From Microbacterium sp. SSM24 (GTDB lineage: Bacteria; Actinomycetota; Actinomycetes; Actinomycetales; Microbacteriaceae): a stretch of DNA of 64,000 nucleotides. The stretch is taken from the NCBI RefSeq assembly GCF_025989145.1, contig NZ_JAPDNQ010000001.1, positions 1,860,001-1,924,000 of the forward strand, written 5' to 3'. The translations under genes and the position numbers were made by a program. Position 1 is the stretch's first letter. Each line of letters begins with the position of its first letter. Shown here in pieces: positions 1 to 64,000 of this stretch. The notes below the pieces were generated by a model. That model saw only the letters and a list, made by a program, of their open reading frames with translations. It did no database searches and had not been told where the DNA came from.

Positions 1-327
1 TACTTCACGCTCCTGTACTCCAACGCCCGCGGAGACAACGCGATGGGCATGGAGCTGCAGGTGATCGCGGCGGTCCTGCTCGGCGGCGTCTCGATCTTCG
101 GCGGCCGGGGTGCGCTGCACGGCGTCATCGCGGGCGTCCTGCTCATCGGCACGCTCGGCAGCGCCCTGCGCCTCGCCGGCGTCACCAGCGACATCATCAA
201 CGTCATCACCGGACTGCTGCTCATCGCATCGGTGGTGTCGTCCAGCCTGCTCGCATGGCTGCAGGTCCGCAGGACCGCCGCCATCGGGAAGAGGAAGGGG
301 CGAGCCGGCGCATCGGACGCGCCGTGA
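1..327 (+). CDS. Sugar ABC transporter permease, C-terminal part (rhamnose/ribose type)
   Basis: The frame is open from the first base of the window, so only the last 108 residues of a longer permease are visible. They contain hydrophobic stretches typical of the final membrane helices of RbsC/RhaP/RhaQ-type permeases, including the family-like stretch AAVLLGGVSIFGGRGALHG, followed by a basic cytoplasmic tail. The gene directly downstream encodes a rhamnose-type binding lipoprotein, so this is most likely the last permease of that importer. The upstream part, with the ATPase and any partner permease, lies outside the window. The family assignment is firm; rhamnose as substrate is inferred from the neighbour. 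Confidence 0.85.
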   Translation, partial: YFTLLYSNARGDNAMGMELQVIAAVLLGGVSIFGGRGALHGVIAGVLLIGTLGSALRLAGVTSDIINVITGLLLIASVVSSSLLAWLQVRRTAAIGKRKGRAGASDAP

Positions 328-394
328 CCGCCCCAGAGCACCACACACCACAACCGCAGCAAAGCACTCGCACACTGCACCACGGAAGGAAACA

Positions 395-1444
395 ATGATG
401 TTCGGAATGAAGCGCACACGGCGAGCCGGCGTGGTCGCCGCGATCGCCGTCGGTGTCTCGCTCGTCGCCGCCGGCTGTGCCGGTGGCGGTTCGGGCGGGG
501 ACCCGTCGGACGGCGGCGACGGCGGCGACGCCAACCTGTCGATCACGATGCTGCCCAAGAACCTGGGCAACGCGTACTTCGACACGTCGACCGGCGGCGC
601 CGAGGAGGCGACCGCGGAGTTCGGCGGCACGTTCGAGGAGGTCGGCCCGTCGGAGGCGTCGCCCACCTCGCAGGTGCAGTACATCCAGACCGCGGCGCAG
701 CAGGGCGCGGGCGGCCTGATCGTCTCGGCCAACGACCCGGAGGCTCTCTGCGACGCGCTCGACGAGGCGCGCTCGGCCGGTGTCAAGGTCGTCACGTTCG
801 ACTCGGACACCAACCCCGAGTGCCGTGACCTGTTCATCAACCAAGCGACCGCCGAGGGCATCGCGAAGATCCAGGTCGACCTGATCGCGGAGCAGATCGG
901 CGACGCCGGCCAGATCGCGATCCTGTCGGCTTCGGCCAACGCGACCAACCAGAACGCCTGGATCGAGATGATGGAGGAGGAGCTCGCCGCGAACCACCCC
1001 GACATCGAGCTCGTCGAGGTCGTCTACGGCGACGACGACGACCAGACCTCGTTCGACAAGACGGCGGCTCTGCTCCAGACCTACCCGGAGCTCAAGGGCA
1101 TCGTCTCGCCGACCACGGTCGGCATCTCGGCCGCGGCGCGCTACCTGTCGACCTCGGAGTACAAGGGCAAGGTCGCGCTGACCGGCCTCGGCACCCCGAA
1201 CCAGATGCGCGAGTACGTCGAGGACGGCACCGTCACCGCGTTCGCGCTGTGGAACCCGGCCGACCTCGGCTACCTGGCCGCGTACGCGACCCAGGCGCTC
1301 ATCACCGGTGAGATCACCGGCGAAGAGGGCGACACGTTCGAGGCCGGCAAGCTCGGCTCGTTCGAGGTCGGCCCCGACGCCGGCGTGCTCCTCGGCGACC
1401 CGTACGTGTTCGACGCGGACAACATCGGCGACTTCGACTTCTGA
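395..1444 (+). CDS. rhaS: Rhamnose-type ABC transporter substrate-binding lipoprotein
   Basis: This is the extracellular binding component of a CUT2-type sugar importer (Peripla_BP_4 fold), 349 residues. The start ATG at 395 follows GGAAGGA at 384-390; a longer upstream frame exists but has no ribosome site. The N-terminus is basic, then hydrophobic, and ends in the lipobox VAAGC with Cys28 as lipidated residue, followed by a Gly/Ser/Asp-rich linker. The body shows motifs of rhamnose-binding proteins, for example ITMLPKNLGNAYFD near the start of the mature domain and GLGTPNQMREYVEDGT in the second lobe. It follows the permease tail by 67 nt and ends before a strong hairpin, so it is probably the last gene of the importer operon. 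Rhamnose specificity rests on family resemblance. Confidence 0.85.
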   Translation: MMFGMKRTRRAGVVAAIAVGVSLVAAGCAGGGSGGDPSDGGDGGDANLSITMLPKNLGNAYFDTSTGGAEEATAEFGGTFEEVGPSEASPTSQVQYIQTAAQQGAGGLIVSANDPEALCDALDEARSAGVKVVTFDSDTNPECRDLFINQATAEGIAKIQVDLIAEQIGDAGQIAILSASANATNQNAWIEMMEEELAANHPDIELVEVVYGDDDDQTSFDKTAALLQTYPELKGIVSPTTVGISAAARYLSTSEYKGKVALTGLGTPNQMREYVEDGTVTAFALWNPADLGYLAAYATQALITGEITGEEGDTFEAGKLGSFEVGPDAGVLLGDPYVFDADNIGDFDF

Positions 1445-1455
1445 GCCGACACCGG

Positions 1456-1484
1456 CGCCCGGCCCGCATCGCGCGGGCCGGGCG
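1456..1484 (+). terminator. Hairpin terminator after the rhamnose-type binding protein
   Basis: A perfect 12-bp GC-rich stem (left arm 1456-1467, right arm 1473-1484) with a 5-nt loop starts 12 nt after the stop codon. There is no clear U-run, which is common for actinobacterial terminators. Confidence 0.7.
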
Positions 1485-1498
1485 TCGCGCTGTCCGGA

Positions 1499-1588
1499 CT
1501 CCGCAGTCACTTCGTGCCGCGGTTCGCCCGCGGCTTCGGCGTGTCCTGACTGCGGAGCGGCGGGTTATGACTGCGGAGCGGCGGGTTA
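1499..1588. repeat. 21-bp tandem repeat with an inverted partial copy upstream of the gluconokinase gene
   Basis: The 21-bp unit tgactgcggagcggcgggtta occurs twice back to back, at 1547-1567 and 1568-1588, without mismatch. The first 11 bp of the unit also occur in inverted orientation at 1499-1509 (ctccgcagtca). The array sits between the terminator and the gntK start. It may be an operator array or a local duplication; its function is unknown. Confidence 0.8.
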
Positions 1589-1632
1589 GCCTGGGCGCAG
1601 CATCCGTCCGCGCATCATCCGAGGAGACCGCC

Positions 1633-2148
1633 GTGCCGATCGTCGTGATGGGGGTGTCGGGCTCGGGGAAGTCCACGGTGGCGGCGGCGCTGGCGGGGCG
1701 CGTCGGCGGCGTCTACCTCGATGCCGACGACTTCCACCCGCCCGCGAACGTCGCCAAGATGACGGCGGGGATCCCGCTCACGGACGAGGACCGGATGCCG
1801 TGGCTCGCCCTGGTGGCGGAGGCGATGGTGTCCGCGGAGCGGCGTGACGGCACTGCGGTCGTGGCGTGCTCGGCGCTGCGCCGGACGTATCGCGACGCGC
1901 TGCGTGCGGTGGCGGGCGACGTCTTCTTCGTGCAGCTCGACGGGTCGCCAGAGCTCCTCGCCGCCCGTATCGGCGCGCGCGCCGACCACTTCATGCCGTC
2001 CTCGCTGCTCGCGTCGCAGCTCGCGCTGCTCGAACCGCTCGAGTCCGACGAGCGGGGGGCCGTCGTGTCGATCGACGCGGTGCCCGCCGACGTGGTCGCA
2101 TCCGCCCATGAGCGCTGGGCGGATGCCGCGGACTCTGACAGGCTGTAG
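1633..2148 (+). CDS. gntK: Gluconokinase
   Basis: It phosphorylates D-gluconate to 6-phosphogluconate with ATP, feeding the pentose phosphate pathway in the cytoplasm. The GTG start at 1633 follows GAGGAG at 1621-1626 and gives 171 residues, the usual length of the GntK family. The P-loop GVSGSGKST lies at residues 7-15, and the family motif YLDADDFHPPANVAKM follows shortly after. The characteristic HFMPSSLLASQLALLEPL stretch is present in the second half. It is preceded by a tandem repeat and followed by a small gene on the same strand. It is not obviously part of the flanking rhamnose or arabinose systems. Confidence 0.92.
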   Translation: MPIVVMGVSGSGKSTVAAALAGRVGGVYLDADDFHPPANVAKMTAGIPLTDEDRMPWLALVAEAMVSAERRDGTAVVACSALRRTYRDALRAVAGDVFFVQLDGSPELLAARIGARADHFMPSSLLASQLALLEPLESDERGAVVSIDAVPADVVASAHERWADAADSDRL

Positions 2149-2184
2149 CCAGCCCGGAACCCCGGGGGCGCGTCAGGAGAGCAC

Positions 2185-2403
2185 ATGGCCGGCAGGTACG
2201 ACCTCGAGACCACGACCCTCGGCGAGCTCCTCGACGACCCGGAGGCGCGCGGCATCATCGTCGAACTCGTGCCGGAGCTCCCCGACCACCCGATGATCGG
2301 GTTCGCGAAGGGCATGCCGGCGGCCGCCGTGCTCAAGATGGCCGGCGGTCAGCTTCCCCCCGACACCCTCGAGCAGCTGACGACTCGCATCGCCGCGCTC
2401 TGA
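2185..2403 (+). CDS. Small 72-residue protein of unknown function
   Basis: A short acidic protein with no signal peptide or membrane segment starts at ATG 2185 after AGGAGAG at 2175-2181. The whole sequence looks like one compact helical unit, with TTLGELLDDPEA near the N-terminus and GMPAAAVLKMAGGQLP in the middle. This resembles a short module I associate with the C-terminal ends of some plant-polysaccharide glycosidases, here standing alone; that likeness is from memory and unverified. It lies 36 nt after gntK on the same strand and converges with the MFS gene 9 nt beyond its stop. Confidence 0.6.
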   Translation: MAGRYDLETTTLGELLDDPEARGIIVELVPELPDHPMIGFAKGMPAAAVLKMAGGQLPPDTLEQLTTRIAAL

Positions 2404-2412
2404 CGCGCCGGA

Positions 2413-3654
2413 TCAGCCCCGCGGAGCGCGGGACCGGACGCGGGACAGCGGAGCGTTCACGACTCCCGCCGCGAGCACGACGGCCGCTGCGACGATCGGC
2501 GCGATGAGCGCCGTCTGCGCGCCGGCGGCTTCGGCGATGAGGCCGGTGATGGCGGATGCCGCGGACTGCCCGACCACGACGGCCGAGCCGAGCATCGTCA
2601 TGACGGTGGCCGAGCGCCCGAGCGGGCTGCGCCCGGCGGCGAGGCTGTACTGCGTGACGAGGGTCGGCCCGATGCCGATGCCGATCACGAGGAGGCACAC
2701 GGTGATGGCGCCGACGCTGCCGGCGAACGGCAGCGCGAGGGTTCCCGCGACGAGGACCACGGCGAACACGAGCCAGCGGGCGGTGAGCGTGAACCGTGCG
2801 GGGAACAGCGCGACGCCCAGTGCGAGGGCGGCGGAGCCGATGCCCATCGCACCGTAGACGAGGCCCGCCTGCTCGGGGACGCCGCGCTCGGCCATGAAGG
2901 CCGTCAGCGAGGTGAGCATTGCGCCGAAGAACAGACCCATGCCGAGCGTGCCGACCACCGTCGTGAGCAGCGCCGGCCGCGCGAGCTCGCGGACGGATGC
3001 CTGTGCCGGCTTCTCACCGTGCGCGGGTGCCGCGACGGCGGCGGTGGGGTGCAGTGCGAACGCGCTCACGAACACGAGCGCCAGCAGGGCGGCGCCGATG
3101 ACCGGCGCGGCAGGGCTCATCGTGGTGGCGAGGAGGCCGACGATCACCGGCCCGAAGACGAAGACGATCTCGTCCGCCGCCGACTCGTAGGCCATCGTGC
3201 CGCCGACGGCCGCATCGCGACGGTCCTTCGAGAAGGTGCGGCCGATGATGCCGACGAGGCGGCTGCGCGACAGCGGTGCGACCTGGGGCATGGACGCGCC
3301 GATGAGGAAGGCGACGATGAGCAGCGCGGCATCCGGAACGGAGGCGAACGCGAGCCACGCGATCGCGACCAGGAGGAGGCTGTTGAGGGTGCCGGAGATC
3401 AAGAGCACGCGGCGCTGGCCGAAGCGGTCGGCGGCGGCGCCGAGCAGCGGCCCGAACAGCGCGGTGCCGAGGCCGGTCATCGCGGACGTGAGACCGCCGA
3501 GGGCGAGCGAGTCGCGCGCCGACACGACGAGGGTCAGGATTCCGACCACCATCATCGCGAACGGCAGACGCGCGATCAGCGCGATGGGGAAGTAGCCGAA
3601 GCCCGCCTCGCGGACGAGGCTGGCGCGGCGGGGCGCCGCCAGAGTGGTGTGCAT
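2413..3654 (-). CDS. MFS transporter, substrate unknown
   Basis: A 413-residue integral membrane protein with about twelve hydrophobic helices. The loop between helices 2 and 3 carries the MFS signature-like GAAADRFGQRRVLL. The ATG at 3654 follows AGGAA in the leader. Overall it looks like a drug/metabolite exporter of the DHA type, but nothing in the sequence fixes the substrate. It is monocistronic: gene 2185-2403 converges from one side and the GH127 operon ends 132 nt upstream. Confidence 0.8.
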   Translation of the reverse strand: MHTTLAAPRRASLVREAGFGYFPIALIARLPFAMMVVGILTLVVSARDSLALGGLTSAMTGLGTALFGPLLGAAADRFGQRRVLLISGTLNSLLLVAIAWLAFASVPDAALLIVAFLIGASMPQVAPLSRSRLVGIIGRTFSKDRRDAAVGGTMAYESAADEIVFVFGPVIVGLLATTMSPAAPVIGAALLALVFVSAFALHPTAAVAAPAHGEKPAQASVRELARPALLTTVVGTLGMGLFFGAMLTSLTAFMAERGVPEQAGLVYGAMGIGSAALALGVALFPARFTLTARWLVFAVVLVAGTLALPFAGSVGAITVCLLVIGIGIGPTLVTQYSLAAGRSPLGRSATVMTMLGSAVVVGQSAASAITGLIAEAAGAQTALIAPIVAAAVVLAAGVVNAPLSRVRSRAPRG

Positions 3655-3684
3655 CGTGGTTCCTGTGCAAGTCCGCCGCGGGAC

Positions 3685-3720
3685 GCGGCACGTCGTGCCG
3701 CCTTGGTCCGGGCAGGACCA
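3685..3720. promoter_or_regulatory. Palindromes in the leader of the MFS transporter gene
   Basis: Two palindromes lie 31-66 nt upstream of the MFS start. One is a 17-bp perfect palindrome with a 1-bp centre (gcggcacg-t-cgtgccgc, 3685-3701). The other is a 6-bp stem with a 5-nt loop (3704-3720). They could be a repressor operator or leader structure. No neighbouring regulator gene is apparent. Confidence 0.35.
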
Positions 3721-3786
3721 GGTAGATACACATCGAGGATGGTGACCCCAGTCTACCGGGTGGGGCCTGGTCGCCGCCTGGACGCG

Positions 3787-5715
3787 TCAGCGGGCGAGCG
3801 GGATCCACACCCTCATCGTCGACGGACCGCGCTCGGCCCACTCGTGATACGGCACCAGGGCGACCTCGGCGGTCGCGGCATCCGGATCCTCGACGGCCAT
3901 GCCGTAGGGCCACGGTGCGTCCTCCGCCGGCACGCGGCGGACGGTCACCCATACCCGGCCGTCGCGCTCGACCGGGGCCGTGCCGGGCACCAGGGCGACG
4001 AGGCCGACGTCATCGACGCCCACCGGGCCGAGGTCCGTGGACTCGAGCGCCAGCACTTCGGGGCCGCGTTCGATCGCGACCGACCCGCGCACCGCGTCGA
4101 TGCGCGGATCGGGGCTCGAGATCCGCGGAGCCATCGGCAGGTCGAGCTGGACGACGTCGCCGGCGCGGAACGCGTGGCGGATCTCGACCATGCCCGGCTC
4201 GACGGTGCGGGTCTGCACGAAGTCGGCCGTCACGGTGCGCAGCGTCGCTCCGGTCGCCCAGGCCGGGATGCGGACGCTGAGCGTCCACGGCTCCGCGGCG
4301 TCCGACCGGTGCGTGATCGTCACGCGCCCGTCGGCGGGGTACTCCGTCGCGACGTCGAAGGCCACGATGCGTCCGTCGTCGAGCGTGGTCAGGACGGCCG
4401 ACGGTGCGTACTGGTGCAGCTGGATGCCGTCGGAGTCCGCCGTCGCGACATAGGCGTCGAGGCTCGCGAGGGTACGAGCGACGTTCGGCGGGCAGCACGA
4501 CACCTCGAACCACGGCGCGCGCAGCGACGACGACGCCCGCGGGGACGTCTCATGCGGATCGGCGGGAACGCCGGGCACCCGCTGGTGGAGCGTGTTCGCG
4601 TAGTAGAACGCGCGGCCGTCGGGCGCCGGGGAGGTCGCCACGACGTTGTACAGCGTGCGCTCGATGAGATCCGCGTGCCGTGGGTCGGCGCCGGCCAGCA
4701 GCAGGCGCCACGTGAACATGATCGAGCCGATGCTCGCGCAGGTCTCGGAGTACGCCCGGTCCGGCGGAAGCTCGAAGTCGTCGCCGAAGGCCTCGTCCTG
4801 GTGATGCGATCCCTGGCCGCCGGTGATGTACGTGCGACGCGCGATCGTACGCTCCCACTGCCGGCGCAGCGCCTTCTGGAGCTGGTTGTCGCCAGTCTCG
4901 ACGGCGACGTCCATCGCGCCGGCAGACAGGTAGTTCGCGCGCACCGCGTGGCCGCGCAGCACGGTGGCCTCGCGCACCGGGGTGTCGTCCTGGAAGTACT
5001 TGCGGCCCCACTCGATGTCGCGGAGGGTTCCCCGGCCGTGACGCTCGACGAACAGGCGGGCCTGCGCCAGGTAGCGCCCGTCGCCGGTCGCGCGTGACAG
5101 CTCGGCCAGTCCCACCTCGATCTCGGCGTGGCCGCAGATCGTGTCGCGCCCGTCCGCACCGAACTCGTCGCACACCAGATCGGCCGCGCGCCGAGCGACG
5201 CCGAGCAGCCCGTCGTCCGCTCCCGGCCGCGTGCGCTCGCGGGCGACCGCCGCCTGGAACAGATGCCCGAGGCAGTACAGCTCGTGACCCCACTCGAGGT
5301 CGGTCCACCGCGCTCCCTGGCCGGGACGGCCGAACATCGTGTTGAGGTAGCCGTCCTCCTCCTGGGCGGCGGCGACGCGGGCGACGACCTCGCGGAACCG
5401 CTCGTCGAGGACCTCGTCGTCGGTGCGACCGATCTCCCACGCGAGGCCCTCGAGGTACTTGTACACCTCCGAGTCCGAGAACTCCCGTCCGCGACGACCG
5501 GCGGGCAGCCCGCCGGTGCGGGCGAGATCGAAGTTGGGCAGCCACCCCTCGGACTCGAGGCGCGAGCCGATGTGGTCGAGCGTGTGAAGCCCGTTGACGG
5601 CCTGCCGGTCGCCCCAGAACCCGCCCGTGATGCGGACGTCGCCGAGCCCGAGCGGCCGCAGCTTCCCACGGCTCGGCACGGCGGGCGCCTGCGGCGCCGG
5701 CGTGATGGTGTGCAT
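3787..5715 (-). CDS. Cytoplasmic GH127 beta-L-arabinofuranosidase
   Basis: It is predicted to release L-arabinose from beta-1,2-linked arabinofuranosides. The protein has 642 residues, no signal peptide, and full-length GH127 (DUF1680) organisation with an N-terminal alpha/alpha barrel and C-terminal beta-sandwiches. The zinc-thiolate catalytic site of HypBA1 (known ligands Glu338, Cys340, Cys417, Cys418) is matched by Glu324, Cys326, Cys407 and Cys408, with nearly the same spacing and length. An ATG at 5721 overlaps the preceding stop (ATGA), but AAGGG six bases before the ATG at 5715 favours 5715. It is the last gene of the binding protein/permease operon, so it probably acts on imported beta-arabino-oligosaccharides. 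Confidence 0.9.
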   Translation of the reverse strand: MHTITPAPQAPAVPSRGKLRPLGLGDVRITGGFWGDRQAVNGLHTLDHIGSRLESEGWLPNFDLARTGGLPAGRRGREFSDSEVYKYLEGLAWEIGRTDDEVLDERFREVVARVAAAQEEDGYLNTMFGRPGQGARWTDLEWGHELYCLGHLFQAAVARERTRPGADDGLLGVARRAADLVCDEFGADGRDTICGHAEIEVGLAELSRATGDGRYLAQARLFVERHGRGTLRDIEWGRKYFQDDTPVREATVLRGHAVRANYLSAGAMDVAVETGDNQLQKALRRQWERTIARRTYITGGQGSHHQDEAFGDDFELPPDRAYSETCASIGSIMFTWRLLLAGADPRHADLIERTLYNVVATSPAPDGRAFYYANTLHQRVPGVPADPHETSPRASSSLRAPWFEVSCCPPNVARTLASLDAYVATADSDGIQLHQYAPSAVLTTLDDGRIVAFDVATEYPADGRVTITHRSDAAEPWTLSVRIPAWATGATLRTVTADFVQTRTVEPGMVEIRHAFRAGDVVQLDLPMAPRISSPDPRIDAVRGSVAIERGPEVLALESTDLGPVGVDDVGLVALVPGTAPVERDGRVWVTVRRVPAEDAPWPYGMAVEDPDAATAEVALVPYHEWAERGPSTMRVWIPLAR

Positions 5716-5717
5716 GG

Positions 5718-6620
5718 TCATCCCTTGAACGCTCCCGACATGAATCCGCGGACGTAGTGACGCTGCAGCACCAGGAAGAGCACGATGCAGGGCAGCGCCA
5801 GCACGACGACGCCCGCCTCGGTGGCGCCGTAGTCGATCACACCCATCACCTGACCGCGGAGGTTCGCGACCGCCAGGGGCAGCGTCATCCGGTTCGTGTC
5901 GTTGATGAGGATGGGCGGCGCGATGAAGTCGTTCCAGGCGGTGAGGAACGCGAACAGTCCGACGGTGATGAGGCCGGGCTTGACCGCCGGCAGCAGCACG
6001 CGCCACAGCGCGCTGAAGCTGTTGCAGCCGTCGACGAGGGCGGCCTCGTCGAGCTCGCGAGGGATCGACTCGAACGAGATGCGCATCATGAACATCGAGA
6101 ACGGGAGCTGGAACATGGTGAGCACCAGCGCGACGCCCAGGAGCGAGTTCTGCAGACCGACCGCGTTGAGGATCACGTACAGCGGGATGAGCAGGGTCGC
6201 GTACGGCACCATGAGGATCGCCAGGACCAGCAGGAAGAGCAGGTTCTTGCCCGGGAAGTGGAAGCGCGCGAACGCATAGCCGCCGAGGAACGAGATCACC
6301 AGCGTGAGGGCGACGGTGACGAGCGACACGAACAGCGAGTTGCCCAGGTACACCCAGATGCCGGCCTGGAAGTTCGCCAGCGACACGTAGTTCCCGAAAC
6401 CCCAGCCGTCGGTCTGCGCCGACCCCGCCTGCGGGCTGAACGACGACACCGTCGTCCACACGAGCGGGTAGAGGAAGATGATCGCGAGCGCGGCGGTGAA
6501 CACCCCGTACGGGATGCCCCACACGAGCCGGGTCGCGCGCCGCGACATCCGGGGCGTGCCCTTCAGTCGCGGCGCGACGATGGTGCGCGTCGAGGTGGTG
6601 TCGGTGTCGGTGAGCGCCAT
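5718..6620 (-). CDS. Carbohydrate ABC transporter permease, MalG type
   Basis: An inner-membrane permease of a CUT1-type sugar importer, 300 residues, with six predicted helices. The cytoplasmic EAA loop that contacts the ATPase is visible as ELDEAALVDGCNSFSALW followed by LLPAVKPG. The ATG at 6620 starts 2 nt after the stop of the MalF-type gene, and the stop overlaps the alternative GH127 start, so translation is probably coupled. No ATPase gene lies in this operon; a shared MsiK-like ATPase encoded elsewhere is usual for actinobacterial CUT1 systems. Confidence 0.9.
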   Translation of the reverse strand: MALTDTDTTSTRTIVAPRLKGTPRMSRRATRLVWGIPYGVFTAALAIIFLYPLVWTTVSSFSPQAGSAQTDGWGFGNYVSLANFQAGIWVYLGNSLFVSLVTVALTLVISFLGGYAFARFHFPGKNLLFLLVLAILMVPYATLLIPLYVILNAVGLQNSLLGVALVLTMFQLPFSMFMMRISFESIPRELDEAALVDGCNSFSALWRVLLPAVKPGLITVGLFAFLTAWNDFIAPPILINDTNRMTLPLAVANLRGQVMGVIDYGATEAGVVVLALPCIVLFLVLQRHYVRGFMSGAFKG

Positions 6621-6622
6621 GG

Positions 6623-7534
6623 TCACGCCTCCTCGGGACGGTTGAACGCGCGCAGCTGCACGACGTTGATGACGATCAGGGCCAGCAGGACGATGACCGA
6701 CAGCGCGGCGGCGATCCCGAGATTGTTCTGGCCCTGGAAGGCGATGTTGTAGATGAGCTGCACGATCGTCATGGTGCTGTTGTCGGGGCCGCCCTTGGTC
6801 AGGATGTAGAACTGGTCGAACGCGAGCAGCGACCCGGTGACGCACAGCACGATCGTGAGTGCGAAGGTCGGCCGCAGCAGCGGCAGCGTGATGTCGCGGA
6901 ACGTCTGCCAGCGCGAGGCGCCGTCGATGCGCGCGGCCTCGAAGACGTCCTCGGGGATCCCCTGCAGCCCGACGAGCATCAGCAGCATGTAGAAGCCGGC
7001 ATACCGCCACACGATGAGGAACACCGTCGACCAGAGGGCGCCCTCGGGAGTGCCGAGGAACGTGAACCCCCACGTCTGCATCAGGTCGGCGAAAGGTCCG
7101 GCGAACGGGGAGTACAGGACGTAGAAGAGGAGGGATGCCGAGGCCAGGCCGAGGGCGCTCGGGATGAGGAACGATGTCCGCAGGAATCCCTTCCACATGG
7201 TCGACTCCTGCACGAGGAGGGCGAGGCCCAGGCCCAGCCCGACGAGCAGGACCGTCGTGATCACCGTGTACTTCAGCGTGAACCAGATCGAGTCCCAGAA
7301 GAGGCGGTGGTTCACGGCCTCGACGTAGTTGTCGGGGAAGTTCCACCCCAGGTTGCCGCGCAGCAGCGGCCAGTCCGATCCCGACATCTGGAGCACCAGG
7401 AGCAGGGGGATCAGGAACAGGGCGACGACGAACAGGGCCGTCGGGGCCGCGTACAGCCAGCCTTGGACGGGCCCGCCCAGCGGGCTGCGTGCCCGCGCTC
7501 TGCGGGCGGTTCGTGCGGTGGTGGTGAAGGCCAC
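6623..7534 (-). CDS. Carbohydrate ABC transporter permease, MalF type
   Basis: The partner permease, 303 residues, has a basic N-terminus, about six helices and a long second extracytoplasmic loop. The EAA motif EDVFEAARIDGASRWQTF is followed by ITLPLLRP. The GTG start at 7534 is chosen because AAGGAG lies 7 nt upstream; no nearer ATG is available. A strong hairpin separates it from the binding-protein gene, which probably gives the binding protein higher expression than the membrane subunits. Confidence 0.9.
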   Translation of the reverse strand: MAFTTTARTARRARARSPLGGPVQGWLYAAPTALFVVALFLIPLLLVLQMSGSDWPLLRGNLGWNFPDNYVEAVNHRLFWDSIWFTLKYTVITTVLLVGLGLGLALLVQESTMWKGFLRTSFLIPSALGLASASLLFYVLYSPFAGPFADLMQTWGFTFLGTPEGALWSTVFLIVWRYAGFYMLLMLVGLQGIPEDVFEAARIDGASRWQTFRDITLPLLRPTFALTIVLCVTGSLLAFDQFYILTKGGPDNSTMTIVQLIYNIAFQGQNNLGIAAALSVIVLLALIVINVVQLRAFNRPEEA

Positions 7535-7554
7535 GTCGTCGCTCCTTGGGAAGG

Positions 7555-7595
7555 CGCCGGCGGGGTGCGCTGCCGGACAGCGCACCCCGCCGGCG
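7555..7595 (-). terminator. Long hairpin between binding-protein and permease genes
   Basis: A perfect 18-bp stem (arms 7555-7572 and 7578-7595) with a 5-nt loop fills the gap between the binding-protein stop and the permease start. Inside an operon such a structure typically acts as a partial terminator or protects the 3' end of the upstream message. Confidence 0.75.
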
Positions 7596-7602
7596 GAGGG
7601 GG

Positions 7603-8901
7603 TTACTGGCTGAGGACCGCGGTGATCTCGTCGTTGTCGGCGTCGACCGTCGCGCCGTCGCCGAGCACGGCATTGCGCACCAGGGTGATCCACGGGCTTC
7701 CCGGCGCGTTGTACGCCTGCTGGAAGTTGAGGGCCACCGGGGTGTCGCCCTGTGCGGCGACCTCGTTGATCTTCACCAGACGCGGGTCCGTCGCCGCGTA
7801 CTCGTTGTCGGCGAGGTCGGACCGCGAGACGGCGTTGCCGTCCTTGGCGAGCACGTCGACCTGGGCGTCCTCCGACATCATCCAGGCCAGGAAGTTCCAC
7901 GCCTGCGCGGAGAGCTCCGAGTCCTTCGAGATGCCGATGCCGTCACCGCCGACGAAGGTCGACTCGCCGCCGTCGACGCCGGGGATGCCGGCGACGCCCG
8001 CGTCGAACTCGAGCGCCGACAGGAGCGTGGCCGGGTACGGCATGATGCCGACGTTGCCCTCCTGGAAGCCGGCCACCCAGGTGGCGCCGGTCTCTTCGGC
8101 CGATCCGGGCGCGACGGCGCCGTATTCCTCGAGGTCCTGCCAGGTCGAGTAGACCTCCTTGGCGGTCTCGCTCGCGAGCAGCGCTTCGTTCCCCTCGGGG
8201 TTCATCACCGGGTCGCCCGATGCCCAGATCGACGGGAACCACGTGAAGACGAGGCATCCGCCGCAGTTCAGGCCCGTGGAGGTTCCCGAGACGCCGTCCT
8301 TGCCGAGGTCCTGGATGGCCTTGGCCGCGTCAGCGAACTCGGCGAGCGTCGCCGGCGCCTTCTCGGGGTCGAGGCCGGCTTCGGCGAAGAGGTCCTTGTT
8401 CCACATCAGCATCGACAGGTCGAGCACGAAGGGGAGCACGTGCTCCGCGCCGTCGTAGGTGCCGGCGTTGAGGTGGCCCTTGTTGATCTCGTCCTTGTAG
8501 TCGAGACCGTCGATCTGCTCGCTGATGTCGGCGAACAGGCCCTGCTGGACCCAGTTCGGCACGTAGACGATGTCGGCGGCGAACAGATCCGGCAGACCGC
8601 TCGAGCCGGCCGCGGCGCCGACCTTCGCGACGTAGTCGTCGTTCGGGACGACGGTCAGCTCGACCTGATTCTCGTGGCTGGCGTTGTACGCCTCGACGAG
8701 CAGCTTCGCCTGGCGCTCCATCGGCGCGCGGGTCCACAGCGTGAGCGTCGAGCCGTCATCCACGCCATCGGCGGGGATGGACTCGGCGGGGGCGGGGGTG
8801 CCGCTGGTTCCGGCGCACGCGGTGAGGCCGCCGACAAGGGCGCCCGCCGCGACGATGGCCGTCGCCGCACGCAGTGCGACTCGGCGTCGGGTGGTGAACA
8901 T
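7603..8901 (-). CDS. Extracellular sugar-binding lipoprotein (CUT1 type)
   Basis: The 432-residue solute-binding protein feeds the two permeases downstream. The signal ends in the lipobox GLTAC with Cys29 as lipid site, followed by a Pro/Ala-rich linker. The body has features of family 1 solute-binding proteins, such as TLTLWTRAPMERQAKLL at the mature N-terminus and a conserved Trp-rich C-lobe (ITLVRNAVLGDGATVD near the end). ATG 8901 follows GAGGAG by 8 nt. The cytoplasmic GH127 at the end of the operon suggests that the ligand is a short beta-arabinofuranoside, for example the disaccharide from plant hydroxyproline-rich glycoproteins; this is inferred. Confidence 0.88.
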   Translation of the reverse strand: MFTTRRRVALRAATAIVAAGALVGGLTACAGTSGTPAPAESIPADGVDDGSTLTLWTRAPMERQAKLLVEAYNASHENQVELTVVPNDDYVAKVGAAAGSSGLPDLFAADIVYVPNWVQQGLFADISEQIDGLDYKDEINKGHLNAGTYDGAEHVLPFVLDLSMLMWNKDLFAEAGLDPEKAPATLAEFADAAKAIQDLGKDGVSGTSTGLNCGGCLVFTWFPSIWASGDPVMNPEGNEALLASETAKEVYSTWQDLEEYGAVAPGSAEETGATWVAGFQEGNVGIMPYPATLLSALEFDAGVAGIPGVDGGESTFVGGDGIGISKDSELSAQAWNFLAWMMSEDAQVDVLAKDGNAVSRSDLADNEYAATDPRLVKINEVAAQGDTPVALNFQQAYNAPGSPWITLVRNAVLGDGATVDADNDEITAVLSQ

Positions 8902-8992
8902 GCAGTTGTCTCCTCTAGCTCTTCTTCGAGCGGATGACGCCGGCCCCAAGCCGGCACCGCTGCGGTGGTGCGGGGTGAGGATTCGAAATCTA

Positions 8993-9055
8993 CGAAATCC
9001 CTTTCGGCAAGTTATCGTGTGTATCGCCGGGTGGTCAAGTAGCCTCTCCGATAAC
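8993..9055. promoter_or_regulatory. Candidate operators between sugar-importer operon and LacI regulator
   Basis: The 177-bp divergent intergenic region holds an interrupted palindrome cgaaa-tccc-tttcg at 8993-9006. It also has a wider inverted pair, gttatcg at 9011-9017 and cgataac at 9049-9055. The first has the CGAAA(N4)TTTCG form seen again at 11368 and 35393. The adjacent LacI-family gene is the obvious candidate regulator of both directions. Confidence 0.45.
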
Positions 9056-9078
9056 CTTTCCGCAGCAAGGAGGTGAAC

Positions 9079-10104
9079 GTGACGACGAACGAGACGAGTT
9101 CGCGAACCGCGACGCTCAGTGACGTGGCCAAGCGCGCCGGCGTGTCCATCGCCACGGCGTCGAAGGCGCTCAACAATCGGGACGACGTCGCCGTGGCAAC
9201 GCGCCAGCGCGTGCTGCGGGCTGCCGACGAGCTCTCGTTCACACCGAACGCGATGGCGAAGGGGCTGCTCGCCGGGCGGACCGGGACCGTCGGCCTCCTC
9301 ACGAGCGACCTCGAGGGCCGGTTCATGATCCCGATCCTGATGGGCGCAGAAGACGCCTTCGGGGCCGGGCAGATCAACGTCTTCCTGTGCGATGCGCGCG
9401 GCGACGCCATCCGCGAGCAGCACCACCTCAAGGCGCTGCTGAGCCGACGCGTCGACGGCATCATCGTCGTCGGCCGCCAGACCGACCCGCGCCCGTCGCT
9501 CGGCCAGGACCTCCCCGTCCCCGTCGTCTACGCCTACGCGCCCTCGGACGATCCTCGCGACCTGTCGCTCACGCCCGACAACTACTCCGGCGGGCGGCTC
9601 GCCGTCGACCACCTGCTCGCCTGCGGACGCACGCGCATCGCGCACATCACGGGCGATCCCGCCTACGCCGCGGCGCAGGACCGACTCGCGGGTGCGCGTG
9701 CAGGGCTCGAAGCGGCGGGGCTCTCGCTGGTGGGCGAGCCGATGTTCTCGGAGTGGACCGAGCACTGGGGACGCGATGCCGCGGCCATGCTGCTCGAGCG
9801 GCACCCCGACGTGGACGCGATCTTCTGCGGCTCCGACCAGATCGCGCGCGGCGCGCTCGACACGGCCCGCGATCTCGGGCGCCGCGTGCCCGACGACCTC
9901 GCGATCATCGGGTACGACAACTGGGAGGTGCTGTCGACGAACTCGCGGCCCGAGCTGACGAGCATCGACGCCAACCTCCAGATGCTGGGTCGCCAGGCGG
10001 CGCAGCGCGTGTTCGACGCGATCGACGGCGTCGACATCGGAAGCGGCGAGCATCACCTTCCGGTGCGGCTCGTGATCCGCGGCTCGACGATTCCGCGGCG
10101 GTGA
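9079..10104 (+). CDS. LacI-family transcriptional regulator
   Basis: A sugar-responsive DNA-binding repressor, 341 residues. The helix-turn-helix and hinge are clear (LSDVAKRAGVSIATASKALN near the N-terminus), followed by a periplasmic-binding-protein-like effector domain from GTVGLLTSDLEGRFM. A GTG at 9073 overlaps the ribosome site AAGGAGG (9067-9073); the GTG at 9079, 5 nt beyond it, is the likelier start. It is divergent from the binding protein/MalFG/GH127 operon and probably controls it; the inducer may be a beta-arabinoside. Confidence 0.88.
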   Translation: MTTNETSSRTATLSDVAKRAGVSIATASKALNNRDDVAVATRQRVLRAADELSFTPNAMAKGLLAGRTGTVGLLTSDLEGRFMIPILMGAEDAFGAGQINVFLCDARGDAIREQHHLKALLSRRVDGIIVVGRQTDPRPSLGQDLPVPVVYAYAPSDDPRDLSLTPDNYSGGRLAVDHLLACGRTRIAHITGDPAYAAAQDRLAGARAGLEAAGLSLVGEPMFSEWTEHWGRDAAAMLLERHPDVDAIFCGSDQIARGALDTARDLGRRVPDDLAIIGYDNWEVLSTNSRPELTSIDANLQMLGRQAAQRVFDAIDGVDIGSGEHHLPVRLVIRGSTIPRR

Positions 10105-10143
10105 GGGCGCGGAGGTGACGGTGCCGGGCTATAGGATCCGTGC

Positions 10144-10434
10144 ATGTCCTTCCAGGCCTATCTCGACGCGGTCGAGACCAAGACGGGGCTGACCCCGCGA
10201 CAGCTGATCGACCTCGCCCACGAGAAGGGCTTCGACGAGAACACGAAGGCGACACCGATCGTCGAGTGGCTCGCCGCCGACTACGGCCTGGGGCGCGGCC
10301 ACGCGATGGCGATCGTGCACGTCATCACGAAGGGTCCGCAGATCAGCGACAAGCACGTCGACTCCGGCGGCACCCATTCCGACCCGTCGAACATGCTGTG
10401 GCTCGACGGCAAGGCCACCAACCCCGCCGGCTGA
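10144..10434 (+). CDS. DUF4287-family small protein
   Basis: A 96-residue soluble protein starting MSFQAYLDAVETKTG, the hallmark start of the DUF4287 family, with EKGFDENTKATPIVEWLAAD and the conserved GLGRGHAMAIVHVI segment. The C-terminal third has SDKHVDSGGTHSD. The molecular function of the family is not established to my knowledge. It lies 39 nt after the LacI gene on the same strand with no clear ribosome site, and converges with the epimerase-like gene. Confidence 0.8.
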   Translation: MSFQAYLDAVETKTGLTPRQLIDLAHEKGFDENTKATPIVEWLAADYGLGRGHAMAIVHVITKGPQISDKHVDSGGTHSDPSNMLWLDGKATNPAG

Positions 10435-10483
10435 CGCTCAGTCCGAGCAGCGCCGTCGTCGTCCGCCCGTCACGAGGTTCGGC

Positions 10484-11332
10484 TCAGCCGACGTGGGTGC
10501 GCCACGTGTGCTGCGGGTCGTAGCCGAGCAGGCGGCGCGCCTTGTCGATCGACAGCAGCGTGTCGTGGTCGCCGAACTCCCGCGCGACCGGGACGCCCGG
10601 GAACACCTCCGCGAGCAGCTCGGCGTTGGCGCGGGACATGACGGTGTCGGATGCCGCGATCAGGAAGTTGTCGAAACCGGCCGGTGCGACCTCGAGCGCG
10701 CGCTGCACGGCCTGCGCGCCGTCGCGCGCGTCGATGTAGCCCCAGAGGTTCCATTTGCGCAGGCGCGCGTCGGCGTCGAACGAGGGGAACTCCGCGTAGT
10801 CCTCCGGCACCATGACGTTCGAGAACCGCAGGGCGGTGATCGAGAGATCCGGATGCCACCGCACGAGCTCCGTCGCGAGCTGCTCCTCGAGCGTCTTGAC
10901 GAGTGAGTACACCGACTCCGGGCGTGGTGCGTAGCCTTCATCGACGGGCACATACGGCGGCGGGGCATCGAAGGGGAGACCCTGCACCGTCTCGCTCGAG
11001 GCGTAGACGATTCGGCGGATGCCGAGGCGCACCGCCGCCCAGAACACGTTGAATGTCGCGGCCATGTTGTTGTGGAAGGTGGCCACGTCGCTGCGGATGC
11101 CGGGGGCCGGGATCGCTCCGAGGTGCACGACCGCATCGATGCCGTCGTGACGGTCCCCGACCGCCCCGAACGCGTCGATCACCTGGCCGTAGTCGGTGAG
11201 GTCGACCTGCACGAACGAGGGGCCTCGGGTGCCGACGACGTCCATGCCGATCACGTCGTATCCGGCATCCCGGAGTTCGCGGCCGACGACCGTTCCGAGC
11301 TTTCCGGTCGAGCCGGTGAGAGCGATGCGCAT
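10484..11332 (-). CDS. NAD-dependent epimerase/dehydratase-like protein
   Basis: An extended short-chain dehydrogenase of 282 residues. The nucleotide-binding motif TGSTGKLG is at residues 6-13, and the catalytic YxxxK is Tyr142-Lys146 in YSLVK, preceded by the Ser-rich stretch YASSETVQG. Size and motifs fit NAD-dependent sugar epimerases and uronate dehydrogenase-like enzymes; the exact substrate cannot be read. It is divergent from the Tat-exported GH127, separated by 329 bp that hold the operator sites for that gene, so a role in sugar metabolism is plausible but unproven. Confidence 0.82.
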   Translation of the reverse strand: MRIALTGSTGKLGTVVGRELRDAGYDVIGMDVVGTRGPSFVQVDLTDYGQVIDAFGAVGDRHDGIDAVVHLGAIPAPGIRSDVATFHNNMAATFNVFWAAVRLGIRRIVYASSETVQGLPFDAPPPYVPVDEGYAPRPESVYSLVKTLEEQLATELVRWHPDLSITALRFSNVMVPEDYAEFPSFDADARLRKWNLWGYIDARDGAQAVQRALEVAPAGFDNFLIAASDTVMSRANAELLAEVFPGVPVAREFGDHDTLLSIDKARRLLGYDPQHTWRTHVG

Positions 11333-11367
11333 GAGACCAGCCTGTCACGGCTGCGGCATCCGCGGAC

Positions 11368-11419
11368 AGAAAACCGTTTCGCAAACCGGGGATTGTTTCC
11401 GCTAACTGTTAGCGCTACC
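11368..11419 (+). promoter_or_regulatory. Operator cluster upstream of the Tat-exported GH127
   Basis: Three elements lie in order: agaaa-accg-tttcg at 11368-11381, gtttccgctaac at 11395-11406, and gttagcgctacc at 11408-11419. The last two resemble the GTTAGCGCTAAC palindrome found before other secreted-enzyme genes. The 18-mer ttgtttccgctaactgtt (11393-11410) is identical to 35411-35428 upstream of the surface-protein operon. Confidence 0.6.
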
Positions 11420-11486
11420 GTTAAGCTCGCGCGGCCGAAACGCCTTTCGCCGTGCGACGAACGTCGTGTACGAGGAGGTCACGATC

Positions 11487-11507
11487 ATGACGAGCCGCGC
11501 GGGCTGA
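11487..11507 (+). CDS. Possible six-residue leader peptide
   Basis: The 329-bp gap before the Tat-exported GH127 contains a strong ribosome site GAGGAGG (11472-11478). Eight bases later an ATG opens a frame reading MTSRAG then stop. No other start codon uses this ribosome site. It could be a regulatory leader peptide or a decayed gene start. Beyond the operator cluster I see nothing else in this gap. Confidence 0.25.
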   Translation: MTSRAG

Positions 11508-11661
11508 ACGCTCGTCCGGCAGCCGCCGCGCCGGACGCTCCCTCCGAGGGCGCCGTCCGTTCCACCGAGGCAACAGCCTCCTGACCACCCGCCCTCGCAG
11601 CGGGTCTCTTCGGCGTGCCCCGGCACGCGTCATCCTCGCCTGTCCCCAGAAAGGAATCACG

Positions 11662-13968
11662 ATGACACCCGAAACCGAAACAGGTATCTCGCGTCGCAAC
11701 ATCGTCGTCGGAGGGGGGATCGCGCTCGCCGGCATGGCCGCCGCCGTCGCACTCCTCGACCCGACCCAGGCACGCGCCGCCGCACCCCGGCAGAGCGCCG
11801 CCGCCTTCCGCGCGGCCGGTCCGGCCCGCTCGGCCCAGGTCGTGCGCGCCGGGCAGACCCTCGTCTATCCCGACGCCTGGACCGTCCGCCCCTTCCCGCT
11901 CACCTCGGTGAAGCTCGGACAGAGCGTCTTCACCCGAGCCCTCGACCAGCATCTCGTGCTCTACCGGGCGTACTCGGTCGACAAGATCCTCGCGGTGTTC
12001 CGCCGCAATGCGGGGCTGCCGACGAACGGCGCGACCCCGCCCGGCGGCTGGGAGGAGTACGGCCCCAACCCCGACGCGCAGCGCTGGGGCCCGCGCGAAT
12101 ACGTCCGGGGCCAGAACGCGGCTGGCGCCGGCGGATGCCTTCGCGGGCACTACGGCGGCCACTTCCTCAGCGGACTCTCGATGGCGTACGCCGCAACGGG
12201 CGAGCTCGCCCTGCTCAACAAGGTCAACGCGATCGTCGACGGACTCGAGGAGTGCCGGGCCGCGCTCGCCGCACAGCAGTTCGACGGCGCGCCGCGCTAC
12301 TCGCACCCGGGCTTCCTCTCGGCCTACGGCGAGTGGCAGTTCTCCGCGCTCGAGGAGTTCGCGCCGTACGGCGAGATCTGGGCGCCGTACTACACGCTGC
12401 ACAAGATCCTGGCGGGCCTGCTCGACGCCCACGCGCTCGCGGGCAGCGACAAGGCGCTCCAGCTGGCCGAGGGCATCGGCCACTGGGTGCACAGCCGCCT
12501 GTCGACCTGCACCCCCGCGCAGCTCGCACGGATGTGGGGCTCGTACATCGCGGGCGAGTACGGCGGCATGAACGAGGTGCTCGTCGAGCTGTACTGGCGT
12601 TCGGCCGATCCGCAGAAGAGCGATTTCCTCGACGCCGCGCACCTGTTCACGCTGCACACGCTCGTCGACGCATGCGCCGCGGGCACCGACACGCTCAACG
12701 GGAAGCACGCCAATCAGCACATCCCGCAGTTCCCTGGCTATGTGAAGCTCGCCGCCGAGACCGGCGACGACCACTATCTCGATGCGACGAAGGGCTTCTA
12801 CGACATGGTCGTCCCGGGTCGGGTCTATGCGCACGGCGGCACCGGCGAGGGCGAGCTCTGGGGTCCGGCGAACACGGTCGCGGGGGACATCGGCCCGCGC
12901 AACGCCGAGTCGTGCGCGGCCTACAACATGCTCAAGGTGGCCAGCTACCTGTTCTTCAACGAGCAGGACCCGAAGTACATGGACTACTACGAGCGCACCG
13001 TGCTCAACCACATCCTCGGCGGACGCCGCAACCAGGAGTCGACGAGCGGGCCGGAGAACCTGTACATGTTCCCGGTGCAGCCGGGCGCACGCAAGGAGTA
13101 CGGCAACGGCAACATCGGCACGTGCTGCGGAGGCACCGGGCTGGAGAGCCATGTGAAGTATCAGGAGGGCATCTACTTCCGCTCCGCCGATCAGTCGGAG
13201 CTGTACGTCAACCTCTACATCGCCTCCACGCTGACGTGGGAGGAGACGGGTCTCGAGCTGGAGCAGGTCTCGTCGTTCCCCGAGTCCGACACGTCCACGC
13301 TCACCGTCCAGGCCGCGCCGTCGGGCCCGCTGAAGGTGCACCTGCGCATCCCGGACTGGTCGCGAGACGCGGTCGTCGAGGTCAACGGCGCACCGGCCGC
13401 CGTGGCCGTCGACGCGGGCGCCTACGCCACTCTCGATCGCACCTGGGTGGCGGGTGACACGATCACCGTGCGCCTCCCGCTCGCCGTCCGCGTCGAGGCT
13501 GCCGTCGACCGCCCCGACATCCAGACGCTCATGTACGGCCCCGTCGTACTGACCGCCACGAGCTCGGCGACGAGCTACCTGAAGGTGTCGCTGGCCGATC
13601 GGCTCGACCTGAGCGGCAATGTCACCCGCGGGATCTCCAAGACCGCGGCGAACGTGTTCACGATCGGCGGCCTCAGCTACGAGCCGGCGTACAACGGGCG
13701 GGATGTCGCGTACCACATGTACTTCCAGCGCAACGAGCCGACCGTCACCTTCGCCGGGCAGGACTCGGGGGTGGCAAACCCGCGGCGCGCGGGCCGCACG
13801 CTGCTCGATGAGGTGTGGGAGCGGGCGCCGTTCTCGAGTCGCGCCGCCTTCCTCGCCGCCGTCGGGGAAGTCTCTGCGGACTACGTGGCGGCGGGAGTCC
13901 TGACCGCGCGCAACCGTCAGAAGGTGCTCCTCGCCGCCGGGCGCGCCCCGATCGATGCGGCGAACTGA
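11662..13968 (+). CDS. Tat-exported GH127 beta-L-arabinofuranosidase
   Basis: A 768-residue exported enzyme predicted to remove beta-L-arabinofuranose from extracellular glycans. The N-terminus has a twin-arginine signal (SRRNIVVGGGIALAG, residues 10-24) ending near TQARAA. Typical DUF1680 blocks follow, including CLRGHYGGHFLSGL, YTLHKILAGLLDAH, GEYGGMNEVL and KHANQHIPQFPGY. The zinc-thiolate site is intact: Glu416, Cys418, Cys488 and Cys489 match Glu338, Cys340, Cys417 and Cys418 of HypBA1. Start ATG 11662 follows AAAGGA. Unlike the other secreted proteins of the locus it lacks the C-terminal Arg-Cys/Cys-Gly module. Tat export is expected if the metal site is filled in the cytoplasm. The next gene starts 28 nt downstream. 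Confidence 0.9.
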   Translation: MTPETETGISRRNIVVGGGIALAGMAAAVALLDPTQARAAAPRQSAAAFRAAGPARSAQVVRAGQTLVYPDAWTVRPFPLTSVKLGQSVFTRALDQHLVLYRAYSVDKILAVFRRNAGLPTNGATPPGGWEEYGPNPDAQRWGPREYVRGQNAAGAGGCLRGHYGGHFLSGLSMAYAATGELALLNKVNAIVDGLEECRAALAAQQFDGAPRYSHPGFLSAYGEWQFSALEEFAPYGEIWAPYYTLHKILAGLLDAHALAGSDKALQLAEGIGHWVHSRLSTCTPAQLARMWGSYIAGEYGGMNEVLVELYWRSADPQKSDFLDAAHLFTLHTLVDACAAGTDTLNGKHANQHIPQFPGYVKLAAETGDDHYLDATKGFYDMVVPGRVYAHGGTGEGELWGPANTVAGDIGPRNAESCAAYNMLKVASYLFFNEQDPKYMDYYERTVLNHILGGRRNQESTSGPENLYMFPVQPGARKEYGNGNIGTCCGGTGLESHVKYQEGIYFRSADQSELYVNLYIASTLTWEETGLELEQVSSFPESDTSTLTVQAAPSGPLKVHLRIPDWSRDAVVEVNGAPAAVAVDAGAYATLDRTWVAGDTITVRLPLAVRVEAAVDRPDIQTLMYGPVVLTATSSATSYLKVSLADRLDLSGNVTRGISKTAANVFTIGGLSYEPAYNGRDVAYHMYFQRNEPTVTFAGQDSGVANPRRAGRTLLDEVWERAPFSSRAAFLAAVGEVSADYVAAGVLTARNRQKVLLAAGRAPIDAAN

Positions 13969-13996
13969 CATGTCGACGAACACGGAGAGCACATCC

Positions 13997-15976
13997 ATGC
14001 ACACCATGCGACCGGGCAGAGCCGGACTGAAGAGGATCGCCGTCGCGGTGGCCGCCGCCGTCGCACTGATCGCCGCGGGCGCTGTCGCGATCCCGGCCAC
14101 GGCGGCCGACGAGCCGATCAACGTCGCGCTCGCCTCCGGCGACAACGCGCCCACGGTCGAGGTGAGCTACGTGCCGAGCTGGAACTCGGCTGCCGCCCTC
14201 AACAACGGCGCGGCCGCGCCGACCAACACGCTCTCCGCGATGTGGGGCACGTGGGGCGCGCCGGGCAACCCGACGCAGGACATCGCCACGTACACCTGGG
14301 AGCGTCCCGTCACGGTGAGCTCGTCGAAGCTCTTCCTGTGGCAGAACCACCTCACCCCCAGCGGCGACTCGGGCGTGATGATCCCCGCCGCCTGGAAGGT
14401 CGAGTACCGCAGCCCTGCGGGCGAGTGGCTTCCCGTCACCGGCGCCGGCCTGAGCTACCCGCTCCCGGTGCTCGACACCGCGGCGCCGGTGACCTCGCAG
14501 CCGGTCGTGCAGGCGAACTGGGACGCCGTCACCACGACCGCGGTCCGACTCGTGCTCGACCGCGTCGTGTTCCAGAGCCAGCGCAAGGCGACGAGCGTCA
14601 TCGAGTGGGAGGTGTGGGGCGTGAATGCGCCGGTCGTCGAGCCCGAGCCCGAGGACCCGAACGCGTTCATCGACTCCGAGGCGGTCGCGGTGCGCACCGT
14701 CACCGGAACGGCGCCGGAGCTCCCCGAGCGCGTGTGGGTCATCGGCGAGAACGGTCCCCTGCGATACGTCGATGTCGAATGGGCGCCGGTCGCGGCATCC
14801 GCCTACGCCTCGGCCGGGACGTTCGACGTGGTCGGCGATCCCGACGGTTACGACGGGCAGTCGGTGACGGCGACCGTGTTCGTGGCCGCGACGCTGTCGG
14901 ACGAGATCGACGCCGTCGACTACACGGCGACGATCACGACGCCCGGCGTCGCACCCGTGCTGCCCGGCTCCGTCCGCGCGACGTACGCCGACGGCACCGC
15001 GAGCAGCGACGTCGAGGTGGACTGGGCGCCGATCGAAGCCGCGCAGTACGCCGAGGCCGACGCGATCTTCGACGTCGAAGGCGCCGTCGACGGCTACGAG
15101 CCGGGCGCGGTCGCAACCGTGTTCGTCGTCGAGCCGCTGAGCCAGGCCGAGCCGATCGTCGCGATCGAGTTCGACTCCGCCGCGCAGGGATCGGGCTGGT
15201 ACACGACCGCTCCGACCGTCACGATCACGGCGGAGGAGACGGCGAGCCCCGTCGCGCGCATCGAGTACAGCCTCGACGGCGAGACATGGCAGGCGTACGA
15301 CGAGCCGTTCTCGGTCGACGCGCAGGGCGAGGTGACCGTGAGCGCACGCGCGACGAGCGAGGACGACGCGGTGGGCGAGGCATCCGAAACCGTGAAGATC
15401 GACACGATCGCGCCGACGACCGGCATCGACTGGATCGTCGTCGACGGCACGTCGGCGACCGTCACCCTCACGCCGTCGGACGACGAGCCGGGCTCGGGAG
15501 TCACGCGCACGGTGTGGTCGGACGGTCCGGACCCGTCCCCGACGGGCGAGACGAACAACATGTACGCGACGTACGAGGAGCCCTTCTCGGTGCAGCTCAC
15601 CGAGGAGCCTCGGTACGTGCACGTGCAGGCTCAGGATGCCGCGGGCAACGTGGAGCAGCATGCCACCGTCGAGCTGCCCTCCCTCACCGGGGACAGTCTC
15701 GACCTGGTGCCCGCGGTCGTGCAGCGCTGCGTCTCGGGCAAGGTGCTGATCGCGGTGACGGTGCGCAACGCGGATGACGTCGCGGCCGACATCACGGTGG
15801 AGTCCGCGTTCGGGTCGAAGACCTTCGCCGCGGTCAAGGCCGGCGGCACGGTGTCGACGACGTTCTCGACCCGCACCCTCGGTGTGTCCGGTGGCGAGGT
15901 CGCGGTCAGCGGGACCGGCACCGACGACACCGCGTACCACGGCAGTGCGCAGTACGGCGCCTTCACCTGCGGCTGA
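13997..15976 (+). CDS. Secreted multidomain carbohydrate-binding protein, no catalytic domain seen
   Basis: A 659-residue Sec-secreted protein; the start at 13997 follows GGAGAG by 7 nt, better placed than ATGs at 13955 or 13970. After the signal (ends near ATAA) comes a discoidin-like beta-sandwich (roughly residues 40-200, starting NVALASGDNAP). Two Ig-like repeats with the shared words VEWAPV/VDWAPI and FDVVGDPDGY/FDVEGAVDGY follow, then a chitobiase/Ig-like region with YSLDGETW and AQDAAGNVEQHA. The last 83 residues (Arg577, Cys578 to Cys658-Gly659) are the locus-wide C-terminal module. No glycosidase motif is visible, so it is probably a binding or scaffolding partner co-transcribed with the Tat-exported GH127. 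Confidence 0.8.
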   Translation: MHTMRPGRAGLKRIAVAVAAAVALIAAGAVAIPATAADEPINVALASGDNAPTVEVSYVPSWNSAAALNNGAAAPTNTLSAMWGTWGAPGNPTQDIATYTWERPVTVSSSKLFLWQNHLTPSGDSGVMIPAAWKVEYRSPAGEWLPVTGAGLSYPLPVLDTAAPVTSQPVVQANWDAVTTTAVRLVLDRVVFQSQRKATSVIEWEVWGVNAPVVEPEPEDPNAFIDSEAVAVRTVTGTAPELPERVWVIGENGPLRYVDVEWAPVAASAYASAGTFDVVGDPDGYDGQSVTATVFVAATLSDEIDAVDYTATITTPGVAPVLPGSVRATYADGTASSDVEVDWAPIEAAQYAEADAIFDVEGAVDGYEPGAVATVFVVEPLSQAEPIVAIEFDSAAQGSGWYTTAPTVTITAEETASPVARIEYSLDGETWQAYDEPFSVDAQGEVTVSARATSEDDAVGEASETVKIDTIAPTTGIDWIVVDGTSATVTLTPSDDEPGSGVTRTVWSDGPDPSPTGETNNMYATYEEPFSVQLTEEPRYVHVQAQDAAGNVEQHATVELPSLTGDSLDLVPAVVQRCVSGKVLIAVTVRNADDVAADITVESAFGSKTFAAVKAGGTVSTTFSTRTLGVSGGEVAVSGTGTDDTAYHGSAQYGAFTCG

Positions 15977-15987
15977 TCCCCCCTCGC

Positions 15988-16021
15988 GAACGGCCCGCGG
16001 TCTCCCCACCGCGGGCCGTTC
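15988..16021 (+). terminator. Hairpin terminator after the secreted binding protein
   Basis: A perfect 14-bp stem (15988-16001 with 16008-16021) and a 6-nt loop begin 12 nt after the stop codon, closing the GH127/binding-protein operon. Confidence 0.8.
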
Positions 16022-16105
16022 CCGCGTTCGCCGTCGCGATTCCGTGACTCGCCAAGACACGCCGAAGGAGTGAGGCAGTGTCCGGCGTGTTCTGGCGACT
16101 CGATC

Positions 16106-16137
16106 GGCTGGGTGGCTGGGTGGCTGGGTGGCTGGGG
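16106..16137. repeat. G-rich 8-bp tandem repeat
   Basis: Four consecutive copies of ggctgggt (the last ends in g) lie just beyond the 3' end of the minus-strand DUF2236 gene and run into a further G-rich run. The G-triplets could form a quadruplex; this may simply be replication slippage. Confidence 0.75.
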
Positions 16138-16157
16138 GCGGGGACGGATGCTGCGGG

Positions 16158-17099
16158 TCAGGCGGCATCCGGTCGCTCGAGGCGGCGCAGCCGCCGGCGC
16201 GCGAAGTCCTGCGAACGGGGGCCGGCGTTCAGGGCGCGCTCGGTCACTGCGAGCACCGCGCGCGTGGCGGTGACCACGGGGAGGGGCGAGCGGCGCAGTC
16301 CGAGGAGCCGGCGGTACCGGCGGGGGATCGTGGCGACGGCGCTCGCGAACAGCACGCGGTACGCGAGCGACATCGAGCGCGACTCGCGAAACGGCGGGCG
16401 GCGGAGGAATCGCACCACGTCGTCCACGCGCTCGTCGCGGCGCAGGATCCCGCGCTCGAGGTAGCCGTCCAGCATCCCGCGCAGCTGCGCCTCGGTGCGC
16501 GGCGGCCCGGCCACCAGCATCAGCGTCCCGGCGGTCGCCCACTCGTCGACGTAGCGGTCGGCGCCGCCGGGGATCGCGCGTCCCCACCGCTGGTGGCACG
16601 ACAGGAACGAATCCGTGAAGGCGAGGTGCACCCACTCGACCAGTTCGGGATCGGCGGCCGAGTACGTGCGCTCGCCCCCGTCGGCGGACCGGTACGTGCC
16701 GGTGACCCGCTGGTGGAACCGGCCCACACGCGCCGTCTCGCGCTGAGCCTGCGCCGTCGATCCGTAGGTGAGGCAGATCACCCAGCGCACGGTCCCCGTC
16801 AGGCGGCCGACCGGATCTTCGCGGTACCGGGACCAGTCGTGCACGCCCGCGAGCGCGCCGGGATGCAGCGCCTGCATCAGCAGCGCCCGGATGCCCGCGA
16901 CCATCGTGCCGACCCCGGCGTGCACGGCCCACGCGGCGCCGTCCTCCGGGAAGTAGCCGATGTCGTCGCCTTCGGCGAGCTCCCTCACCCACGCCGGGGT
17001 TCCGTCCGGGTCGCCTGACAGCGCCGTCAGCAGCCGGGCCCGGACGCCGGCGATCACGCCGCGTCGACGCTCGCGGGATTCGCCAGAGGTGCCGGTCAC
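16158..17099 (-). CDS. DUF2236 / MpaB-Lcp family oxygenase-like protein
   Basis: A 313-residue soluble, mostly helical protein of the family that contains latex-clearing and MpaB-type proteins, some of which bind haem or metals. Typical segments are LLMQALHPGALAGVHDWSRY with its conserved histidines, FHQRVTGTYRSADGG, and WVHLAFTDSFL. The GTG at 17099 is the only sensible start. Arg-rich stretches dominate the C-terminal third. It sits alone between two polysaccharide-degradation units, with no visible functional link to them. Substrate and reaction cannot be assigned. Confidence 0.8.
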   Translation of the reverse strand: MTGTSGESRERRRGVIAGVRARLLTALSGDPDGTPAWVRELAEGDDIGYFPEDGAAWAVHAGVGTMVAGIRALLMQALHPGALAGVHDWSRYREDPVGRLTGTVRWVICLTYGSTAQAQRETARVGRFHQRVTGTYRSADGGERTYSAADPELVEWVHLAFTDSFLSCHQRWGRAIPGGADRYVDEWATAGTLMLVAGPPRTEAQLRGMLDGYLERGILRRDERVDDVVRFLRRPPFRESRSMSLAYRVLFASAVATIPRRYRRLLGLRRSPLPVVTATRAVLAVTERALNAGPRSQDFARRRLRRLERPDAA

Positions 17100-17126
17100 G
17101 TCTCCAGCGTGCCACGCGCCGCACGA

Positions 17127-17158
17127 CCGAAGCCCCGACGAGGTCGCCGGGGCTTCGG
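17127..17158 (-). terminator. Hairpin terminator after the minus-strand GH43 gene
   Basis: An 11-bp perfect stem (17127-17137 with 17148-17158) and 10-nt loop lie 43 nt beyond the stop of the GH43 protein on the minus strand, upstream of the DUF2236 gene. Confidence 0.7.
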
Positions 17159-17200
17159 CTTCGGTGGGGGGCGCGGCTCAGGGCCGCGGCATCCGTTCGA

Positions 17201-20200
17201 TCAACCGCAGGATGCCGCGGGGTACGCGAACTCCTGGTCCACAGTCACCGGCTGTCCGTTCACGGTCGCGGTCGCCTTCAGCGCCACGTTCGACGCCGGG
17301 ACGGATGCCTGACGCGTGGTGAACGACGCGGACGCGCTCTTGCCCGCAGCGACCGATCCGAACGCCTTCGTGCCGTAGGCGGTCGTCGCGGTGAGAGTCA
17401 CGGGGAAGCCCTCCCCGTTGGTGACGGTCACCAGCTGCACGACCTTGCCGGACACGCAGCGGGTGGTGACCGCGGCCGACACCTCGAGCTCGGGCCCGAC
17501 GACCGTGACGGTCAGCGACACCGTGCGGTTGGCGGGTGCCACCTCCTCCTCGCGGGTCTGGTTCAGCACCGCGGAGCCGTCGGCGGCGAAGTGCACCGTC
17601 TTGACGCGCGCATGCCGGCTGGGGTCGTTCAGGCCGCCGTCGGCGCCCGGGATCCACTCCGAGATGGGCGGCCGCGCGTGGTAGACGATCACCGGGTTCC
17701 CGTCGGCGTCGAGCGTGAACGAGTTGTGGCCCGGTCCGTTCTGCTGGCCGCCGAAGTCGTCGGAGGTGAGCAGCGGGTAGCCGGTCTTGGTCCACGTCGA
17801 CTGCTTCAGGAGATCGCCCCCGAGCGGTGCGCGCAGCATGCCGACCGAGTAGGTCTCGTTCACCTCGGAGGCCGAGAAGAACACGAACACCTCGTCCTCG
17901 CTCTTGATGACCGCCGGACCCTCGTTGATGACCTGGCTCGCGGTCCGCTCCCACGCGTAGTTCGGCGTGGAGAGCAGGATCGACGGGGTGATCAGCTGGC
18001 TCGGGTTCGTCGGGTCGATCTCGGCCATGCGCAGGTCGGAGCTGCCGGGCTTCTCGGCCCACACCATGTAGTGCTTGCCGTTCGCCTCGAAATACGTCAT
18101 GTCGAGCGAGAAGCTCGTGAACGCCGAGGTGTCGCCGGGGGCCGCCTTGATGTAGCCGAGCTCCTCCCAGTTCGAGGCGACCATCGGGTCGCTGTTCCCG
18201 GGGGCGCGCATGATCGCGGGCCGGATGTTCCACACGTCGGTGCTTCGGCTCGACGTGAACAGGATGTACCAGTCCCCGTTGATCTTGTGCAGCTCGGGCG
18301 CCCAGAAGTACCGGTAGGCGCCCGTGGCGACCTTCGAGCCGTTCGACGTGTTCGGGGACGCGGCGTTGCGCGACCACAGCAGCACCTGCTCCTGCGCGGT
18401 CGTGAGCCCGTTGATCGAGCCCGCACGCCGCAGCACGATGCGGTCGTACCCGACGCCGGGGTTGGCCTGCGTGGTCGGGTAGGAGCCGGTGAGGTAGTAC
18501 TCCGTCTCGCCGGTGCGCTCGTCGTCGCGGAACACCCACGGGTCGGCCCGCTCGGGCACGAGGATGCCCTTGCTGTCGCCGTACACCGGCTGGTTGACCG
18601 TGCCCGTGACGGTGTACTCGCCCGGGGTGTCGAGGTCGACGGTCGACGTGTCCCAGTTCACCCCGAGCTGCTTGGTCGAGCCGTCGGAGTAGCCCAGCTG
18701 CGCCTTCTCGGGCAGATCGAGCTCGCCGCCGACGGCGACCTCGACGTCGTCACCGGCGTCGACGGTCGTGTTGACGATCCGGCCCAGCGACTTCTGCAGG
18801 AGGGCGAGCTCCGCCGTGGTGACGGGCAGAGCGGATGCCTCGATCGCGCCGGTCGGGAGACCCGACACCGTCGGCGCCGCGGCCGCGGTGATCGACACCG
18901 GAGCGCTGAACGTCACGAAGTCGGTCGTCGTGACCTCGTACGCCGCGCCCGCGGAGGTGCGCAGCACGACACGATAGGCGCGGATGCCGTTGTCGTAGGC
19001 GACGTCGGCGCGGGAGACGGTGATGCCCTGGGTGTTGGTCAGAGCCCACTTCTGACCGCTGAAGGTCACGAGATCCTTCGACGTGTAGACGAAGATGCGG
19101 CCGTTCGCGGCGTTGTCGGTCGCCACGACGCCGTAGCCCCCGTCGGGGGTGCGGAACAGCGTCGGGTTCGCGAACTGCGACGTGCCGGTGCCGAACGTCG
19201 GGTAGAGGATGCCCTTGTTGTTGTTCAGCGCGATCAGCGGGTCGCCGTCCGCGGCCACGGCGAGGTGCAGCACCTCGGTCTTCGCGGTGCCGCCGGTGCG
19301 GACGTAGGCCACGACGCGAGCGGTGTCCTGGGCCTTGACCGTCACCGTGTAGGAGCGCTCGGCCGTGTTCTCGCCGCGCGTGAAGGTGGCGGTGAGCTCG
19401 ACCTCGGTGTCAGCCGCCGGCCGGGCGACCTCGCCCGATTCGGACACGACGCCGGGATTCGACGATTCCCACGTCACGTCGACGCCGTCGACCTCGTCGC
19501 GCAGGACGATGTCGGCCGTCACGACCTCGATGCCGAGGTCGAAGGCGTCCGCGGTGCGGTCGAGGTCGCGCTGCGGGTCGATCGCGGGAACCGTGATCTC
19601 GTAGGTGCGAGTGAGCGTCTCGCCGCCGAGGGCGAACGTGCCGCTGAGCGTGACGACCGCGTCCTGCTGACCGGCCGCGGGCCGTGTGACGGAGCCGTCC
19701 GCGCCGATCACGCCGTCGGCCGAGGAGGCCCACGTGATGCGGGACCGGCTCGCGCCCGCCGTCGGGAGGGTGACGTCCGAGATGGCTTCGGAGGGGAGCG
19801 AGACGGCATCGGCGTCAGCCGCGAGTGCGGCCTGCGTCTGTGCGGGCGTGGTGCGGTCGCTGAGGTGGTAGATCTCGGCGACCTGGCCGGCGCTGTAGGC
19901 GGCGGTCGACACGATCACATCATCGACGGACCCCTTGAAGAACGGGTCCGCATAGGTCGAGCGGCCGATGTAGCCGACGAGTCCGGTGCCGAACTGCGAG
20001 ACCGTGCGCGAGGTGGCGACGGTCCCGACGAGGGCGCCGTTGTAGTAGCCGGTGATCGATGTGGGGGTGATCACCGTCGTGTACATGGCCCACGCGGTGC
20101 CGGTCGTCGGACCGGCGACGCCCTGTGCCGCGTTGGTGGGGGAGATGCCATACTCGGTGCCCCACGGCGCCGAGGGCACGTTGCCGTTGGTGACGACCGT

Positions 20201-20641
20201 CTTGAAGCGACTCTGCGGGTTGCGCGGGTTGAGCAGCCAGTACTGCGCGGGGGTCGTGCCGGTGCCCGAGCCGAAGAACATCGCGGCGTAGTTGCCGGCG
20301 GCCGTGTCGTTGCGCAGCCAGGTCGAGACGGTCAGGGTGTCTTTGCCGTCGAAGAGATTCGCCGGGAAGCGCACGTAGCCGGCGCCGCTGTTCGACGCGC
20401 CGCCCGGCAGGGTGAGCACGCCGTCGGCGACGGTCGCCCCGGTGCCGAGGATCGTGCCGTTGTTGCCGTGGCCCGAGGCATCCGTCACCGCCCCTGCGGT
20501 GCTGAAGTCGTAGTGGAGGATCAGGTTCGGGTCGTCCGGAACCGGATCCGCGTGTGCTGCCGGCGGTGCGAGCACGCCGATGGCCAGCGCTGCGATCGCA
20601 GCTCCTGCCACTCCGACACGTCGCCATGACTTCGTCGCCAT
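17201..20641 (-). CDS. Secreted LamG-Ig-GH43 arabinosidase with C-terminal Cys module
   Basis: A 1146-residue secreted enzyme. Order: signal to about residue 31 (PAAHA), LamG-type beta-sandwich (about 36-240), two Ig-like repeats each built on IxW-S-S and VTRPAA words, a shortened beta-propeller-like segment, and a Big_4-like domain with YSDGSTKQLGVNWDT. A GH43 catalytic propeller with likely triad Asp700 (RADPWV), Asp847 (SLDMTYF) and Glu907 (NEGPAV), plus WAPELH at 780-785, comes next. The terminal module runs from Arg1061-Cys1062 to Cys1145-Gly1146. The triad spacing (147 and 60) fits GH43. ATG 20641 follows GAGAGG by 6 nt. Alpha-L-arabinofuranosidase or arabinanase activity is likely; the subfamily is not determined. 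It is divergent from a paralogue. Confidence 0.88.
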   Translation of the reverse strand: MATKSWRRVGVAGAAIAALAIGVLAPPAAHADPVPDDPNLILHYDFSTAGAVTDASGHGNNGTILGTGATVADGVLTLPGGASNSGAGYVRFPANLFDGKDTLTVSTWLRNDTAAGNYAAMFFGSGTGTTPAQYWLLNPRNPQSRFKTVVTNGNVPSAPWGTEYGISPTNAAQGVAGPTTGTAWAMYTTVITPTSITGYYNGALVGTVATSRTVSQFGTGLVGYIGRSTYADPFFKGSVDDVIVSTAAYSAGQVAEIYHLSDRTTPAQTQAALAADADAVSLPSEAISDVTLPTAGASRSRITWASSADGVIGADGSVTRPAAGQQDAVVTLSGTFALGGETLTRTYEITVPAIDPQRDLDRTADAFDLGIEVVTADIVLRDEVDGVDVTWESSNPGVVSESGEVARPAADTEVELTATFTRGENTAERSYTVTVKAQDTARVVAYVRTGGTAKTEVLHLAVAADGDPLIALNNNKGILYPTFGTGTSQFANPTLFRTPDGGYGVVATDNAANGRIFVYTSKDLVTFSGQKWALTNTQGITVSRADVAYDNGIRAYRVVLRTSAGAAYEVTTTDFVTFSAPVSITAAAAPTVSGLPTGAIEASALPVTTAELALLQKSLGRIVNTTVDAGDDVEVAVGGELDLPEKAQLGYSDGSTKQLGVNWDTSTVDLDTPGEYTVTGTVNQPVYGDSKGILVPERADPWVFRDDERTGETEYYLTGSYPTTQANPGVGYDRIVLRRAGSINGLTTAQEQVLLWSRNAASPNTSNGSKVATGAYRYFWAPELHKINGDWYILFTSSRSTDVWNIRPAIMRAPGNSDPMVASNWEELGYIKAAPGDTSAFTSFSLDMTYFEANGKHYMVWAEKPGSSDLRMAEIDPTNPSQLITPSILLSTPNYAWERTASQVINEGPAVIKSEDEVFVFFSASEVNETYSVGMLRAPLGGDLLKQSTWTKTGYPLLTSDDFGGQQNGPGHNSFTLDADGNPVIVYHARPPISEWIPGADGGLNDPSRHARVKTVHFAADGSAVLNQTREEEVAPANRTVSLTVTVVGPELEVSAAVTTRCVSGKVVQLVTVTNGEGFPVTLTATTAYGTKAFGSVAAGKSASASFTTRQASVPASNVALKATATVNGQPVTVDQEFAYPAASCG

Positions 20642-20707
20642 GTCAAACCTCTCCATCGCGGTCTGTGGCCCGCGCGAGATCGCGGGCATTGTCGGCCACA
20701 GTAACGC

Positions 20708-20719
20708 GTTAGCGCTCAC
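20708..20719. promoter_or_regulatory. Operator for the minus-strand GH43 gene
   Basis: The 12-mer gttagcgctcac, identical to 31053-31064, lies 67 nt upstream of the GH43 start at 20641 and on the divergent intergenic side. Confidence 0.6.
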
Positions 20720-20797
20720 ATTTCCAGCCTCGATCGACCGGATCCGATGACGTGGTTTTGGGTCATAACGCGAAGAACGGGTGGCGATCTTCGTTTG

Positions 20798-20821
20798 GTT
20801 ACCGCTAACGTGAGCGATAAC
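20798..20821. promoter_or_regulatory. Two abutting operators for the plus-strand GH43 genes
   Basis: gttaccgctaac (20798-20809) and gtgagcgataac (20810-20821) each differ at one position from GTTAGCGCTAAC or GTGAGCGCTAAC. They abut exactly, about 43-66 nt before the start of the next gene, which suggests cooperative repressor binding near the promoter. Confidence 0.6.
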
Positions 20822-20863
20822 AGCCGTTTCGACGATGTCCGGCCTCACTTGATGGAGAGTGGA

Positions 20864-23800
20864 ATGAGAGCGTCCTCCCGCACCCGGAAGACCACCACCG
20901 CGCTTGCCGTGATCGGCGCGATGATCCTCGGACTCGGGGTGACCGGCGCGCACGCCGCGGTCCCCGAAGACGGGCTCGTCGCCGAGTACGTCTTCGACGC
21001 GGCATCCGGATCGACCGTCGCCAACTCGGCACCGGGATCCGCGTTCGGCGCCGCCACGGTGCGCAACGTCCAGGCCGCCGATTGGACCGGGTCATCCCTC
21101 ACCCTGCGCGGGGGCGCGAAGACGTCCACGGGCAACTGGGTCGAGCTGCCCGACGACCTGCTCGCCGGGAAGCAGTCGGCGACGATCACCGCCGAGGTCA
21201 AGGCGTCGAGCGCGATGCTCTCCGGCTTCCACTTCCTGTGGAACATCGGCAACGAGTCGTCGGCGACCGAGTACTTCTTCGCATCGCTCAACTGCGGCTC
21301 GGGCCGCGCGCCGCTCGTCGGCCTCAAGGCGGGCGGCGTCGAGCGGCTCGTGCAGTCCGGATCCTGCGGGCTGACCGCGAACACCTGGGTGAACGTCACC
21401 ACGGTCGTCGACGGCGCAGCAGGCACGGCCTCCCTCTTCATCGACGGCGTCCGCACGGCGCACGGGGCGATCGGCGCGACTCCGGGTGCCGTCGTGGACC
21501 AATCGCTCAACACGATCGGCCGCGCGCCGTGGCCGGACCCGCTCTTCCAGGGCTCGATCTCGGCGTTCCGGGTGTACGACCGCGCGCTGTCCTCGGCCGA
21601 GGTCGCCCAGGTCTCGGCCGACGACGCGGCAGCGCACTCCGCGGAGCTGCGCGCGCAGGCGCAGGCGATCATCGACGGGCTCGCCCTCGTCGACCGTGAG
21701 ACGAGCACCGACATCGACCTGCCGACCGCGTCGGGTCGCGTGACGTGGACCTCGAGCAACGCCGACGTGGTCGCCGTGGACGGCACGGTGAGCCCGCCGC
21801 TGGCCGGCGAGGCAGCCGTCCCGGTCGAGCTCACCGCCACCGCGTCCGTGCGCGGCGCGACGGCGAGCCGCACGATCACCGTCACGGTCCTGCCGTCGAG
21901 CGAGACCGCCGCCCAGCGCGCCGAGCGTCTCGCCGGTCAGTTCGTGATCCCGTCGGTCGTCGAGTCGGGCGCCCTGATCCCCGCGGCGCCCGCCGGCACG
22001 TCCGTCGAGGTCGTGTCGGTCGACGGCGAGGTCGAGGTGGGCGAGGCGATCGTCTCGACCGTCGAGACCGAGACGGATGCCGCGATCGAAGTCCGCGTCA
22101 CCGACACCGCGACGTCGGCCACCGCCACCCGGGCGTTCTCGGTGCGCGTGCTCCCGAGCGCCTCGACCTCCGAGCTCCTCGCCTATAGCCGCACCGCGAC
22201 GAGCGTCGCCGAGGCGAACAACGCCGACGTCGCCTTCAGCATGCACCTCGCGCTCGAGGGCGGCGACGGCTGGAACCCGCTCAACGAGAACTACGGCATC
22301 TGGTTCGCCAAGACCTCGGCCCCGCCGCCCGCGAACGGCACCACCGAGAGCATCATCCGCAGCCTGCGCGACCCCCATGTGTTCTATCTGGCCGACGGCT
22401 CGTTCGGCGTCGTCGCCACGCGCGTCGCCCGGGGCGGAGCATCCGACGGCACGCAGTCCTCCCGCATGCTGTTCGCCCGCAGTGCCGACCTGCGCAGCTA
22501 CCAGGAGGCCGGTCTCGTCGACCTCGGCGTGACGAGCGGGGTGAACGGCCCGGCCGTCGTGTTCGACTCGGCATCCGACCGCTACGTCGTGTCCTGGACG
22601 TCCGATGCGGGCGCCGCGATGTACACCACCTTCGGCGACCTGACCGACGCCGCGACGCGCGGCCCGGTGCTGCGGGGATCGGTCGCAGCGACCGCCGGCA
22701 CGGCGGCTGCGGGCGTGCCGAACTACGCCACGGGCAATGCCCTGCCGATCGCGGGCGATGTCGTCGACGCCCTCCGGGTGCGGTTCGGCCGCGTCGCGAA
22801 CACCGGCATCGAGCCGCTCGACGAGGTCACCGTCGAGACCGGCGAGGAGCTCGCCGCGGGCGACCTGCCGGAGAGGGCGGCGCTCTCGTACGACGACGGC
22901 TCGTCGGCCACACGGGCGATCGAGTGGGATGCCGCATCCCTGGCCGCCGTCGACACGTCGACGCCCGGCACCTACGAGGTGACGGGCTCGGTCAAGCAGC
23001 CCGAGTTCGCGACGCCGTTCGCCGACGAGCGTGCGGACCCGTCGATCTTCCGGTTCGACTGGAACGGCGCGGAGAAGTTCCTGTTGATCGCGACCGAGGA
23101 CCTCAACCTCAACCCGATCGATCCGGCCAACGGGGCGCACATGCCGATCCGCGTCGCCGACCGCATCGACGACCTCTCCGACCACGCGCTCGCCGACGGC
23201 AGGAACGTCGAGGTGGACCTGCTGCGCGCGGGTGACACCGACGCCGACGGCGCCGTCATGACCGGATGCTTCTGGGCGCCCGAGTTCCACGTCATCGCCG
23301 ACCGGCTGTCGATCCTGTTCATGCCCTGCTACAACGGCTCGAACGGGCGTCCCGACATGTGGACGGGTCGCGCGAGCATCATCCAGCTGAAGCAGGACGC
23401 GCAGGGCAACGACCTCGACCCCGCGGTGCCGGCGAACTGGACCAAGGCGCAGAAGGTCGTGCGCGCGGACGGGTCCATCCTCAACCCGGTGCAGAGCATC
23501 TCGCTCGACATGACCTACTTCACCGACTCCGGTCAGTCCTACTACTCGTGGCAGATGCTGGGCTCGATCTTCATCGCGAAGATGGACCCGGCCGACCCGA
23601 CGCGCCTGACCTCGGCGCCGGTGCGGATCCTCGCACCGGAGTACGCGTGGGACAACACGATCGCCGAGGGACCCAACGTGCACGTGCACGACGGCGTGCT
23701 GAACCTGATCTACTCGGGTTCGACCGTCGGCGACTCGTACACGACCGGTCTCACGACGGCGACCGCGGGCGCCGGAGTCGACCTCACCAACCCGGCCGCC

Positions 23801-24376
23801 TGGACGAAGCTGAACTATCCGATCCAGAAGTCGGGCATCTTCAACGGGGAGTGGCAGCTGGGAACCGGCCACGGCATGTGGTCGCACGACGAGGACGACA
23901 ACCTCCTCTACGTCTTCCACGCCCGCACCGACAACAACGGCAAGACGGGTCGCGACACGTTCGTCCGTCGGGTGCACTGGGCCTCCGACGGCCTTCCGAT
24001 CTTCGACATGGAGTCGGAGGAGGAGGTCGCCCCCGGCAACCGCGCGGTATCGACGACCGTCACGGTGATCGGCGATGCCGCGCCGGCGCTGGACGTCTCG
24101 GGGACGGTCACCGCGCGCTGCGTCGCCGGCAAGGTCGTGCAGGTCCTCACCGTGACGAACGCGGAGGACTTCCCCGTCGCGGTCTCGGCGACCGGCGCAT
24201 ACGGCTCGAAGGCCTTCGGCGCCGTCGCTCCCGGCAAGAGCTCCTCGACCTCGTTCACGACACGGCAGCCGTCGGTCGCGATCGGCGCGGTCGCGCTCAC
24301 CGCGACCGCCACCGTCGAGGGCGCACCGGTGACGGCCACGATCGACATCGCCTACCCCGCCGTGGCCTGCGGCTGA
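20864..24376 (+). CDS. Secreted LamG-Ig-GH43 arabinosidase with C-terminal Cys module
   Basis: A 1170-residue paralogue of the divergent neighbour. ATG 20864 lies behind GGAGAG; in-frame ATGs at 20747 and 20852 are less well placed. Signal peptide to about residue 31 (GAHA), LamG domain (about 37-260), Ig-like repeat with RVTWTSSNADVVAV, and a linker repeat. An incomplete propeller that still carries an RDP motif (SLRDPHVFYLADGSFG) is followed by a Big_4-like domain. In the catalytic GH43 propeller, Asp725 (RADPSIF), Asp882 (SLDMTYF) and Glu935 (AEGPNV) form the probable triad. The terminal module spans Arg1085-Cys1086 to Cys1169-Gly1170. The next gene starts 35 nt downstream in the same operon. 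Confidence 0.88.
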   Translation: MRASSRTRKTTTALAVIGAMILGLGVTGAHAAVPEDGLVAEYVFDAASGSTVANSAPGSAFGAATVRNVQAADWTGSSLTLRGGAKTSTGNWVELPDDLLAGKQSATITAEVKASSAMLSGFHFLWNIGNESSATEYFFASLNCGSGRAPLVGLKAGGVERLVQSGSCGLTANTWVNVTTVVDGAAGTASLFIDGVRTAHGAIGATPGAVVDQSLNTIGRAPWPDPLFQGSISAFRVYDRALSSAEVAQVSADDAAAHSAELRAQAQAIIDGLALVDRETSTDIDLPTASGRVTWTSSNADVVAVDGTVSPPLAGEAAVPVELTATASVRGATASRTITVTVLPSSETAAQRAERLAGQFVIPSVVESGALIPAAPAGTSVEVVSVDGEVEVGEAIVSTVETETDAAIEVRVTDTATSATATRAFSVRVLPSASTSELLAYSRTATSVAEANNADVAFSMHLALEGGDGWNPLNENYGIWFAKTSAPPPANGTTESIIRSLRDPHVFYLADGSFGVVATRVARGGASDGTQSSRMLFARSADLRSYQEAGLVDLGVTSGVNGPAVVFDSASDRYVVSWTSDAGAAMYTTFGDLTDAATRGPVLRGSVAATAGTAAAGVPNYATGNALPIAGDVVDALRVRFGRVANTGIEPLDEVTVETGEELAAGDLPERAALSYDDGSSATRAIEWDAASLAAVDTSTPGTYEVTGSVKQPEFATPFADERADPSIFRFDWNGAEKFLLIATEDLNLNPIDPANGAHMPIRVADRIDDLSDHALADGRNVEVDLLRAGDTDADGAVMTGCFWAPEFHVIADRLSILFMPCYNGSNGRPDMWTGRASIIQLKQDAQGNDLDPAVPANWTKAQKVVRADGSILNPVQSISLDMTYFTDSGQSYYSWQMLGSIFIAKMDPADPTRLTSAPVRILAPEYAWDNTIAEGPNVHVHDGVLNLIYSGSTVGDSYTTGLTTATAGAGVDLTNPAAWTKLNYPIQKSGIFNGEWQLGTGHGMWSHDEDDNLLYVFHARTDNNGKTGRDTFVRRVHWASDGLPIFDMESEEEVAPGNRAVSTTVTVIGDAAPALDVSGTVTARCVAGKVVQVLTVTNAEDFPVAVSATGAYGSKAFGAVAPGKSSSTSFTTRQPSVAIGAVALTATATVEGAPVTATIDIAYPAVACG

Positions 24377-24411
24377 CCCGCGCACCCATCGCTGTGAGAA
24401 AGGAACACCCT

Positions 24412-27400
24412 GTGGATCGAACGGACGTGACCCCTGCGCGCGCACGCGACAGCCGGAGGACGCGGAGGACGCGGAGGACGAGAATCCTCTCCGGTGTGCT
24501 GGGGACCGCTCTGGTGGTCGGTGCGATCGGCGCCACCGGACCCGTGGCGGCGCACGCTGCGGAACCGGCGTCGCTGCTCGCGTCGTACGACTTCTCGGAG
24601 ACCGGCGGCACCGTGCTGCACGACGTCTCCGGGGCCGGCCGAGACGGCGCCGTCGTCGGCGGCGCGGCGTGGCGCGGCGGCTCCATGCAGTTCACCGGCG
24701 CGAACCACGTCCAGCTTCCGAACAACCTGCTCGCCGGGCAGACTGCCGCCACCGTCGTGATCGAGACGAGTCCCACCGCGCTGAGCGGAGCGAAGTTCCT
24801 GTGGAACATCGGCGGGTCGGGGGATGCCGCGACCGGTCAGTTCTTCATCCAGCCCGTCGCGCCGCGCCTGGCGATCTCGACGTCGAACTGGTCGGGCGAG
24901 CAGTCGGTCACGTCCGCGACCAAGCTCGTCGAGGGCCGGTGGCAGTCGGTCGCGGCGACGATCGCGAAGAACGCCGGCGGAACGACCTCGACGCTCACGC
25001 TGTACATCGACGGAGTCCGGGTCGCGCAGAAGACCGACTCCACCGTCGCGCTCAGCGACCTGACGACCCACACGCTGAACTACATCGGCAAGAGCGCATA
25101 CAACGGCGATTCGCTGTACCAGGGAGGCGTGTCCGCGTTCCGGGTGTACGGTGAGGCGCTGTCGGCGACCGACATCGCGACCGCCTCGACGACGGATGCC
25201 GCGGCCGCCGCCGCCGAGGTGGTGGGCGGCATCGACCTCGACGCCGTCAACGTTCAGGACCTCACGCAGGTCGAGTCCGATCTCGTGCTGCCGACGGCCG
25301 GGGGAGTGACCTGGACGGCGCAGCCCGCGGGGATCGTGGCCCCGAACGGACAGGTCTCGCGACCCGCTGCCGACACCGTCGTGACGCTGACCGCGACCGC
25401 GACGGTGCGGGGCCAGACCGCGAACCGGACCCTCGACGTGACCGTGCTGAAGGCGCCCACCGCCGCGGAGCAGGCCACGCGCGCCGCCGAAACCCTCACC
25501 GTGCCGTCGGTGCTCGAGCGCGGGTACGTTCTCCCCGCGAGCGCGCTCGGTCTGCCGGTCGCCTGGACGCACGTGTCGGGCGCGGGATCCGTCGTCGACG
25601 GGGTGGTCGCCAGCGGTCCCGCTTCGGGACTGGCCGCAGCGACCCTGGAGGCCGTCGTGGGAACGGGGACGGATGCCGCCACGACACGGCTCGACGTGCG
25701 CATCGCCGAGACCGGCGCGTCCCGTGTGGCCGCTTACACGACGTCCAAGAACACCCGCGGCGGCGACGACCCCGAGGTCACCCGCAGCGGGCATCTCGCG
25801 CTCAGCGCGAACGGCACCTCTTTCACGGCGCTCAACTCGGGAGCCGGCGTCGTGTTCCCGACGGTCAGCGGCATGACCGAGACGAACAACGGCACCAAGC
25901 GCTACCTCGCCCGGCCCTACGCGTTCCGCCTCTCCGGCGATGAGGGCTTCGGCCTGATCGCGCGGCGCACGTCCGACACGGGCACGGCAGACGCCGCCGG
26001 TGCGATCGTCTTCACCTCGCCCGACCTGGTGGACTGGACCGAGGTCGGATTCCTTCCGCTCCCCGGCCAGGGCACGACCGGCGCCGTCTCCGCGGAATGG
26101 GATTCGCGCGTGGACGCGTACCGCATCGCGTGGACCAGCACGAGCGGATCCACGCTGACCGGCACCACGGCGGACTTCGCTGCCGTCGGAGCCGTGAAGC
26201 TCGGCCAGCAGCCCGGCGGACGCACTGGCACGATCGACGTGCCCTACGCCGAGACCGCCTCGATCGTTCCGGTCACCGCCTCGGAGGCGCGCGTGGCGGA
26301 GCAGCTGCTCGGCCGCGTGCGCAACACGGGTGTGCAGACGCCCGAGGAGGTGACGATCACCGCCGGCGGCGAGGTAGAGCTGCCCGAGACCGTCACGGCG
26401 GACTACTCGGACGGGGGAACGCACGACTTCCGGGTGGACTGGGACACGACCGACGTCGACACCTCGACGCCGGGCGACTACACCGTGACCGGCACGCTCC
26501 AGCGCACCGACACGATCTTCCCGCTGCTGCCCAACCGCGCGGACCCGCACGTCCTGCGCTACACGCTCGCGAACGGCCAGAAGACCTGGCTCTACATCGC
26601 GACGGACGACAACGGCCAGGACGAGTTCTTCATCCGTCAGGCCGACACGATCGCCGGGCTCGGGACGGCGGCGGACAACCGCATCCTCGGATACGGACTG
26701 TCGGGCACGAGCACCAACGCACAGCTGTGGGCACCCGAGCTGCACGTGGTGAACGGCGATCTCTACATCCTGTTCGCGGCGAACGCCAACAGCGCGAACT
26801 CGTGGACCGGCGTGCAGTCCTACACGATGCGACTGAAGTCCGGCGGGAACCCTCTCGTGCGCGCCGACTGGGATGCCCCCCAGCGCGTCGTCGACGCCGC
26901 CGGTCAGCCGCTCACCACCTACGGCACCGGGATCACACTCGACATGACGCACTTCACCGATGGGGGCACGGACTACGTGGTGTGGTCGGAGCGCGTCGTC
27001 GCGCCGGCGACCGGGCCCGCGGTGCTGAAGATCGCGAAGGTCACCCCGTCGACGACGGGACCCTGGCGTCTGTCGAGTCAGCGCTCGACGATCGTGTATC
27101 CCGACCGGGGATGGTCGACGAACACGTCCGCCGTCGCGGAGGGGCCGTTCGTCATCCAGCGCGACGGGAGGATCATGATCACGTTCTCCGGTTCGAACAT
27201 CGACTGGACGTACGCGGTGGGCCTCGCCACGGCATCCTCCGGGGATGACCTGCTCGACCCGGGCGCGTGGGATGTGCGAGGCGACGCGATCTGGAGCTAC
27301 GAGGGCGCCTTCTCCAACAACTGGGGTCCGGGACACAACTCCTACACGTACGACGATGACGGCAACCTGATCAACGTCTTCCATGCCAAGGCGACGCAGA

Positions 27401-27825
27401 ACGGCACCCGCGACTCCGGCACGAGGATGGTGTACTTCCGCCAGGACGGCAGCCCGATCCTCGACATGACGAACGACGAGTGGCTCGCCGCGGCGAACCG
27501 CACGGTCACGGCCACGGTGACGGTGACGGCATCCGGTCTCGACGTCGACGCGGCGGTCACCTCGCGCTGCGTGAGCGGCAAGGTCGTGCAGGTTCTCACC
27601 GTGACCAACGGCGAGGACGTGCCCGTCACGATCGCCGTCTCGGGCACTTACGGGACGAAGACGTTCACCGCGCTCGCCGCGGGCAGGAGCGCGTCGGCCA
27701 CGTTCACCACGCGGCTCGCGGCCGTCCCGGCGGGCACGATCACGCTCGCCGCATCCGCGACGATCGACGGCTCGCCCGTGACCGACACGGCGGAGGTGAG
27801 CGCCGCGCCCGCCTCGTGCGGGTGA
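24412..27825 (+). CDS. Secreted LamG-Ig-GH43 arabinosidase with C-terminal Cys module
   Basis: The third paralogue, 1137 residues. GTG 24412 is chosen because AGAAAGGA lies 7 nt upstream and the signal peptide then starts with an Arg-rich n-region (residues 8-23) before the hydrophobic core ending near AAHAA. The domain order repeats that of the previous gene: LamG, Ig-like, shortened propeller segment (here without the RDP motif), Big_4-like, GH43, terminal module. Likely triad: Asp711 (RADPHV), Asp844 (LDMTHF) and Glu910 (AEGPFV). Terminal module: Arg1052-Cys1053 to Cys1136-Gly1137. It was probably formed by duplication and then diverged strongly, which suggests different linkage specificities within the same polysaccharide. 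Confidence 0.88.
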   Translation: MDRTDVTPARARDSRRTRRTRRTRILSGVLGTALVVGAIGATGPVAAHAAEPASLLASYDFSETGGTVLHDVSGAGRDGAVVGGAAWRGGSMQFTGANHVQLPNNLLAGQTAATVVIETSPTALSGAKFLWNIGGSGDAATGQFFIQPVAPRLAISTSNWSGEQSVTSATKLVEGRWQSVAATIAKNAGGTTSTLTLYIDGVRVAQKTDSTVALSDLTTHTLNYIGKSAYNGDSLYQGGVSAFRVYGEALSATDIATASTTDAAAAAAEVVGGIDLDAVNVQDLTQVESDLVLPTAGGVTWTAQPAGIVAPNGQVSRPAADTVVTLTATATVRGQTANRTLDVTVLKAPTAAEQATRAAETLTVPSVLERGYVLPASALGLPVAWTHVSGAGSVVDGVVASGPASGLAAATLEAVVGTGTDAATTRLDVRIAETGASRVAAYTTSKNTRGGDDPEVTRSGHLALSANGTSFTALNSGAGVVFPTVSGMTETNNGTKRYLARPYAFRLSGDEGFGLIARRTSDTGTADAAGAIVFTSPDLVDWTEVGFLPLPGQGTTGAVSAEWDSRVDAYRIAWTSTSGSTLTGTTADFAAVGAVKLGQQPGGRTGTIDVPYAETASIVPVTASEARVAEQLLGRVRNTGVQTPEEVTITAGGEVELPETVTADYSDGGTHDFRVDWDTTDVDTSTPGDYTVTGTLQRTDTIFPLLPNRADPHVLRYTLANGQKTWLYIATDDNGQDEFFIRQADTIAGLGTAADNRILGYGLSGTSTNAQLWAPELHVVNGDLYILFAANANSANSWTGVQSYTMRLKSGGNPLVRADWDAPQRVVDAAGQPLTTYGTGITLDMTHFTDGGTDYVVWSERVVAPATGPAVLKIAKVTPSTTGPWRLSSQRSTIVYPDRGWSTNTSAVAEGPFVIQRDGRIMITFSGSNIDWTYAVGLATASSGDDLLDPGAWDVRGDAIWSYEGAFSNNWGPGHNSYTYDDDGNLINVFHAKATQNGTRDSGTRMVYFRQDGSPILDMTNDEWLAAANRTVTATVTVTASGLDVDAAVTSRCVSGKVVQVLTVTNGEDVPVTIAVSGTYGTKTFTALAAGRSASATFTTRLAAVPAGTITLAASATIDGSPVTDTAEVSAAPASCG

Positions 27826-27924
27826 TCAGACTCGGCCGCTGAGCGGTCGATGCGACGCGCGTCGCGGGTGGGTGCTGCCCCCGCGGCGCGCTGTCGCGCG
27901 CGGCGCGGCGCGGCGGAGCGGAGG

Positions 27925-28176
27925 TCAGCCGCGACCGGCCGCGGTGAGGGAGGCGCGTGCGGCGGGGCGCCCGATGAAGAGCCACGCGAGCGGACCCAGG
28001 ACCGGCACGAAGATCGCGACCAGCGTCCACACCAGTGCCTGGGCGGAGGTCAGCGCCTTCGCGGATCGAGCGAGCGAGACCAGCGCCACCACCAGCAGTG
28101 CGAGCAGCGCCAGTGCCACGCCGGACCACGCGATGTCGTAAGCGGCGGGAACGAGCGGGTTGAGGGAGGCGATCAC
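27925..28176 (-). CDS. Small membrane protein with PLDc_N-type domain
   Basis: An 83-residue protein with two membrane helices. The second helix carries the PLDc_N signature in the form WTLVAIFVPVLGPLAWLFIG followed by RPA. The family is found at the N-terminus of cardiolipin synthases and as stand-alone small proteins; no catalytic HKD motif is present. It lies between the GH43 operon (convergent) and the minus-strand GH43 terminator. The 99-bp gap before it contains only a short palindrome, gcgacgcgcgtcgc at 27852-27865. Confidence 0.78.
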   Translation of the reverse strand: MIASLNPLVPAAYDIAWSGVALALLALLVVALVSLARSAKALTSAQALVWTLVAIFVPVLGPLAWLFIGRPAARASLTAAGRG

Positions 28177-28246
28177 CCCTTCAACCTAACGGGACTCGCC
28201 GGACCGCGTGCGCCCTGGGCGACTCGACGCGGGGTTCCCCACGAAG

Positions 28247-28277
28247 ACGCCCCGCCGACCCGGGGCCGGCGGGGCGT
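28247..28277 (-). terminator. Hairpin terminator after the minus-strand LamG-GH43 gene
   Basis: An 11-bp perfect stem (28247-28257 with 28267-28277) with a 9-nt loop lies 14 nt beyond the stop codon at 28291 on the minus strand. Confidence 0.78.
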
Positions 28278-28290
28278 TCGCGCTCGACGC

Positions 28291-30984
28291 CTAGCCGCAG
28301 CTGGCGGCCGTGAAAGCGCCGGATGCCGCGGCGCTGGTGCCGCCCGAGGTCACCGTCACCGCGACGGAGCCCGTCGTGATCGAAGACTGCCGGGTGGTGA
28401 ACGCTGCCGAGGCGCTCTTGCCGGCGGCGACGGCCGCGACGGACTTCGACCCGTACGGCGTCGAGATGCCCAGCGCCACGGGCGCCGCCCCGTCGTTCGT
28501 GACCCGGACGGTGAGCGTGACCTTGCCTGAGACGCAGCGCGTGTCGGCGACGACCGTGACCGGCAGCACCGGTGCGGCGACCACGACCTCGGCCGTGACC
28601 GTCACGGCCGTCGAGCTGTACAGCTGCCGGCCCGGCGCGTTCCACGCCGTCGAGCCGCCTGCGCCGACCCACTGGTTCAGGTTCGCGCCGATCGTGCGAA
28701 CCGTGCCGGTCACCTCGTAAGAGCCGGGCTCGGACGTGTCGATGCCCGCGAGATCCCACGTCACCGGCTGCGACGCCGTTCCGCGCCCGTACGCCAGCAC
28801 GACGTCGGCCTCGGCCGGCAGCGCGGCCCGCACGGCGGACTCGGACGCGGCGGCCTCGACCTCGACGGAGCCGAGGTCGGCGGTGACGGCGGTCGCGGCA
28901 TCCGCTGCTCGGATCTCGTCGTACTGCGCCTTCGTGAGTCCCACGATGCCGCCGTGCTTGGTGCTCGGAGCCATGAAGAAGCTGCTGCTCACGAGCTGCG
29001 TGAAGCCGGCATCCAGGTCGTTCGTCTGCATCGGCCGGTAGCCGGTCGAGGGGATGACGTCGACGTAGAGGTACCAGGACTCCTCGCCGTGACGCTGGAA
29101 CACCGCCGGACCCTCGACACCGCCCGCGTTGCCCCCTGCCCACACGGCGCCGATGCGCGTCTGCAGCTGCGTCCAGGTCGCGGCGGGCTTCCACCACTGG
29201 GCGGCCGTGGTCGATTCGAGGTAGATGCCCTTGCCCGCGGAGTTGTCCTTCGTGATGCGGTACGTCGTGCCCTCGTTCTGGATGATCGTCGTGTCGATCG
29301 TGTTGCCGCCCGCGTCGATGAACGTGCCGCCGTACTCGTAGGTCTCCTGCGTGAAGTCGGGCGTCGCGCCCCACAGGATGCGGGAGTAGCTCGAGCCGGT
29401 GTGCTCGGCGTTCGCGTACACGTTCGATGACCAGTACAGGACGAACGCGCCCTCGCCGGCCCCGTAGTAGTCGGGCACCCAGGTCGCCTCGGGCGCCCAC
29501 GCCATGCCGAACTCGCCGACCTTCGCACCGTCCGACAGGGCGACGTCGAACTGGCGCAGGTCGCTCCAGCTCACGAGGTCCTTCGACTCCCAGACGTTCA
29601 GCGTGGTGTTGCCCTTCGAGCTCCAGTAGCACCACTCGGTGCAGCCGCTGACGCCGCGGTCACCGCCGAACACCCGCAGGTCGGTGGCGATGATGTAGTA
29701 CGTGCCGGTCTCGGGGTTGTACGTGAGGTACGGGTCGCGGATGCCGGTGGTGCCGAGGTCGGATGCGAGGATCGGCTTTCCCGCGTTGAGCGGGTCCCAC
29801 TGCTCGGGGTTGTCGCCGCGGGACACGTCGAGGTAGATCTTCTCGGCATAGCCGGCGGAGTCCTCGATGAAGTGCACCATCGCGTACCCGAATGCGTCGT
29901 CCGCGCCCGCCTGCGGCTTCACCGTCACCGGCACCGCACGGGTGGCCGTCGCGCCGCGCACGGTGGCCGTCGCGGTCAGGGTGGTCTCGACCGGCGCCTG
30001 GCCGGTGGCCGGCTGGTCCGCGGTCGCCGTGACGCCGTCCGCGCCGATCTCGATCGCCGGGTCGCTCGAGGACCACGACACGCGTCCGCCGTAGGTCGGC
30101 AGGGTGGTCGTGGCCTCGTCGAAGGTCACCGCGGCGACGCTGTCGGCGACGGTCTGCGCGGCCTGCTGGAACGACGAGGCATGGATCGCGGCATCCGCCG
30201 TCGACACGTCTGCGACCTCGGCCGCCGTGAGCGCACGGTCGTACACGCGGAACGTCGACACCTCGCCCTTGTACATCGGGTCGGGATACGGCGCCCGGCC
30301 GATCGCATTGAGGGTCTGACCGATGGATGCCGGGGTCAGGGCCGTGTTCGTACGGGCGACCTGGACGCCGTCGACGTAGAACGTGATGTGGCCGGCGGCG
30401 CCGTCGATCACCGAGGTCAGGCTGTACCAGCGGTTCGCGTCGAGCGCGGAGCCGGAGCGGGCGTTGACTTCGCCGCCACCGCCGGTCGCCGTGATCGAGG
30501 TACGCGGGTTGTCGCGCACCGACGCGAAGTAGTACTGCGTCGTGGAGTCGCTGCCGATGTTCCAGAGGAAGTGCCAGCTGTTCTTCATCGTCGCGTCGAG
30601 CTTGGTCTCGATCGTGACCGTCGCCGACGTCCTGCCGGCGAGGATGTCGTCGGGAAGGCGCACCCAGTTCGCGCTCGCGCTGGTCTTGGCGCCGCCGGCG
30701 AAGACGAGGGACGAGCCGGTCCACTGACTGTCGGTCCCGTTGACGACGGTCGCCGCCGCACCGCCGCTGACGCGGTTCGGGATGCTGGAACCCGCAGTCT
30801 GATCGAACAGGTACTCGGCGAGGAGGCCGGTGGTCGGTGCGGCCGGCGCTGCGCCGACCGCGGCGGCCGCGCCCACCGGCACGAGCGCCGTGGCGACGAA
30901 GGCGGCGCCGACGAGTGAGGCGAGGAGCCGGCGTGGCCCTCGAGAGCGGTCGGTGCGGGCGGCAGATCGAGGAAGGGGAATCAC
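28291..30984 (-). CDS. Secreted LamG-Ig-GH43 glycosidase with C-terminal Cys module
   Basis: An 897-residue secreted enzyme of a different GH43 branch. The GTG at 30984 follows AAGGAG by 5-6 nt. After the signal (ends around GAAAAVGA) there is a LamG domain (about 53-270), an Ig-like repeat with RVSWSSSDPAIEI, then the GH43 propeller. Likely triad: Asp417 (GIRDPYL), Asp564 (TIDTTII) and Glu624 (VEGPAVF); spacing of 147 and 60 supports this. WAPEATW follows the second blade. A Big_4-like domain follows the catalytic part rather than preceding it, and the terminal module runs from Arg816-Cys817 to Cys896-Gly897. The RDPY/WAPEA type resembles GH43 enzymes acting on arabinogalactan or arabinan side chains; subfamily unassigned. 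It is divergent from the giant GH127-like gene. Confidence 0.86.
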   Translation of the reverse strand: MIPLPRSAARTDRSRGPRRLLASLVGAAFVATALVPVGAAAAVGAAPAAPTTGLLAEYLFDQTAGSSIPNRVSGGAAATVVNGTDSQWTGSSLVFAGGAKTSASANWVRLPDDILAGRTSATVTIETKLDATMKNSWHFLWNIGSDSTTQYYFASVRDNPRTSITATGGGGEVNARSGSALDANRWYSLTSVIDGAAGHITFYVDGVQVARTNTALTPASIGQTLNAIGRAPYPDPMYKGEVSTFRVYDRALTAAEVADVSTADAAIHASSFQQAAQTVADSVAAVTFDEATTTLPTYGGRVSWSSSDPAIEIGADGVTATADQPATGQAPVETTLTATATVRGATATRAVPVTVKPQAGADDAFGYAMVHFIEDSAGYAEKIYLDVSRGDNPEQWDPLNAGKPILASDLGTTGIRDPYLTYNPETGTYYIIATDLRVFGGDRGVSGCTEWCYWSSKGNTTLNVWESKDLVSWSDLRQFDVALSDGAKVGEFGMAWAPEATWVPDYYGAGEGAFVLYWSSNVYANAEHTGSSYSRILWGATPDFTQETYEYGGTFIDAGGNTIDTTIIQNEGTTYRITKDNSAGKGIYLESTTAAQWWKPAATWTQLQTRIGAVWAGGNAGGVEGPAVFQRHGEESWYLYVDVIPSTGYRPMQTNDLDAGFTQLVSSSFFMAPSTKHGGIVGLTKAQYDEIRAADAATAVTADLGSVEVEAAASESAVRAALPAEADVVLAYGRGTASQPVTWDLAGIDTSEPGSYEVTGTVRTIGANLNQWVGAGGSTAWNAPGRQLYSSTAVTVTAEVVVAAPVLPVTVVADTRCVSGKVTLTVRVTNDGAAPVALGISTPYGSKSVAAVAAGKSASAAFTTRQSSITTGSVAVTVTSGGTSAAASGAFTAASCG

Positions 30985-31052
30985 TCCAGCTCCTTTGCTG
31001 TGCGCGACGTGTCGATGGGGCGCGGGAGCGCCTGCGGTGCGCGCTTGGGAAT

Positions 31053-31064
31053 GTTAGCGCTCAC
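31053..31064. promoter_or_regulatory. Operator for the 897-residue GH43 gene
   Basis: gttagcgctcac lies 69 nt upstream of the minus-strand start at 30984 and is identical in sequence and nearly in position to 20708-20719 before the other minus-strand GH43 gene. Confidence 0.6.
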
Positions 31065-31104
31065 GTCGCGCCGCTGGCAAGGATTGCTTTGTGATGACGA
31101 ACCC

Positions 31105-31163
31105 TTGACATCCCGGGCGAGTTCGCGCTAACAAGGAACCACAGAACGCGTGATACCGCTAAC
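31105..31163 (+). promoter_or_regulatory. Promoter with overlapping operator for the giant GH127-like gene
   Basis: A consensus -35 TTGACA is at 31105-31110. The -10 region falls at about 31128-31134 (ctaacaa) after a 17-18 nt spacer. The operator-like gttcgcgctaac (31121-31132) overlaps this -10, and a second half-site ccgctaac ends at 31163. Repression by occlusion of RNA polymerase is the natural reading. Confidence 0.55.
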
Positions 31164-31225
31164 AGCATGGGCGCATCGCTCACCTGCATGGACACGCGTC
31201 GACCAGGACGAGGGAGCCCTGAGCA

Positions 31226-34200
31226 ATGGCGAAGATGCCGACAGACAGATTCCGCCGCGTGATCGCGTTCGCGACCGCGACGACGCTCGCCGCCGGCCTG
31301 CTCGCGGTCGCGACGCCGGTCGCGGCATCCGCTGCGCCGCTCTCGATCGAATCGGCGAAGGTGCTCGACCTGGCATTCGAGGGGAACCTCGCCGACGCCG
31401 GCCCGAACGCGGCGACCGTCACGATGCAGAAGGGCGCCGCGGCCTACGCCACCGGCATAGACGGACAGGCGTTCAACCTCAACGGCTCCAACGCGATCCG
31501 CCTCGGCACCGACGCGTACCTGCAGCCCGCCGACCTCACGGTGTCGTTCTGGTACAAGCCGAACGCCGTGATGTCCGGCGAGCAGGTCTTCGCGTGGAGC
31601 AAGCTCGCCTACAACTCGCCCGGGTGGTACCTCACCAGCGAGAGCAACACCTCGGCGCTCGCGCTGTCGGTGGGACCGGCGACCGGCCAGCCTTTCAAGG
31701 TCGCCGTCGACACGGCCCGCGCCGGCTTCTTCCCGGCCGGACAGTGGACCCACGTCGTCGTCACCTACGACAAGGCCACCAAGGACGTCCGCTTCTACCG
31801 CAACGGCGTGCGCCAGATCTCGACCGTGAAGTACGCGGCCACCGGAACCGCCACCGGCGCGATCGTCGGGGAGAGCACCACGGTCAAGACGCTCGGCTAC
31901 AACGGTCCGCAGTACAACGGCGCCCACGCCAACGGCCTCATCGACGACTACACCCTCTACAACGGCGTCGCGACGGTCTCGGACGTCGTCTCGCTCACAC
32001 AGTCCAACGACCCGACCTTCGACCCCGCTGCCGTCGCGCAGGGTGCGCTCGACGCGCTCTCGGTCCCCACCTCGGTCGCGGCGGACGTCGGCGTGCCGAC
32101 CGAAGCGGCGAACGGCACGACGATCGCGTGGTCTTCGTCGAACACGGGCATCATCTCCCTCGACGGCGGCGCCGCGACGGTGACCCGCCCGGCCGCGTCG
32201 CCCGCGACCGTCACGCTCACCGCGTCGGCCAGCTACGGCGGCAGCGCCCCGGTGACCAGGACGTTCGAGGTGCAGGTGCCGCAGGAAGGGGCATCCACCT
32301 CCATCTACCTCGAGGACACCGACCTCGGCGAGGTGCTGCTCGAGGACCCGTACCTCGTCAACGGCAACGAGAAGATGATCGACTACCTGATCAGCCTCGA
32401 GCCCGAGCGGTTCCTCACCGCCTTCTACACGCAGGCGGGTCTTCCCACGACGGCTCAGCCGTACGGAGGGTGGGAGCGCACGAGCGGCACGCGATTCCAG
32501 GGCCACTTCTTCGGCCACTACATCTCCGCGCTGTCGCAGGCGTACGCGACGACGACCGAGCCCGCGACGAAGGCCGCCCTCCTGGCGAAGCTCACCACCG
32601 CCGTCGACGGTCTCAAGAACGCGCAGACGGCCTACGCGGCGATCGATCCGACGAACGCCGGCTACGTCTCGCCGTTCTCGACGAGCGTGCTGCCCAGCGG
32701 CGGCGGAGGACTCCTCGTTCCCTTCTACAACCTGCACAAGGTGCTCGCCGGTCTCCTGGACGCGCACGAATACGCTCCCGCAGCGGTCTCGGCCAAGGCG
32801 CTCTCGGTCGCGAGCGGATTCGGCACGTGGGTGCGTGACTGGGCGGGGCGGCAGGCCAACCCGGCGACGCTCCTGAACACCGAGTACGGCGGCATGAACG
32901 AGGCGCTCTACGAGCTGTACTCGATCACCGAGAACCCCGCGCACAAGCGCGCAGCGGAGTATTTCGACGAGGTCGCGCTGTTCCAGCAGCTGGCGGCGGG
33001 CCAGGACGTCCTCGACGGCAAGCACGCCAACACCACGATCCCCAAGCTGATCGGCGCACTCAAGCGCTACACCGTGTTCACCGACAACCCGCATCTGTAC
33101 GCGCAGCTCAGCGCGACCGAGAAGAGCAACCTCGGGATGTATCGTGCCGCCGCCGAGAACTTCTGGCAGATCGTGGTCGACGACCACACCTACGCCAACG
33201 GCGGCAACAGCCAGTCCGAGCACTTCCACGGCGCCGACGAGCTCCACGAGCACGCCACCAACGGCACCACCTCGGGATACGGCGAGAACTCCACGTCCGA
33301 GATCTGCAACGAGTACAACATGCTCAAGCTGACCAAGGCTCTGTTCCAGGTAGGCCCGGACGTCAAGTACGCGGACTTCTACGAGCACACCTACATCAAC
33401 GCGATCCTTGCGCAGCAGAACCCCGAGACGGGCATGATGACGTACTTCCAGCCGATGCAGGCGGGGTACGCCAAGGTCTTCGGTCGCCCGTACGACGAGT
33501 TCTGGTGCGATCACGGCACCGCGACCGAGAGCTTCACGAAGCTCGGCGACTCGATCTACTTCCGCAAGGGCGAGTCGGTCTTCGTCAACATGTTCCGCTC
33601 GACGGTGTACACCGACGAGACGCACAACATGCGCCTCACCCAGACGGCAGACGTGCCCGCCGACGAGACCGTGACCTTCTCGGTGGAGGCGATCGACGGC
33701 GGCGCGCTGCCCGAGGGCACGACCCTCCGCCTGCGCGTGCCCGGGTGGGCGGCCGCGACGCCGACCCTCTCCGTGAACGGACAGACCCAGGATGTCGCAG
33801 CGCTCACCGAGGACGGATACGTCGTCGTCGAGGTGGCCGCCGGCGACGAGCTCACCTACGAGCTGCCCGCCGAGGTGCGCGTCATCGACGACACCGAGAA
33901 CCCGAACTGGGTGGCCTTCGCGTACGGGCCGGTGCTGCTCGCGACCGAGCTCAACCGCACCAACGTCGACGCGACCTACGTCGCCGGCGTGCTGGTGCGC
34001 ATGAGCACGGCCGACAAGTCCGTCAGCAACGACGTCGTGGTCGGCGATGCGGATGCGTTCAAGGCCGGCATCGCCGACAACCTCGTGCGCATCGAGGACG
34101 GCGACAACGCCAACGGCATCGAGACGATGCGCTTCAAGATGCAGAATGCGGATGCTGCGACCGAGGCACTCACCTTCGAGCCCTGGTACTCGCTCTACGG

Positions 34201-35386
34201 CGCCCGCTACGCGATCTACATGGACCTCATCGAGCCCGACTCGCCCCAGGCGCAGGCGCTGATCCTCAAAGACAAGCAGCAGCAGCGGATCGACGAGACC
34301 ACGATCGACGCGCTGACGTCCTTCGACAACAACAACAGCGAGGCCGACAAGAACTACCGGTTCAACAAGTCCGGCGTGGGCGTCTGGCTCGGCGAGGGCT
34401 ACCGCGACGGGCAGATCGCGACCGACGCGTACTTCCAGTACGACATGGTCGTCGACCCCTCGCTGCCGGCCAACTACCTCGGCGTGCGCTACTTCGGCGG
34501 CGACAACGGGCGCACCTTCGACGTCTACCTCAACGACGTGCTGCTCAAGCACGAGCGCGTCACCAACGCCGCGGGGGCGAACACGTTCTACGTGCAGTAC
34601 GACGAGATCCCGGCATCCGTCCTCTCGGGCATCGCCGCGAGGGACAGCTACAAGCGCGACCAGAACGGGCAGTACGTGCTCGATGCGCAGGGCCAGAAGA
34701 TCCCGGTGGTGACGGTGCGCTTCCAGGGCAACGGCACGAGCTACGTCGGCGGCGTCTTCGGTGTCTACACGGCGTCGAAGACGACGTACGCAACGGCCGC
34801 CGACCTCAGCGCGCTGTCGTTCGAGGACGGTGAGCTCGCTCCGACGCTGACCGGCGGGGTCTACTCGTACACGGTGACCGTGCCCGCCGATGCGACCACC
34901 GCCACTTTCGACGCCGATCCGGCGGCGCCCAGCGGGCTCGTGCGCCTCGGCGGCATCCTGATCGACGACACGCTTCCGCGCACGCTGCCGCTCGCCGCCG
35001 ACGGGCCGACGGTGCTGACGCTGACGGCGACGGCGCAGGACCACGTCACGACCTCGACCTATCGGATCGAGATCGTGCGGGCCCCCGTGCAGCCGCCGCT
35101 CGATGTCACCGCCGTGGCCGCCGTGCGATGCGCGGCGGGCAAGCCGATGCTCACCGTGCAGGTGCGCAACGGTGCCGGCGTGCCGGTGGCGCTCGCCATC
35201 GAGACGGTCGCGGGGACGAAGCAGATCGCGACGCTCGCGGCGGGGAAGACCGCGTCTGCGGCCTTCACCTCGCGCGCAGCGCAGCTGCCGGCGGGTCAGG
35301 CGACGGTGACGGCGTCGGCTGTCGTCGACGGCCGAACCGTGTCGGTGTCCGTTCCCGTGGCCTACCCGGCGACGACGTGCGGATGA
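31226..35386 (+). CDS. Giant secreted GH127/GH146-like protein with altered zinc site
   Basis: 1386 residues. Order: signal to about residue 36 (VAASA), LamG (about 40-265), Ig-like (about 270-350), DUF1680 catalytic barrel (about 360-870, with GHFFGHYISALSQAY, YNLHKVLAGLLDAH, NTEYGGMNEALYE and KHANTTIPK). A beta-sandwich (about 1010-1195), a cadherin-like sandwich (about 1200-1290) and the terminal module (Arg1301-Cys1302 to Cys1385-Gly1386) follow. Glu692 and Cys694 of the metal site are kept, but the usual Cys-Cys pair is Cys761-Asp762-His763. The nucleophile position is therefore present while one thiolate ligand is replaced. The frame is continuous around this point, so it is not a frameshift. 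ATG 31226 has a moderate ribosome site (GAGGGAG). Confidence 0.85.
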   Translation: MAKMPTDRFRRVIAFATATTLAAGLLAVATPVAASAAPLSIESAKVLDLAFEGNLADAGPNAATVTMQKGAAAYATGIDGQAFNLNGSNAIRLGTDAYLQPADLTVSFWYKPNAVMSGEQVFAWSKLAYNSPGWYLTSESNTSALALSVGPATGQPFKVAVDTARAGFFPAGQWTHVVVTYDKATKDVRFYRNGVRQISTVKYAATGTATGAIVGESTTVKTLGYNGPQYNGAHANGLIDDYTLYNGVATVSDVVSLTQSNDPTFDPAAVAQGALDALSVPTSVAADVGVPTEAANGTTIAWSSSNTGIISLDGGAATVTRPAASPATVTLTASASYGGSAPVTRTFEVQVPQEGASTSIYLEDTDLGEVLLEDPYLVNGNEKMIDYLISLEPERFLTAFYTQAGLPTTAQPYGGWERTSGTRFQGHFFGHYISALSQAYATTTEPATKAALLAKLTTAVDGLKNAQTAYAAIDPTNAGYVSPFSTSVLPSGGGGLLVPFYNLHKVLAGLLDAHEYAPAAVSAKALSVASGFGTWVRDWAGRQANPATLLNTEYGGMNEALYELYSITENPAHKRAAEYFDEVALFQQLAAGQDVLDGKHANTTIPKLIGALKRYTVFTDNPHLYAQLSATEKSNLGMYRAAAENFWQIVVDDHTYANGGNSQSEHFHGADELHEHATNGTTSGYGENSTSEICNEYNMLKLTKALFQVGPDVKYADFYEHTYINAILAQQNPETGMMTYFQPMQAGYAKVFGRPYDEFWCDHGTATESFTKLGDSIYFRKGESVFVNMFRSTVYTDETHNMRLTQTADVPADETVTFSVEAIDGGALPEGTTLRLRVPGWAAATPTLSVNGQTQDVAALTEDGYVVVEVAAGDELTYELPAEVRVIDDTENPNWVAFAYGPVLLATELNRTNVDATYVAGVLVRMSTADKSVSNDVVVGDADAFKAGIADNLVRIEDGDNANGIETMRFKMQNADAATEALTFEPWYSLYGARYAIYMDLIEPDSPQAQALILKDKQQQRIDETTIDALTSFDNNNSEADKNYRFNKSGVGVWLGEGYRDGQIATDAYFQYDMVVDPSLPANYLGVRYFGGDNGRTFDVYLNDVLLKHERVTNAAGANTFYVQYDEIPASVLSGIAARDSYKRDQNGQYVLDAQGQKIPVVTVRFQGNGTSYVGGVFGVYTASKTTYATAADLSALSFEDGELAPTLTGGVYSYTVTVPADATTATFDADPAAPSGLVRLGGILIDDTLPRTLPLAADGPTVLTLTATAQDHVTTSTYRIEIVRAPVQPPLDVTAVAAVRCAAGKPMLTVQVRNGAGVPVALAIETVAGTKQIATLAAGKTASAAFTSRAAQLPAGQATVTASAVVDGRTVSVSVPVAYPATTCG

Positions 35387-35392
35387 CGATTT

Positions 35393-35437
35393 CGAAAACC
35401 ATTTCGGTACTTGTTTCCGCTAACTGTTGCCGGTAAC
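35393..35437 (+). promoter_or_regulatory. Operator cluster upstream of the surface-protein operon
   Basis: In order: cgaaa-acca-tttcg (35393-35406), gtttccgctaac (35413-35424) and gttgccggtaac (35426-35437). The arrangement copies that at 11368-11419, with the same spacing between the last two elements and an identical 18-mer at 35411-35428. The remaining 290 bp of this 342-bp gap hold no convincing gene; a frame at 35490-35732 has poor codon usage in its second half. Confidence 0.6.
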
Positions 35438-35728
35438 ATTCACGTGAGCCAGTCGATCCATCGTCGGATCCGAGAGCAAAGGTGCGAACATGCTCAGTCC
35501 CTTCCCGAGCCACACGGCGCTGACCGCGATGCCCGCGGCCGCGCGCGCGGCCGCGACGGGCTCCGGGCGTCGAGCGACCACGGCCGCGCGGTGCGCGTCG
35601 GCCATGACCCCAGTGAGACGGGAGCGATCGGCTGCGGCTGAGGCTTCCAGCGAGTCCCGACGGCCGGATGGTCCGGTCGCTCGCAACTTCGGCTCGGCAG
35701 GGGTGCCGACCGGGAATTGGAGAGATAG

Positions 35729-36349
35729 ATGAACAAGCGAGGACTGATCGTCCGCACCGCCGTCGGAGCAGTCGGCGGGATGCTGCTGATCGGCGTAGCC
35801 GGCGCGGCCATCGCCGACGAGGTCGGCAGCGACGAGGTCGACGTCAACGTCACGATCGAGGCGCTCGAGCCTGTCGGCGCGCTCACCCTGAGCGTGGCGG
35901 CCGACTCGACGACGCTCACCGAGGTCGACTCGGGCGATGCCGCCGTGCGCCAGTTCGACGGCGTCCTGCCGACGGTCACGGTGACCGACGACCGCGCCGA
36001 GGTCCCGGCCGACACCTTCTGGTACGTCAACGGGCAGTCGTCCGCCTTCTCGGCAGCCGGCGTGCCGGACATCGGCCCCGAGTACCTGGGCTGGACGCCG
36101 GCGCTCACGAGCGACGACAGCAACGGCGAGGTCTCCGCGGGCGAGCAGGTCGACACGATCCTCGACGACGGCCCCGACGCGGTGGGTCTGGCCGGTGAGG
36201 AGCTTCTCGCGATCGCGCCGAACTTCGGCGAGCTGCCGAGCGGCTCGTGGACGGCGAACGCGAACCTGTTCCTGAAGACGCCTGTCGACGTCGCACCGGG
36301 CAGCTACTCGGCGACGATCACGCTCACGCTGTGGGAAGACGGAATCTGA
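35729..36349 (+). CDS. Secreted WxL-like surface protein
   Basis: A 206-residue secreted protein with signal peptide ending near GAAIA (residue 29) and an all-beta mature part. It begins with VDVNVTIEALEPVGALTLSV, contains VPADTFWYVNGQS in the middle and ends YSATITLTLWEDGI. The final strand pattern resembles the C-terminus of WxL-type cell-surface proteins, although the canonical WxL motifs are not both evident. ATG 35729 follows GGAGAG. It is the first gene of a three-gene surface operon with a DUF916 protein, and its promoter carries the arabinose-locus operators. A non-covalent cell-wall or partner-binding role is inferred. Confidence 0.65.
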   Translation: MNKRGLIVRTAVGAVGGMLLIGVAGAAIADEVGSDEVDVNVTIEALEPVGALTLSVAADSTTLTEVDSGDAAVRQFDGVLPTVTVTDDRAEVPADTFWYVNGQSSAFSAAGVPDIGPEYLGWTPALTSDDSNGEVSAGEQVDTILDDGPDAVGLAGEELLAIAPNFGELPSGSWTANANLFLKTPVDVAPGSYSATITLTLWEDGI

Positions 36350-36380
36350 TCCGTCCTGCAGCGGACTCGTGTTGAATCGG

Positions 36381-36407
36381 GTCGGGGCCGTGCTGCGCGG
36401 CCCCGAC
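36381..36407 (+). terminator. Intra-operon hairpin after the WxL-like gene
   Basis: A 10-bp perfect stem (36381-36390 with 36398-36407) and 7-nt loop begin 32 nt after the stop codon. It may attenuate transcription so that the small secreted protein is made in excess over the membrane-bound DUF916 protein. Confidence 0.6.
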
Positions 36408-36430
36408 CCTGACGTCTGGATCCACCCATC

Positions 36431-37498
36431 GTGACCCACCTTCCTCAGCGACCCGCGATGATTGCGCGGGCGCTGCTCGCCGTCGTGATGTCGCTCGTGC
36501 TCCTCGCCACGGCGAGCCCGGCGGCAGCCGCCGGCGACACCGACGACGCGCCCGAGATCCGCTGGTCGGTCGTTCCCGCCGACGCCTCGGGACCGGACGG
36601 ACGCACCGCCGTCGAGAACGATCTCGACCCGGGCGAGAGCGTGTCCGATCGCTTCGCGGTCCGCAACGTCAGCGATGTCGAGGTCACGTTCCGCCTGACC
36701 GCCGCCGACGGGTTCTACACCCGCAACGGCCGGTTCGACATCCTCCCCGCCGACCAGGAGTCCGTGGACTCCGGCACATGGATCTCCCTCCCCGACGAGG
36801 TGACCATCCCCGCGGGTGAGACCGCGATCGTGCCGTTCGAGATCGCCGTTCCCGACAACGCCGAACCCGGCGATCACGCGGCCGGGATCACGGCATCCGT
36901 GCTCTCGGTGCAGACGGGCGACGACGGCGCGAACGTCGGCGTGGAGAGCCGCGTCGGATTCCGCGTCACCACGCGCGTCACCGGCGAGCTGTCGCCCGAG
37001 CCCGCCATCACCAGCGTCGTCGCGGACTACGCACTGTCGTGGAATCCGCTGCGTCCTGGTCAGGTCACCGTCGCCTTCGAGGTCGAGAACGCCGGCAACA
37101 CCATCCTCCTCGTCGAGGGCGCTTTCAACGCGGGTGGACAGAGCACCGCCTTCCCCGCCGACGGCGAGAAGCCTCAGGAGCTCCTTCCCGGCGACAGCCG
37201 CAGCTTCACCGTCGTCGTGGACGACGTCTGGCCGCTGTTCGCCGTGCCGGTCGAGGTCGTCGTCGCCCCGACGATGCTCACGATGACGGGGGAGACCGCC
37301 GAGGTGACCCCGGTCACGTCGACCACGACGCTCTGGGCGATGCCGTGGCCGCAGCTGATCATCCTTCTCGGCCTCGGGCTGCTGATCTGGGCGCTGATCC
37401 AGGGACGCGTGCGATCGCGGCGCCGGCTCGATTCGATGCTCGCCGACGCACGCGAAGCAGGACGCCGCGAGGCATCCGAGACGGAAGACACCCGGTGA
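36431..37498 (+). CDS. DUF916 membrane-anchored surface protein (WxL-interacting type)
   Basis: A 355-residue protein with signal peptide (to about residue 34, SPAAAA), two Ig-like extracellular domains and one C-terminal membrane helix (about 308-328, PWPQLIILLGLGLLIWALI), followed by an Arg-rich cytoplasmic tail. DUF916-like features include ESVSDRFAVRNVSDVEVTFR and VPFEIAVPDNAEPGDHAAGI. In Firmicutes, DUF916 proteins are encoded next to WxL proteins in csc-type clusters linked to plant polysaccharide use. The GTG at 36431 is taken as start; an ATG at 36458 is the alternative. Its stop overlaps the next start (GTGA), indicating translational coupling. Confidence 0.78.
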   Translation: MTHLPQRPAMIARALLAVVMSLVLLATASPAAAAGDTDDAPEIRWSVVPADASGPDGRTAVENDLDPGESVSDRFAVRNVSDVEVTFRLTAADGFYTRNGRFDILPADQESVDSGTWISLPDEVTIPAGETAIVPFEIAVPDNAEPGDHAAGITASVLSVQTGDDGANVGVESRVGFRVTTRVTGELSPEPAITSVVADYALSWNPLRPGQVTVAFEVENAGNTILLVEGAFNAGGQSTAFPADGEKPQELLPGDSRSFTVVVDDVWPLFAVPVEVVVAPTMLTMTGETAEVTPVTSTTTLWAMPWPQLIILLGLGLLIWALIQGRVRSRRRLDSMLADAREAGRREASETEDTR

Positions 37499-38106
37499 CG
37501 AGCGGCGCTCGCGCCGCCGGTGCGCTCGCCGGTCTTGCTCTCGCGCTCGCGGTCGTGGCTGTCCCCGCCTCGCTCGCGGCAGCGCAGGAGTCCGAGCCGG
37601 ACCCCGGTCGCGTCACCGTCACTGTCGAGATCTCGCCGCTTGCGTGCCCCTCCCCGCCGGGGAACCCCTGGGGGCCGGGGAAGCCGGGCAAGCCTCCCCA
37701 CGCGGGGAACCCGAACCACCCCTGTCATCCGGGCAACCCCGGCGGTCCGGGCAACCCCGGTCATCCGGGTGGACCGGGCGCTCCCGGGTACCACGCCAAC
37801 CCCGGCCGCCCCGGGAACGCGGGGGAGGGCGCCGCAGGTGCCCCGAGGCCGACGCCGTCGCCGACGCCGTCGGCCGCACCCGCCGCGCCGGGAGGACCCG
37901 GGAAGGGCGACGGAAACGGCGACGGCGGCGACGGATCCGAAGCGACGCCGCGCGCGGAGACGACTCCCGCGGGCTGGCTCGTCGCGGGAGGGGTCACGGC
38001 AGCGGTCGGCATCGGCGGTCTCACGTGGCTGGTTCTCGGTCGGCGCGCTGCGGCTGCCGCGGCGGCGGCAGCCCCCTACGATGTGGTCAGCAAGAAAGCA
38101 CGGTGA
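37495..38106 (+). CDS. Secreted Gly/Pro-rich protein with C-terminal membrane anchor
   Basis: 203 residues: signal peptide (to about residue 30), a short VTVTVEISPL strand like that of the first gene of the operon, then a collagen-like low-complexity region rich in Gly-Asn-Pro and Gly-Pro (about 45-110). A Pro/Thr linker, an acidic Gly-rich stretch, one membrane helix (about 162-180, containing VAGGVTAAVGIGGLTWLVL) and a short Ala/Lys tail follow. No LPXTG motif is seen. It looks like a flexible stalk that spans the cell envelope. The GTG at 37495 overlaps the stop of the DUF916 gene, so the two are probably made in fixed ratio. Confidence 0.7.
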   Translation: MTSGARAAGALAGLALALAVVAVPASLAAAQESEPDPGRVTVTVEISPLACPSPPGNPWGPGKPGKPPHAGNPNHPCHPGNPGGPGNPGHPGGPGAPGYHANPGRPGNAGEGAAGAPRPTPSPTPSAAPAAPGGPGKGDGNGDGGDGSEATPRAETTPAGWLVAGGVTAAVGIGGLTWLVLGRRAAAAAAAAAPYDVVSKKAR

Positions 38107-38112
38107 ACCGCA

Positions 38113-39129
38113 GTGTCCGAAGCGACAAAGGGCTGGCAGCGCCCGAGCATCTACGACGTTGCCAAGCAGGCGGGCGTCTCGCACATGACGGTCTCACGCG
38201 TGCTCAACGGGCATCCGAACATCCGCGAGTCCACCCGTGAGCGCGTGCTCCAGGCGATCGATGAGATGAACTACACCCGCAGCTCGATCGCGCGGGCGCT
38301 GGCGACACGACGGGCGATGCGCATCGGCGTGATCGTCGACAGCCCCGTGCAGTGGGGCCCGAACAGCACGCTGCGCGCGATCGAGAGTGCCGCACGCGAT
38401 GCCGGGTACGCGATCAGCGCGTTCTCCATCTCCGATGACGAGGAATCGCAGATCGACGCCGGGGTCGTCGAGCTCCTGACGCAGGGCGTGGACGCTCTGT
38501 GCGTCATCGCGCCGCGGGCCTCATCGCTCGACACCCTCCGTCAGCAGAGCACCGGGCTGCCGACCCTCGTCATCAAGGCGGAGTCCGACCCCGAGATGCA
38601 TACGGCGGCCGTCGATCAGCGGGCGGGCGCCATGGCGGCCGTGATGCACCTGATCGAGCTCGGGCACCGCTCGATCGCCCATCTCTCGGGCCCCCTCGAC
38701 TGGTACGACGCGCGTGCGCGCGAGCAGGGGTGGCGCGACGCGCTCGCCGACGCGGGTCTGCCGATCGCCCCGCCGGTCGTCGGCGACTGGACGTCGGACT
38801 ACGGCTACACGTTCGGCAAGACGTACGACTTCGCGGACGCCACCGCGGTTTTCGCCGCCAACGACCAGATGGCGCTCGGCCTGGTCCATGGCCTGTCCGA
38901 CCGCGGTCTCCGGGTGCCGGACGACATCAGTGTGGTCGGCTTCGACGATCTTCCCGATGCGCGGCACTTCCTGCCCCCGCTCACCACCGTGCGTCAGGAT
39001 TTCGCCGCGCTCGGCGCGCTCGCCCTGCAGATCATCATCGCCGCGATCGAAGGCGGAGAGGTCGACGGCCACGACATCATCGAGCCGCGCCTGATCGTGC
39101 GCGGCTCGTCGGCCGCGCCGCGTCTCTGA
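38113..39129 (+). CDS. LacI-family regulator, candidate master repressor of the arabinan locus
   Basis: A 338-residue repressor with N-terminal helix-turn-helix (IYDVAKQAGVSHMTVSRVLN) and a sugar-binding effector domain. The GTG start at 38113 lies 6 nt after the surface-protein operon, so it may be co-transcribed. It is also just upstream of the importer/araDBA operon. It is placed centrally among seven transcription units that share LacI-type palindromes (GTTAGCGCTAAC-like), making it the best candidate to bind them. The motif is similar in form to operators described for arabinose regulators of the AraQ type; that comparison is from memory. The inducer is probably arabinose or a short arabinoside. 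Confidence 0.88.
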   Translation: MSEATKGWQRPSIYDVAKQAGVSHMTVSRVLNGHPNIRESTRERVLQAIDEMNYTRSSIARALATRRAMRIGVIVDSPVQWGPNSTLRAIESAARDAGYAISAFSISDDEESQIDAGVVELLTQGVDALCVIAPRASSLDTLRQQSTGLPTLVIKAESDPEMHTAAVDQRAGAMAAVMHLIELGHRSIAHLSGPLDWYDARAREQGWRDALADAGLPIAPPVVGDWTSDYGYTFGKTYDFADATAVFAANDQMALGLVHGLSDRGLRVPDDISVVGFDDLPDARHFLPPLTTVRQDFAALGALALQIIIAAIEGGEVDGHDIIEPRLIVRGSSAAPRL

Positions 39130-39180
39130 CCTCGCACCCGCGTACGCTCGCCGCTCGCTCCTCACGCTCGTGTCCCGGGC

Positions 39181-39325
39181 GGCGCGGGCTCGATCGCGGC
39201 CGCTGCGAGGGGATCGATCGCGCCGGCGGCGCGGGCTCGATCGCGTCCGCTGCGCAGGAGAGATCCGCTGGGCAGGACGACCAACCGCCGGTTCGGCCTG
39301 CGGCACGGATTTCTCCTGCAGGAGA
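39181..39325. repeat. Direct and inverted repeats in the gap before the arabinose importer operon
   Basis: ggcgcgggctcgatcgcg occurs at 39181-39198 and 39228-39245, each followed by a near copy of gccgctgcg with one mismatch, giving about 28 bp at 47-bp spacing. caggagagat occurs twice (near 39255 and 39319), the second inside the palindrome tctcctgcaggaga (39312-39325). No gene is apparent between 39130 and 39536. Confidence 0.65.
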
Positions 39326-39378
39326 GATGTGGCGGTCTCGCGACTGTGGGATGTTCCCGCTCACGGAATCGTGTTAAT

Positions 39379-39444
39379 GTTCGCGGTAACGGTGAAGTAA
39401 CGAATTCCAGAATTGTTGTTGCGCAAAGCGTTGTTAGCGCGCAC
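39379..39444 (+). promoter_or_regulatory. Operators upstream of the importer/araDBA operon
   Basis: gttcgcggtaac (39379-39390) and gttagcgcgcac (39433-39444) match the locus operator with two and one differences respectively. The second lies within a longer imperfect palindrome ttgttagcgcgcacaa (39431-39446), about 93 nt before the start codon. Confidence 0.55.
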
Positions 39445-39536
39445 AATGGACTCGCACACACCCGAGAGTGTCCCGAATGGGGCACGGGACTTTCTTCCCG
39501 ACCGAGAGCGTCGGGGAGTCTCAAGGAGGAGAAGAA

Positions 39537-40547
39537 ATGGTCAGCAAGAAGCGGATGCTCGGACTTGTCGGCTTCGTCGGTGCCGGAGCGCTCGCGCTCG
39601 GCCTCGCCGGCTGCGCGGGCAGCGGAGACAACGGCGACAGCGGCTCGGACGGCGGCAGCGGTGACGACCTCACCACGGTCGGCTTCGTCGCGGTCGGCCC
39701 CGAGGGCGGCTGGCGCAACGCCAACGAGCAGGCGATCAAGGACGCGTTCTCGGAGGAGGCCGGCTTCGACCTGAAGTACGCCCCCGCAGCGAGCCCGACC
39801 GACCAGAAGTCGCAGATCGACGCGTTCGCGACGTTCGTCAACGACGAGGTCGACGTGATCCTCCTCACCGCGACCGAGGCATCCGGCTGGGACGACTCGC
39901 TCGCCCTCGCCCAGGAGGCCGAGATCCCCGTCATCCTGCTCGACCGCGGTGTCGACTCCAGCGATGACCTCTACGTCACCCGCATCGCCCCCGACAACGT
40001 GAACGTCGCCGCCACCGTCGGCGACTGGGCCGTCGAGGCCTTCCCGGACGGCGCGAGCTACTTCACGCTCGAAGGCGTCCCCGGACTCTCCGTGGTCAAC
40101 GAGCGCAACGAGGGCTTCGAAGCCGTGATCGAGAACGCCGACGGCTGGAACAAGATCGGCGCGCAGACCGCGAACTGGACCGCTGACGAAGGCAAGTCGG
40201 TCATCGAGACCGTGCTGAAGGAGAACCCCGACCTCCAGTTCATCTTCGCGCAGAACGACGAGATGGGCATCGGCGCAGCCGCCGCAGTGACGGCCGCCGG
40301 ACTCACCCCGGGCACCGACGTCAAGATCGCCACGATCGACGGCACCACCCCGGCCCTCGAGGCGCTCGCCGCGGGCGAGCTGAGCTTCGTCGCTCAGTAC
40401 AACCCCTTCTTCGGCGACCTCGCCGTCGACGCGGTCAACGCCGCACTCGCGGGTGACAGCGTCGAGAAGGTCATCATCGTCCCGGGTGAGACCTTCGACT
40501 CGCCCGAGGCCGGCCAGGCCGCGATCGATGACGGCAAGGGCTTCTGA
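39537..40547 (+). CDS. Sugar-binding lipoprotein, YtfQ type (arabinose importer)
   Basis: The extracellular ligand-binding component of a CUT2-type importer, 336 residues. ATG 39537 is 7 nt after AAGGAGG. The lipobox GLAGC (Cys26) is followed by a Gly/Ser/Asp linker. The binding domain starts LTTVGFVAVGPEGGWRNANE, typical of YtfQ-like galactofuranose/arabinose-binding proteins, and FIFAQNDEMGIGAAAAV lies in the second lobe. It heads an operon with ATPase, two permeases and araD-araB-araA, so L-arabinose, possibly in furanose form, is the likely ligand, as in the Shewanella AraU system. Confidence 0.88.
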   Translation: MVSKKRMLGLVGFVGAGALALGLAGCAGSGDNGDSGSDGGSGDDLTTVGFVAVGPEGGWRNANEQAIKDAFSEEAGFDLKYAPAASPTDQKSQIDAFATFVNDEVDVILLTATEASGWDDSLALAQEAEIPVILLDRGVDSSDDLYVTRIAPDNVNVAATVGDWAVEAFPDGASYFTLEGVPGLSVVNERNEGFEAVIENADGWNKIGAQTANWTADEGKSVIETVLKENPDLQFIFAQNDEMGIGAAAAVTAAGLTPGTDVKIATIDGTTPALEALAAGELSFVAQYNPFFGDLAVDAVNAALAGDSVEKVIIVPGETFDSPEAGQAAIDDGKGF

Positions 40548-40580
40548 TTCGATCCAGCTTCGGCTAGACGAGAAGTGATG

Positions 40581-40615
40581 CGAGCGGGGGCTGCCGTTCC
40601 GGTGGCCCCCGCTCG
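40581..40615 (+). terminator. Intra-operon hairpin after the YtfQ-type gene
   Basis: An 11-bp perfect stem (40581-40591 with 40605-40615) and 13-nt loop lie in the 121-nt gap between binding-protein and ATPase genes. This parallels the hairpin at 7555-7595 in the other importer operon. Confidence 0.65.
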
Positions 40616-40668
40616 TGCTCGTCCACACCCCGAAAGCCCGCTCAGCAGCAACAAGGAACCACGCAGCC

Positions 40669-42276
40669 ATGATTGAACCGATCGCGATCGTCGAAGTCCG
40701 AAACGCATCCATCACCTTCCCCGGGGTGAAGGCGCTCGATGACGTCAGCTTCCGGCTGCTTCCCGGCGAGGTCCACACCCTCATGGGTGAGAACGGCGCC
40801 GGCAAGTCCACCCTCATCAAGGCGCTCACCGGCGTCTACCAGATCGACTCCGGCGAGATCGTCGTCGCGGGGCAGGTGCGGCACTTCACCGGCACGGCCT
40901 CTGCCCAGGCCGCCGGCATCTCCACCGTGTACCAGGAGGTCAACCTGTGCACGAACCTCACCATCGGTGAGAACGTGATGCTCGGGCACGAGGTGCGCGA
41001 CTGGACCGGCATCAATTGGCGCAAGACCTACGCCCGCGCCCGTGAGGCCCTCGCCCGCATGGGGCTCGGCGACCTCGACCCCCGCGCGCCCCTGTCGTCG
41101 ATCTCCATCGCGATCCAGCAGCTCGTCGCCATCAGCCGCGCGATGGTCACCGACTCCAAGGTGCTCATCCTCGACGAGCCGACCTCGAGCCTCGACGCGA
41201 ACGAGGTCGAGGTGCTCTTCGACGTCATCCGCCGCCTTCGCGACCAGGGCGTCGCGATCCTCTTCGTCTCGCACTTCCTCGACCAGGTCTATGCGATCAG
41301 CGACCGGATCACGGTCCTGCGCAACGGCACCTTCGTCGGGGAGTACCTCAAGCGCGACCTCGATCGCACTCAGCTCATCTCGAAGATGATCGGCAAGGAC
41401 TTCGAGACGCTGCGCGCCCTCGGCTCCAATCGGCAGACCCAGCAGCGCGACCGCAGCGTCACCCCGCTCTTCGCGGCCGAGAGCCTCGGCCGCAAGGGGG
41501 CGATCGAGCCCACGGATCTCGAGATCCACGCGGGCGAGGTCGTCGGGTTCGCCGGCCTGCTCGGCGCCGGCCGCACCGAACTCGCGCGCCTCATCGCCGG
41601 CGCGGACAAGCCCGACTCCGGGACGATCCAGCTCCGCGGCAAGAAGACGTCGCTGAACTCGCCCGTCGCCGCGCTCTCGCAGGGCATCGCCTACTCGACG
41701 GAGAGCCGGCGCGATGACGGCATCGTCGGCGATCTCAGCGTCCGCGAGAACATCATGCTCGCCGTCCAGGCACGTCGCGGCTGGCTCCGCCGCGTTCCCG
41801 CGCGCGAGGTCGATCAGCTCGTCAACACCTACATGGAGCGCTTCAGCGTCAGGCCCAACGACCCCGACCGGCCGATCCGGCTGCTCTCGGGCGGCAACCA
41901 GCAGAAGGTGCTGCTCGGCCGGTGGCTCGCCACCAACCCCGATCTGCTCCTCCTCGATGAGCCTACGCGAGGCATCGACGTCGGCGCCAAGGCCGACATC
42001 CAGGAGACCGTGGCCGAACTCGCCGAGGGCGGGATGAGCGTCGTGTTCATCTCCTCCGAACTGGAGGAGGTCGTGCGGCTCTCCGAGCGGATCGTCATCC
42101 TCAAGGACCACCAGAAGGTGGGCGAGGTCGTCAACGGACCGGAAGTCACCGCAGAGAGCATCGTCTCCGTCATCGCCACCGAGTCGGGCGACGAGGCCGA
42201 GAAGTCCGCCGACGCCCTCGCGGAAGAGGTCGCTGCCGGAGAAGCGGCGACCGACAACGAAGGGAGCGCGTCATGA
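40669..42276 (+). CDS. Sugar ABC transporter ATP-binding protein, YtfR type
   Basis: A 535-residue tandem ABC ATPase. The first domain has Walker A GENGAGKST (residues 40-48) and Walker B LILDEPTSSLD. The second has the degenerate Walker A GLLGAGRTEL typical of CUT2 ATPases, signature LSGGNQQKVLLGRWL and Walker B LLLLDEPTRGID. An acidic tail of about 20 residues ends the protein. ATG 40669 is preceded by AAGGAA at a rather long distance. The stop overlaps the next start (ATGA). Confidence 0.93.
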   Translation: MIEPIAIVEVRNASITFPGVKALDDVSFRLLPGEVHTLMGENGAGKSTLIKALTGVYQIDSGEIVVAGQVRHFTGTASAQAAGISTVYQEVNLCTNLTIGENVMLGHEVRDWTGINWRKTYARAREALARMGLGDLDPRAPLSSISIAIQQLVAISRAMVTDSKVLILDEPTSSLDANEVEVLFDVIRRLRDQGVAILFVSHFLDQVYAISDRITVLRNGTFVGEYLKRDLDRTQLISKMIGKDFETLRALGSNRQTQQRDRSVTPLFAAESLGRKGAIEPTDLEIHAGEVVGFAGLLGAGRTELARLIAGADKPDSGTIQLRGKKTSLNSPVAALSQGIAYSTESRRDDGIVGDLSVRENIMLAVQARRGWLRRVPAREVDQLVNTYMERFSVRPNDPDRPIRLLSGGNQQKVLLGRWLATNPDLLLLDEPTRGIDVGAKADIQETVAELAEGGMSVVFISSELEEVVRLSERIVILKDHQKVGEVVNGPEVTAESIVSVIATESGDEAEKSADALAEEVAAGEAATDNEGSAS

Positions 42277-43358
42277 ACCGCGTCAAGACCGCGCTGCGCA
42301 CGCCCTGGTTCTGGGCCATCGTCGGCATCGCGCTGCTGCTGCTGATCAACTCGATCAAGAACCCCGCCTACCTCGCCGTCAGCGTCAACCCGACCACGGG
42401 CATGCTCACGGGCAACGTGCTCGACATCCTGCGTGTGTCGGCGCCGATCATCATGATCGCGCTCGGCATGACCTTCGTCATCGCCACGGGGGGCATCGAC
42501 CTCTCCGTCGGCTCGATGATGGCGGTCGGCGGCGCCGTCGCCATGGAGACGCTGTCGAACCTCGAGGGCTCCTCGCCGGTCGGCGCGATGCTGACGGCGA
42601 TCGGCCTGGCGCTCGCGCTGGCGATCGTCCTCGGCGCGATCAACGGATTCCTGGTCTCGGTGGTCGGCCTGCAGCCCTTCATCACGACCCTGATCATGAT
42701 GCTCGCGGCGCGCGGCATCGCCCGCGTCATCACCGGCGGGCAGAACACCAACGCCACCAACGAGCCGTTCCGCCTTCTCGCGAACGGGCAGATCCTCGGC
42801 ATCCCGACGAGCTTCGTGCTGGCCATCGCGATCGTGGTCCTCATCGCGCTGGCGATGCGCCGGACGGCGCTCGGGCTCATGATCGAGTCGATCGGCATCA
42901 ACCCTCACGCGAGCCGGCTGGCCGGCATCCGTCCCAAGCCCATCCTGCTCGGTGTCTACGTCCTCTCCGCCGCCCTCGCGGCGGTGGGTGGACTGTTCAG
43001 CGTCTCGGAAGTGATGACGGTGAGCGTGGGCGGCACCGGCAACCTGATGGAGCTCGACGCGATCCTCGCCGTGGTCATCGGCGGCACGTCGCTCGCCGGC
43101 GGGAAGTTCTCGATCGTGGGATCCACCGTGGGCGCCCTCCTCATCGCGACCCTGAACAAGACCGTGCTGTTCCTCGGCATCCCCGCCGCGGCGACGCCCG
43201 CCTTCAAGGCTCTGGTCATCATCGTGCTCGTGCTCCTCCAGTCCGAGCGCGTGCGTTCGTGGTTCGTCAGCCGCGCGAAGTCTCCGCGCCTGCCCAGCCC
43301 GCCGCCGACGCCATCGGCGGAACAGGGCACGTCCGTCACCAAGGAGGTCGTCGCATGA
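42273..43358 (+). CDS. Sugar ABC transporter permease, YtfT type
   Basis: A 361-residue permease with 8-10 membrane helices; the family segments MIALGMTFVIATGGIDLSVG and LQPFITTLIMMLAARGIARV are present. Ser/Pro-rich cytoplasmic tail. It overlaps the ATPase gene by 4 nt and the next permease by 4 nt, so the two permeases are made together and probably form a heterodimer. Confidence 0.92.
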   Translation: MNRVKTALRTPWFWAIVGIALLLLINSIKNPAYLAVSVNPTTGMLTGNVLDILRVSAPIIMIALGMTFVIATGGIDLSVGSMMAVGGAVAMETLSNLEGSSPVGAMLTAIGLALALAIVLGAINGFLVSVVGLQPFITTLIMMLAARGIARVITGGQNTNATNEPFRLLANGQILGIPTSFVLAIAIVVLIALAMRRTALGLMIESIGINPHASRLAGIRPKPILLGVYVLSAALAAVGGLFSVSEVMTVSVGGTGNLMELDAILAVVIGGTSLAGGKFSIVGSTVGALLIATLNKTVLFLGIPAAATPAFKALVIIVLVLLQSERVRSWFVSRAKSPRLPSPPPTPSAEQGTSVTKEVVA

Positions 43359-44425
43359 GCTCCTCGCGCACGCTCACCGAAGCAGTTCCCCCCGTCCCCA
43401 ACCTGCCGGAGAGCCGGAACACGCCCGGCGCCGCCCGCCTGGCCCGGCTGTGGGAGCGCAATCAGACCCTCATCCCGACGCTCGCGGCGCTCGTTCTCCT
43501 GTTCGGCATGCTCATCTACGCCGAGGTGGCGTACGGCAGGGTCTTCCACGCGGGAACGATGTCGAGCCTGCTGATCAGCTTCGCGCCGACGATCATCCTC
43601 GCCGTCGGCATGACCATCGTGATCGTCTCGGGCGGCATCGACCTCTCCGTCGGCGCGGTCGTCGCGTTCACCTCGGTCGCCGGTGTGATGCTCATGAACA
43701 TCGGCATCAACGGCTGGGTGTCGATGGCCCTCATGATCCTGTTCGGCGCGCTCTTCGGCGCGATCGCGGGGGTCATGATCCAGTACTTCAACGTGCAGCC
43801 GTTCATCGCGACGCTCGCGATGATGTTCCTGGCGCGAGGCCTCGCGTCGATGCTCTCGACCACGCCCGTCCAGGCCGCCGACGACTCGCCGATCCATCTG
43901 CTCGCGACGGACTGGAAGATCATCGACGGTCCCAAGGTCAACGACCTGACGATCACCCCCGGCCTCATCATCGCCGTGCTCGTCGTGCTGGGCGGGATGT
44001 TCTTCCTGCACCGCAGTCGCAGCGGCCGCACGGTCTACGCCATCGGCGGAAACGAGTCGTCCGCAGGGCTCATGGGCCTTCCGGTCGCACGGACGCGCGT
44101 CGGGATCTACATCATCTCGGGTGCGCTGGCGGGCCTGGCGGCGATCGTCTACACCGCGGAAGTCGGCGGCAAGGCGCAGAACGTCACCGGCATCGGCTGG
44201 GAGCTCGACGCGATCGCGGCCGTCGTCATCGGCGGAACGCTGCTCACGGGCGGCTACGGCTACATCCTCGGATCGGTGGTCGGCGTGTTCGTGCTCGCGG
44301 CCCTGCGCCTGATCATCACGAAGGACGGGACGATCAACCCCGAATACCTGACGATCATCACCGGCGCGGTCCTGCTCGTGTTCGTGCTGCTGCAGCGGGT
44401 GCTCACGCGGCGAAGGGCGAGCTGA
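43355..44425 (+). CDS. Sugar ABC transporter permease, YjfF type
   Basis: The second, 356-residue permease, with TIILAVGMTIVIVSGGIDLS and VQPFIATLAMMFLARGLASM at the positions matching its partner. ATG 43355 overlaps the previous stop and has AAGGAGG 7 nt upstream. Its stop overlaps the araD start by one base (TGATG), linking sugar import and catabolism in one operon. Confidence 0.92.
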   Translation: MSSSRTLTEAVPPVPNLPESRNTPGAARLARLWERNQTLIPTLAALVLLFGMLIYAEVAYGRVFHAGTMSSLLISFAPTIILAVGMTIVIVSGGIDLSVGAVVAFTSVAGVMLMNIGINGWVSMALMILFGALFGAIAGVMIQYFNVQPFIATLAMMFLARGLASMLSTTPVQAADDSPIHLLATDWKIIDGPKVNDLTITPGLIIAVLVVLGGMFFLHRSRSGRTVYAIGGNESSAGLMGLPVARTRVGIYIISGALAGLAAIVYTAEVGGKAQNVTGIGWELDAIAAVVIGGTLLTGGYGYILGSVVGVFVLAALRLIITKDGTINPEYLTIITGAVLLVFVLLQRVLTRRRAS

Positions 44426-45144
44426 TGGCGAGCGCCGATCTTCAGGCATCCATCGATGCCGTGCGCGCGGATGTCGCGAGGCTCCACGGCGAGCTCGTCC
44501 GCTACGGCCTGATCGTGTGGACGGGCGGGAACGTCTCGGGCCGTGTGCCCGGCGCCGACCTGTTCGTGATCAAGCCATCGGGGGTGTCGTACGACGACCT
44601 GACGGCCGAGAACATGATCCTGTGCGACCTGGACGGCACCGTCGTGCCGGGCACGCCGGGGAGCGAGCGCAGTCCGTCGAGCGACACCGCGGCGCACGCG
44701 TACGTGTACCGGAATATGCCGGAGGTCGGGGGAGTGGTGCACACCCACTCGACGTTCGCGGTGGCGTGGGCGGCGCGCGGCGAGGAGATCCCGTGCGTGA
44801 TCACGGCGATGGCGGACGAGTTCGGTGGTCCGATCCCGGTCGGGCCTTTCGCGATCATCGGCGACGACTCGATCGGCCGAGGCATCGTCGAGACCCTCAC
44901 CGGTCACCGCTCCCGGGCGGTGCTGATGCAGAACCACGGCCCGTTCACCATCGGCGTCTCGGCCAAAGACGCGGTCAAGGCCGCCGTCATGGTCGAGGAT
45001 GTCGCGCGCACCGTCCACTATGCGCGGGAGGCCGGTCCGCTGATCCCGATCCCGCAGGCGGCGATCGACAGCCTCTACGACCGGTACCAGAACGTCTACG
45101 GCCAGTCCGCCGACGAGCGTCGCGACGCCGAGGAGCAGGCATGA
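44425..45144 (+). CDS. araD: L-ribulose-5-phosphate 4-epimerase
   Basis: It converts L-ribulose 5-phosphate to D-xylulose 5-phosphate, the last step of bacterial arabinose degradation. 239 residues, class II aldolase fold. The zinc ligands are visible as HTHS (His106, His108) and NHGPF (His171); WTGGNVSGR and KPSGVSYDDL form the phosphate-binding loops. The start overlaps the permease stop, and the araB start overlaps its own stop. Fuculose aldolase is the main alternative within the fold, but araA and araB next door settle the role. Confidence 0.93.
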   Translation: MASADLQASIDAVRADVARLHGELVRYGLIVWTGGNVSGRVPGADLFVIKPSGVSYDDLTAENMILCDLDGTVVPGTPGSERSPSSDTAAHAYVYRNMPEVGGVVHTHSTFAVAWAARGEEIPCVITAMADEFGGPIPVGPFAIIGDDSIGRGIVETLTGHRSRAVLMQNHGPFTIGVSAKDAVKAAVMVEDVARTVHYAREAGPLIPIPQAAIDSLYDRYQNVYGQSADERRDAEEQA

Positions 45145-46739
45145 TGGCGGCGGCTGCCGCGCAGGCGATCCGCGACGGCCGCGCGGTCCTCGGCATCGAG
45201 CTGGGGTCGACGCGCATCAAGGCGTGCCTCGTGCTGGCCGATGACCCGTCGACGGTGCTCGCGGTCGGCTCTCACGCATGGGAGAACCGGTTCGTCGACC
45301 GGCTCTGGACCTACGCGATCGACGACGTGTGGACGGGGCTGCAGGCGGCGTACGCCGATCTCGTGGCGGACGTGCGCGGCCGCTACGGCGTCGGAATCGA
45401 GTCGCTCGCCGCGATCGGCGTCTCGGCCATGATGCACGGCTACCTCGCGTTCGGCGCGGACGGCGAGCTGCTCACCGGCTTCCGCACGTGGCGCAACACC
45501 AACACCGATCGCTCGGCTGCCGTGCTGTCGGAGCTGTTCGGTGTCAACATCCCGCTGCGCTGGTCGATCGCCCACCTGTACCAGGCCGTCCTCGACGAGG
45601 AGCCGCACGTCGGCGACGTCGCCTTCTTCACCACCCTCGCCGGATATGTGCACTGGAAGCTCACCGGGCGCAAGGTGCTCGGCGTCGGCGACGCCTCGGG
45701 AATGTTCCCGATCGACTCGTCGACGCACGACTACGACGGCGTGCTCCTCGAGAAGTTCGACCGGCTCGTGTCGGAGCGGGCGCACGGACTCGCCGTGGCG
45801 GAGCTGCTGCCGGAGGTCCTGGTCGCGGGCGAGTCCGCGGGCGAGCTGACGGCCGAGGGCGCCTCCCTCCTCGACACGAGCGGAGCACTTCGACCGGGCG
45901 TGCCGTTGTGCCCGCCCGAGGGCGATGCCGGCACGGGGATGGTCGCGACGTGCTCCGTCGCCCCCCGCACCGGCAACGTCAGCGCGGGAACCAGCATCTT
46001 CGCCATGGTCGTGCTCGAACGACCGCTGTCACGCGTGCACCACGAGCTCGACCTGGTCACGACCCCGGCCGGTGACGCGGTGGCGATGGTCCACTGCAAC
46101 AACGGCGCCAGCGAGCTGGCGGCGTGGGTCGGCCTCTTCGACCGGTTCGCCTCGGTCTCGGGCAGCGGACTCAGCTCCGACGACGTGTTCGAGACGCTGT
46201 TCCGCGAGGCGCTGGACGGGGATCCGGATGCCGGTGGCCTGCTCGCCTACAACCACCTCGCAGGCGAGCCGATCGCAGGGCTCACGGAGGGCCGTCCGCT
46301 GTTCGTGCGCACGCCCGACAGCCGCTTCACGCTCGCGAACTTCATGCGCGCGCAGCTGTACGGGGTGTTCGGCACTCTCGCGCTGGGCATGCGCGTCCTC
46401 GACGACGAGGGCGTGACCCTCGACCGGATGTTCGCCCACGGTGGCGTGTTCCGCACGGCGGGCGTCGCCCAGCGATTCCTCGCCGGCGCGCTGGACGCGC
46501 CCGTCGCGGTGGGGGAGACCGCGTCCGAGGGCGGCGCGTGGGGCATCGCCGTCCTCGCCGCCTACCTCTCCGCGGCCCCCGGATCGGACCTCGACCAGTA
46601 CCTCCGTGAGCGCGTCTTCGGCGCGGCATCCTTCCACACCGTCGATCCCGACCCCGAGGACGCGCCCGGCTTCGCGGCCTACCTCGGCCGCTACCGCGCC
46701 GGTCTCGCCGTCGAGTCCGCCGCCGTCTCCGCACTCTGA
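45141..46739 (+). CDS. araB: L-ribulokinase, FGGY family
   Basis: It phosphorylates L-ribulose with ATP. 532 residues, full length for FGGY kinases; N-terminal nucleotide-fold start GIELGSTRIKACLVL and C-terminal FAHGGVFRTAGVAQRF with GETASEGGAWG. The MHGYLAFG and WRNTNT segments are near the sugar site. It is annotated in many actinobacteria as a xylulokinase-like FGGY enzyme, so xylulokinase is the alternative; position between araD and araA supports ribulokinase. ATG 45141 overlaps the araD stop, with GAGGAG 5 nt upstream. Confidence 0.9.
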   Translation: MMAAAAAQAIRDGRAVLGIELGSTRIKACLVLADDPSTVLAVGSHAWENRFVDRLWTYAIDDVWTGLQAAYADLVADVRGRYGVGIESLAAIGVSAMMHGYLAFGADGELLTGFRTWRNTNTDRSAAVLSELFGVNIPLRWSIAHLYQAVLDEEPHVGDVAFFTTLAGYVHWKLTGRKVLGVGDASGMFPIDSSTHDYDGVLLEKFDRLVSERAHGLAVAELLPEVLVAGESAGELTAEGASLLDTSGALRPGVPLCPPEGDAGTGMVATCSVAPRTGNVSAGTSIFAMVVLERPLSRVHHELDLVTTPAGDAVAMVHCNNGASELAAWVGLFDRFASVSGSGLSSDDVFETLFREALDGDPDAGGLLAYNHLAGEPIAGLTEGRPLFVRTPDSRFTLANFMRAQLYGVFGTLALGMRVLDDEGVTLDRMFAHGGVFRTAGVAQRFLAGALDAPVAVGETASEGGAWGIAVLAAYLSAAPGSDLDQYLRERVFGAASFHTVDPDPEDAPGFAAYLGRYRAGLAVESAAVSAL

Positions 46740-46772
46740 ATCACCTCTCCTGGAAACCCCGAAGGACCCTTC

Positions 46773-48284
46773 ATGACCCGTCAGCCTCTCGCCACTTCGC
46801 TCGATCAGTTCGAGGTGTGGTTCGTCACCGGCAGCCAGAACCTCTACGGCGAGGAGACGCTGCGTCAGGTGGCCGAGCAGTCGCAGGCAGTCGCGGAAGG
46901 CCTCGCGGGTCTGCCGGTGAAGGTGGTGTGGAAGCCGGTGCTGAAGGACTCCGACTCGATCCGCCGTCTCGCGCTCGAGGTGAATGCCCGCGACGACGTC
47001 ATCGGCGTGATCGCCTGGATGCACACGTTCAGCCCGGCGAAGATGTGGATCTCGGGGCTGGACGCGCTTCAGAAGCCCCTCCTGCACCTGCACACGCAGG
47101 CCAACATCGAGCTGCCGTGGGCCGACATCGACTTCGACTTCATGAACCTGAACCAGGCCGCGCACGGCGACCGCGAGTTCGGGTACATCCAGACCCGGCT
47201 CGGGGTGGCGCGCAAGACGGTCGTCGGTCACGTGTCGAACCCGGTCGTCGTGCAGCAGATCGACGACTGGCAGCGCGCGGCCGCCGGTTGGGCGGCGGTG
47301 CGCACCCTGAAGCTCGCCCGGTTCGGCGACAACATGCGCTTCGTGGCGGTCACCGAGGGCGACAAGACCGAGGCGGAGATCCGCTTCGGCGTGCAGGTGA
47401 ACACCTGGGGCGTGAACGAACTGGTCGAGGCGGTGGATGCCGCGACGGATGCCGACATCGACGCGCTCGTGGAGGTCTACCTCGCCGAGTACGACGTCGC
47501 CGACGACCTGCTCCCCGGCGCCGAGCGGCACCAGTCGCTGCGCGACGGCGCCGCGATCGAGCTGGGCCTGCGCTCGTTCCTGGAGGAGGGCGGCTTCGGC
47601 GCGTTCACCACCTCGTTCGAGGACCTCGGCACGCTCAAGCAGCTCCCCGGTCTCGCCGTGCAGCGGCTGATGGCCGAGGGGTACGGGTTCGGCGCCGAGG
47701 GTGACTGGAAGACAGCGATCCTGGTCCGCGTGGCCAACGTGATGGGCGCCGGGCTTCCCGGCGGCGCGTCGCTCATGGAGGACTACACCTACGACCTCGT
47801 CCCCGGCAAGGAGCGCATCCTCGGCGCCCACATGCTCGAGGTCTCCCCGTCACTGACCTCGACCACGCCGCGCCTGGAGGCGCACGAGCTCGGCATCGGC
47901 GGCAAGGACGACCCGGTGCGGCTGGTCTTCACCGCCGACCCCGGCCCCGCCGTCGTCGTCGCGATGAGCGACATGCGCGACCGGTTCCGCCTCGTCGCGA
48001 ACGTCGTCGAGAACGTCGACGCCCCCGACCTGCCCAACCTCCCGGTCGGCCGCGCCGTCTGGGAACCCGCACCGGACTTCGCGACGTCGACCGCGTGCTG
48101 GCTCGCCGCCGGCGCCGCCCACCACACCGTCATGTCCACCGCCGTGGGCATCGAGGTGTTCCGCGACTTCGCCGACATCGCCAAGACCGAGCTCCTCGTC
48201 ATCGACGAGGACACCACCGTTCGCGGCTTCCAGCGCGAACTGCGCTGGAACCAGGCCTACTACCGACTCGCCCAGGGCCTCTGA
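46773..48284 (+). CDS. araA: L-arabinose isomerase
   Basis: It interconverts L-arabinose and L-ribulose, using a divalent metal such as Mn2+. 503 residues, the normal length; the start [18 protein letters not shown] is diagnostic. Expected metal ligands are in [31 protein letters not shown] and the C-terminal AAHHTV region. It follows araB by 33 nt in the same operon. The next gene, a secreted GH43 enzyme, starts 49 nt downstream without a terminator, so it is probably co-transcribed. Confidence 0.96.
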
Positions 48285-48333
48285 ACGAGGCCGGACAACC
48301 CACCCGCACCGACACCCTGAGGGGCTCTCACCG

Positions 48334-51312
48334 ATGAGAACGCAACCGTACCCGTCCCCCCGACGACCGCGCCGACGCGCCACGCGCCGGGCTGTCGCGG
48401 CATCCGTCTCCGCAGCCCTCGTTCTCTCGGTCATGGGGCTCACAGCGCCCCTCGCGGCGAACGCCGCGGTCGTGCCCGCACCGAGCGCGCACTACGACAT
48501 GTCGCATGCCGGTTCGACGCTGCTCGACGTGTCGGGCAACGGGCGCAACGCGACACTCACGGGACTGACGGACGCCTCGTTCGCGACGGCCGGGACGGAC
48601 GACGTCCTGCGCTTCCGCGCCGACGGCTACGCCGCGCTCCCGCAGGGCCTGGTGACCGGTGCCGACAACAGCTTCACGGTCGAGTACACCGTGTCGACGC
48701 AGACGTCGGCGAACCACTTCGGGTGGGTCATCGGCGATGGCGTCGGTCCGTGGAACACCACCCAGCTCGGCAACCACATCTTCCTCAGCCCGCGCTCCTC
48801 GCAGGGCGGCTACGTCAACCAGGTGCTCGCGGCGATCCGCGTGAAGTCCGGCACGGACAACGGCGAGTCCCGTCTGCCCGCCGGCGGCGGCCTGAACCCG
48901 GGCTTCACGACCCTCACGATGGTCGGGTCGGGCAACACGCTCACGGTCTACCGCGACGGCGCCGTGATCTCCACGCTGACGCACACACGCGCGCTCAGCT
49001 CGATCATCCCGACCGGCGGTGTGCTCGGATATCTCGGCCGCTCGCTGTACCAGGGCGATCCGCTGCTGCGGGCGGATGTCTCGGACGTGAAGTTCTGGGA
49101 TGTCGCGCTCACCGCCGAGGAGGTCTCGACGAGCATGCCGACGGCCGCCCAGAAGACGGCCGCCACCTCCGCGCTGCTGCGCGGCGACGTGCTCGCGAAC
49201 ATGCTCGGCGCGAACGCGTCGCTCGACAGCGTCACGACCAACCTCACGCTCCCGGCGACCGTGAACGGCGTCACACTCACATGGGCGTCGTCGGCACCGT
49301 CGGTGATCTCGACCACGGGCGTCGTCTCCCGCGCGATCACCGAGAACGCCGCCGTCACCCTCACCGCCACCACGTCGCTCGGCTCGACGCTCACGTTCGA
49401 CGCGACGGTGCTCGCCCCGAGCGTCGGCGCCGACCTCGACGCGATCGTGCTCGCCGAGCGCACCACCGAGAACCTGCCCCTCGCCACGACGGGCTCCGTC
49501 AACGGCGCGGCCATCACGTGGACCTCGTCCGACCCTGGGCTCGTGACGGCGACGGATGCCGCGTACACGGCGCCCGCCGTCGGTGCGGCCGATCCGTTCC
49601 GCGGCGGCGGGCTCGTCACGCGTCCCGCCTACGGCGCGGGCGACAGCGAGGTCACGCTCACGGCCCACGCGACGCTCAACGGCCAGACGGCGCAGCGCAC
49701 GTTCGAGGTGACCGTGGCCGAGCTGGGGCGCTGGGCGCCCGACGCCGGCTACGCCGCCGCGTACTTCAAATCGGACGGCGACGAGAAGATCTACCAGGCG
49801 GCGACGTCGGGCAACGACTTCTTCACCTTCTCGCCGGTCAACGGCGGCAACGCGGTGATCACGTCGACCGCCGACACGAAGGGTCTGCGCGACCCCTACA
49901 TCCTGCGCTCGAAGGACGGCGACAAGTACTACATGGTCGCCACCGACCTGTGCATCAGCTGCGGTACCGGCTGGGGCCCTGCGCAGTCGAACGGCAGCCT
50001 GAAGATCGAGGTCTGGGAGTCGACCGACCTCGTGCAGTGGGAGCGGACGAACGGCGAGAACACCGGCATCACGATCAACCAGCCGGCTGCCGGCATGACC
50101 TGGGCGCCCGAGGCGTACTGGGACGACGACCTGCAGTCGTACGTGGTGTTCTTCGCGTCGCGTCTCTACTCGGATGCGTCGCACACGAACTCCGACAAGC
50201 TGTACGCCCGCATGTTCGCAGTGCTGACGCGCGACTTCCGCACGTTCACCTCCCCGCCCGCCACGTGGCAGGACACCGGGTACGCGCGTATCGACTCCAC
50301 GGTGACGAAGATCGGCGACTACTACTACCGCTTCACGAAGAACGAGGAGAGCGGCGCCGCCGGCACCCTCGAGGCCGGCAAGGACATCTTCCTCGAGCGA
50401 TCGAAGGTGCTCACCGCCCCGACGACCTCGTCGAGCTGGTCGGCCGACCCCGAGACGACGTGGCAGCTCACGGATACGCGGATGACGAGCCTCGAGACCG
50501 GCCAGTCCGGTGAGGGACCCGAGATCATCAAGCTGAACGAGGGGGACCCGAACAACACGGGCGACGGCTATGTGTTCCTCGTCGACAACTACAGCGCGGG
50601 CGGCTACCGTGCCTTCGTCACGAGCGGCGCGGCGATCGCGTCGAGCCAGCAGTCGAACCGCCTCTCGCAGCGTGCCGAGTGGAACGTGCGTCCCGTCGGC
50701 GGGCTGCCCGCGAGTCCGCGCCACGGCGCGTTCGTGAGCGTCACGAAGACGGTGCTCGACGCCATGCGCGGCTGGACCGAGGTCGCGGCCGTCGCGTCGA
50801 CGACCACGCTCACCGCGGAGGGCCGCGACGTCACCGCAGAGGTGGTCGCGGCCGACGGCGGAGACGTCGTGGGCTCCGTCACCTTCTCGGGAGGCTCGTG
50901 GAGCAAGACCGTCGACCTGACGGACGGCGCGGCGAGCGCCGCAGTGCCCGCGGGCGTCTCGTCCGTCACGGCGCACTACGACGGCTACACGGACGGTCTC
51001 GTGAGCGCGTCCACGTCGTCCTCGGTCGCCCTGGGTCTCGAACTCGCCGCCACCGGAGCGACCCGCTGCGTGTCGGGCAAGATCACCGAGATCGTGAGCG
51101 TCACGAACACCGACGACGTCACCGCGACGGTCACCATCGCGGGCCGCTACGGCAGCAAGACGGTGTCGATCGCCCCCGGCAAGACGACGTCGGCCAGCTT
51201 CACGACGCGCGCGATCGCGATCACCGCCGATGAGGTGGTGCTCACCGCGACGGCGTCGGACGGTCGCACGCACTCGTCGACGGTCGTCGTGGCCGCGGCA
51301 TCCTGCCAGTAG
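48334..51312 (+). CDS. Secreted LamG-Ig-GH43 glycosidase with C-terminal Cys module
   Basis: A 992-residue secreted enzyme. A long Arg-rich n-region precedes the signal core (to about residue 46, ANAA). LamG domain (about 48-265), two Ig-like repeats (VTLTWASSAPSVIST; AITWTSSDPGLV), then the GH43 propeller with likely triad Asp520 (GLRDPYI), Asp654 (RIDSTV) and Glu727 (GEGPEI), and WAPEAYW. A further Ig-like domain and the terminal module (Arg911-Cys912 to Cys991) follow. This copy ends Cys-Gln instead of Cys-Gly. It belongs to the same GH43 branch as the gene at 28291-30984. Being last in the importer/araDBA operon, it ties hydrolysis to uptake. Confidence 0.86.
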   Translation: MRTQPYPSPRRPRRRATRRAVAASVSAALVLSVMGLTAPLAANAAVVPAPSAHYDMSHAGSTLLDVSGNGRNATLTGLTDASFATAGTDDVLRFRADGYAALPQGLVTGADNSFTVEYTVSTQTSANHFGWVIGDGVGPWNTTQLGNHIFLSPRSSQGGYVNQVLAAIRVKSGTDNGESRLPAGGGLNPGFTTLTMVGSGNTLTVYRDGAVISTLTHTRALSSIIPTGGVLGYLGRSLYQGDPLLRADVSDVKFWDVALTAEEVSTSMPTAAQKTAATSALLRGDVLANMLGANASLDSVTTNLTLPATVNGVTLTWASSAPSVISTTGVVSRAITENAAVTLTATTSLGSTLTFDATVLAPSVGADLDAIVLAERTTENLPLATTGSVNGAAITWTSSDPGLVTATDAAYTAPAVGAADPFRGGGLVTRPAYGAGDSEVTLTAHATLNGQTAQRTFEVTVAELGRWAPDAGYAAAYFKSDGDEKIYQAATSGNDFFTFSPVNGGNAVITSTADTKGLRDPYILRSKDGDKYYMVATDLCISCGTGWGPAQSNGSLKIEVWESTDLVQWERTNGENTGITINQPAAGMTWAPEAYWDDDLQSYVVFFASRLYSDASHTNSDKLYARMFAVLTRDFRTFTSPPATWQDTGYARIDSTVTKIGDYYYRFTKNEESGAAGTLEAGKDIFLERSKVLTAPTTSSSWSADPETTWQLTDTRMTSLETGQSGEGPEIIKLNEGDPNNTGDGYVFLVDNYSAGGYRAFVTSGAAIASSQQSNRLSQRAEWNVRPVGGLPASPRHGAFVSVTKTVLDAMRGWTEVAAVASTTTLTAEGRDVTAEVVAADGGDVVGSVTFSGGSWSKTVDLTDGAASAAVPAGVSSVTAHYDGYTDGLVSASTSSSVALGLELAATGATRCVSGKITEIVSVTNTDDVTATVTIAGRYGSKTVSIAPGKTTSASFTTRAIAITADEVVLTATASDGRTHSSTVVVAAASCQ

Positions 51313-51325
51313 TCCTTCGACGCGC

Positions 51326-51351
51326 GGCCCCGCGACCTCGGTCGCGGGGCC
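51326..51351 (+). terminator. Hairpin terminator ending the arabinose operon
   Basis: A self-complementary 26-bp segment (arms 51326-51337 and 51340-51351) begins 13 nt after the last GH43 stop. The formal loop is 2 nt, so the top pairs probably stay open. Confidence 0.75.
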
Positions 51352-51407
51352 TGCGCCGATCGCGGGATACTGGACGCTTCCACCCAACGAATCCAGGGAA
51401 CTCCTCC

Positions 51408-52352
51408 ATGCCTCGAATCCCGATGTCCGGCACCCAGCACGCGCTGCGCGCGGGCGACTACGAGGCGGTCATCGCCAGCATCGGCGCGACAGTCCGCTCG
51501 CTGACCTATCGGGGTCGTGACCTGGTCGTGCCGTTCGACGCCGACGAGGTGCGCCCCTCCTACCGCGGTGCGACGCTCGCGCCGTGGCCGAACCGGGTCG
51601 TCGACGGCCGCTACACGTTCGGCGGCGTGGAGCATCAGCTCGCCCTCACCGAGCCCGCGCGATCGCACGCGCTGCACGGCCTCGCGGGATGGCTCGACTT
51701 CGAGGCCGTCGACAAGGGTCCCGATCACGTCACGCTCGCCGCGGTCGTGCAGCCGCAGAGTTCGTACCCGTGGCGGGTGCTCGTCGTGACGCGCTTCTCG
51801 CTCGGCCCCGACGGGCTCACGCAATCGGTGACGGCCCGGAACGAGAGTGCGGATGCCGCGCCCTGGGGCACCGGACCCCACCCGTATCTCGTCGCGGGCG
51901 AGGGCCACGTCGACGACTGGACGCTCGAGCTCCCGGCCGCGCAGGTGCTCGCGGTGACCGACGACCGGCTCATCCCGACCGACCTCGTGCCGGTCGATTC
52001 CGACGACCCCGAGCGGTTCGACTTCCGGGCGCCCCGCCGCCTCGGCGCCGTCGAGATCGACCACGCCTATGCGGGTCTCGCACGCGACGGCGACGGCATC
52101 GCGACCGTGCGCGTGACCGATCCCGCCGGCTCCGGCGTGCAGATGTCGTGGGATGCCGCGTGCCCGTGGGTCCAGGTCCACACGGCCGACAAGTCCGAGC
52201 CCGCGCTCAGCCGACTCGGCCTCGCGGTCGAGCCGATGACCTGCGCACCCGACGCCTTCAACGACGCGGACTACCCCTTCGACACGGGGCTGATCTCGCT
52301 CGAGCCCGGCGCCGAATCGACCGCATCCTGGCGGATCGCCGCGATCGACTGA
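51408..52352 (+). CDS. galM: Aldose 1-epimerase family protein
   Basis: A mutarotase-like enzyme of 314 residues that would interconvert alpha and beta anomers of aldoses. The expected motifs are present: AGDYEAVIASIGATVRSL, PWPNRVVDGRY, HALHGLAGW with the catalytic-type His, and GTGPHPYLVAGEG with the second His pair; the acidic end is RLGLAVEPMTCAPDAF. Position just after the arabinose operon, with its own start, suggests mutarotation of released arabinose. True galactose specificity is not implied. Confidence 0.88.
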   Translation: MPRIPMSGTQHALRAGDYEAVIASIGATVRSLTYRGRDLVVPFDADEVRPSYRGATLAPWPNRVVDGRYTFGGVEHQLALTEPARSHALHGLAGWLDFEAVDKGPDHVTLAAVVQPQSSYPWRVLVVTRFSLGPDGLTQSVTARNESADAAPWGTGPHPYLVAGEGHVDDWTLELPAAQVLAVTDDRLIPTDLVPVDSDDPERFDFRAPRRLGAVEIDHAYAGLARDGDGIATVRVTDPAGSGVQMSWDAACPWVQVHTADKSEPALSRLGLAVEPMTCAPDAFNDADYPFDTGLISLEPGAESTASWRIAAID

Positions 52353-52370
52353 TCACGGGTCGGGCCGCGG

Positions 52371-52943
52371 TCAGTGGTGGCCGGGTTCGATGAGCTGATG
52401 CCCGCCGTGCCCGGTCGCGTTGCGCCCGGCTTCCGTGGCGCCCAGCGCCGGCGTGACGAGCGCGGCGACGATGATCGCGGCGACGAGCAGCGCCCAGACA
52501 GGAGGGGGTGCGGCATCCGTCGCCCCGCGGGAGCGGGCGCGCAGCACGGCGGCGCATGCCAGGGCGATCGTGACGAGCAGCGCCATCGCGGCGGCGGTCG
52601 CGAGGATGCTCGTGCGGACCGGATCCGCCGCGAACGCGACGGTGACACCGGCGATGCCGGCCAAGGCGCCGACGACGCCCGTCCGCGGGACGACGATGCG
52701 TCCGCGGGCGAGCGTCGCAGCTCCCCATACGAGTGCGCCGGCGCCGAGCGCGAGCAGGACGGCGCCGGCCCCCCGGGCGGCTCCGTCCTGCGTCAGCACC
52801 CCTGCACCGAGCGCGAGCTCGATCAGGCCCGCGCCCCACGCCGCGACGGCCGCCCAGGCGACGGCAGTACCGCGGAGGCCGGCCCCAGCCGGCCCTGCGG
52901 ACGCGTCGGGGGCGGACGTCTGCGTGGTGGTCGCGGTGGTCAT
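52371..52943 (-). CDS. Membrane protein of unknown function, His-rich C-terminus
   Basis: 190 residues with about five membrane helices in an Ala/Gly-rich sequence and a His-containing tail (GHGGHQLIEPGHH). No family function is recognised. It is followed on the same transcript direction by nothing else, and lies 11 nt downstream of the DUF4383 gene; the pair is probably one operon. Similar small membrane protein pairs are common in actinobacteria. Confidence 0.7.
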   Translation of the reverse strand: MTTATTTQTSAPDASAGPAGAGLRGTAVAWAAVAAWGAGLIELALGAGVLTQDGAARGAGAVLLALGAGALVWGAATLARGRIVVPRTGVVGALAGIAGVTVAFAADPVRTSILATAAAMALLVTIALACAAVLRARSRGATDAAPPPVWALLVAAIIVAALVTPALGATEAGRNATGHGGHQLIEPGHH

Positions 52944-52954
52944 GTGCGGATCCG

Positions 52955-53374
52955 TCAGGCCACGCGGCCGGAGGTGTCCGCGCGCACCGAGCGCTCTGCG
53001 CCCAGTCCGACACCGAGCAGAACCAGGGCGCTGGCAAGGTGCAGGAAGTGGTCGAACGTGTTCAGCGCGAGGATGTTGAGCGCCGTGCCGACGAGGAAGA
53101 ACCCGACGACTCCGAGCAGCAGGTAGACCGCGCCGACGACGACGTTGACGGTCTTGGCCGCGCGGGCGTTGCTCAGCCCGGCGATCAGCAGCGCCGCGCC
53201 GATCAGCAGATGGGCGATGTTGTGGAGCGGGTTGACCTCGAAGATCCCGAGGAGCAGTCCGCCGTCCGTGGCGATGAATCCGACGCCGCCCGTGACAGCG
53301 AACCCGAGGGCGCCGACGACGAGGTACACGGCGCCGAAGATGGTGGCGACGAGGCGATTAGGTGACGATCGCAT
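52955..53374 (-). CDS. DUF4383 membrane protein
   Basis: 139 residues with four membrane helices; GAVYLVVGALGFAVTGG and NPLHNIAHLLIGAALLIAG are characteristic of DUF4383, with the conserved His in the second helix. ATG 53374 follows AGGAGG by 7 nt, which is why the longer upstream frame is not used. Function unknown; family members are frequent in actinobacterial stress-related loci. Confidence 0.85.
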   Translation of the reverse strand: MRSSPNRLVATIFGAVYLVVGALGFAVTGGVGFIATDGGLLLGIFEVNPLHNIAHLLIGAALLIAGLSNARAAKTVNVVVGAVYLLLGVVGFFLVGTALNILALNTFDHFLHLASALVLLGVGLGAERSVRADTSGRVA

Positions 53375-53584
53375 GAGCGTTCCTCCTGTTTGTGGCGGCG
53401 GATGCCGCGTCTGGCATGTTCTTCGGATCGCTGGCCCGATCGGTTTGGAACCCGTTCGAGGGTGCGACCCCACGCTTGAAGCTAGGGCCGGGCGCGCGGG
53501 GGAGGAGAGGGCTTGCGCGACCGCTCGCGCGTTGGTATTCGCGCGTTCGCAAGACGGGTGCTGCGCCGCCCCTATGCTGAGCGC

Positions 53585-53968
53585 ATGACTCTCGCCAACA
53601 CTGTCACCGACACCGCCGATCTGACCTCCCTGTGGGGGCCCACCAGCATCGTCGGCTTGATCTGGTACGTCCTCGTCGTGGTCGCCCTCTGGAAGGTCTT
53701 CAGCAAGGCCGGGTATCCCGGCATCCTGGCGATCATCCCGATCGTGAACGTCGTCATCCTCGTGAAGATCGCCGGTTACTCCGCCTGGCTGACGTTGCTC
53801 TACCTGATCCCGATCGTGAACCTCGTGTTCTCGATCATCGTTGCGGTGCGCGTCGGAAAGGGGTTCGGCAAGGGCGGCGCGTGGTCGTTCTTCCTGCTCT
53901 GGCTCTTCGCCTTCATCGGCTACTTCATCCTCGGCTTCGGCAAGGCCACCTACACCAAGCCCGCCTGA
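53585..53968 (+). CDS. DUF5684-like small membrane protein
   Basis: 127 residues with about four membrane helices, including WYVLVVVALWKVFSKAGYPG and IPIVNVVILVKIAGYS; the pattern of a helix pair followed by KAGYPGWLAIIPI-like text is typical of this family, sometimes found N-terminal to signal peptidases. No catalytic residues are visible. It converges with the SDR gene with only 4 nt between the stops. Confidence 0.75.
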   Translation: MTLANTVTDTADLTSLWGPTSIVGLIWYVLVVVALWKVFSKAGYPGILAIIPIVNVVILVKIAGYSAWLTLLYLIPIVNLVFSIIVAVRVGKGFGKGGAWSFFLLWLFAFIGYFILGFGKATYTKPA

Positions 53969-53972
53969 GCGT

Positions 53973-54821
53973 TCAGCCGATCGGCGTCGTGGTGTCGATC
54001 GCCTCGCGCAGGGGGCGCCGCATCGGCGCCCAGTAGCGCGTGGGCGTGAGGCGCGTCAGCACATCGACCAGGCGCGCCTCGCGTCCCACCATCGTCCTGG
54101 GCCGACGTCGCACCGTCGCCTCGACGATCCGCTCCGCGGCATCCGCCGGCTCGGTGTGGTACATCGCCGCCTGCGCGGCGGCGGCGCGCTCGGCGACGGC
54201 CGGGTCGATCGCCGCGGCGAAGCGCCCGCGCCCGATGATGCCCGTCTTCACCCCGGCGGGATAGATCGCGCCGACCGTGACGTTCGTGCGTTCGAGCTCG
54301 TGCCTCAGCGACTCGGTGAAACCGCGCACCGCGAACTTGCTCATCGCGTAGGGGATGCGGCCGGCGGGCGCGGCGAGACCGTAGATGCTCACGAGGTGGG
54401 TGATGTGCGCGGCGGGCTCGCGGCGCATCGCGGGAAGCAGCGCCTTCGTGACGTTGACGGTGCCCCACAGGTTCACCTCCATGAGCCAGCGCATCTCGGC
54501 CATCGTCAGCTGATCGATGTCGCCGAGCATCGACGATCCTGCGCACGTGATCAGCGCCTGGACGTGAGGGTGGGATGCCTCGACCTGGCTCGCCAGCGCG
54601 ACGACGGCGTCGTCGTCGGTCAGGTCGACGACGTGGCTCGTGTGGCCGGAGCCGACGAGCTCGGCAGCGAGCGCGTCGAGGCCCTCGGCGTTGCGGTCGA
54701 CCAGGGCGAGGCGGGCGCCGCGGCGGTCGAGTTCCCGCGCGACCTCCGCGCCCATCCCGCTGGCGGCTCCGGTGATCACCGTCGTCCTCCCGCGGACGTC
54801 GAGCCGCTGCATCCTCGACAT
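53973..54821 (-). CDS. Short-chain dehydrogenase/reductase
   Basis: An NAD(P)-dependent classical SDR of 282 residues. Cofactor motif TGAASGMG is at residues 17-24; the catalytic Ser145, Tyr158 and Lys162 are in LVSIYGLAAPAGRIPYAMSK. The C-terminal tail (RPRTMVGREARLVDVLTR) resembles SDRs acting on lipophilic substrates in actinobacteria. The substrate is unknown. It is divergent from the hypothetical gene at 54916. Confidence 0.88.
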   Translation of the reverse strand: MSRMQRLDVRGRTTVITGAASGMGAEVARELDRRGARLALVDRNAEGLDALAAELVGSGHTSHVVDLTDDDAVVALASQVEASHPHVQALITCAGSSMLGDIDQLTMAEMRWLMEVNLWGTVNVTKALLPAMRREPAAHITHLVSIYGLAAPAGRIPYAMSKFAVRGFTESLRHELERTNVTVGAIYPAGVKTGIIGRGRFAAAIDPAVAERAAAAQAAMYHTEPADAAERIVEATVRRRPRTMVGREARLVDVLTRLTPTRYWAPMRRPLREAIDTTTPIG

Positions 54822-54915
54822 GGTGATCCTTTCGTCGTCATCGATCGATCCTCCGATTCTCGCTGACTCCGGAGGCGTGCGCGGACGCTAGCCTCGATAC
54901 CGAGGAGGAGGTGCG

Positions 54916-55539
54916 ATGGGCAAGACGGCTGAGGCGATCGCCGAGGGTGTGTCCATCGCGTCCGCGGCGGCACGGCTCGCGGTGCGCAACCACATCCTCG
55001 TCGAGACGATCGCGCACGACACCCCGTTCGACGTCGCCACGACCGCACCCTTCGCACACGACACGCTCATCGCGCTCGCCGAGGAGCAGGAGGCCGCCGC
55101 GGCCCTCGCCAAACGTCAGCGCAAGAAGGCCTGGGGGAAGTTCACCGACCCGGACGGCACGCACGACTACCGCGATCGCGACATGCGCAATCTGCGCAAG
55201 CGCCACCGCCAGTACGTCGGTGTCGCGAAAGAGCTTCGTCGCATCGCGGAGGACCCGCACGCCGTGCGCACGCTGGTGGAGCAGTCGAGGGATGCCGCAT
55301 GGGGCGATGTCGAGGCGAACCTGCAGCGCCGCCTGCGCGTGGAGGGCATGCGCCCCGACCTCGACCCCGACTACGAGAAGATGCGGAAGGCGCGGATGCA
55401 GTCGCTGCGTCTGGTCGATCTGCCCCGTCTCGCCGCGCACCGCCGCCACCTCGCGGACGACGCGGAGCCGGCGGAGGCCGTGAACGGGCCGCCGAGCCCG
55501 CGGGCATCCGGGATCGACCTGAGCGAACTCGACGCCTGA
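54916..55539 (+). CDS. Hypothetical protein, charged and helical
   Basis: A 207-residue soluble protein without signal or membrane segment, starting MGKTAEAIAEGVSIASAAAR after GAGGAGG. The middle is very basic (KRQRKKAWGKFTDPDG; RKRHRQYVGVAKELRR) and the C-terminus acidic. I do not recognise a family with known function. Coding potential is strong (consistent GC-rich third positions). It stands alone upstream of the tRNA gene. Confidence 0.75.
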   Translation: MGKTAEAIAEGVSIASAAARLAVRNHILVETIAHDTPFDVATTAPFAHDTLIALAEEQEAAAALAKRQRKKAWGKFTDPDGTHDYRDRDMRNLRKRHRQYVGVAKELRRIAEDPHAVRTLVEQSRDAAWGDVEANLQRRLRVEGMRPDLDPDYEKMRKARMQSLRLVDLPRLAAHRRHLADDAEPAEAVNGPPSPRASGIDLSELDA

Positions 55540-55638
55540 GCAGGACACGCCCGGGTCGCGGCATCCGCTTCGCTCGATTCGCGCGCGTGCGGGGCGTGCG
55601 GTATTCTGGACGACGTTGTGCGCGAGAGCGGGCAACAT

Positions 55639-55711
55639 GCGCCCGTAGCTCAATGGATAGAGCATCTGACTACGGATCAGAAGGTTGGGAGTTCGAGTCT
55701 CTTCGGGCGCA
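55639..55711 (+). tRNA. tRNA-Arg (anticodon ACG)
   Basis: A 73-nt cloverleaf: acceptor stem gcgcccg/cgggcgc (55639-55645 with 55704-55710) and discriminator A at 55711. The D-arm contains AGCTCAATGGATAGAGC, the anticodon loop is CTACGGA, and the T-arm has TTCGAGT with two G-U pairs in its stem. CCA is not encoded. Anticodon ACG reads CGT/CGC/CGA codons after inosine modification. Confidence 0.97.
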
Positions 55712-55731
55712 CACTGTGTTGAGACAGTCAT

Positions 55732-55758
55732 GAAGAAGGCCCCTCGAGGGCCTTCTTC
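55732..55758 (+). terminator. Hairpin terminator after tRNA-Arg
   Basis: An 11-bp perfect stem (55732-55742 with 55748-55758) and 5-nt loop are followed by TGTTTCT. It can serve the tRNA and, being symmetric, the convergent MFS gene. Confidence 0.85.
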
Positions 55759-55774
55759 TGTTTCTACGGTCGGT

Positions 55775-57088
55775 TCACGCCGCAACTCTGGCGCGGCGAA
55801 CCGCTATCGACAGGACCGCCGCGATCGCGCAGAGCGCTGCGCCTCCCCACCAGGCATAGGTATATGTGCCGAAGGTGTCGCGGATGAGGCCGGCTCCGAG
55901 GGCAGCGGCCGCCGCGCCGATCTGGTGGGCGGCGAAGACCCAGCCGAAGACGATCGTGCCGCGATCGCCGAAGATCTCGCGGCACAGTGCCGAGGTCGGG
56001 GGGACGGTCGCCACCCAGTCGAGCCCGTAGATGACGATGAAGAGCACCATGCTCGGGTGCACGATGTCGGAGAGCAGCCACGGGAGCAGGAACAGTCCCA
56101 CTCCGCGGAACCCGTAGTACGCGACGAGGAGGATGCGCGGGTCGAACTTGTCGGTCAGCCAGCCCGAGGCGACAGTGCCCAGGATGTCGAAGACGCCGAC
56201 CACCGCGAGCAGTCCGGCTGCCGTGGTCGTGGCCATGCCGTGATCGTGCGCCGACGGGATGAAGTGGATGCCGATGAGCCCGTTGGTCGTCGCGCCGCAG
56301 ATCGCGAAGGCGATGGCGAGTGCCCAGAACGACGGCTTCCTCGACGCGAAGGCGAGGCCTTCGATCGCCCGTCTCGCGGCGTTGCCCGTCGCGCGGACGG
56401 GTGCCGTGTGGGTGGCCGGGTCGCCGCCGAAGGGCAGCACTCCGCGGTCCTCGGGGTAGTCGCGCAGGACCACCCACACGACCGGCACCACCGCGAGCGC
56501 CGCGGCGGCCACGACCAAGGACGCCGCGCGCCAGCCGGCCGTCTCAGCCAGTTCTGCCAGCACCGGCAGGAAGATGAGCTGTCCTGTGGCCGACCCGGCG
56601 GTGAGGATGCCCATCACGAGCCCTCGCCGTCGGACGAACCACCGGTTCGCGATCGTCGCCGCGAAGACGAGCGCCATCGAGCCGGTGCCGAGGCCGATGA
56701 GGACTCCCCAGAAGACGAGGAGCTGCCAGGATGCCGTCATCAGCACGCTGCCGGCCGCGCCGAGGGCCACGAGGGTGAGGGCGGTGGCGACCACCTGCCG
56801 CACCCCGAAACGGTCCATGAGCGCGGCGGCGAACGGCGCCGTCAGGCCGTAGAGGAGGAGGTTGACGCTCACGGCCAGTGACATCACCGTCGTCGACCAG
56901 CCGAACTCCTCGTTCAGCGGGATCATGAGCGCCCCGGGTGCCGCGCGGAATCCTGCCGCGGCGAGCAGGGCCAGGAACGCGACCGCCGCCACCCACCACG
57001 CGGGGTGGATGCGGGAGCGCCGTCCGGATCCGCCGGGTTCGGGAAGCGGGCCGGGCTGCGGCATCCCTTCGTCGACCTGTCGGGTCAT
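55775..57088 (-). CDS. MFS transporter, monocarboxylate/oxalate-type
   Basis: A 437-residue membrane protein with about twelve helices. Features include ALMIPLNEEFGWSTTVMSLA after the first helix, MDRFGVRQVV in the loop between helices 2 and 3, and WFVRRRGLVMGILTAGSATG, typical of the MFS branch for monocarboxylates and other small acids. ATG 57088 overlaps the stop of the RidA-family gene (ATGA), so import or export is probably linked to that enzyme. Ligand unknown. Confidence 0.85.
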   Translation of the reverse strand: MTRQVDEGMPQPGPLPEPGGSGRRSRIHPAWWVAAVAFLALLAAAGFRAAPGALMIPLNEEFGWSTTVMSLAVSVNLLLYGLTAPFAAALMDRFGVRQVVATALTLVALGAAGSVLMTASWQLLVFWGVLIGLGTGSMALVFAATIANRWFVRRRGLVMGILTAGSATGQLIFLPVLAELAETAGWRAASLVVAAAALAVVPVVWVVLRDYPEDRGVLPFGGDPATHTAPVRATGNAARRAIEGLAFASRKPSFWALAIAFAICGATTNGLIGIHFIPSAHDHGMATTTAAGLLAVVGVFDILGTVASGWLTDKFDPRILLVAYYGFRGVGLFLLPWLLSDIVHPSMVLFIVIYGLDWVATVPPTSALCREIFGDRGTIVFGWVFAAHQIGAAAAALGAGLIRDTFGTYTYAWWGGAALCAIAAVLSIAVRRARVAA

Positions 57089-57501
57089 CCGCTGGTCTCC
57101 GGCGCCGCAGCGGCCAGATAGGCGACGGCATCGATCTCGATGTCGAATTCGCCCGACCAGCTCGCGACGGGGACGAAGACCCGCGTCGGCGCGGCGTCGG
57201 GGAAGTGGCGCGCGTAGACGTCGTTGATCGTGCGGTAGTGGCCGGCGTTCGCGGCGTAGACGCGCACATTGACGACGTCGTCGAGCGAGGCCCCCGCCGC
57301 GGCGAGGCAGGCGGTCAGCGCCCTCAGGCACGTGTCGGTCTGCGTGGCGATGTCGCCGCGCACGAGCTCACCCGTCTCGGGATCGTAGGGCGGCAGGCCC
57401 GAGACGTAGACCATCGGGCCGGCGGTGTTGACGAGCGTGAGCGGGACTCCCAGGCGCGCGAACGCCTCGGACAGCACCGGGACGGTGACGATGGATCGCA
57501 T
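57085..57501 (-). CDS. RidA-family protein
   Basis: A 138-residue member of the YjgF/RidA family of small trimeric proteins, many of which hydrolyse reactive enamine/imine intermediates. Conserved text includes NTAGPMVYVSGLPPYDPETG, CLRALTACLAAAGASLDDVV and the C-terminal ARHFPDAAPTRVFVPVAS; the catalytic-type Arg of canonical RidA sits in PTRVFV. First gene of a two-gene operon with the MFS transporter, facing an HxlR-type regulator. A role in a specific catabolic pathway rather than general enamine detoxification is likely. Confidence 0.85.
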   Translation of the reverse strand: MRSIVTVPVLSEAFARLGVPLTLVNTAGPMVYVSGLPPYDPETGELVRGDIATQTDTCLRALTACLAAAGASLDDVVNVRVYAANAGHYRTINDVYARHFPDAAPTRVFVPVASWSGEFDIEIDAVAYLAAAAPETSG

Positions 57502-57526
57502 GATGACCTCGGCTCTCGCTCGCTAA

Positions 57527-57541
57527 CTTTCCTGAAGAAAG
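57527..57541. promoter_or_regulatory. Palindrome between RidA/MFS operon and HxlR gene
   Basis: ctttc-ctgaa-gaaag is a 5-5-5 interrupted palindrome in the 87-bp divergent gap, 26 nt from the RidA start. It is a good candidate binding site for the adjacent HxlR-type regulator. Confidence 0.45.
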
Positions 57542-57588
57542 CTACACTAGCGGCATCCGGGACCGCTACCCGGGGGAGGAGACGCGAG

Positions 57589-58083
57589 ATGCCGCTGAGA
57601 TCCGATTGGTCGAACGAGTTCTGCCCGATCCGTCGCTCGCTCGACGTCCTGGGCGACCCGTGGGTTCTGCTGATCGTGCGCGACGTGCTCCATGGGCGCG
57701 GCCGGTTCGACGCCCTCCGCGAAAACCTCGGCATCGCCGATGCCGTCCTCAGCCGTCGCCTGAGCGCGATGGTCGACGCCGGCCTGCTCACGCGGGTCGA
57801 TTACCGAGACGGCGGTCGCGTGCGGCAGGGCTACGCGGCCACGGATGCCGCAGCCGAGCTCCTTCCGATCCTCCAGCAGCTCGCGGTCTGGGGTGAGCGG
57901 CACACCAACACCCCGCCGGGTGGCGGCCACATGGCGATGATCCACGAAGCCTGCGGCCACGAGACCACGCAGGGCGAGATCTGCAGCGCGTGCGGGCAGG
58001 CGCTCGCCGCCGCGGACATGACGTGGGTCAAGCCGTGGAAGAACGCGCGCGACCGGCTGCAGCCGGCCGGCGTCCTGGTGTGA
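57589..58083 (+). CDS. HxlR-family transcriptional regulator
   Basis: A 164-residue winged-helix regulator. The HxlR core is plain: CPIRRSLDVLGDPWVLLIVR with the conserved N-terminal Cys12, FDALRENLGIADAVLSRRL as recognition region, then GLLTRVDYRDGG. The C-terminal extension has a possible zinc site (HEACGHETTQGEICSACG). ATG 57589 follows GGAGGAG. It is divergent from the RidA/MFS pair and probably represses it. The Cys residues make redox or aldehyde sensing conceivable. Confidence 0.9.
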   Translation: MPLRSDWSNEFCPIRRSLDVLGDPWVLLIVRDVLHGRGRFDALRENLGIADAVLSRRLSAMVDAGLLTRVDYRDGGRVRQGYAATDAAAELLPILQQLAVWGERHTNTPPGGGHMAMIHEACGHETTQGEICSACGQALAAADMTWVKPWKNARDRLQPAGVLV

Positions 58084-58130
58084 TCAGTGTTCCCACCCGC
58101 GCTCGTGTGATCAGTGTTCCCACCCGCGCT
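58078..58130. repeat. 26-bp tandem duplication over the HxlR stop codon
   Basis: A 26-bp sequence beginning gtgtgatcagtgttcccacc is present at 58078-58103 and again, without mismatch, at 58105-58130 (27-bp period). The first copy includes the last codon and the stop of the HxlR gene; the second is its untranslated duplicate. Confidence 0.85.
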
Positions 58131-58143
58131 GCGGCTTCGTGGG

Positions 58144-58350
58144 TCAGGAGCCGCTGCGGCGCCGGCGGACGACGATGGCGATGACGATCAGCACGACGCC
58201 GACGACCAGCACGATCGGCCCGATCGTCGCCCAGAGGGAGGAGCCGCTCATCGCGGATCCGCCCAGGACGTTCAGGCCCTGGAGGGTCCAGACGAGCCCG
58301 ATGGCGATCAGGACGACACCGCCGAGGACCAGAGGCCAGACGCGTTTCAT
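58144..58350 (-). CDS. Small two-helix membrane protein
   Basis: 68 residues: helix 1 (about 5-24, LVLGGVVLIAIGLVWTLQGL), a short loop NVLGGSAMSGSSLW and helix 2 (about 42-60), ending in an Arg cluster. The WTLQGLNVLGGSxMSG text recurs in small actinobacterial membrane proteins of unknown function. It is monocistronic; no ribosome site is strong enough to comment on. Confidence 0.75.
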   Translation of the reverse strand: MKRVWPLVLGGVVLIAIGLVWTLQGLNVLGGSAMSGSSLWATIGPIVLVVGVVLIVIAIVVRRRRSGS

Positions 58351-58397
58351 GCTGCGACCCTAGTTCTCGCTCGCGGGCTCCGACAGGGGTGCGCGTG

Positions 58398-59285
58398 TCA
58401 TGACAGGTAGGGGTCGACGAGCAGCGGACCGCGGATGTCGCGCAGCGCGTCGATGAGGCGGTCGAGGCCTTTGCGGTTCCACGCCGACAGCTGAAGGTCG
58501 TAGGGGCCCAGCGGTTCGAGTCGCCCCGTCCGGATGCGCACCACCTCCCACTTCGCCGCGCGCAGCGCCCGGTCCTTGCGGCGGTCGGCGTCGGCCCGCT
58601 TTCCCACGTGCTCCAGACCGTGGCGCCCCGTGCTGTCGTACTCGACGGCGATGCGCAGCTCGGGGAGCAGGATGTCGGGCCACACCTCGACGTGCTCGAA
58701 GAACGGCCGCGCGACCCGGACGGCGTTGAGGCCGGGTGTCACCGAGAGCCGTGCGAACAGGTCTGCGCGCAGGCGCGCCTCGACCGCGGATGCGGGCTTG
58801 GGCGCGCACTCCGAGAGGAACGGCTCGCCCACGGGCAGGTCGGGCGTCTTCGGGCAGAGCTGCTGCGGGCGGCGCGGCTTCTTCGCGCGGAGCACCGCGC
58901 GTCCGATCGGGCTCGCGACGGCGGCGGGCACCGTTGAGCCGGGCGGGACCACGACATCTCGCATGGGCAGCGCCCGGGGCGGGCGGGCGAGGTCGGCGCA
59001 CTCCGGGCACCAGGCCGATCGGCGGCGCTCGCGGCCCGGGCGGTGGCGCTGCTCGTCCGGCGTGGCGGCGAAGGAGTGGCCCGCCTCGCACTGCCACAGC
59101 AGGAGCACGTCGGCGGCGGGCGGAACTTGACTCAGGACGATGCCGGCGTTGAGTTCGGGGTGGTACTGCCGGATGAGCGCCGGAAACGAGGCCCACGCCT
59201 CGCGATAGGACCCCACGGGGTACGGAATCTCCGCACCCTTCGAGAACTGGCGGCGTGCCCACCACAGTTCGACGCGCTCCGCCAT
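58398..59285 (-). CDS. Zinc-ribbon protein with DUF559/Vsr-like nuclease fold
   Basis: 295 residues. The N-terminal half has a zinc-ribbon of the type found in putative nucleic-acid-binding proteins, WQCEAGHSFAATPDEQRHRP then AWCPEC; the metal ligands are probably Cys66, His70, Cys93 and Cys96. The C-terminal half has a PD-(D/E)xK-like core, VWPDILLPELRIAVEYD, with Asp204, Glu215 and Asp217, followed by RHGLEHVGKRADADRRKDRA and WEVVRIR as in DUF559/Vsr-type endonucleases. It may be a DNA repair or defence nuclease. No methylase or partner gene lies nearby. The next gene, on the other strand, starts 80 nt away. Confidence 0.75.
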   Translation of the reverse strand: MAERVELWWARRQFSKGAEIPYPVGSYREAWASFPALIRQYHPELNAGIVLSQVPPAADVLLLWQCEAGHSFAATPDEQRHRPGRERRRSAWCPECADLARPPRALPMRDVVVPPGSTVPAAVASPIGRAVLRAKKPRRPQQLCPKTPDLPVGEPFLSECAPKPASAVEARLRADLFARLSVTPGLNAVRVARPFFEHVEVWPDILLPELRIAVEYDSTGRHGLEHVGKRADADRRKDRALRAAKWEVVRIRTGRLEPLGPYDLQLSAWNRKGLDRLIDALRDIRGPLLVDPYLS

Positions 59286-59364
59286 GCGAGCAGGCTAAGC
59301 GCGGCCGCCGACATCCGTCGTGGCACTCCTGCGTCTCAACGACGCGGATACCTAGACTGGGCGA

Positions 59365-59688
59365 ATGACTGCAGCGTCCGTCGACGAGTCCGCATCGCGC
59401 CTCCTTCTGCTTCGTAAGCTGCAGTTCGTTTTCATCGCTGTGGGGGCGGTCATCATTCCTGTGGCGATCGTGTCGGTTGCGCTTGTCTGCGCGCCGACCG
59501 ATCAGTCCGTCGCCGCCGCTCGCGCAACGGCCGGCGGCATCCTCGCCGCAGGGTTCGGGTCAGCGTCTCTCGCCATGATGGCGGCCATCAGCTACACGGT
59601 GGGCCAGCGGCGAAGCGGCGCATCTTGCGCGATACTCGCCCTGGCGTATCTCGCAGTCGGAATGAGTATCGGGGCGACTCTGGCCTGA
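59365..59688 (+). CDS. Small membrane protein of unknown function
   Basis: 107 residues with three hydrophobic helices (about 20-43, 54-76 and 86-105). The start MTAASVDESASRLLLLRKL has no clear ribosome site. No family is recognised. Base composition starts to fall here compared with the rest of the window, as in the next five genes, so it may belong to the same acquired segment although it lies on the opposite strand. Confidence 0.6.
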   Translation: MTAASVDESASRLLLLRKLQFVFIAVGAVIIPVAIVSVALVCAPTDQSVAAARATAGGILAAGFGSASLAMMAAISYTVGQRRSGASCAILALAYLAVGMSIGATLA

Positions 59689-59722
59689 CCGTCGCTCTCG
59701 GTGACGTTCATCCTTCGAGCAG

Positions 59723-60787
59723 TCAGCGCCGGTTCCGTATGATCTGAGCGGTCCGACCAGATGCGACGGCGACCGTGACTGCTCCTGCCGCGACACTTGC
59801 CAGGGCGGAGGCGAGAAGCAATTGCGCGCCACCGATCTCCGCCAGCGTGGAGAGAGACTCCTGCGGCAACTGCGCGATGTAGGCACCGACGCACAGGGAG
59901 GCGATCCCAATGCCGCAGGCGGACATCATCGCGGTCTCCAACATCGCGATGAGGGACGTCGCGGCACGCGAAAGACCGAGCAGGCGGTAGAGCGCATACT
60001 CGTGACGCCTGGCGGCGACGAGAAGTCCGCAAGAGAGCGCTGCGCTCACGCCCCCAGCCGCCCAAGCCCACTGTGTCCAGCGGCGATCCCATGCCTCTGT
60101 CGCGGCGTCGCTTAGCACTCGATCCCGAAGCGTCGTCACGTTCAACTGCCCGGCATCTCCGAGGGCGGCGACCAGCGTGGATCGGACCGCAGAGAGCGCG
60201 CCCCGCTCCGTCTCCACCCAGCACTGCTGCACGCGAGCGAGGGTAGGAGCGAGCACCGTCAGCCATCGGCCGCGCTCCTCGGCTCTGATCGAGGGAGCGG
60301 CCTTGGAAACCGTGACCTGACTACCATCCGACAGGTCGATCACCGCCTCGGGGGCTACACCCAGTTCCGCCTGCACGTCCGCGCCGATCGAACCGATGCG
60401 CCCCGGGAGCGCCGACAGCGGAAGGTCGAGGATGTCGAAATATCCCTCTGTGGCATAGACGCGGCGGACATCGATGACGGGTGGTGAGCCGATCGAGACC
60501 ACGTCCGGATTCGTGACACCGCCAGCGGCGACGACGCCATCCTGATGGTCGAGCCTGAGGCAGTCTCGACTATCCAGAGTGCCCGAATCGTTCTCGATCA
60601 CGAGGACGCTCGCGCCGCGCAGCTGCTCTTCCGAGATGGTCGCCATTGCGGTGTAGCCGACGTGTAGCTCTGCCGCGACGCTCCCCGTGAGGGCCGCAGC
60701 GACGAGAGTCGATCCCGCGAAGAAACGCCAGGGGTGGGTGACCGATGTACGCCAGGCCTCATTGATCACGGTCGCGAGGTCAACCAT
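59723..60787 (-). CDS. ABC transporter permease, FtsX/MacB-like
   Basis: A 354-residue membrane protein with one N-terminal helix (about 21-40), a large extracytoplasmic domain of about 190 residues and three C-terminal helices. This is the FtsX/MacB layout, in single-copy form. The N-terminal stretch RTSVTHPWRFFAGSTLVAAA and the motif RRHEYALYRLLGLSRAATSLI before the penultimate loop support this. It is the last gene of a five-gene operon and overlaps the ATPase gene by 8 nt. Probably exports or extracts a peptide or lipid-linked substrate rather than importing sugars. Confidence 0.8.
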   Translation of the reverse strand: MVDLATVINEAWRTSVTHPWRFFAGSTLVAAALTGSVAAELHVGYTAMATISEEQLRGASVLVIENDSGTLDSRDCLRLDHQDGVVAAGGVTNPDVVSIGSPPVIDVRRVYATEGYFDILDLPLSALPGRIGSIGADVQAELGVAPEAVIDLSDGSQVTVSKAAPSIRAEERGRWLTVLAPTLARVQQCWVETERGALSAVRSTLVAALGDAGQLNVTTLRDRVLSDAATEAWDRRWTQWAWAAGGVSAALSCGLLVAARRHEYALYRLLGLSRAATSLIAMLETAMMSACGIGIASLCVGAYIAQLPQESLSTLAEIGGAQLLLASALASVAAGAVTVAVASGRTAQIIRNRR

Positions 60788-61430
60788 CGCGACTCGCGGA
60801 AGGCCGAAGGCTCAACGATGAGTCGCACGCCTCGACCACATCTCCGTCGTGCGTAGCCACCACGACGAGCTTTCCTGCTCGAGAGGCCGCTTTGAGACCC
60901 GCGGTGACGAGTCGCGCGTTCTTCGCGTCCAGATTCCCGGTGGGCTCATCCGCGAGGATGAGCATCGACGGCGAGCAGAGACACCTGGCGATGGTGACTC
61001 GTTGTTGCTCCCCGCCTGACAGATCGTTCACGACGGACGTCAGTCGGGAACTCAGGCCCAGGTACTCGATCGCGTCGACCGCGGCGTTTCGCGCCGATGA
61101 CGGCTTCATTCCTCGAGCTGTTGCTCCGATCAGCACGTTGTCGAGCACCGGTCGCCCGCTCAGGACCAGATTGTTCTGCAGGATCCAGGCCGATGCAGCC
61201 CGTCGATCGAGCACTTGGGAGGCGCCATCGCGGTGGTCTCGGAGAACAACTCTCCCCGATGTCGGTTGACGCATTCCTCCGAGAAGGTCGAGCAGTGTGG
61301 ACTTGCCACATCCTGACGGCCCCTCGACGGCATTGAAGCTCCCCAGGTTCCATTCCAGAGAAATGCCAGAGAACAGGACGTCTGCACCCGGTCCGTATCG
61401 AAAGCCGACGTCCTCGAGCACTAGCGACAC
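60780..61430 (-). CDS. ABC transporter ATP-binding protein, MacB/LolD type
   Basis: A 216-residue single ABC domain. Walker A GPSGCGKST is at residues 37-45, Q-loop WILQNN, signature LSGGEQQRVTIARCL and Walker B MLILADEPTGNLD, then ATHDGDVV as H-loop. Size and motifs fit MacB/LolD-type ATPases that work with FtsX-like permeases. It overlaps the upstream membrane-fusion-like gene by 10 nt and the permease by 8 nt, indicating translational coupling. Confidence 0.93.
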   Translation of the reverse strand: MSLVLEDVGFRYGPGADVLFSGISLEWNLGSFNAVEGPSGCGKSTLLDLLGGMRQPTSGRVVLRDHRDGASQVLDRRAASAWILQNNLVLSGRPVLDNVLIGATARGMKPSSARNAAVDAIEYLGLSSRLTSVVNDLSGGEQQRVTIARCLCSPSMLILADEPTGNLDAKNARLVTAGLKAASRAGKLVVVATHDGDVVEACDSSLSLRPSASRDG

Positions 61431-62482
61431 CGGGTGTCCCCCACCACATCACCGGGATTGACGAGGACACGCACGTCGGGCTCTAAAGCGCCGACGACTC
61501 GAACCTCTCCGACAGTCCCACCGTTCGCCACCACGTCTATCGCGACCCACTCGCCGTCCTGACCGGGACGAAAGACGCAGACCTCGCCAGCCTCGTCCAC
61601 GAAGACCGCACTCGACGGCACTTGCCACCCGGTGACCGGTTGCGCGCGGCGTACGCTACCGCTGATGTGTTCGGGTCGGGCAGCAGCGAACCTCTTCGAC
61701 ACCTCGCCCAAACGGTCTGGCCGGGCGATGCGCGCGCTCTCGTAGGGCATGGTGAGATCGTCTATCGCGATCTCCCACTCCGCGCTCGGGTCGGGGAGCG
61801 GCGCGTCATCGGCGCTGACCACGTTCAGGGCGCTGATCCGAGGGACGCCAGCGATGACCTTCTCACCCATCGGCGGCGCTGCCCGGCCCGGAGCGACCAG
61901 AACCTCGCTGACGATGAGCTCATCGGACGGGAGCCAGAGGACCCACCCGGGGTCGAACGTCGCGACGGCGTACGCGTCAGGTACGCCGAGGCTCGCGGCC
62001 AATCGTCGAAGCCCGAGTGTCGTATCCCAGGTCCAAAGGTCCCCGCCATTGGCGTATCCGAGGCTGTCCAGGAGCATGTTGAGAGCTCGGGTTTCCTCCT
62101 TCCCGCTCTCTGGGGAGACGGGTCGGAAGAACGGGGCGGATGAACGTGCTGCCAGCCGCCACACGCCGTCGATGCGCAGCACTTTCGCGCCATGGGAGAT
62201 CTTCGCGCCCGGCGCGACCGCGACGTTCGTGACCATCCCGTTCCAGGCCGGAGCCACGAGAGCATCACCGTCCCCCCACGTCAAGCTGATCGTCGCCCGC
62301 TGCTCGTCCAAGAAGTTCTCCTCAGCGATCGGCATGGTGAGAGGTTGGACCGGTTCATCGATCGCCGTGGGTTCCTGCAACACCCACAGACCGAAAGCCA
62401 ATGCTGCGCACGGGACGACGAACGCTGCCGCGATAAGGGACCCCGCGAGTGTGTTCGAGAGGGTGCGGGTAGACATCACCAT
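61421..62482 (-). CDS. Membrane-fusion-like extracytoplasmic protein
   Basis: 353 residues with one N-terminal membrane helix (about 12-33, AGSLIAAAFVVPCAALAFGL) and an extracytoplasmic part. LVAPAWNGMVTNVAVAPGAKI and a later VPSSAVFVDEAGEVCVF look like the lipoyl-like and beta-barrel parts of HlyD/MacA adaptors. In between, ALNMLLDSLGYANGGDLWTW resembles a peptidoglycan-binding-like helical bundle, an arrangement common in adaptor proteins of Gram-positive MacAB-type systems. ATG 62482 is used; a second ATG two codons later is possible. Coupled with the ATPase gene. Confidence 0.72.
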   Translation of the reverse strand: MVMSTRTLSNTLAGSLIAAAFVVPCAALAFGLWVLQEPTAIDEPVQPLTMPIAEENFLDEQRATISLTWGDGDALVAPAWNGMVTNVAVAPGAKISHGAKVLRIDGVWRLAARSSAPFFRPVSPESGKEETRALNMLLDSLGYANGGDLWTWDTTLGLRRLAASLGVPDAYAVATFDPGWVLWLPSDELIVSEVLVAPGRAAPPMGEKVIAGVPRISALNVVSADDAPLPDPSAEWEIAIDDLTMPYESARIARPDRLGEVSKRFAAARPEHISGSVRRAQPVTGWQVPSSAVFVDEAGEVCVFRPGQDGEWVAIDVVANGGTVGEVRVVGALEPDVRVLVNPGDVVGDTRCR

Positions 62483-62490
62483 GACGTCGA

Positions 62491-63090
62491 TCAGTGCTCA
62501 GCGTGATCGTTCGACCAGGTGGAGAAGAACGCCACGTTGCTGTTGATGCATGCTTGTTCTTCTTCCGAGACCTCGCCGTCTTCCCGAATGGCGGAGACGA
62601 CCGTTTCCAGATCGGCGTCGTCAGGGAGCTTGGTCAGGCCCGTCTTCGCAAGACAAGCGAGCACTTTCGGTCTGGCGTGATCGCGTTCCGCCGGCGTGAG
62701 GAGTTGCTGGTATGCCCAGAGCAGCCCCACCTGCTCGAAATACTCAGGCCTGCACTTCTCTGCGCGAGTCTCGATTTCGATCCTGGCGTCGTCGTTCGCG
62801 GCGAACACCTCGTAATCGAACGTCAGCTCCCCGTTGCCGATCTCGTAGATTTCGCCAGGCACGGCTCCCGCGTCGGCGACGCAGTCGCTGTGCGCCAACA
62901 GCGCGCGCTCGTATTCGGCGGCCGTGACGTCCCCGTCGGTCAAGATGTCCCTCTGGAACTCGCTGGAGTCATCGAGAAGTTGCGTGAGATCGAGTTTGTC
63001 GTGGGTGGCGACGGGCTGCGTGCTGCAGGCTGTGAGCAGGCCCGCGGCAAGTACGGTGATCGCGAAACCAGGGGCTGATCGGATCTTCAT
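62491..63090 (-). CDS. Lipoprotein of unknown function
   Basis: 199 residues. Signal with lipobox GLLTAC (Cys22), then an acidic, mainly helical surface domain containing three Cys residues besides Cys22 (in HSDCVADAG, AEKCRPEYF and ACLAKTGL), plus a fourth in EEQACINSN near the end; these could form two disulfides. No family recognised. It begins 6 nt after the stop of the small secreted protein and is followed 8 nt later by the adaptor gene. In such operons lipoproteins often protect the producer or deliver the substrate; here this is only an inference. Confidence 0.7.
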   Translation of the reverse strand: MKIRSAPGFAITVLAAGLLTACSTQPVATHDKLDLTQLLDDSSEFQRDILTDGDVTAAEYERALLAHSDCVADAGAVPGEIYEIGNGELTFDYEVFAANDDARIEIETRAEKCRPEYFEQVGLLWAYQQLLTPAERDHARPKVLACLAKTGLTKLPDDADLETVVSAIREDGEVSEEEQACINSNVAFFSTWSNDHAEH

Positions 63091-63096
63091 GTGTTC

Positions 63097-63552
63097 CTAA
63101 ACGTTGATTCCCACGGGAGCACGCGCGTCGCTGCCCTCCGTGAAGCGGCCAGTGAGACGTGAGCCGGCCTTGAAGTAGATGTTCGGAGTCGTCGAGCTCG
63201 AACCCACGAGAGCAACGCAGCCGGAGTTCGCTCCGAACGTGCTGCTGTAGGACGTTCCGTTCGAGCGAGTTCCCGACGCCTTGGCCTTGAAGTTGCAGAC
63301 GGGCGCGCTGTGGATGTGTTGAACCATGATCTTCGTGTTGTAGGTAGTCCCGTCCTTCCAGTAGGTGTAGATGTGCGACTGCGTCCAGTCGTGGTCCATC
63401 ACCCAGCTGTTGTTCTGGTAAGCGGATGCCGGCAGGGCTGAGCCGAGCACCAGAGCCGTCGCCGCGAGCACGGCCGCGATTAGTCTCGACAGGTGCCTCC
63501 GAGCGCGAGTCTGCGTATCGGTGCGCGTTGATTCGGCGATGTCCAATGTCAT
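63097..63552 (-). CDS. Small secreted protein, possible exported effector
   Basis: 151 residues. An Arg-rich n-region, a hydrophobic core and the cleavage-like site ALPASA (about residue 44) give a mature domain of about 107 residues, starting YQNNSWVMDHDWTQSHIY. It is rich in Trp, Tyr, His and Ser/Thr, and has two Cys (in APVCNFKAK and NSGCVALVG) that could pair. No known family is recognised. ATG 63552 is preceded by GAAAGGA. As first gene of an operon with lipoprotein, adaptor, ATPase and permease, it could be the substrate of, or the signal for, that transporter, in the manner of bacteriocin loci; this is unproven. Confidence 0.68.
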   Translation of the reverse strand: MTLDIAESTRTDTQTRARRHLSRLIAAVLAATALVLGSALPASAYQNNSWVMDHDWTQSHIYTYWKDGTTYNTKIMVQHIHSAPVCNFKAKASGTRSNGTSYSSTFGANSGCVALVGSSSTTPNIYFKAGSRLTGRFTEGSDARAPVGINV

Positions 63553-63702
63553 GTTGCTGGTCCTTTCGTGAATGGCAGGCGCGACGTAACCACCTCCGAC
63601 CGCCTTCGGGACAGGTTCCCGACGCTATCGAGAGGAGGGGCTGTCATCGGTTACGGCTTGGACAACTCGCGTCACGCAGTGGAGGCTGCGACATCCACTC
63701 GG

Positions 63703-64000
63703 TCACTCGTGCTCGGGCAGCAGCGGCGTGGACCATCCCGGATCGCGCCCCAGCTGCGTGGCGCGGGCGACGGATGCCGAGCCGAATCGGTCCCGCACGG
63801 CATCCAGCACTGTGTCGAGCCGGGCGCCGTCGTCCCAGTCGATCGGAAGCTCGGGCTGGATGCTGTCGACCCGGCCGAGTCCCGACAGGGAGATGCCGAT
63901 GAGCGTGATGCCGCGCTCCTCGATCGTCGGGAGCGCCGCTGCGAGAAGTGCCCGCGCGACCGTGAGCAGCACGGCCGTCCGATCCGTCGGATGCCGCACG
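63703..64000 (-). CDS. dinB: DNA polymerase IV, C-terminal part
   Basis: The frame is open to the end of the window and continues upstream of it. The visible residues are the little-finger end of a Y-family polymerase: RALLAAALPTIEERGITLIG then ISLSGLGR, and LDTVLDAVRDRFGSASVARA followed by TQLGRDPG. The typical catalytic motifs of the palm domain lie outside the window. It ends 150 nt beyond the start of the secreted-protein operon; that gap shows no further gene. Confidence 0.85.
   Translation of the reverse strand, partial: VRHPTDRTAVLLTVARALLAAALPTIEERGITLIGISLSGLGRVDSIQPELPIDWDDGARLDTVLDAVRDRFGSASVARATQLGRDPGWSTPLLPEHE

Follow-up and report, generated by a model that had tools for sequence, protein, structure and literature searches.

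The window analysed here, a stretch of 64,000 nucleotides from Microbacterium sp. SSM24, contains genes for GH43 and GH127 enzymes, a sugar ABC transporter, L-arabinose isomerase, an FGGY kinase, a class II aldolase family protein and a LacI regulator, and because of this gene content the locus looks like one that serves arabinan or arabinose use. The first-pass annotation had described seven secreted proteins in the window that share a C-terminal module. All seven exist with the lengths claimed, and each terminates in the module:

15725..15973, forward strand: module of the 13997-15976 protein (Big_4 Ig-like, no catalytic match)
17204..17461, reverse strand: module of the 20641-17201 protein (LamG, aBig_2, Big_4, GH43)
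24116..24373, forward strand: module of the 20864-24376 protein (LamG, aBig_2, Big_4, GH43)
27565..27822, forward strand: module of the 24412-27825 protein (aBig_2, Big_4, GH43), the copy used for structure prediction
28294..28539, reverse strand: module of the 30984-28291 protein (LamG, aBig_2, Big_4; a relative of the 48334 protein)
35126..35383, forward strand: module of the 31226-35386 GH127 protein, neighbour of the WxL-like genes
51064..51309, forward strand: module of the 48334-51312 protein (LamG, aBig_2, weak GH43), ending in Cys-Gln

All 21 pairs of window modules align far above 200 shuffles each, with z values from 13.6 to 37.9, and the seven-row alignment has invariant R-C, G-K, N, G-x-K, G, F, R and a last Cys, among other positions. 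The module had been described as 82 to 86 residues starting at Arg-Cys; a shared C-terminal domain it is, but in the structure model its true start lies about 10 residues before the RC, which makes a domain of about 95 residues. The whole genome holds nine copies rather than the seven of the window, the two extra ones being parts of long proteins encoded around genome position 160 kb. Their last letters are FGC and CGAR. What is fixed is therefore a Cys no more than about 2 residues from the end, and not the penultimate Cys followed by Gly of the earlier description; the final Gly varies. In the 13997, 20641 and 24412 proteins, the two cysteines of the module are the only cysteines of the whole protein.

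The observation that the module is not tied to one catalytic type stands, but the label "non-catalytic" is doubtful for two of the carriers. Identity between the 30984 protein and residues 429-991 of the 48334 protein, a stretch that takes in the module, is 36%, and the 48334 protein has matches to GH43 and GH32, both below threshold. The 13997 protein showed just Ig-like and weak accessory domains in the family scan. Two GH127 proteins of other compartments had been said to lack the module, and this was only half borne out: with the GH127 protein at 11662-13968 as query, phmmer found one other GH127 protein in the window, which is the module-bearing one.

Structure prediction gave the module of the 24412 protein the fold of an Ig-like sandwich of seven strands (pLDDT 97), with strand A formed by residues 5-14 and the first Cys at residue 13. 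It had been put forward as an unnamed domain, and family scans returned no reliable match and no strong match to a known domain; its carriers of mixed type likewise mark it as a domain of its own. None of the seven window modules contains a W-x-L motif or has a Pfam WxL match. A pooled set of 345 distinct modules was assembled from matches that cover the profile from position 12 or earlier to position 85 or later, with partial matches and identical copies dropped, and 343 of them form the protein end. Among these 343 terminal modules, 333 have both cysteines, 9 have none and 1 has the first Cys only. A disulfide predicts joint loss of the two, as seen in the 9 modules, so the suggested pairing is supported by cysteines that are kept or lost together, and they behave as expected of a disulfide.

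The terminal position was also read directly against stop codons. In a first set of loci, a stop was readable for 112 of 113 distinct matches, and 107 of the 112 end no more than 2 residues from it; the five exceptions have tails of 4, 7, 96, 98 and 105 residues, the 96-residue case being a partial match of 30 residues. At the 80 best DUF916 loci described below, 170 of 173 module matches end within 3 residues of the stop, and the three non-terminal ones (tails of 17, 35 and 94 residues) are all weaker matches, two of them partial. Almost all copies of the module are thus at extreme C-termini, but two are internal. In L126, the internal module is followed by what appear by eye to be chitin-binding-like repeats, and in L121 by another Ig-like stretch.

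Against the module of the window GH127 protein, the 20 comparisons listed, at a module identity of about 45% or more, have dN/dS values between 0.16 and 0.67, and in close GH127 orthologs the module is under looser constraint than the preceding 300 residues. This looser constraint and the disulfide pattern at the very end of the protein are compatible with a passive structural cap that shields the C-terminus from proteases. We regard such a cap as improbable, since it leaves unexplained the gene linkage, the patchy multi-copy distribution and the exchange with sortase signals that are described below.

Of 366 Microbacterium genomes, 145 have the module, with copy numbers that reach at least 13 per genome in the genus-wide count, which scored no more than 13, and 19 in one genome searched without this ceiling. 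Sampling across the order gave 38 of 248 genomes and 15 of 85 genera, a phylum-wide sample of 396 genomes gave 6, all of one family, and Glycomyces was added by a contig scan of named genomes. At DUF916 loci, the genera with the module include Microbacterium, Agromyces, Glycomyces, Actinotalea, Cellulomonas, Tessaracoccus, Brachybacterium, Rathayibacter, Arthrobacter and Agreia, among others. The domains of 36 of the 37 non-redundant complete carriers from DUF916 loci were scanned, one very long frame being left out. GH43 is the commonest (18/36), and the 25 families listed, of 50 in all, also include GH127, GH35, GH62, GH30, GH3, ThuA, GSDH and phosphodiesterase; GH20 is a further carrier type.

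Most of the carriers scanned are glycoside hydrolases, as would suit a carbohydrate-binding module that targets the substrate, and one of the seven modules, when scanned in isolation, matched CBM_35 weakly (E 6.9e-4). No CBM match covers the module region in the seven full-length window proteins, the carriers are as unlike as GH43, GSDH, ThuA, phosphodiesterase and GH20 proteins, and a module that is almost always terminal and trades places with anchors does not fit substrate targeting well. A carbohydrate-binding module is hence hardly probable.

Three genes follow the module-bearing GH127 gene directly and on the same strand:

35729..36349, forward strand: small WxL-like protein P0024 ("swx"), 206 aa, with a signal-peptide-like N-terminus by eye and a putative CscB-like role
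36431..37498, forward strand: DUF916/WxLIP protein P0022, 355 aa, with a C-terminal hydrophobic helix by eye and a putative CscA-like role
37495..38106, forward strand: small Gly/Pro-rich protein with a C-terminal hydrophobic stretch, its start overlapping the stop of the DUF916 gene, in a CscD-like position

P0022 matches DUF916 (PF06030) with 32.2 bits against a cut-off of 27.3, and no DUF3324 second domain was found in it by Pfam at E<=10. It has a signal peptide and a C-terminal transmembrane helix by eye, and its 355 aa fit the 320-380 aa given for WxLIP in PMC10599100. P0024 has no PF13731 match; its own genome gave 0 matches while the Lactococcus lactis control was positive, and PF13731 is not among the families matched by 38 P0024 relatives at E<=1. 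The aligned relatives have D-x-R followed by W-x-[VL] in 38/38 and a C-terminal Y...L strand in 31/38, and the Trp of the second W-x-L motif is missing in 38/38. At least 3 of 120 listed relatives bear the UniRef name "WxL domain-containing". By these sequence features P0024 is WxL-like, not WxL.

A small protein with a C-terminal helix after the DUF916 gene was found at 26 of 78 loci by a loose rule (23 with an LPxTG-like word) and at 12 of 74 by a stricter one (7 LPxTG-like); the window's own small Gly/Pro-rich protein has no LPxTG-like word. The fourth cassette protein of the Microbacterium loci L177-L179 and of the window (ending at 38106) has a near-identical PYDV-SK-type tail, unlike the LPxTG-like versions elsewhere.

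In exosortase and type IX systems, C-terminal sorting signals are processed by a dedicated enzyme. The extreme C-terminal place of the module, its many carriers per genome and the single partner locus would be in keeping with a sorting signal of this kind, removed or processed by its own enzyme. Several points argue against processing and make it very improbable: the three cassette proteins have no match to protease families, none of the 345 modules has an LPxTG word or a transmembrane stretch in its last 60 residues, two copies are internal, and the module is predicted with confidence to be a folded domain and has its Cys pair at the terminus.

To examine the linkage of these genes, the DUF916 profile served as the sole criterion for picking loci, the best 80 of 225 relatives in a collection of named genomes being taken. 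The module was present at 71 of these 80 loci and a WxL-like gene at 71 of 80, counts in which several loci share a genome (some 2-3 each) and many overlap the genomes of the genus search. Where at least 4 kb was available on both sides, 62 of 67 of these loci have the module. Of the nine loci without it, 4 are clipped by contig ends and 5 are intact, and three of the intact ones (L213, L221, L240) also have no WxL-like gene. Of the 71 loci that have a WxL-like gene, 45 have a module gene immediately upstream of it on the same strand, 16 have one in divergent orientation, 7 have one just downstream of the DUF916 gene, and 3 have none. The trio of module, WxL-like and DUF916 genes is present in most loci read that have the close type of DUF916. 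In genomes with only a second, distant type of DUF916 and no module found, a large protein itself ends in the WxL-like domain at 4 of 5 loci (L172-L176), the fifth having no WxL-like match; L172-L175 are thus apparently a large-WxL arrangement within Actinomycetota.

Across the genus, with DUF916 counted at E<=1e-4, 118 genomes have both module and DUF916, 27 the module only, 42 DUF916 only and 179 neither; at E<=1e-55, the numbers are 94, 51, 1 and 220. These are raw genome tallies in which phylogeny is not corrected for, and because the genomes are related and loci and genomes are shared, the tests depend on one another and their Fisher p values look stronger than they are. The module is thus present in 94 of 95 Microbacterium genomes with the close DUF916 (E<=1e-55), and the single exception, G287, is 88% complete. 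Among genomes with at least 7 module copies, 38 of 39 have the close DUF916 type and 39 of 39 have some DUF916; the window genome has nine modules and one DUF916 match. The distant DUF916 type alone occurs in 24 of the 145 module-bearing Microbacterium genomes. Outside the genus, DUF916 was found in 26 of 31 module genomes and the WxL-like protein in the same 26, against 2 of 17 and 1 of 17, respectively, of the module-free genomes listed; 17 of the 26 have DUF916 at E<=1e-85, and nine have the distant type only (E about 1e-51 to 1e-74). Six genomes of one family (G818, G857, G871, G899, G925 and G969) have several DUF916 matches each, up to 14 in G871, and their WxL-like matches often overrun one stop, probably at the very end.

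Neither DUF916 nor a WxL-like protein was detected by profile in 27 of the 145 module-bearing Microbacterium genomes, which have 1 to 4 modules each, and likewise in 5 of the 31 module genomes outside the genus. The 27 genomes count against a strict dependence of the module on the complex. From these 27 genomes and five others that lack DUF916, 33 of 56 module matches were read: 21 have both cysteines, 11 none and 1 the first only. Both cysteines are thus lost in 11 of 33 modules there versus 8 of 336 in other or unknown genomes, a contrast that is modest at the level of clusters (10/27 versus 5/43, p 0.017). L278 (G293), which lies outside the 345-module set and comes from a genome without the WxL-like complex, has a module with neither Cys, after which come a Gly-rich linker and an LATTG sortase-type tail. 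The greater loss of cysteines in DUF916-lacking genomes and the sortase tail on L278 suggest that the module decays where its partner complex is missing.

The C-terminal ends of orthologous GH127 proteins were compared. Among the best 120 of 1870 GH127 relatives, the cadherin-like domain is followed by the module in 96, by a sortase-type signal or C-terminal helix in 12 (11 by rule, plus P0143, which has a sortase word and falls under the helix cut-off), by PF04122 cell-wall-binding repeats in 3 and by another or truncated end in 9. The orthologs with PF04122 repeats are P0053, P0054 (Herbiconiux liukaitaii) and P0064. No module-bearing relative among the best 120 also has a sortase tail. Within the genus, 47 GH127 copies were found in 44 genomes, 38 with the module, 5 with a sortase-type end and 4 with no C-terminal extension, the last matching just 303 of 410 query residues and possibly being paralogs. 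In genomes with the close DUF916, 37 of 41 copies bear the module, versus 1 of 6 elsewhere. Four of the 5 sortase-type copies are in genomes with the close DUF916, so module and sortase anchors can coexist.

The module can be exchanged for wall anchors, which do not depend on such a partner, and 27 Microbacterium genomes keep it without the complex. Both would fit a module whose ligand is the wall, either peptidoglycan or a wall glycopolymer, with the WxL-like and DUF916 proteins as a parallel surface system of the same operon and not its receptor. Wall binding would not predict the co-occurrence in 94/95 and 26/31 genomes or the recurrent adjacency of the genes, and we consider it unlikely.

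The anchoring or partner-binding role that had been guessed at for the module is favoured by its gene neighbourhood, co-occurrence and domain swaps; the WxL-like and DUF916 genes downstream of 35386 had been overlooked. From these lines of comparative evidence, we propose, with a probability of about 0.65, that the module is a C-terminal surface-docking domain for a WxL-like/WxLIP complex. Each enzyme would leave the cell by means of a signal peptide (recognised by eye), its last ~95 residues would fold as an Ig-like sandwich, and a disulfide between the Cys near the module start and the Cys at the protein end would staple the N- and C-terminal ends of the sandwich. The resulting cap would attach non-covalently to a surface complex encoded by the neighbour genes, in which the small WxL-like protein would be held by the membrane-anchored DUF916/WxLIP protein. 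We infer the binding and anchoring, a partner that may be either the WxL-like protein or the WxLIP, and the face through which the module would bind. A single complex could serve many enzymes encoded elsewhere in the genome, so that a set of arabinan- and hemicellulose-degrading enzymes would be displayed on the cell.

With surface docking, an unnamed domain of 145/366 Microbacterium genomes and of 15/85 genera sampled across the order would have a likely function and a partner open to test. Docking would explain how a large set of secreted enzymes is retained on the cell surface, and would extend WxL-type surface complexes to actinobacterial polysaccharide degraders. More tentatively, at somewhat less than even odds, there may be a general plug-and-socket display in Actinomycetota, in which one or a few WxL-like/WxLIP sockets per genome receive up to 20 or more secreted enzymes with a disulfide-capped plug. 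If so, any enzyme would gain a place on the cell surface by acquiring the plug, the enzymes would form a non-covalent cellulosome-like array without scaffoldin repeats, and the plug carriers would be the actinobacterial csc counterpart of large WxL proteins. The plug could also be usable as a display tag.

The cscA to cscD genes were named by Siezen in 2006, with a role in the use of plant polysaccharides proposed (PMC1534035). In Firmicutes, WxLIP, whose first domain is DUF916, clusters with two WxL proteins, one small and one large (PMC10599100), and more than 91% of WxL sequences were reported from Firmicutes (PMC9772566). The same cluster layout is present at window 31226-37498 and at other loci, where DUF916, small WxL-type and large proteins adjoin and the module replaces the WxL2 domain. 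Both kinds of cluster have a DUF916 protein with a C-terminal helix, a small WxL-type protein of about 200 aa, large secreted proteins with a common C-terminal domain, at some loci a candidate small LPxTG-like protein, and a proposed role with plant polysaccharides. Unlike in csc clusters, the large proteins here end in a Cys-pair module of about 95 residues instead of a WxL2 domain, are mostly glycoside hydrolases and are in several cases encoded away from the cluster, and the hosts are Actinomycetota. In WxL domains, Asp-x-Arg-Gly precedes the first W-x-L motif (PMC1534035). The P0024 family resembles the WxL domain (PF13731) in its D-x-R then W-x-V/L (38/38) and its Y...L strand (31/38), and differs in the absent Pfam match and second W-x-L Trp (38/38), while the module has no W-x-L at all. 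P0022 is like WxLIP (DUF916-DUF3324; PMC10599100) in its DUF916 match, size, signal peptide and helix by eye and adjoining WxL-type gene, and unlike it in having no DUF3324 match. Sortase (LPxTG) and CW_binding_2 anchors fill the C-terminal place of the module on orthologous GH127 enzymes. Their chemistry is other than that of the module, being covalent attachment or repeats.
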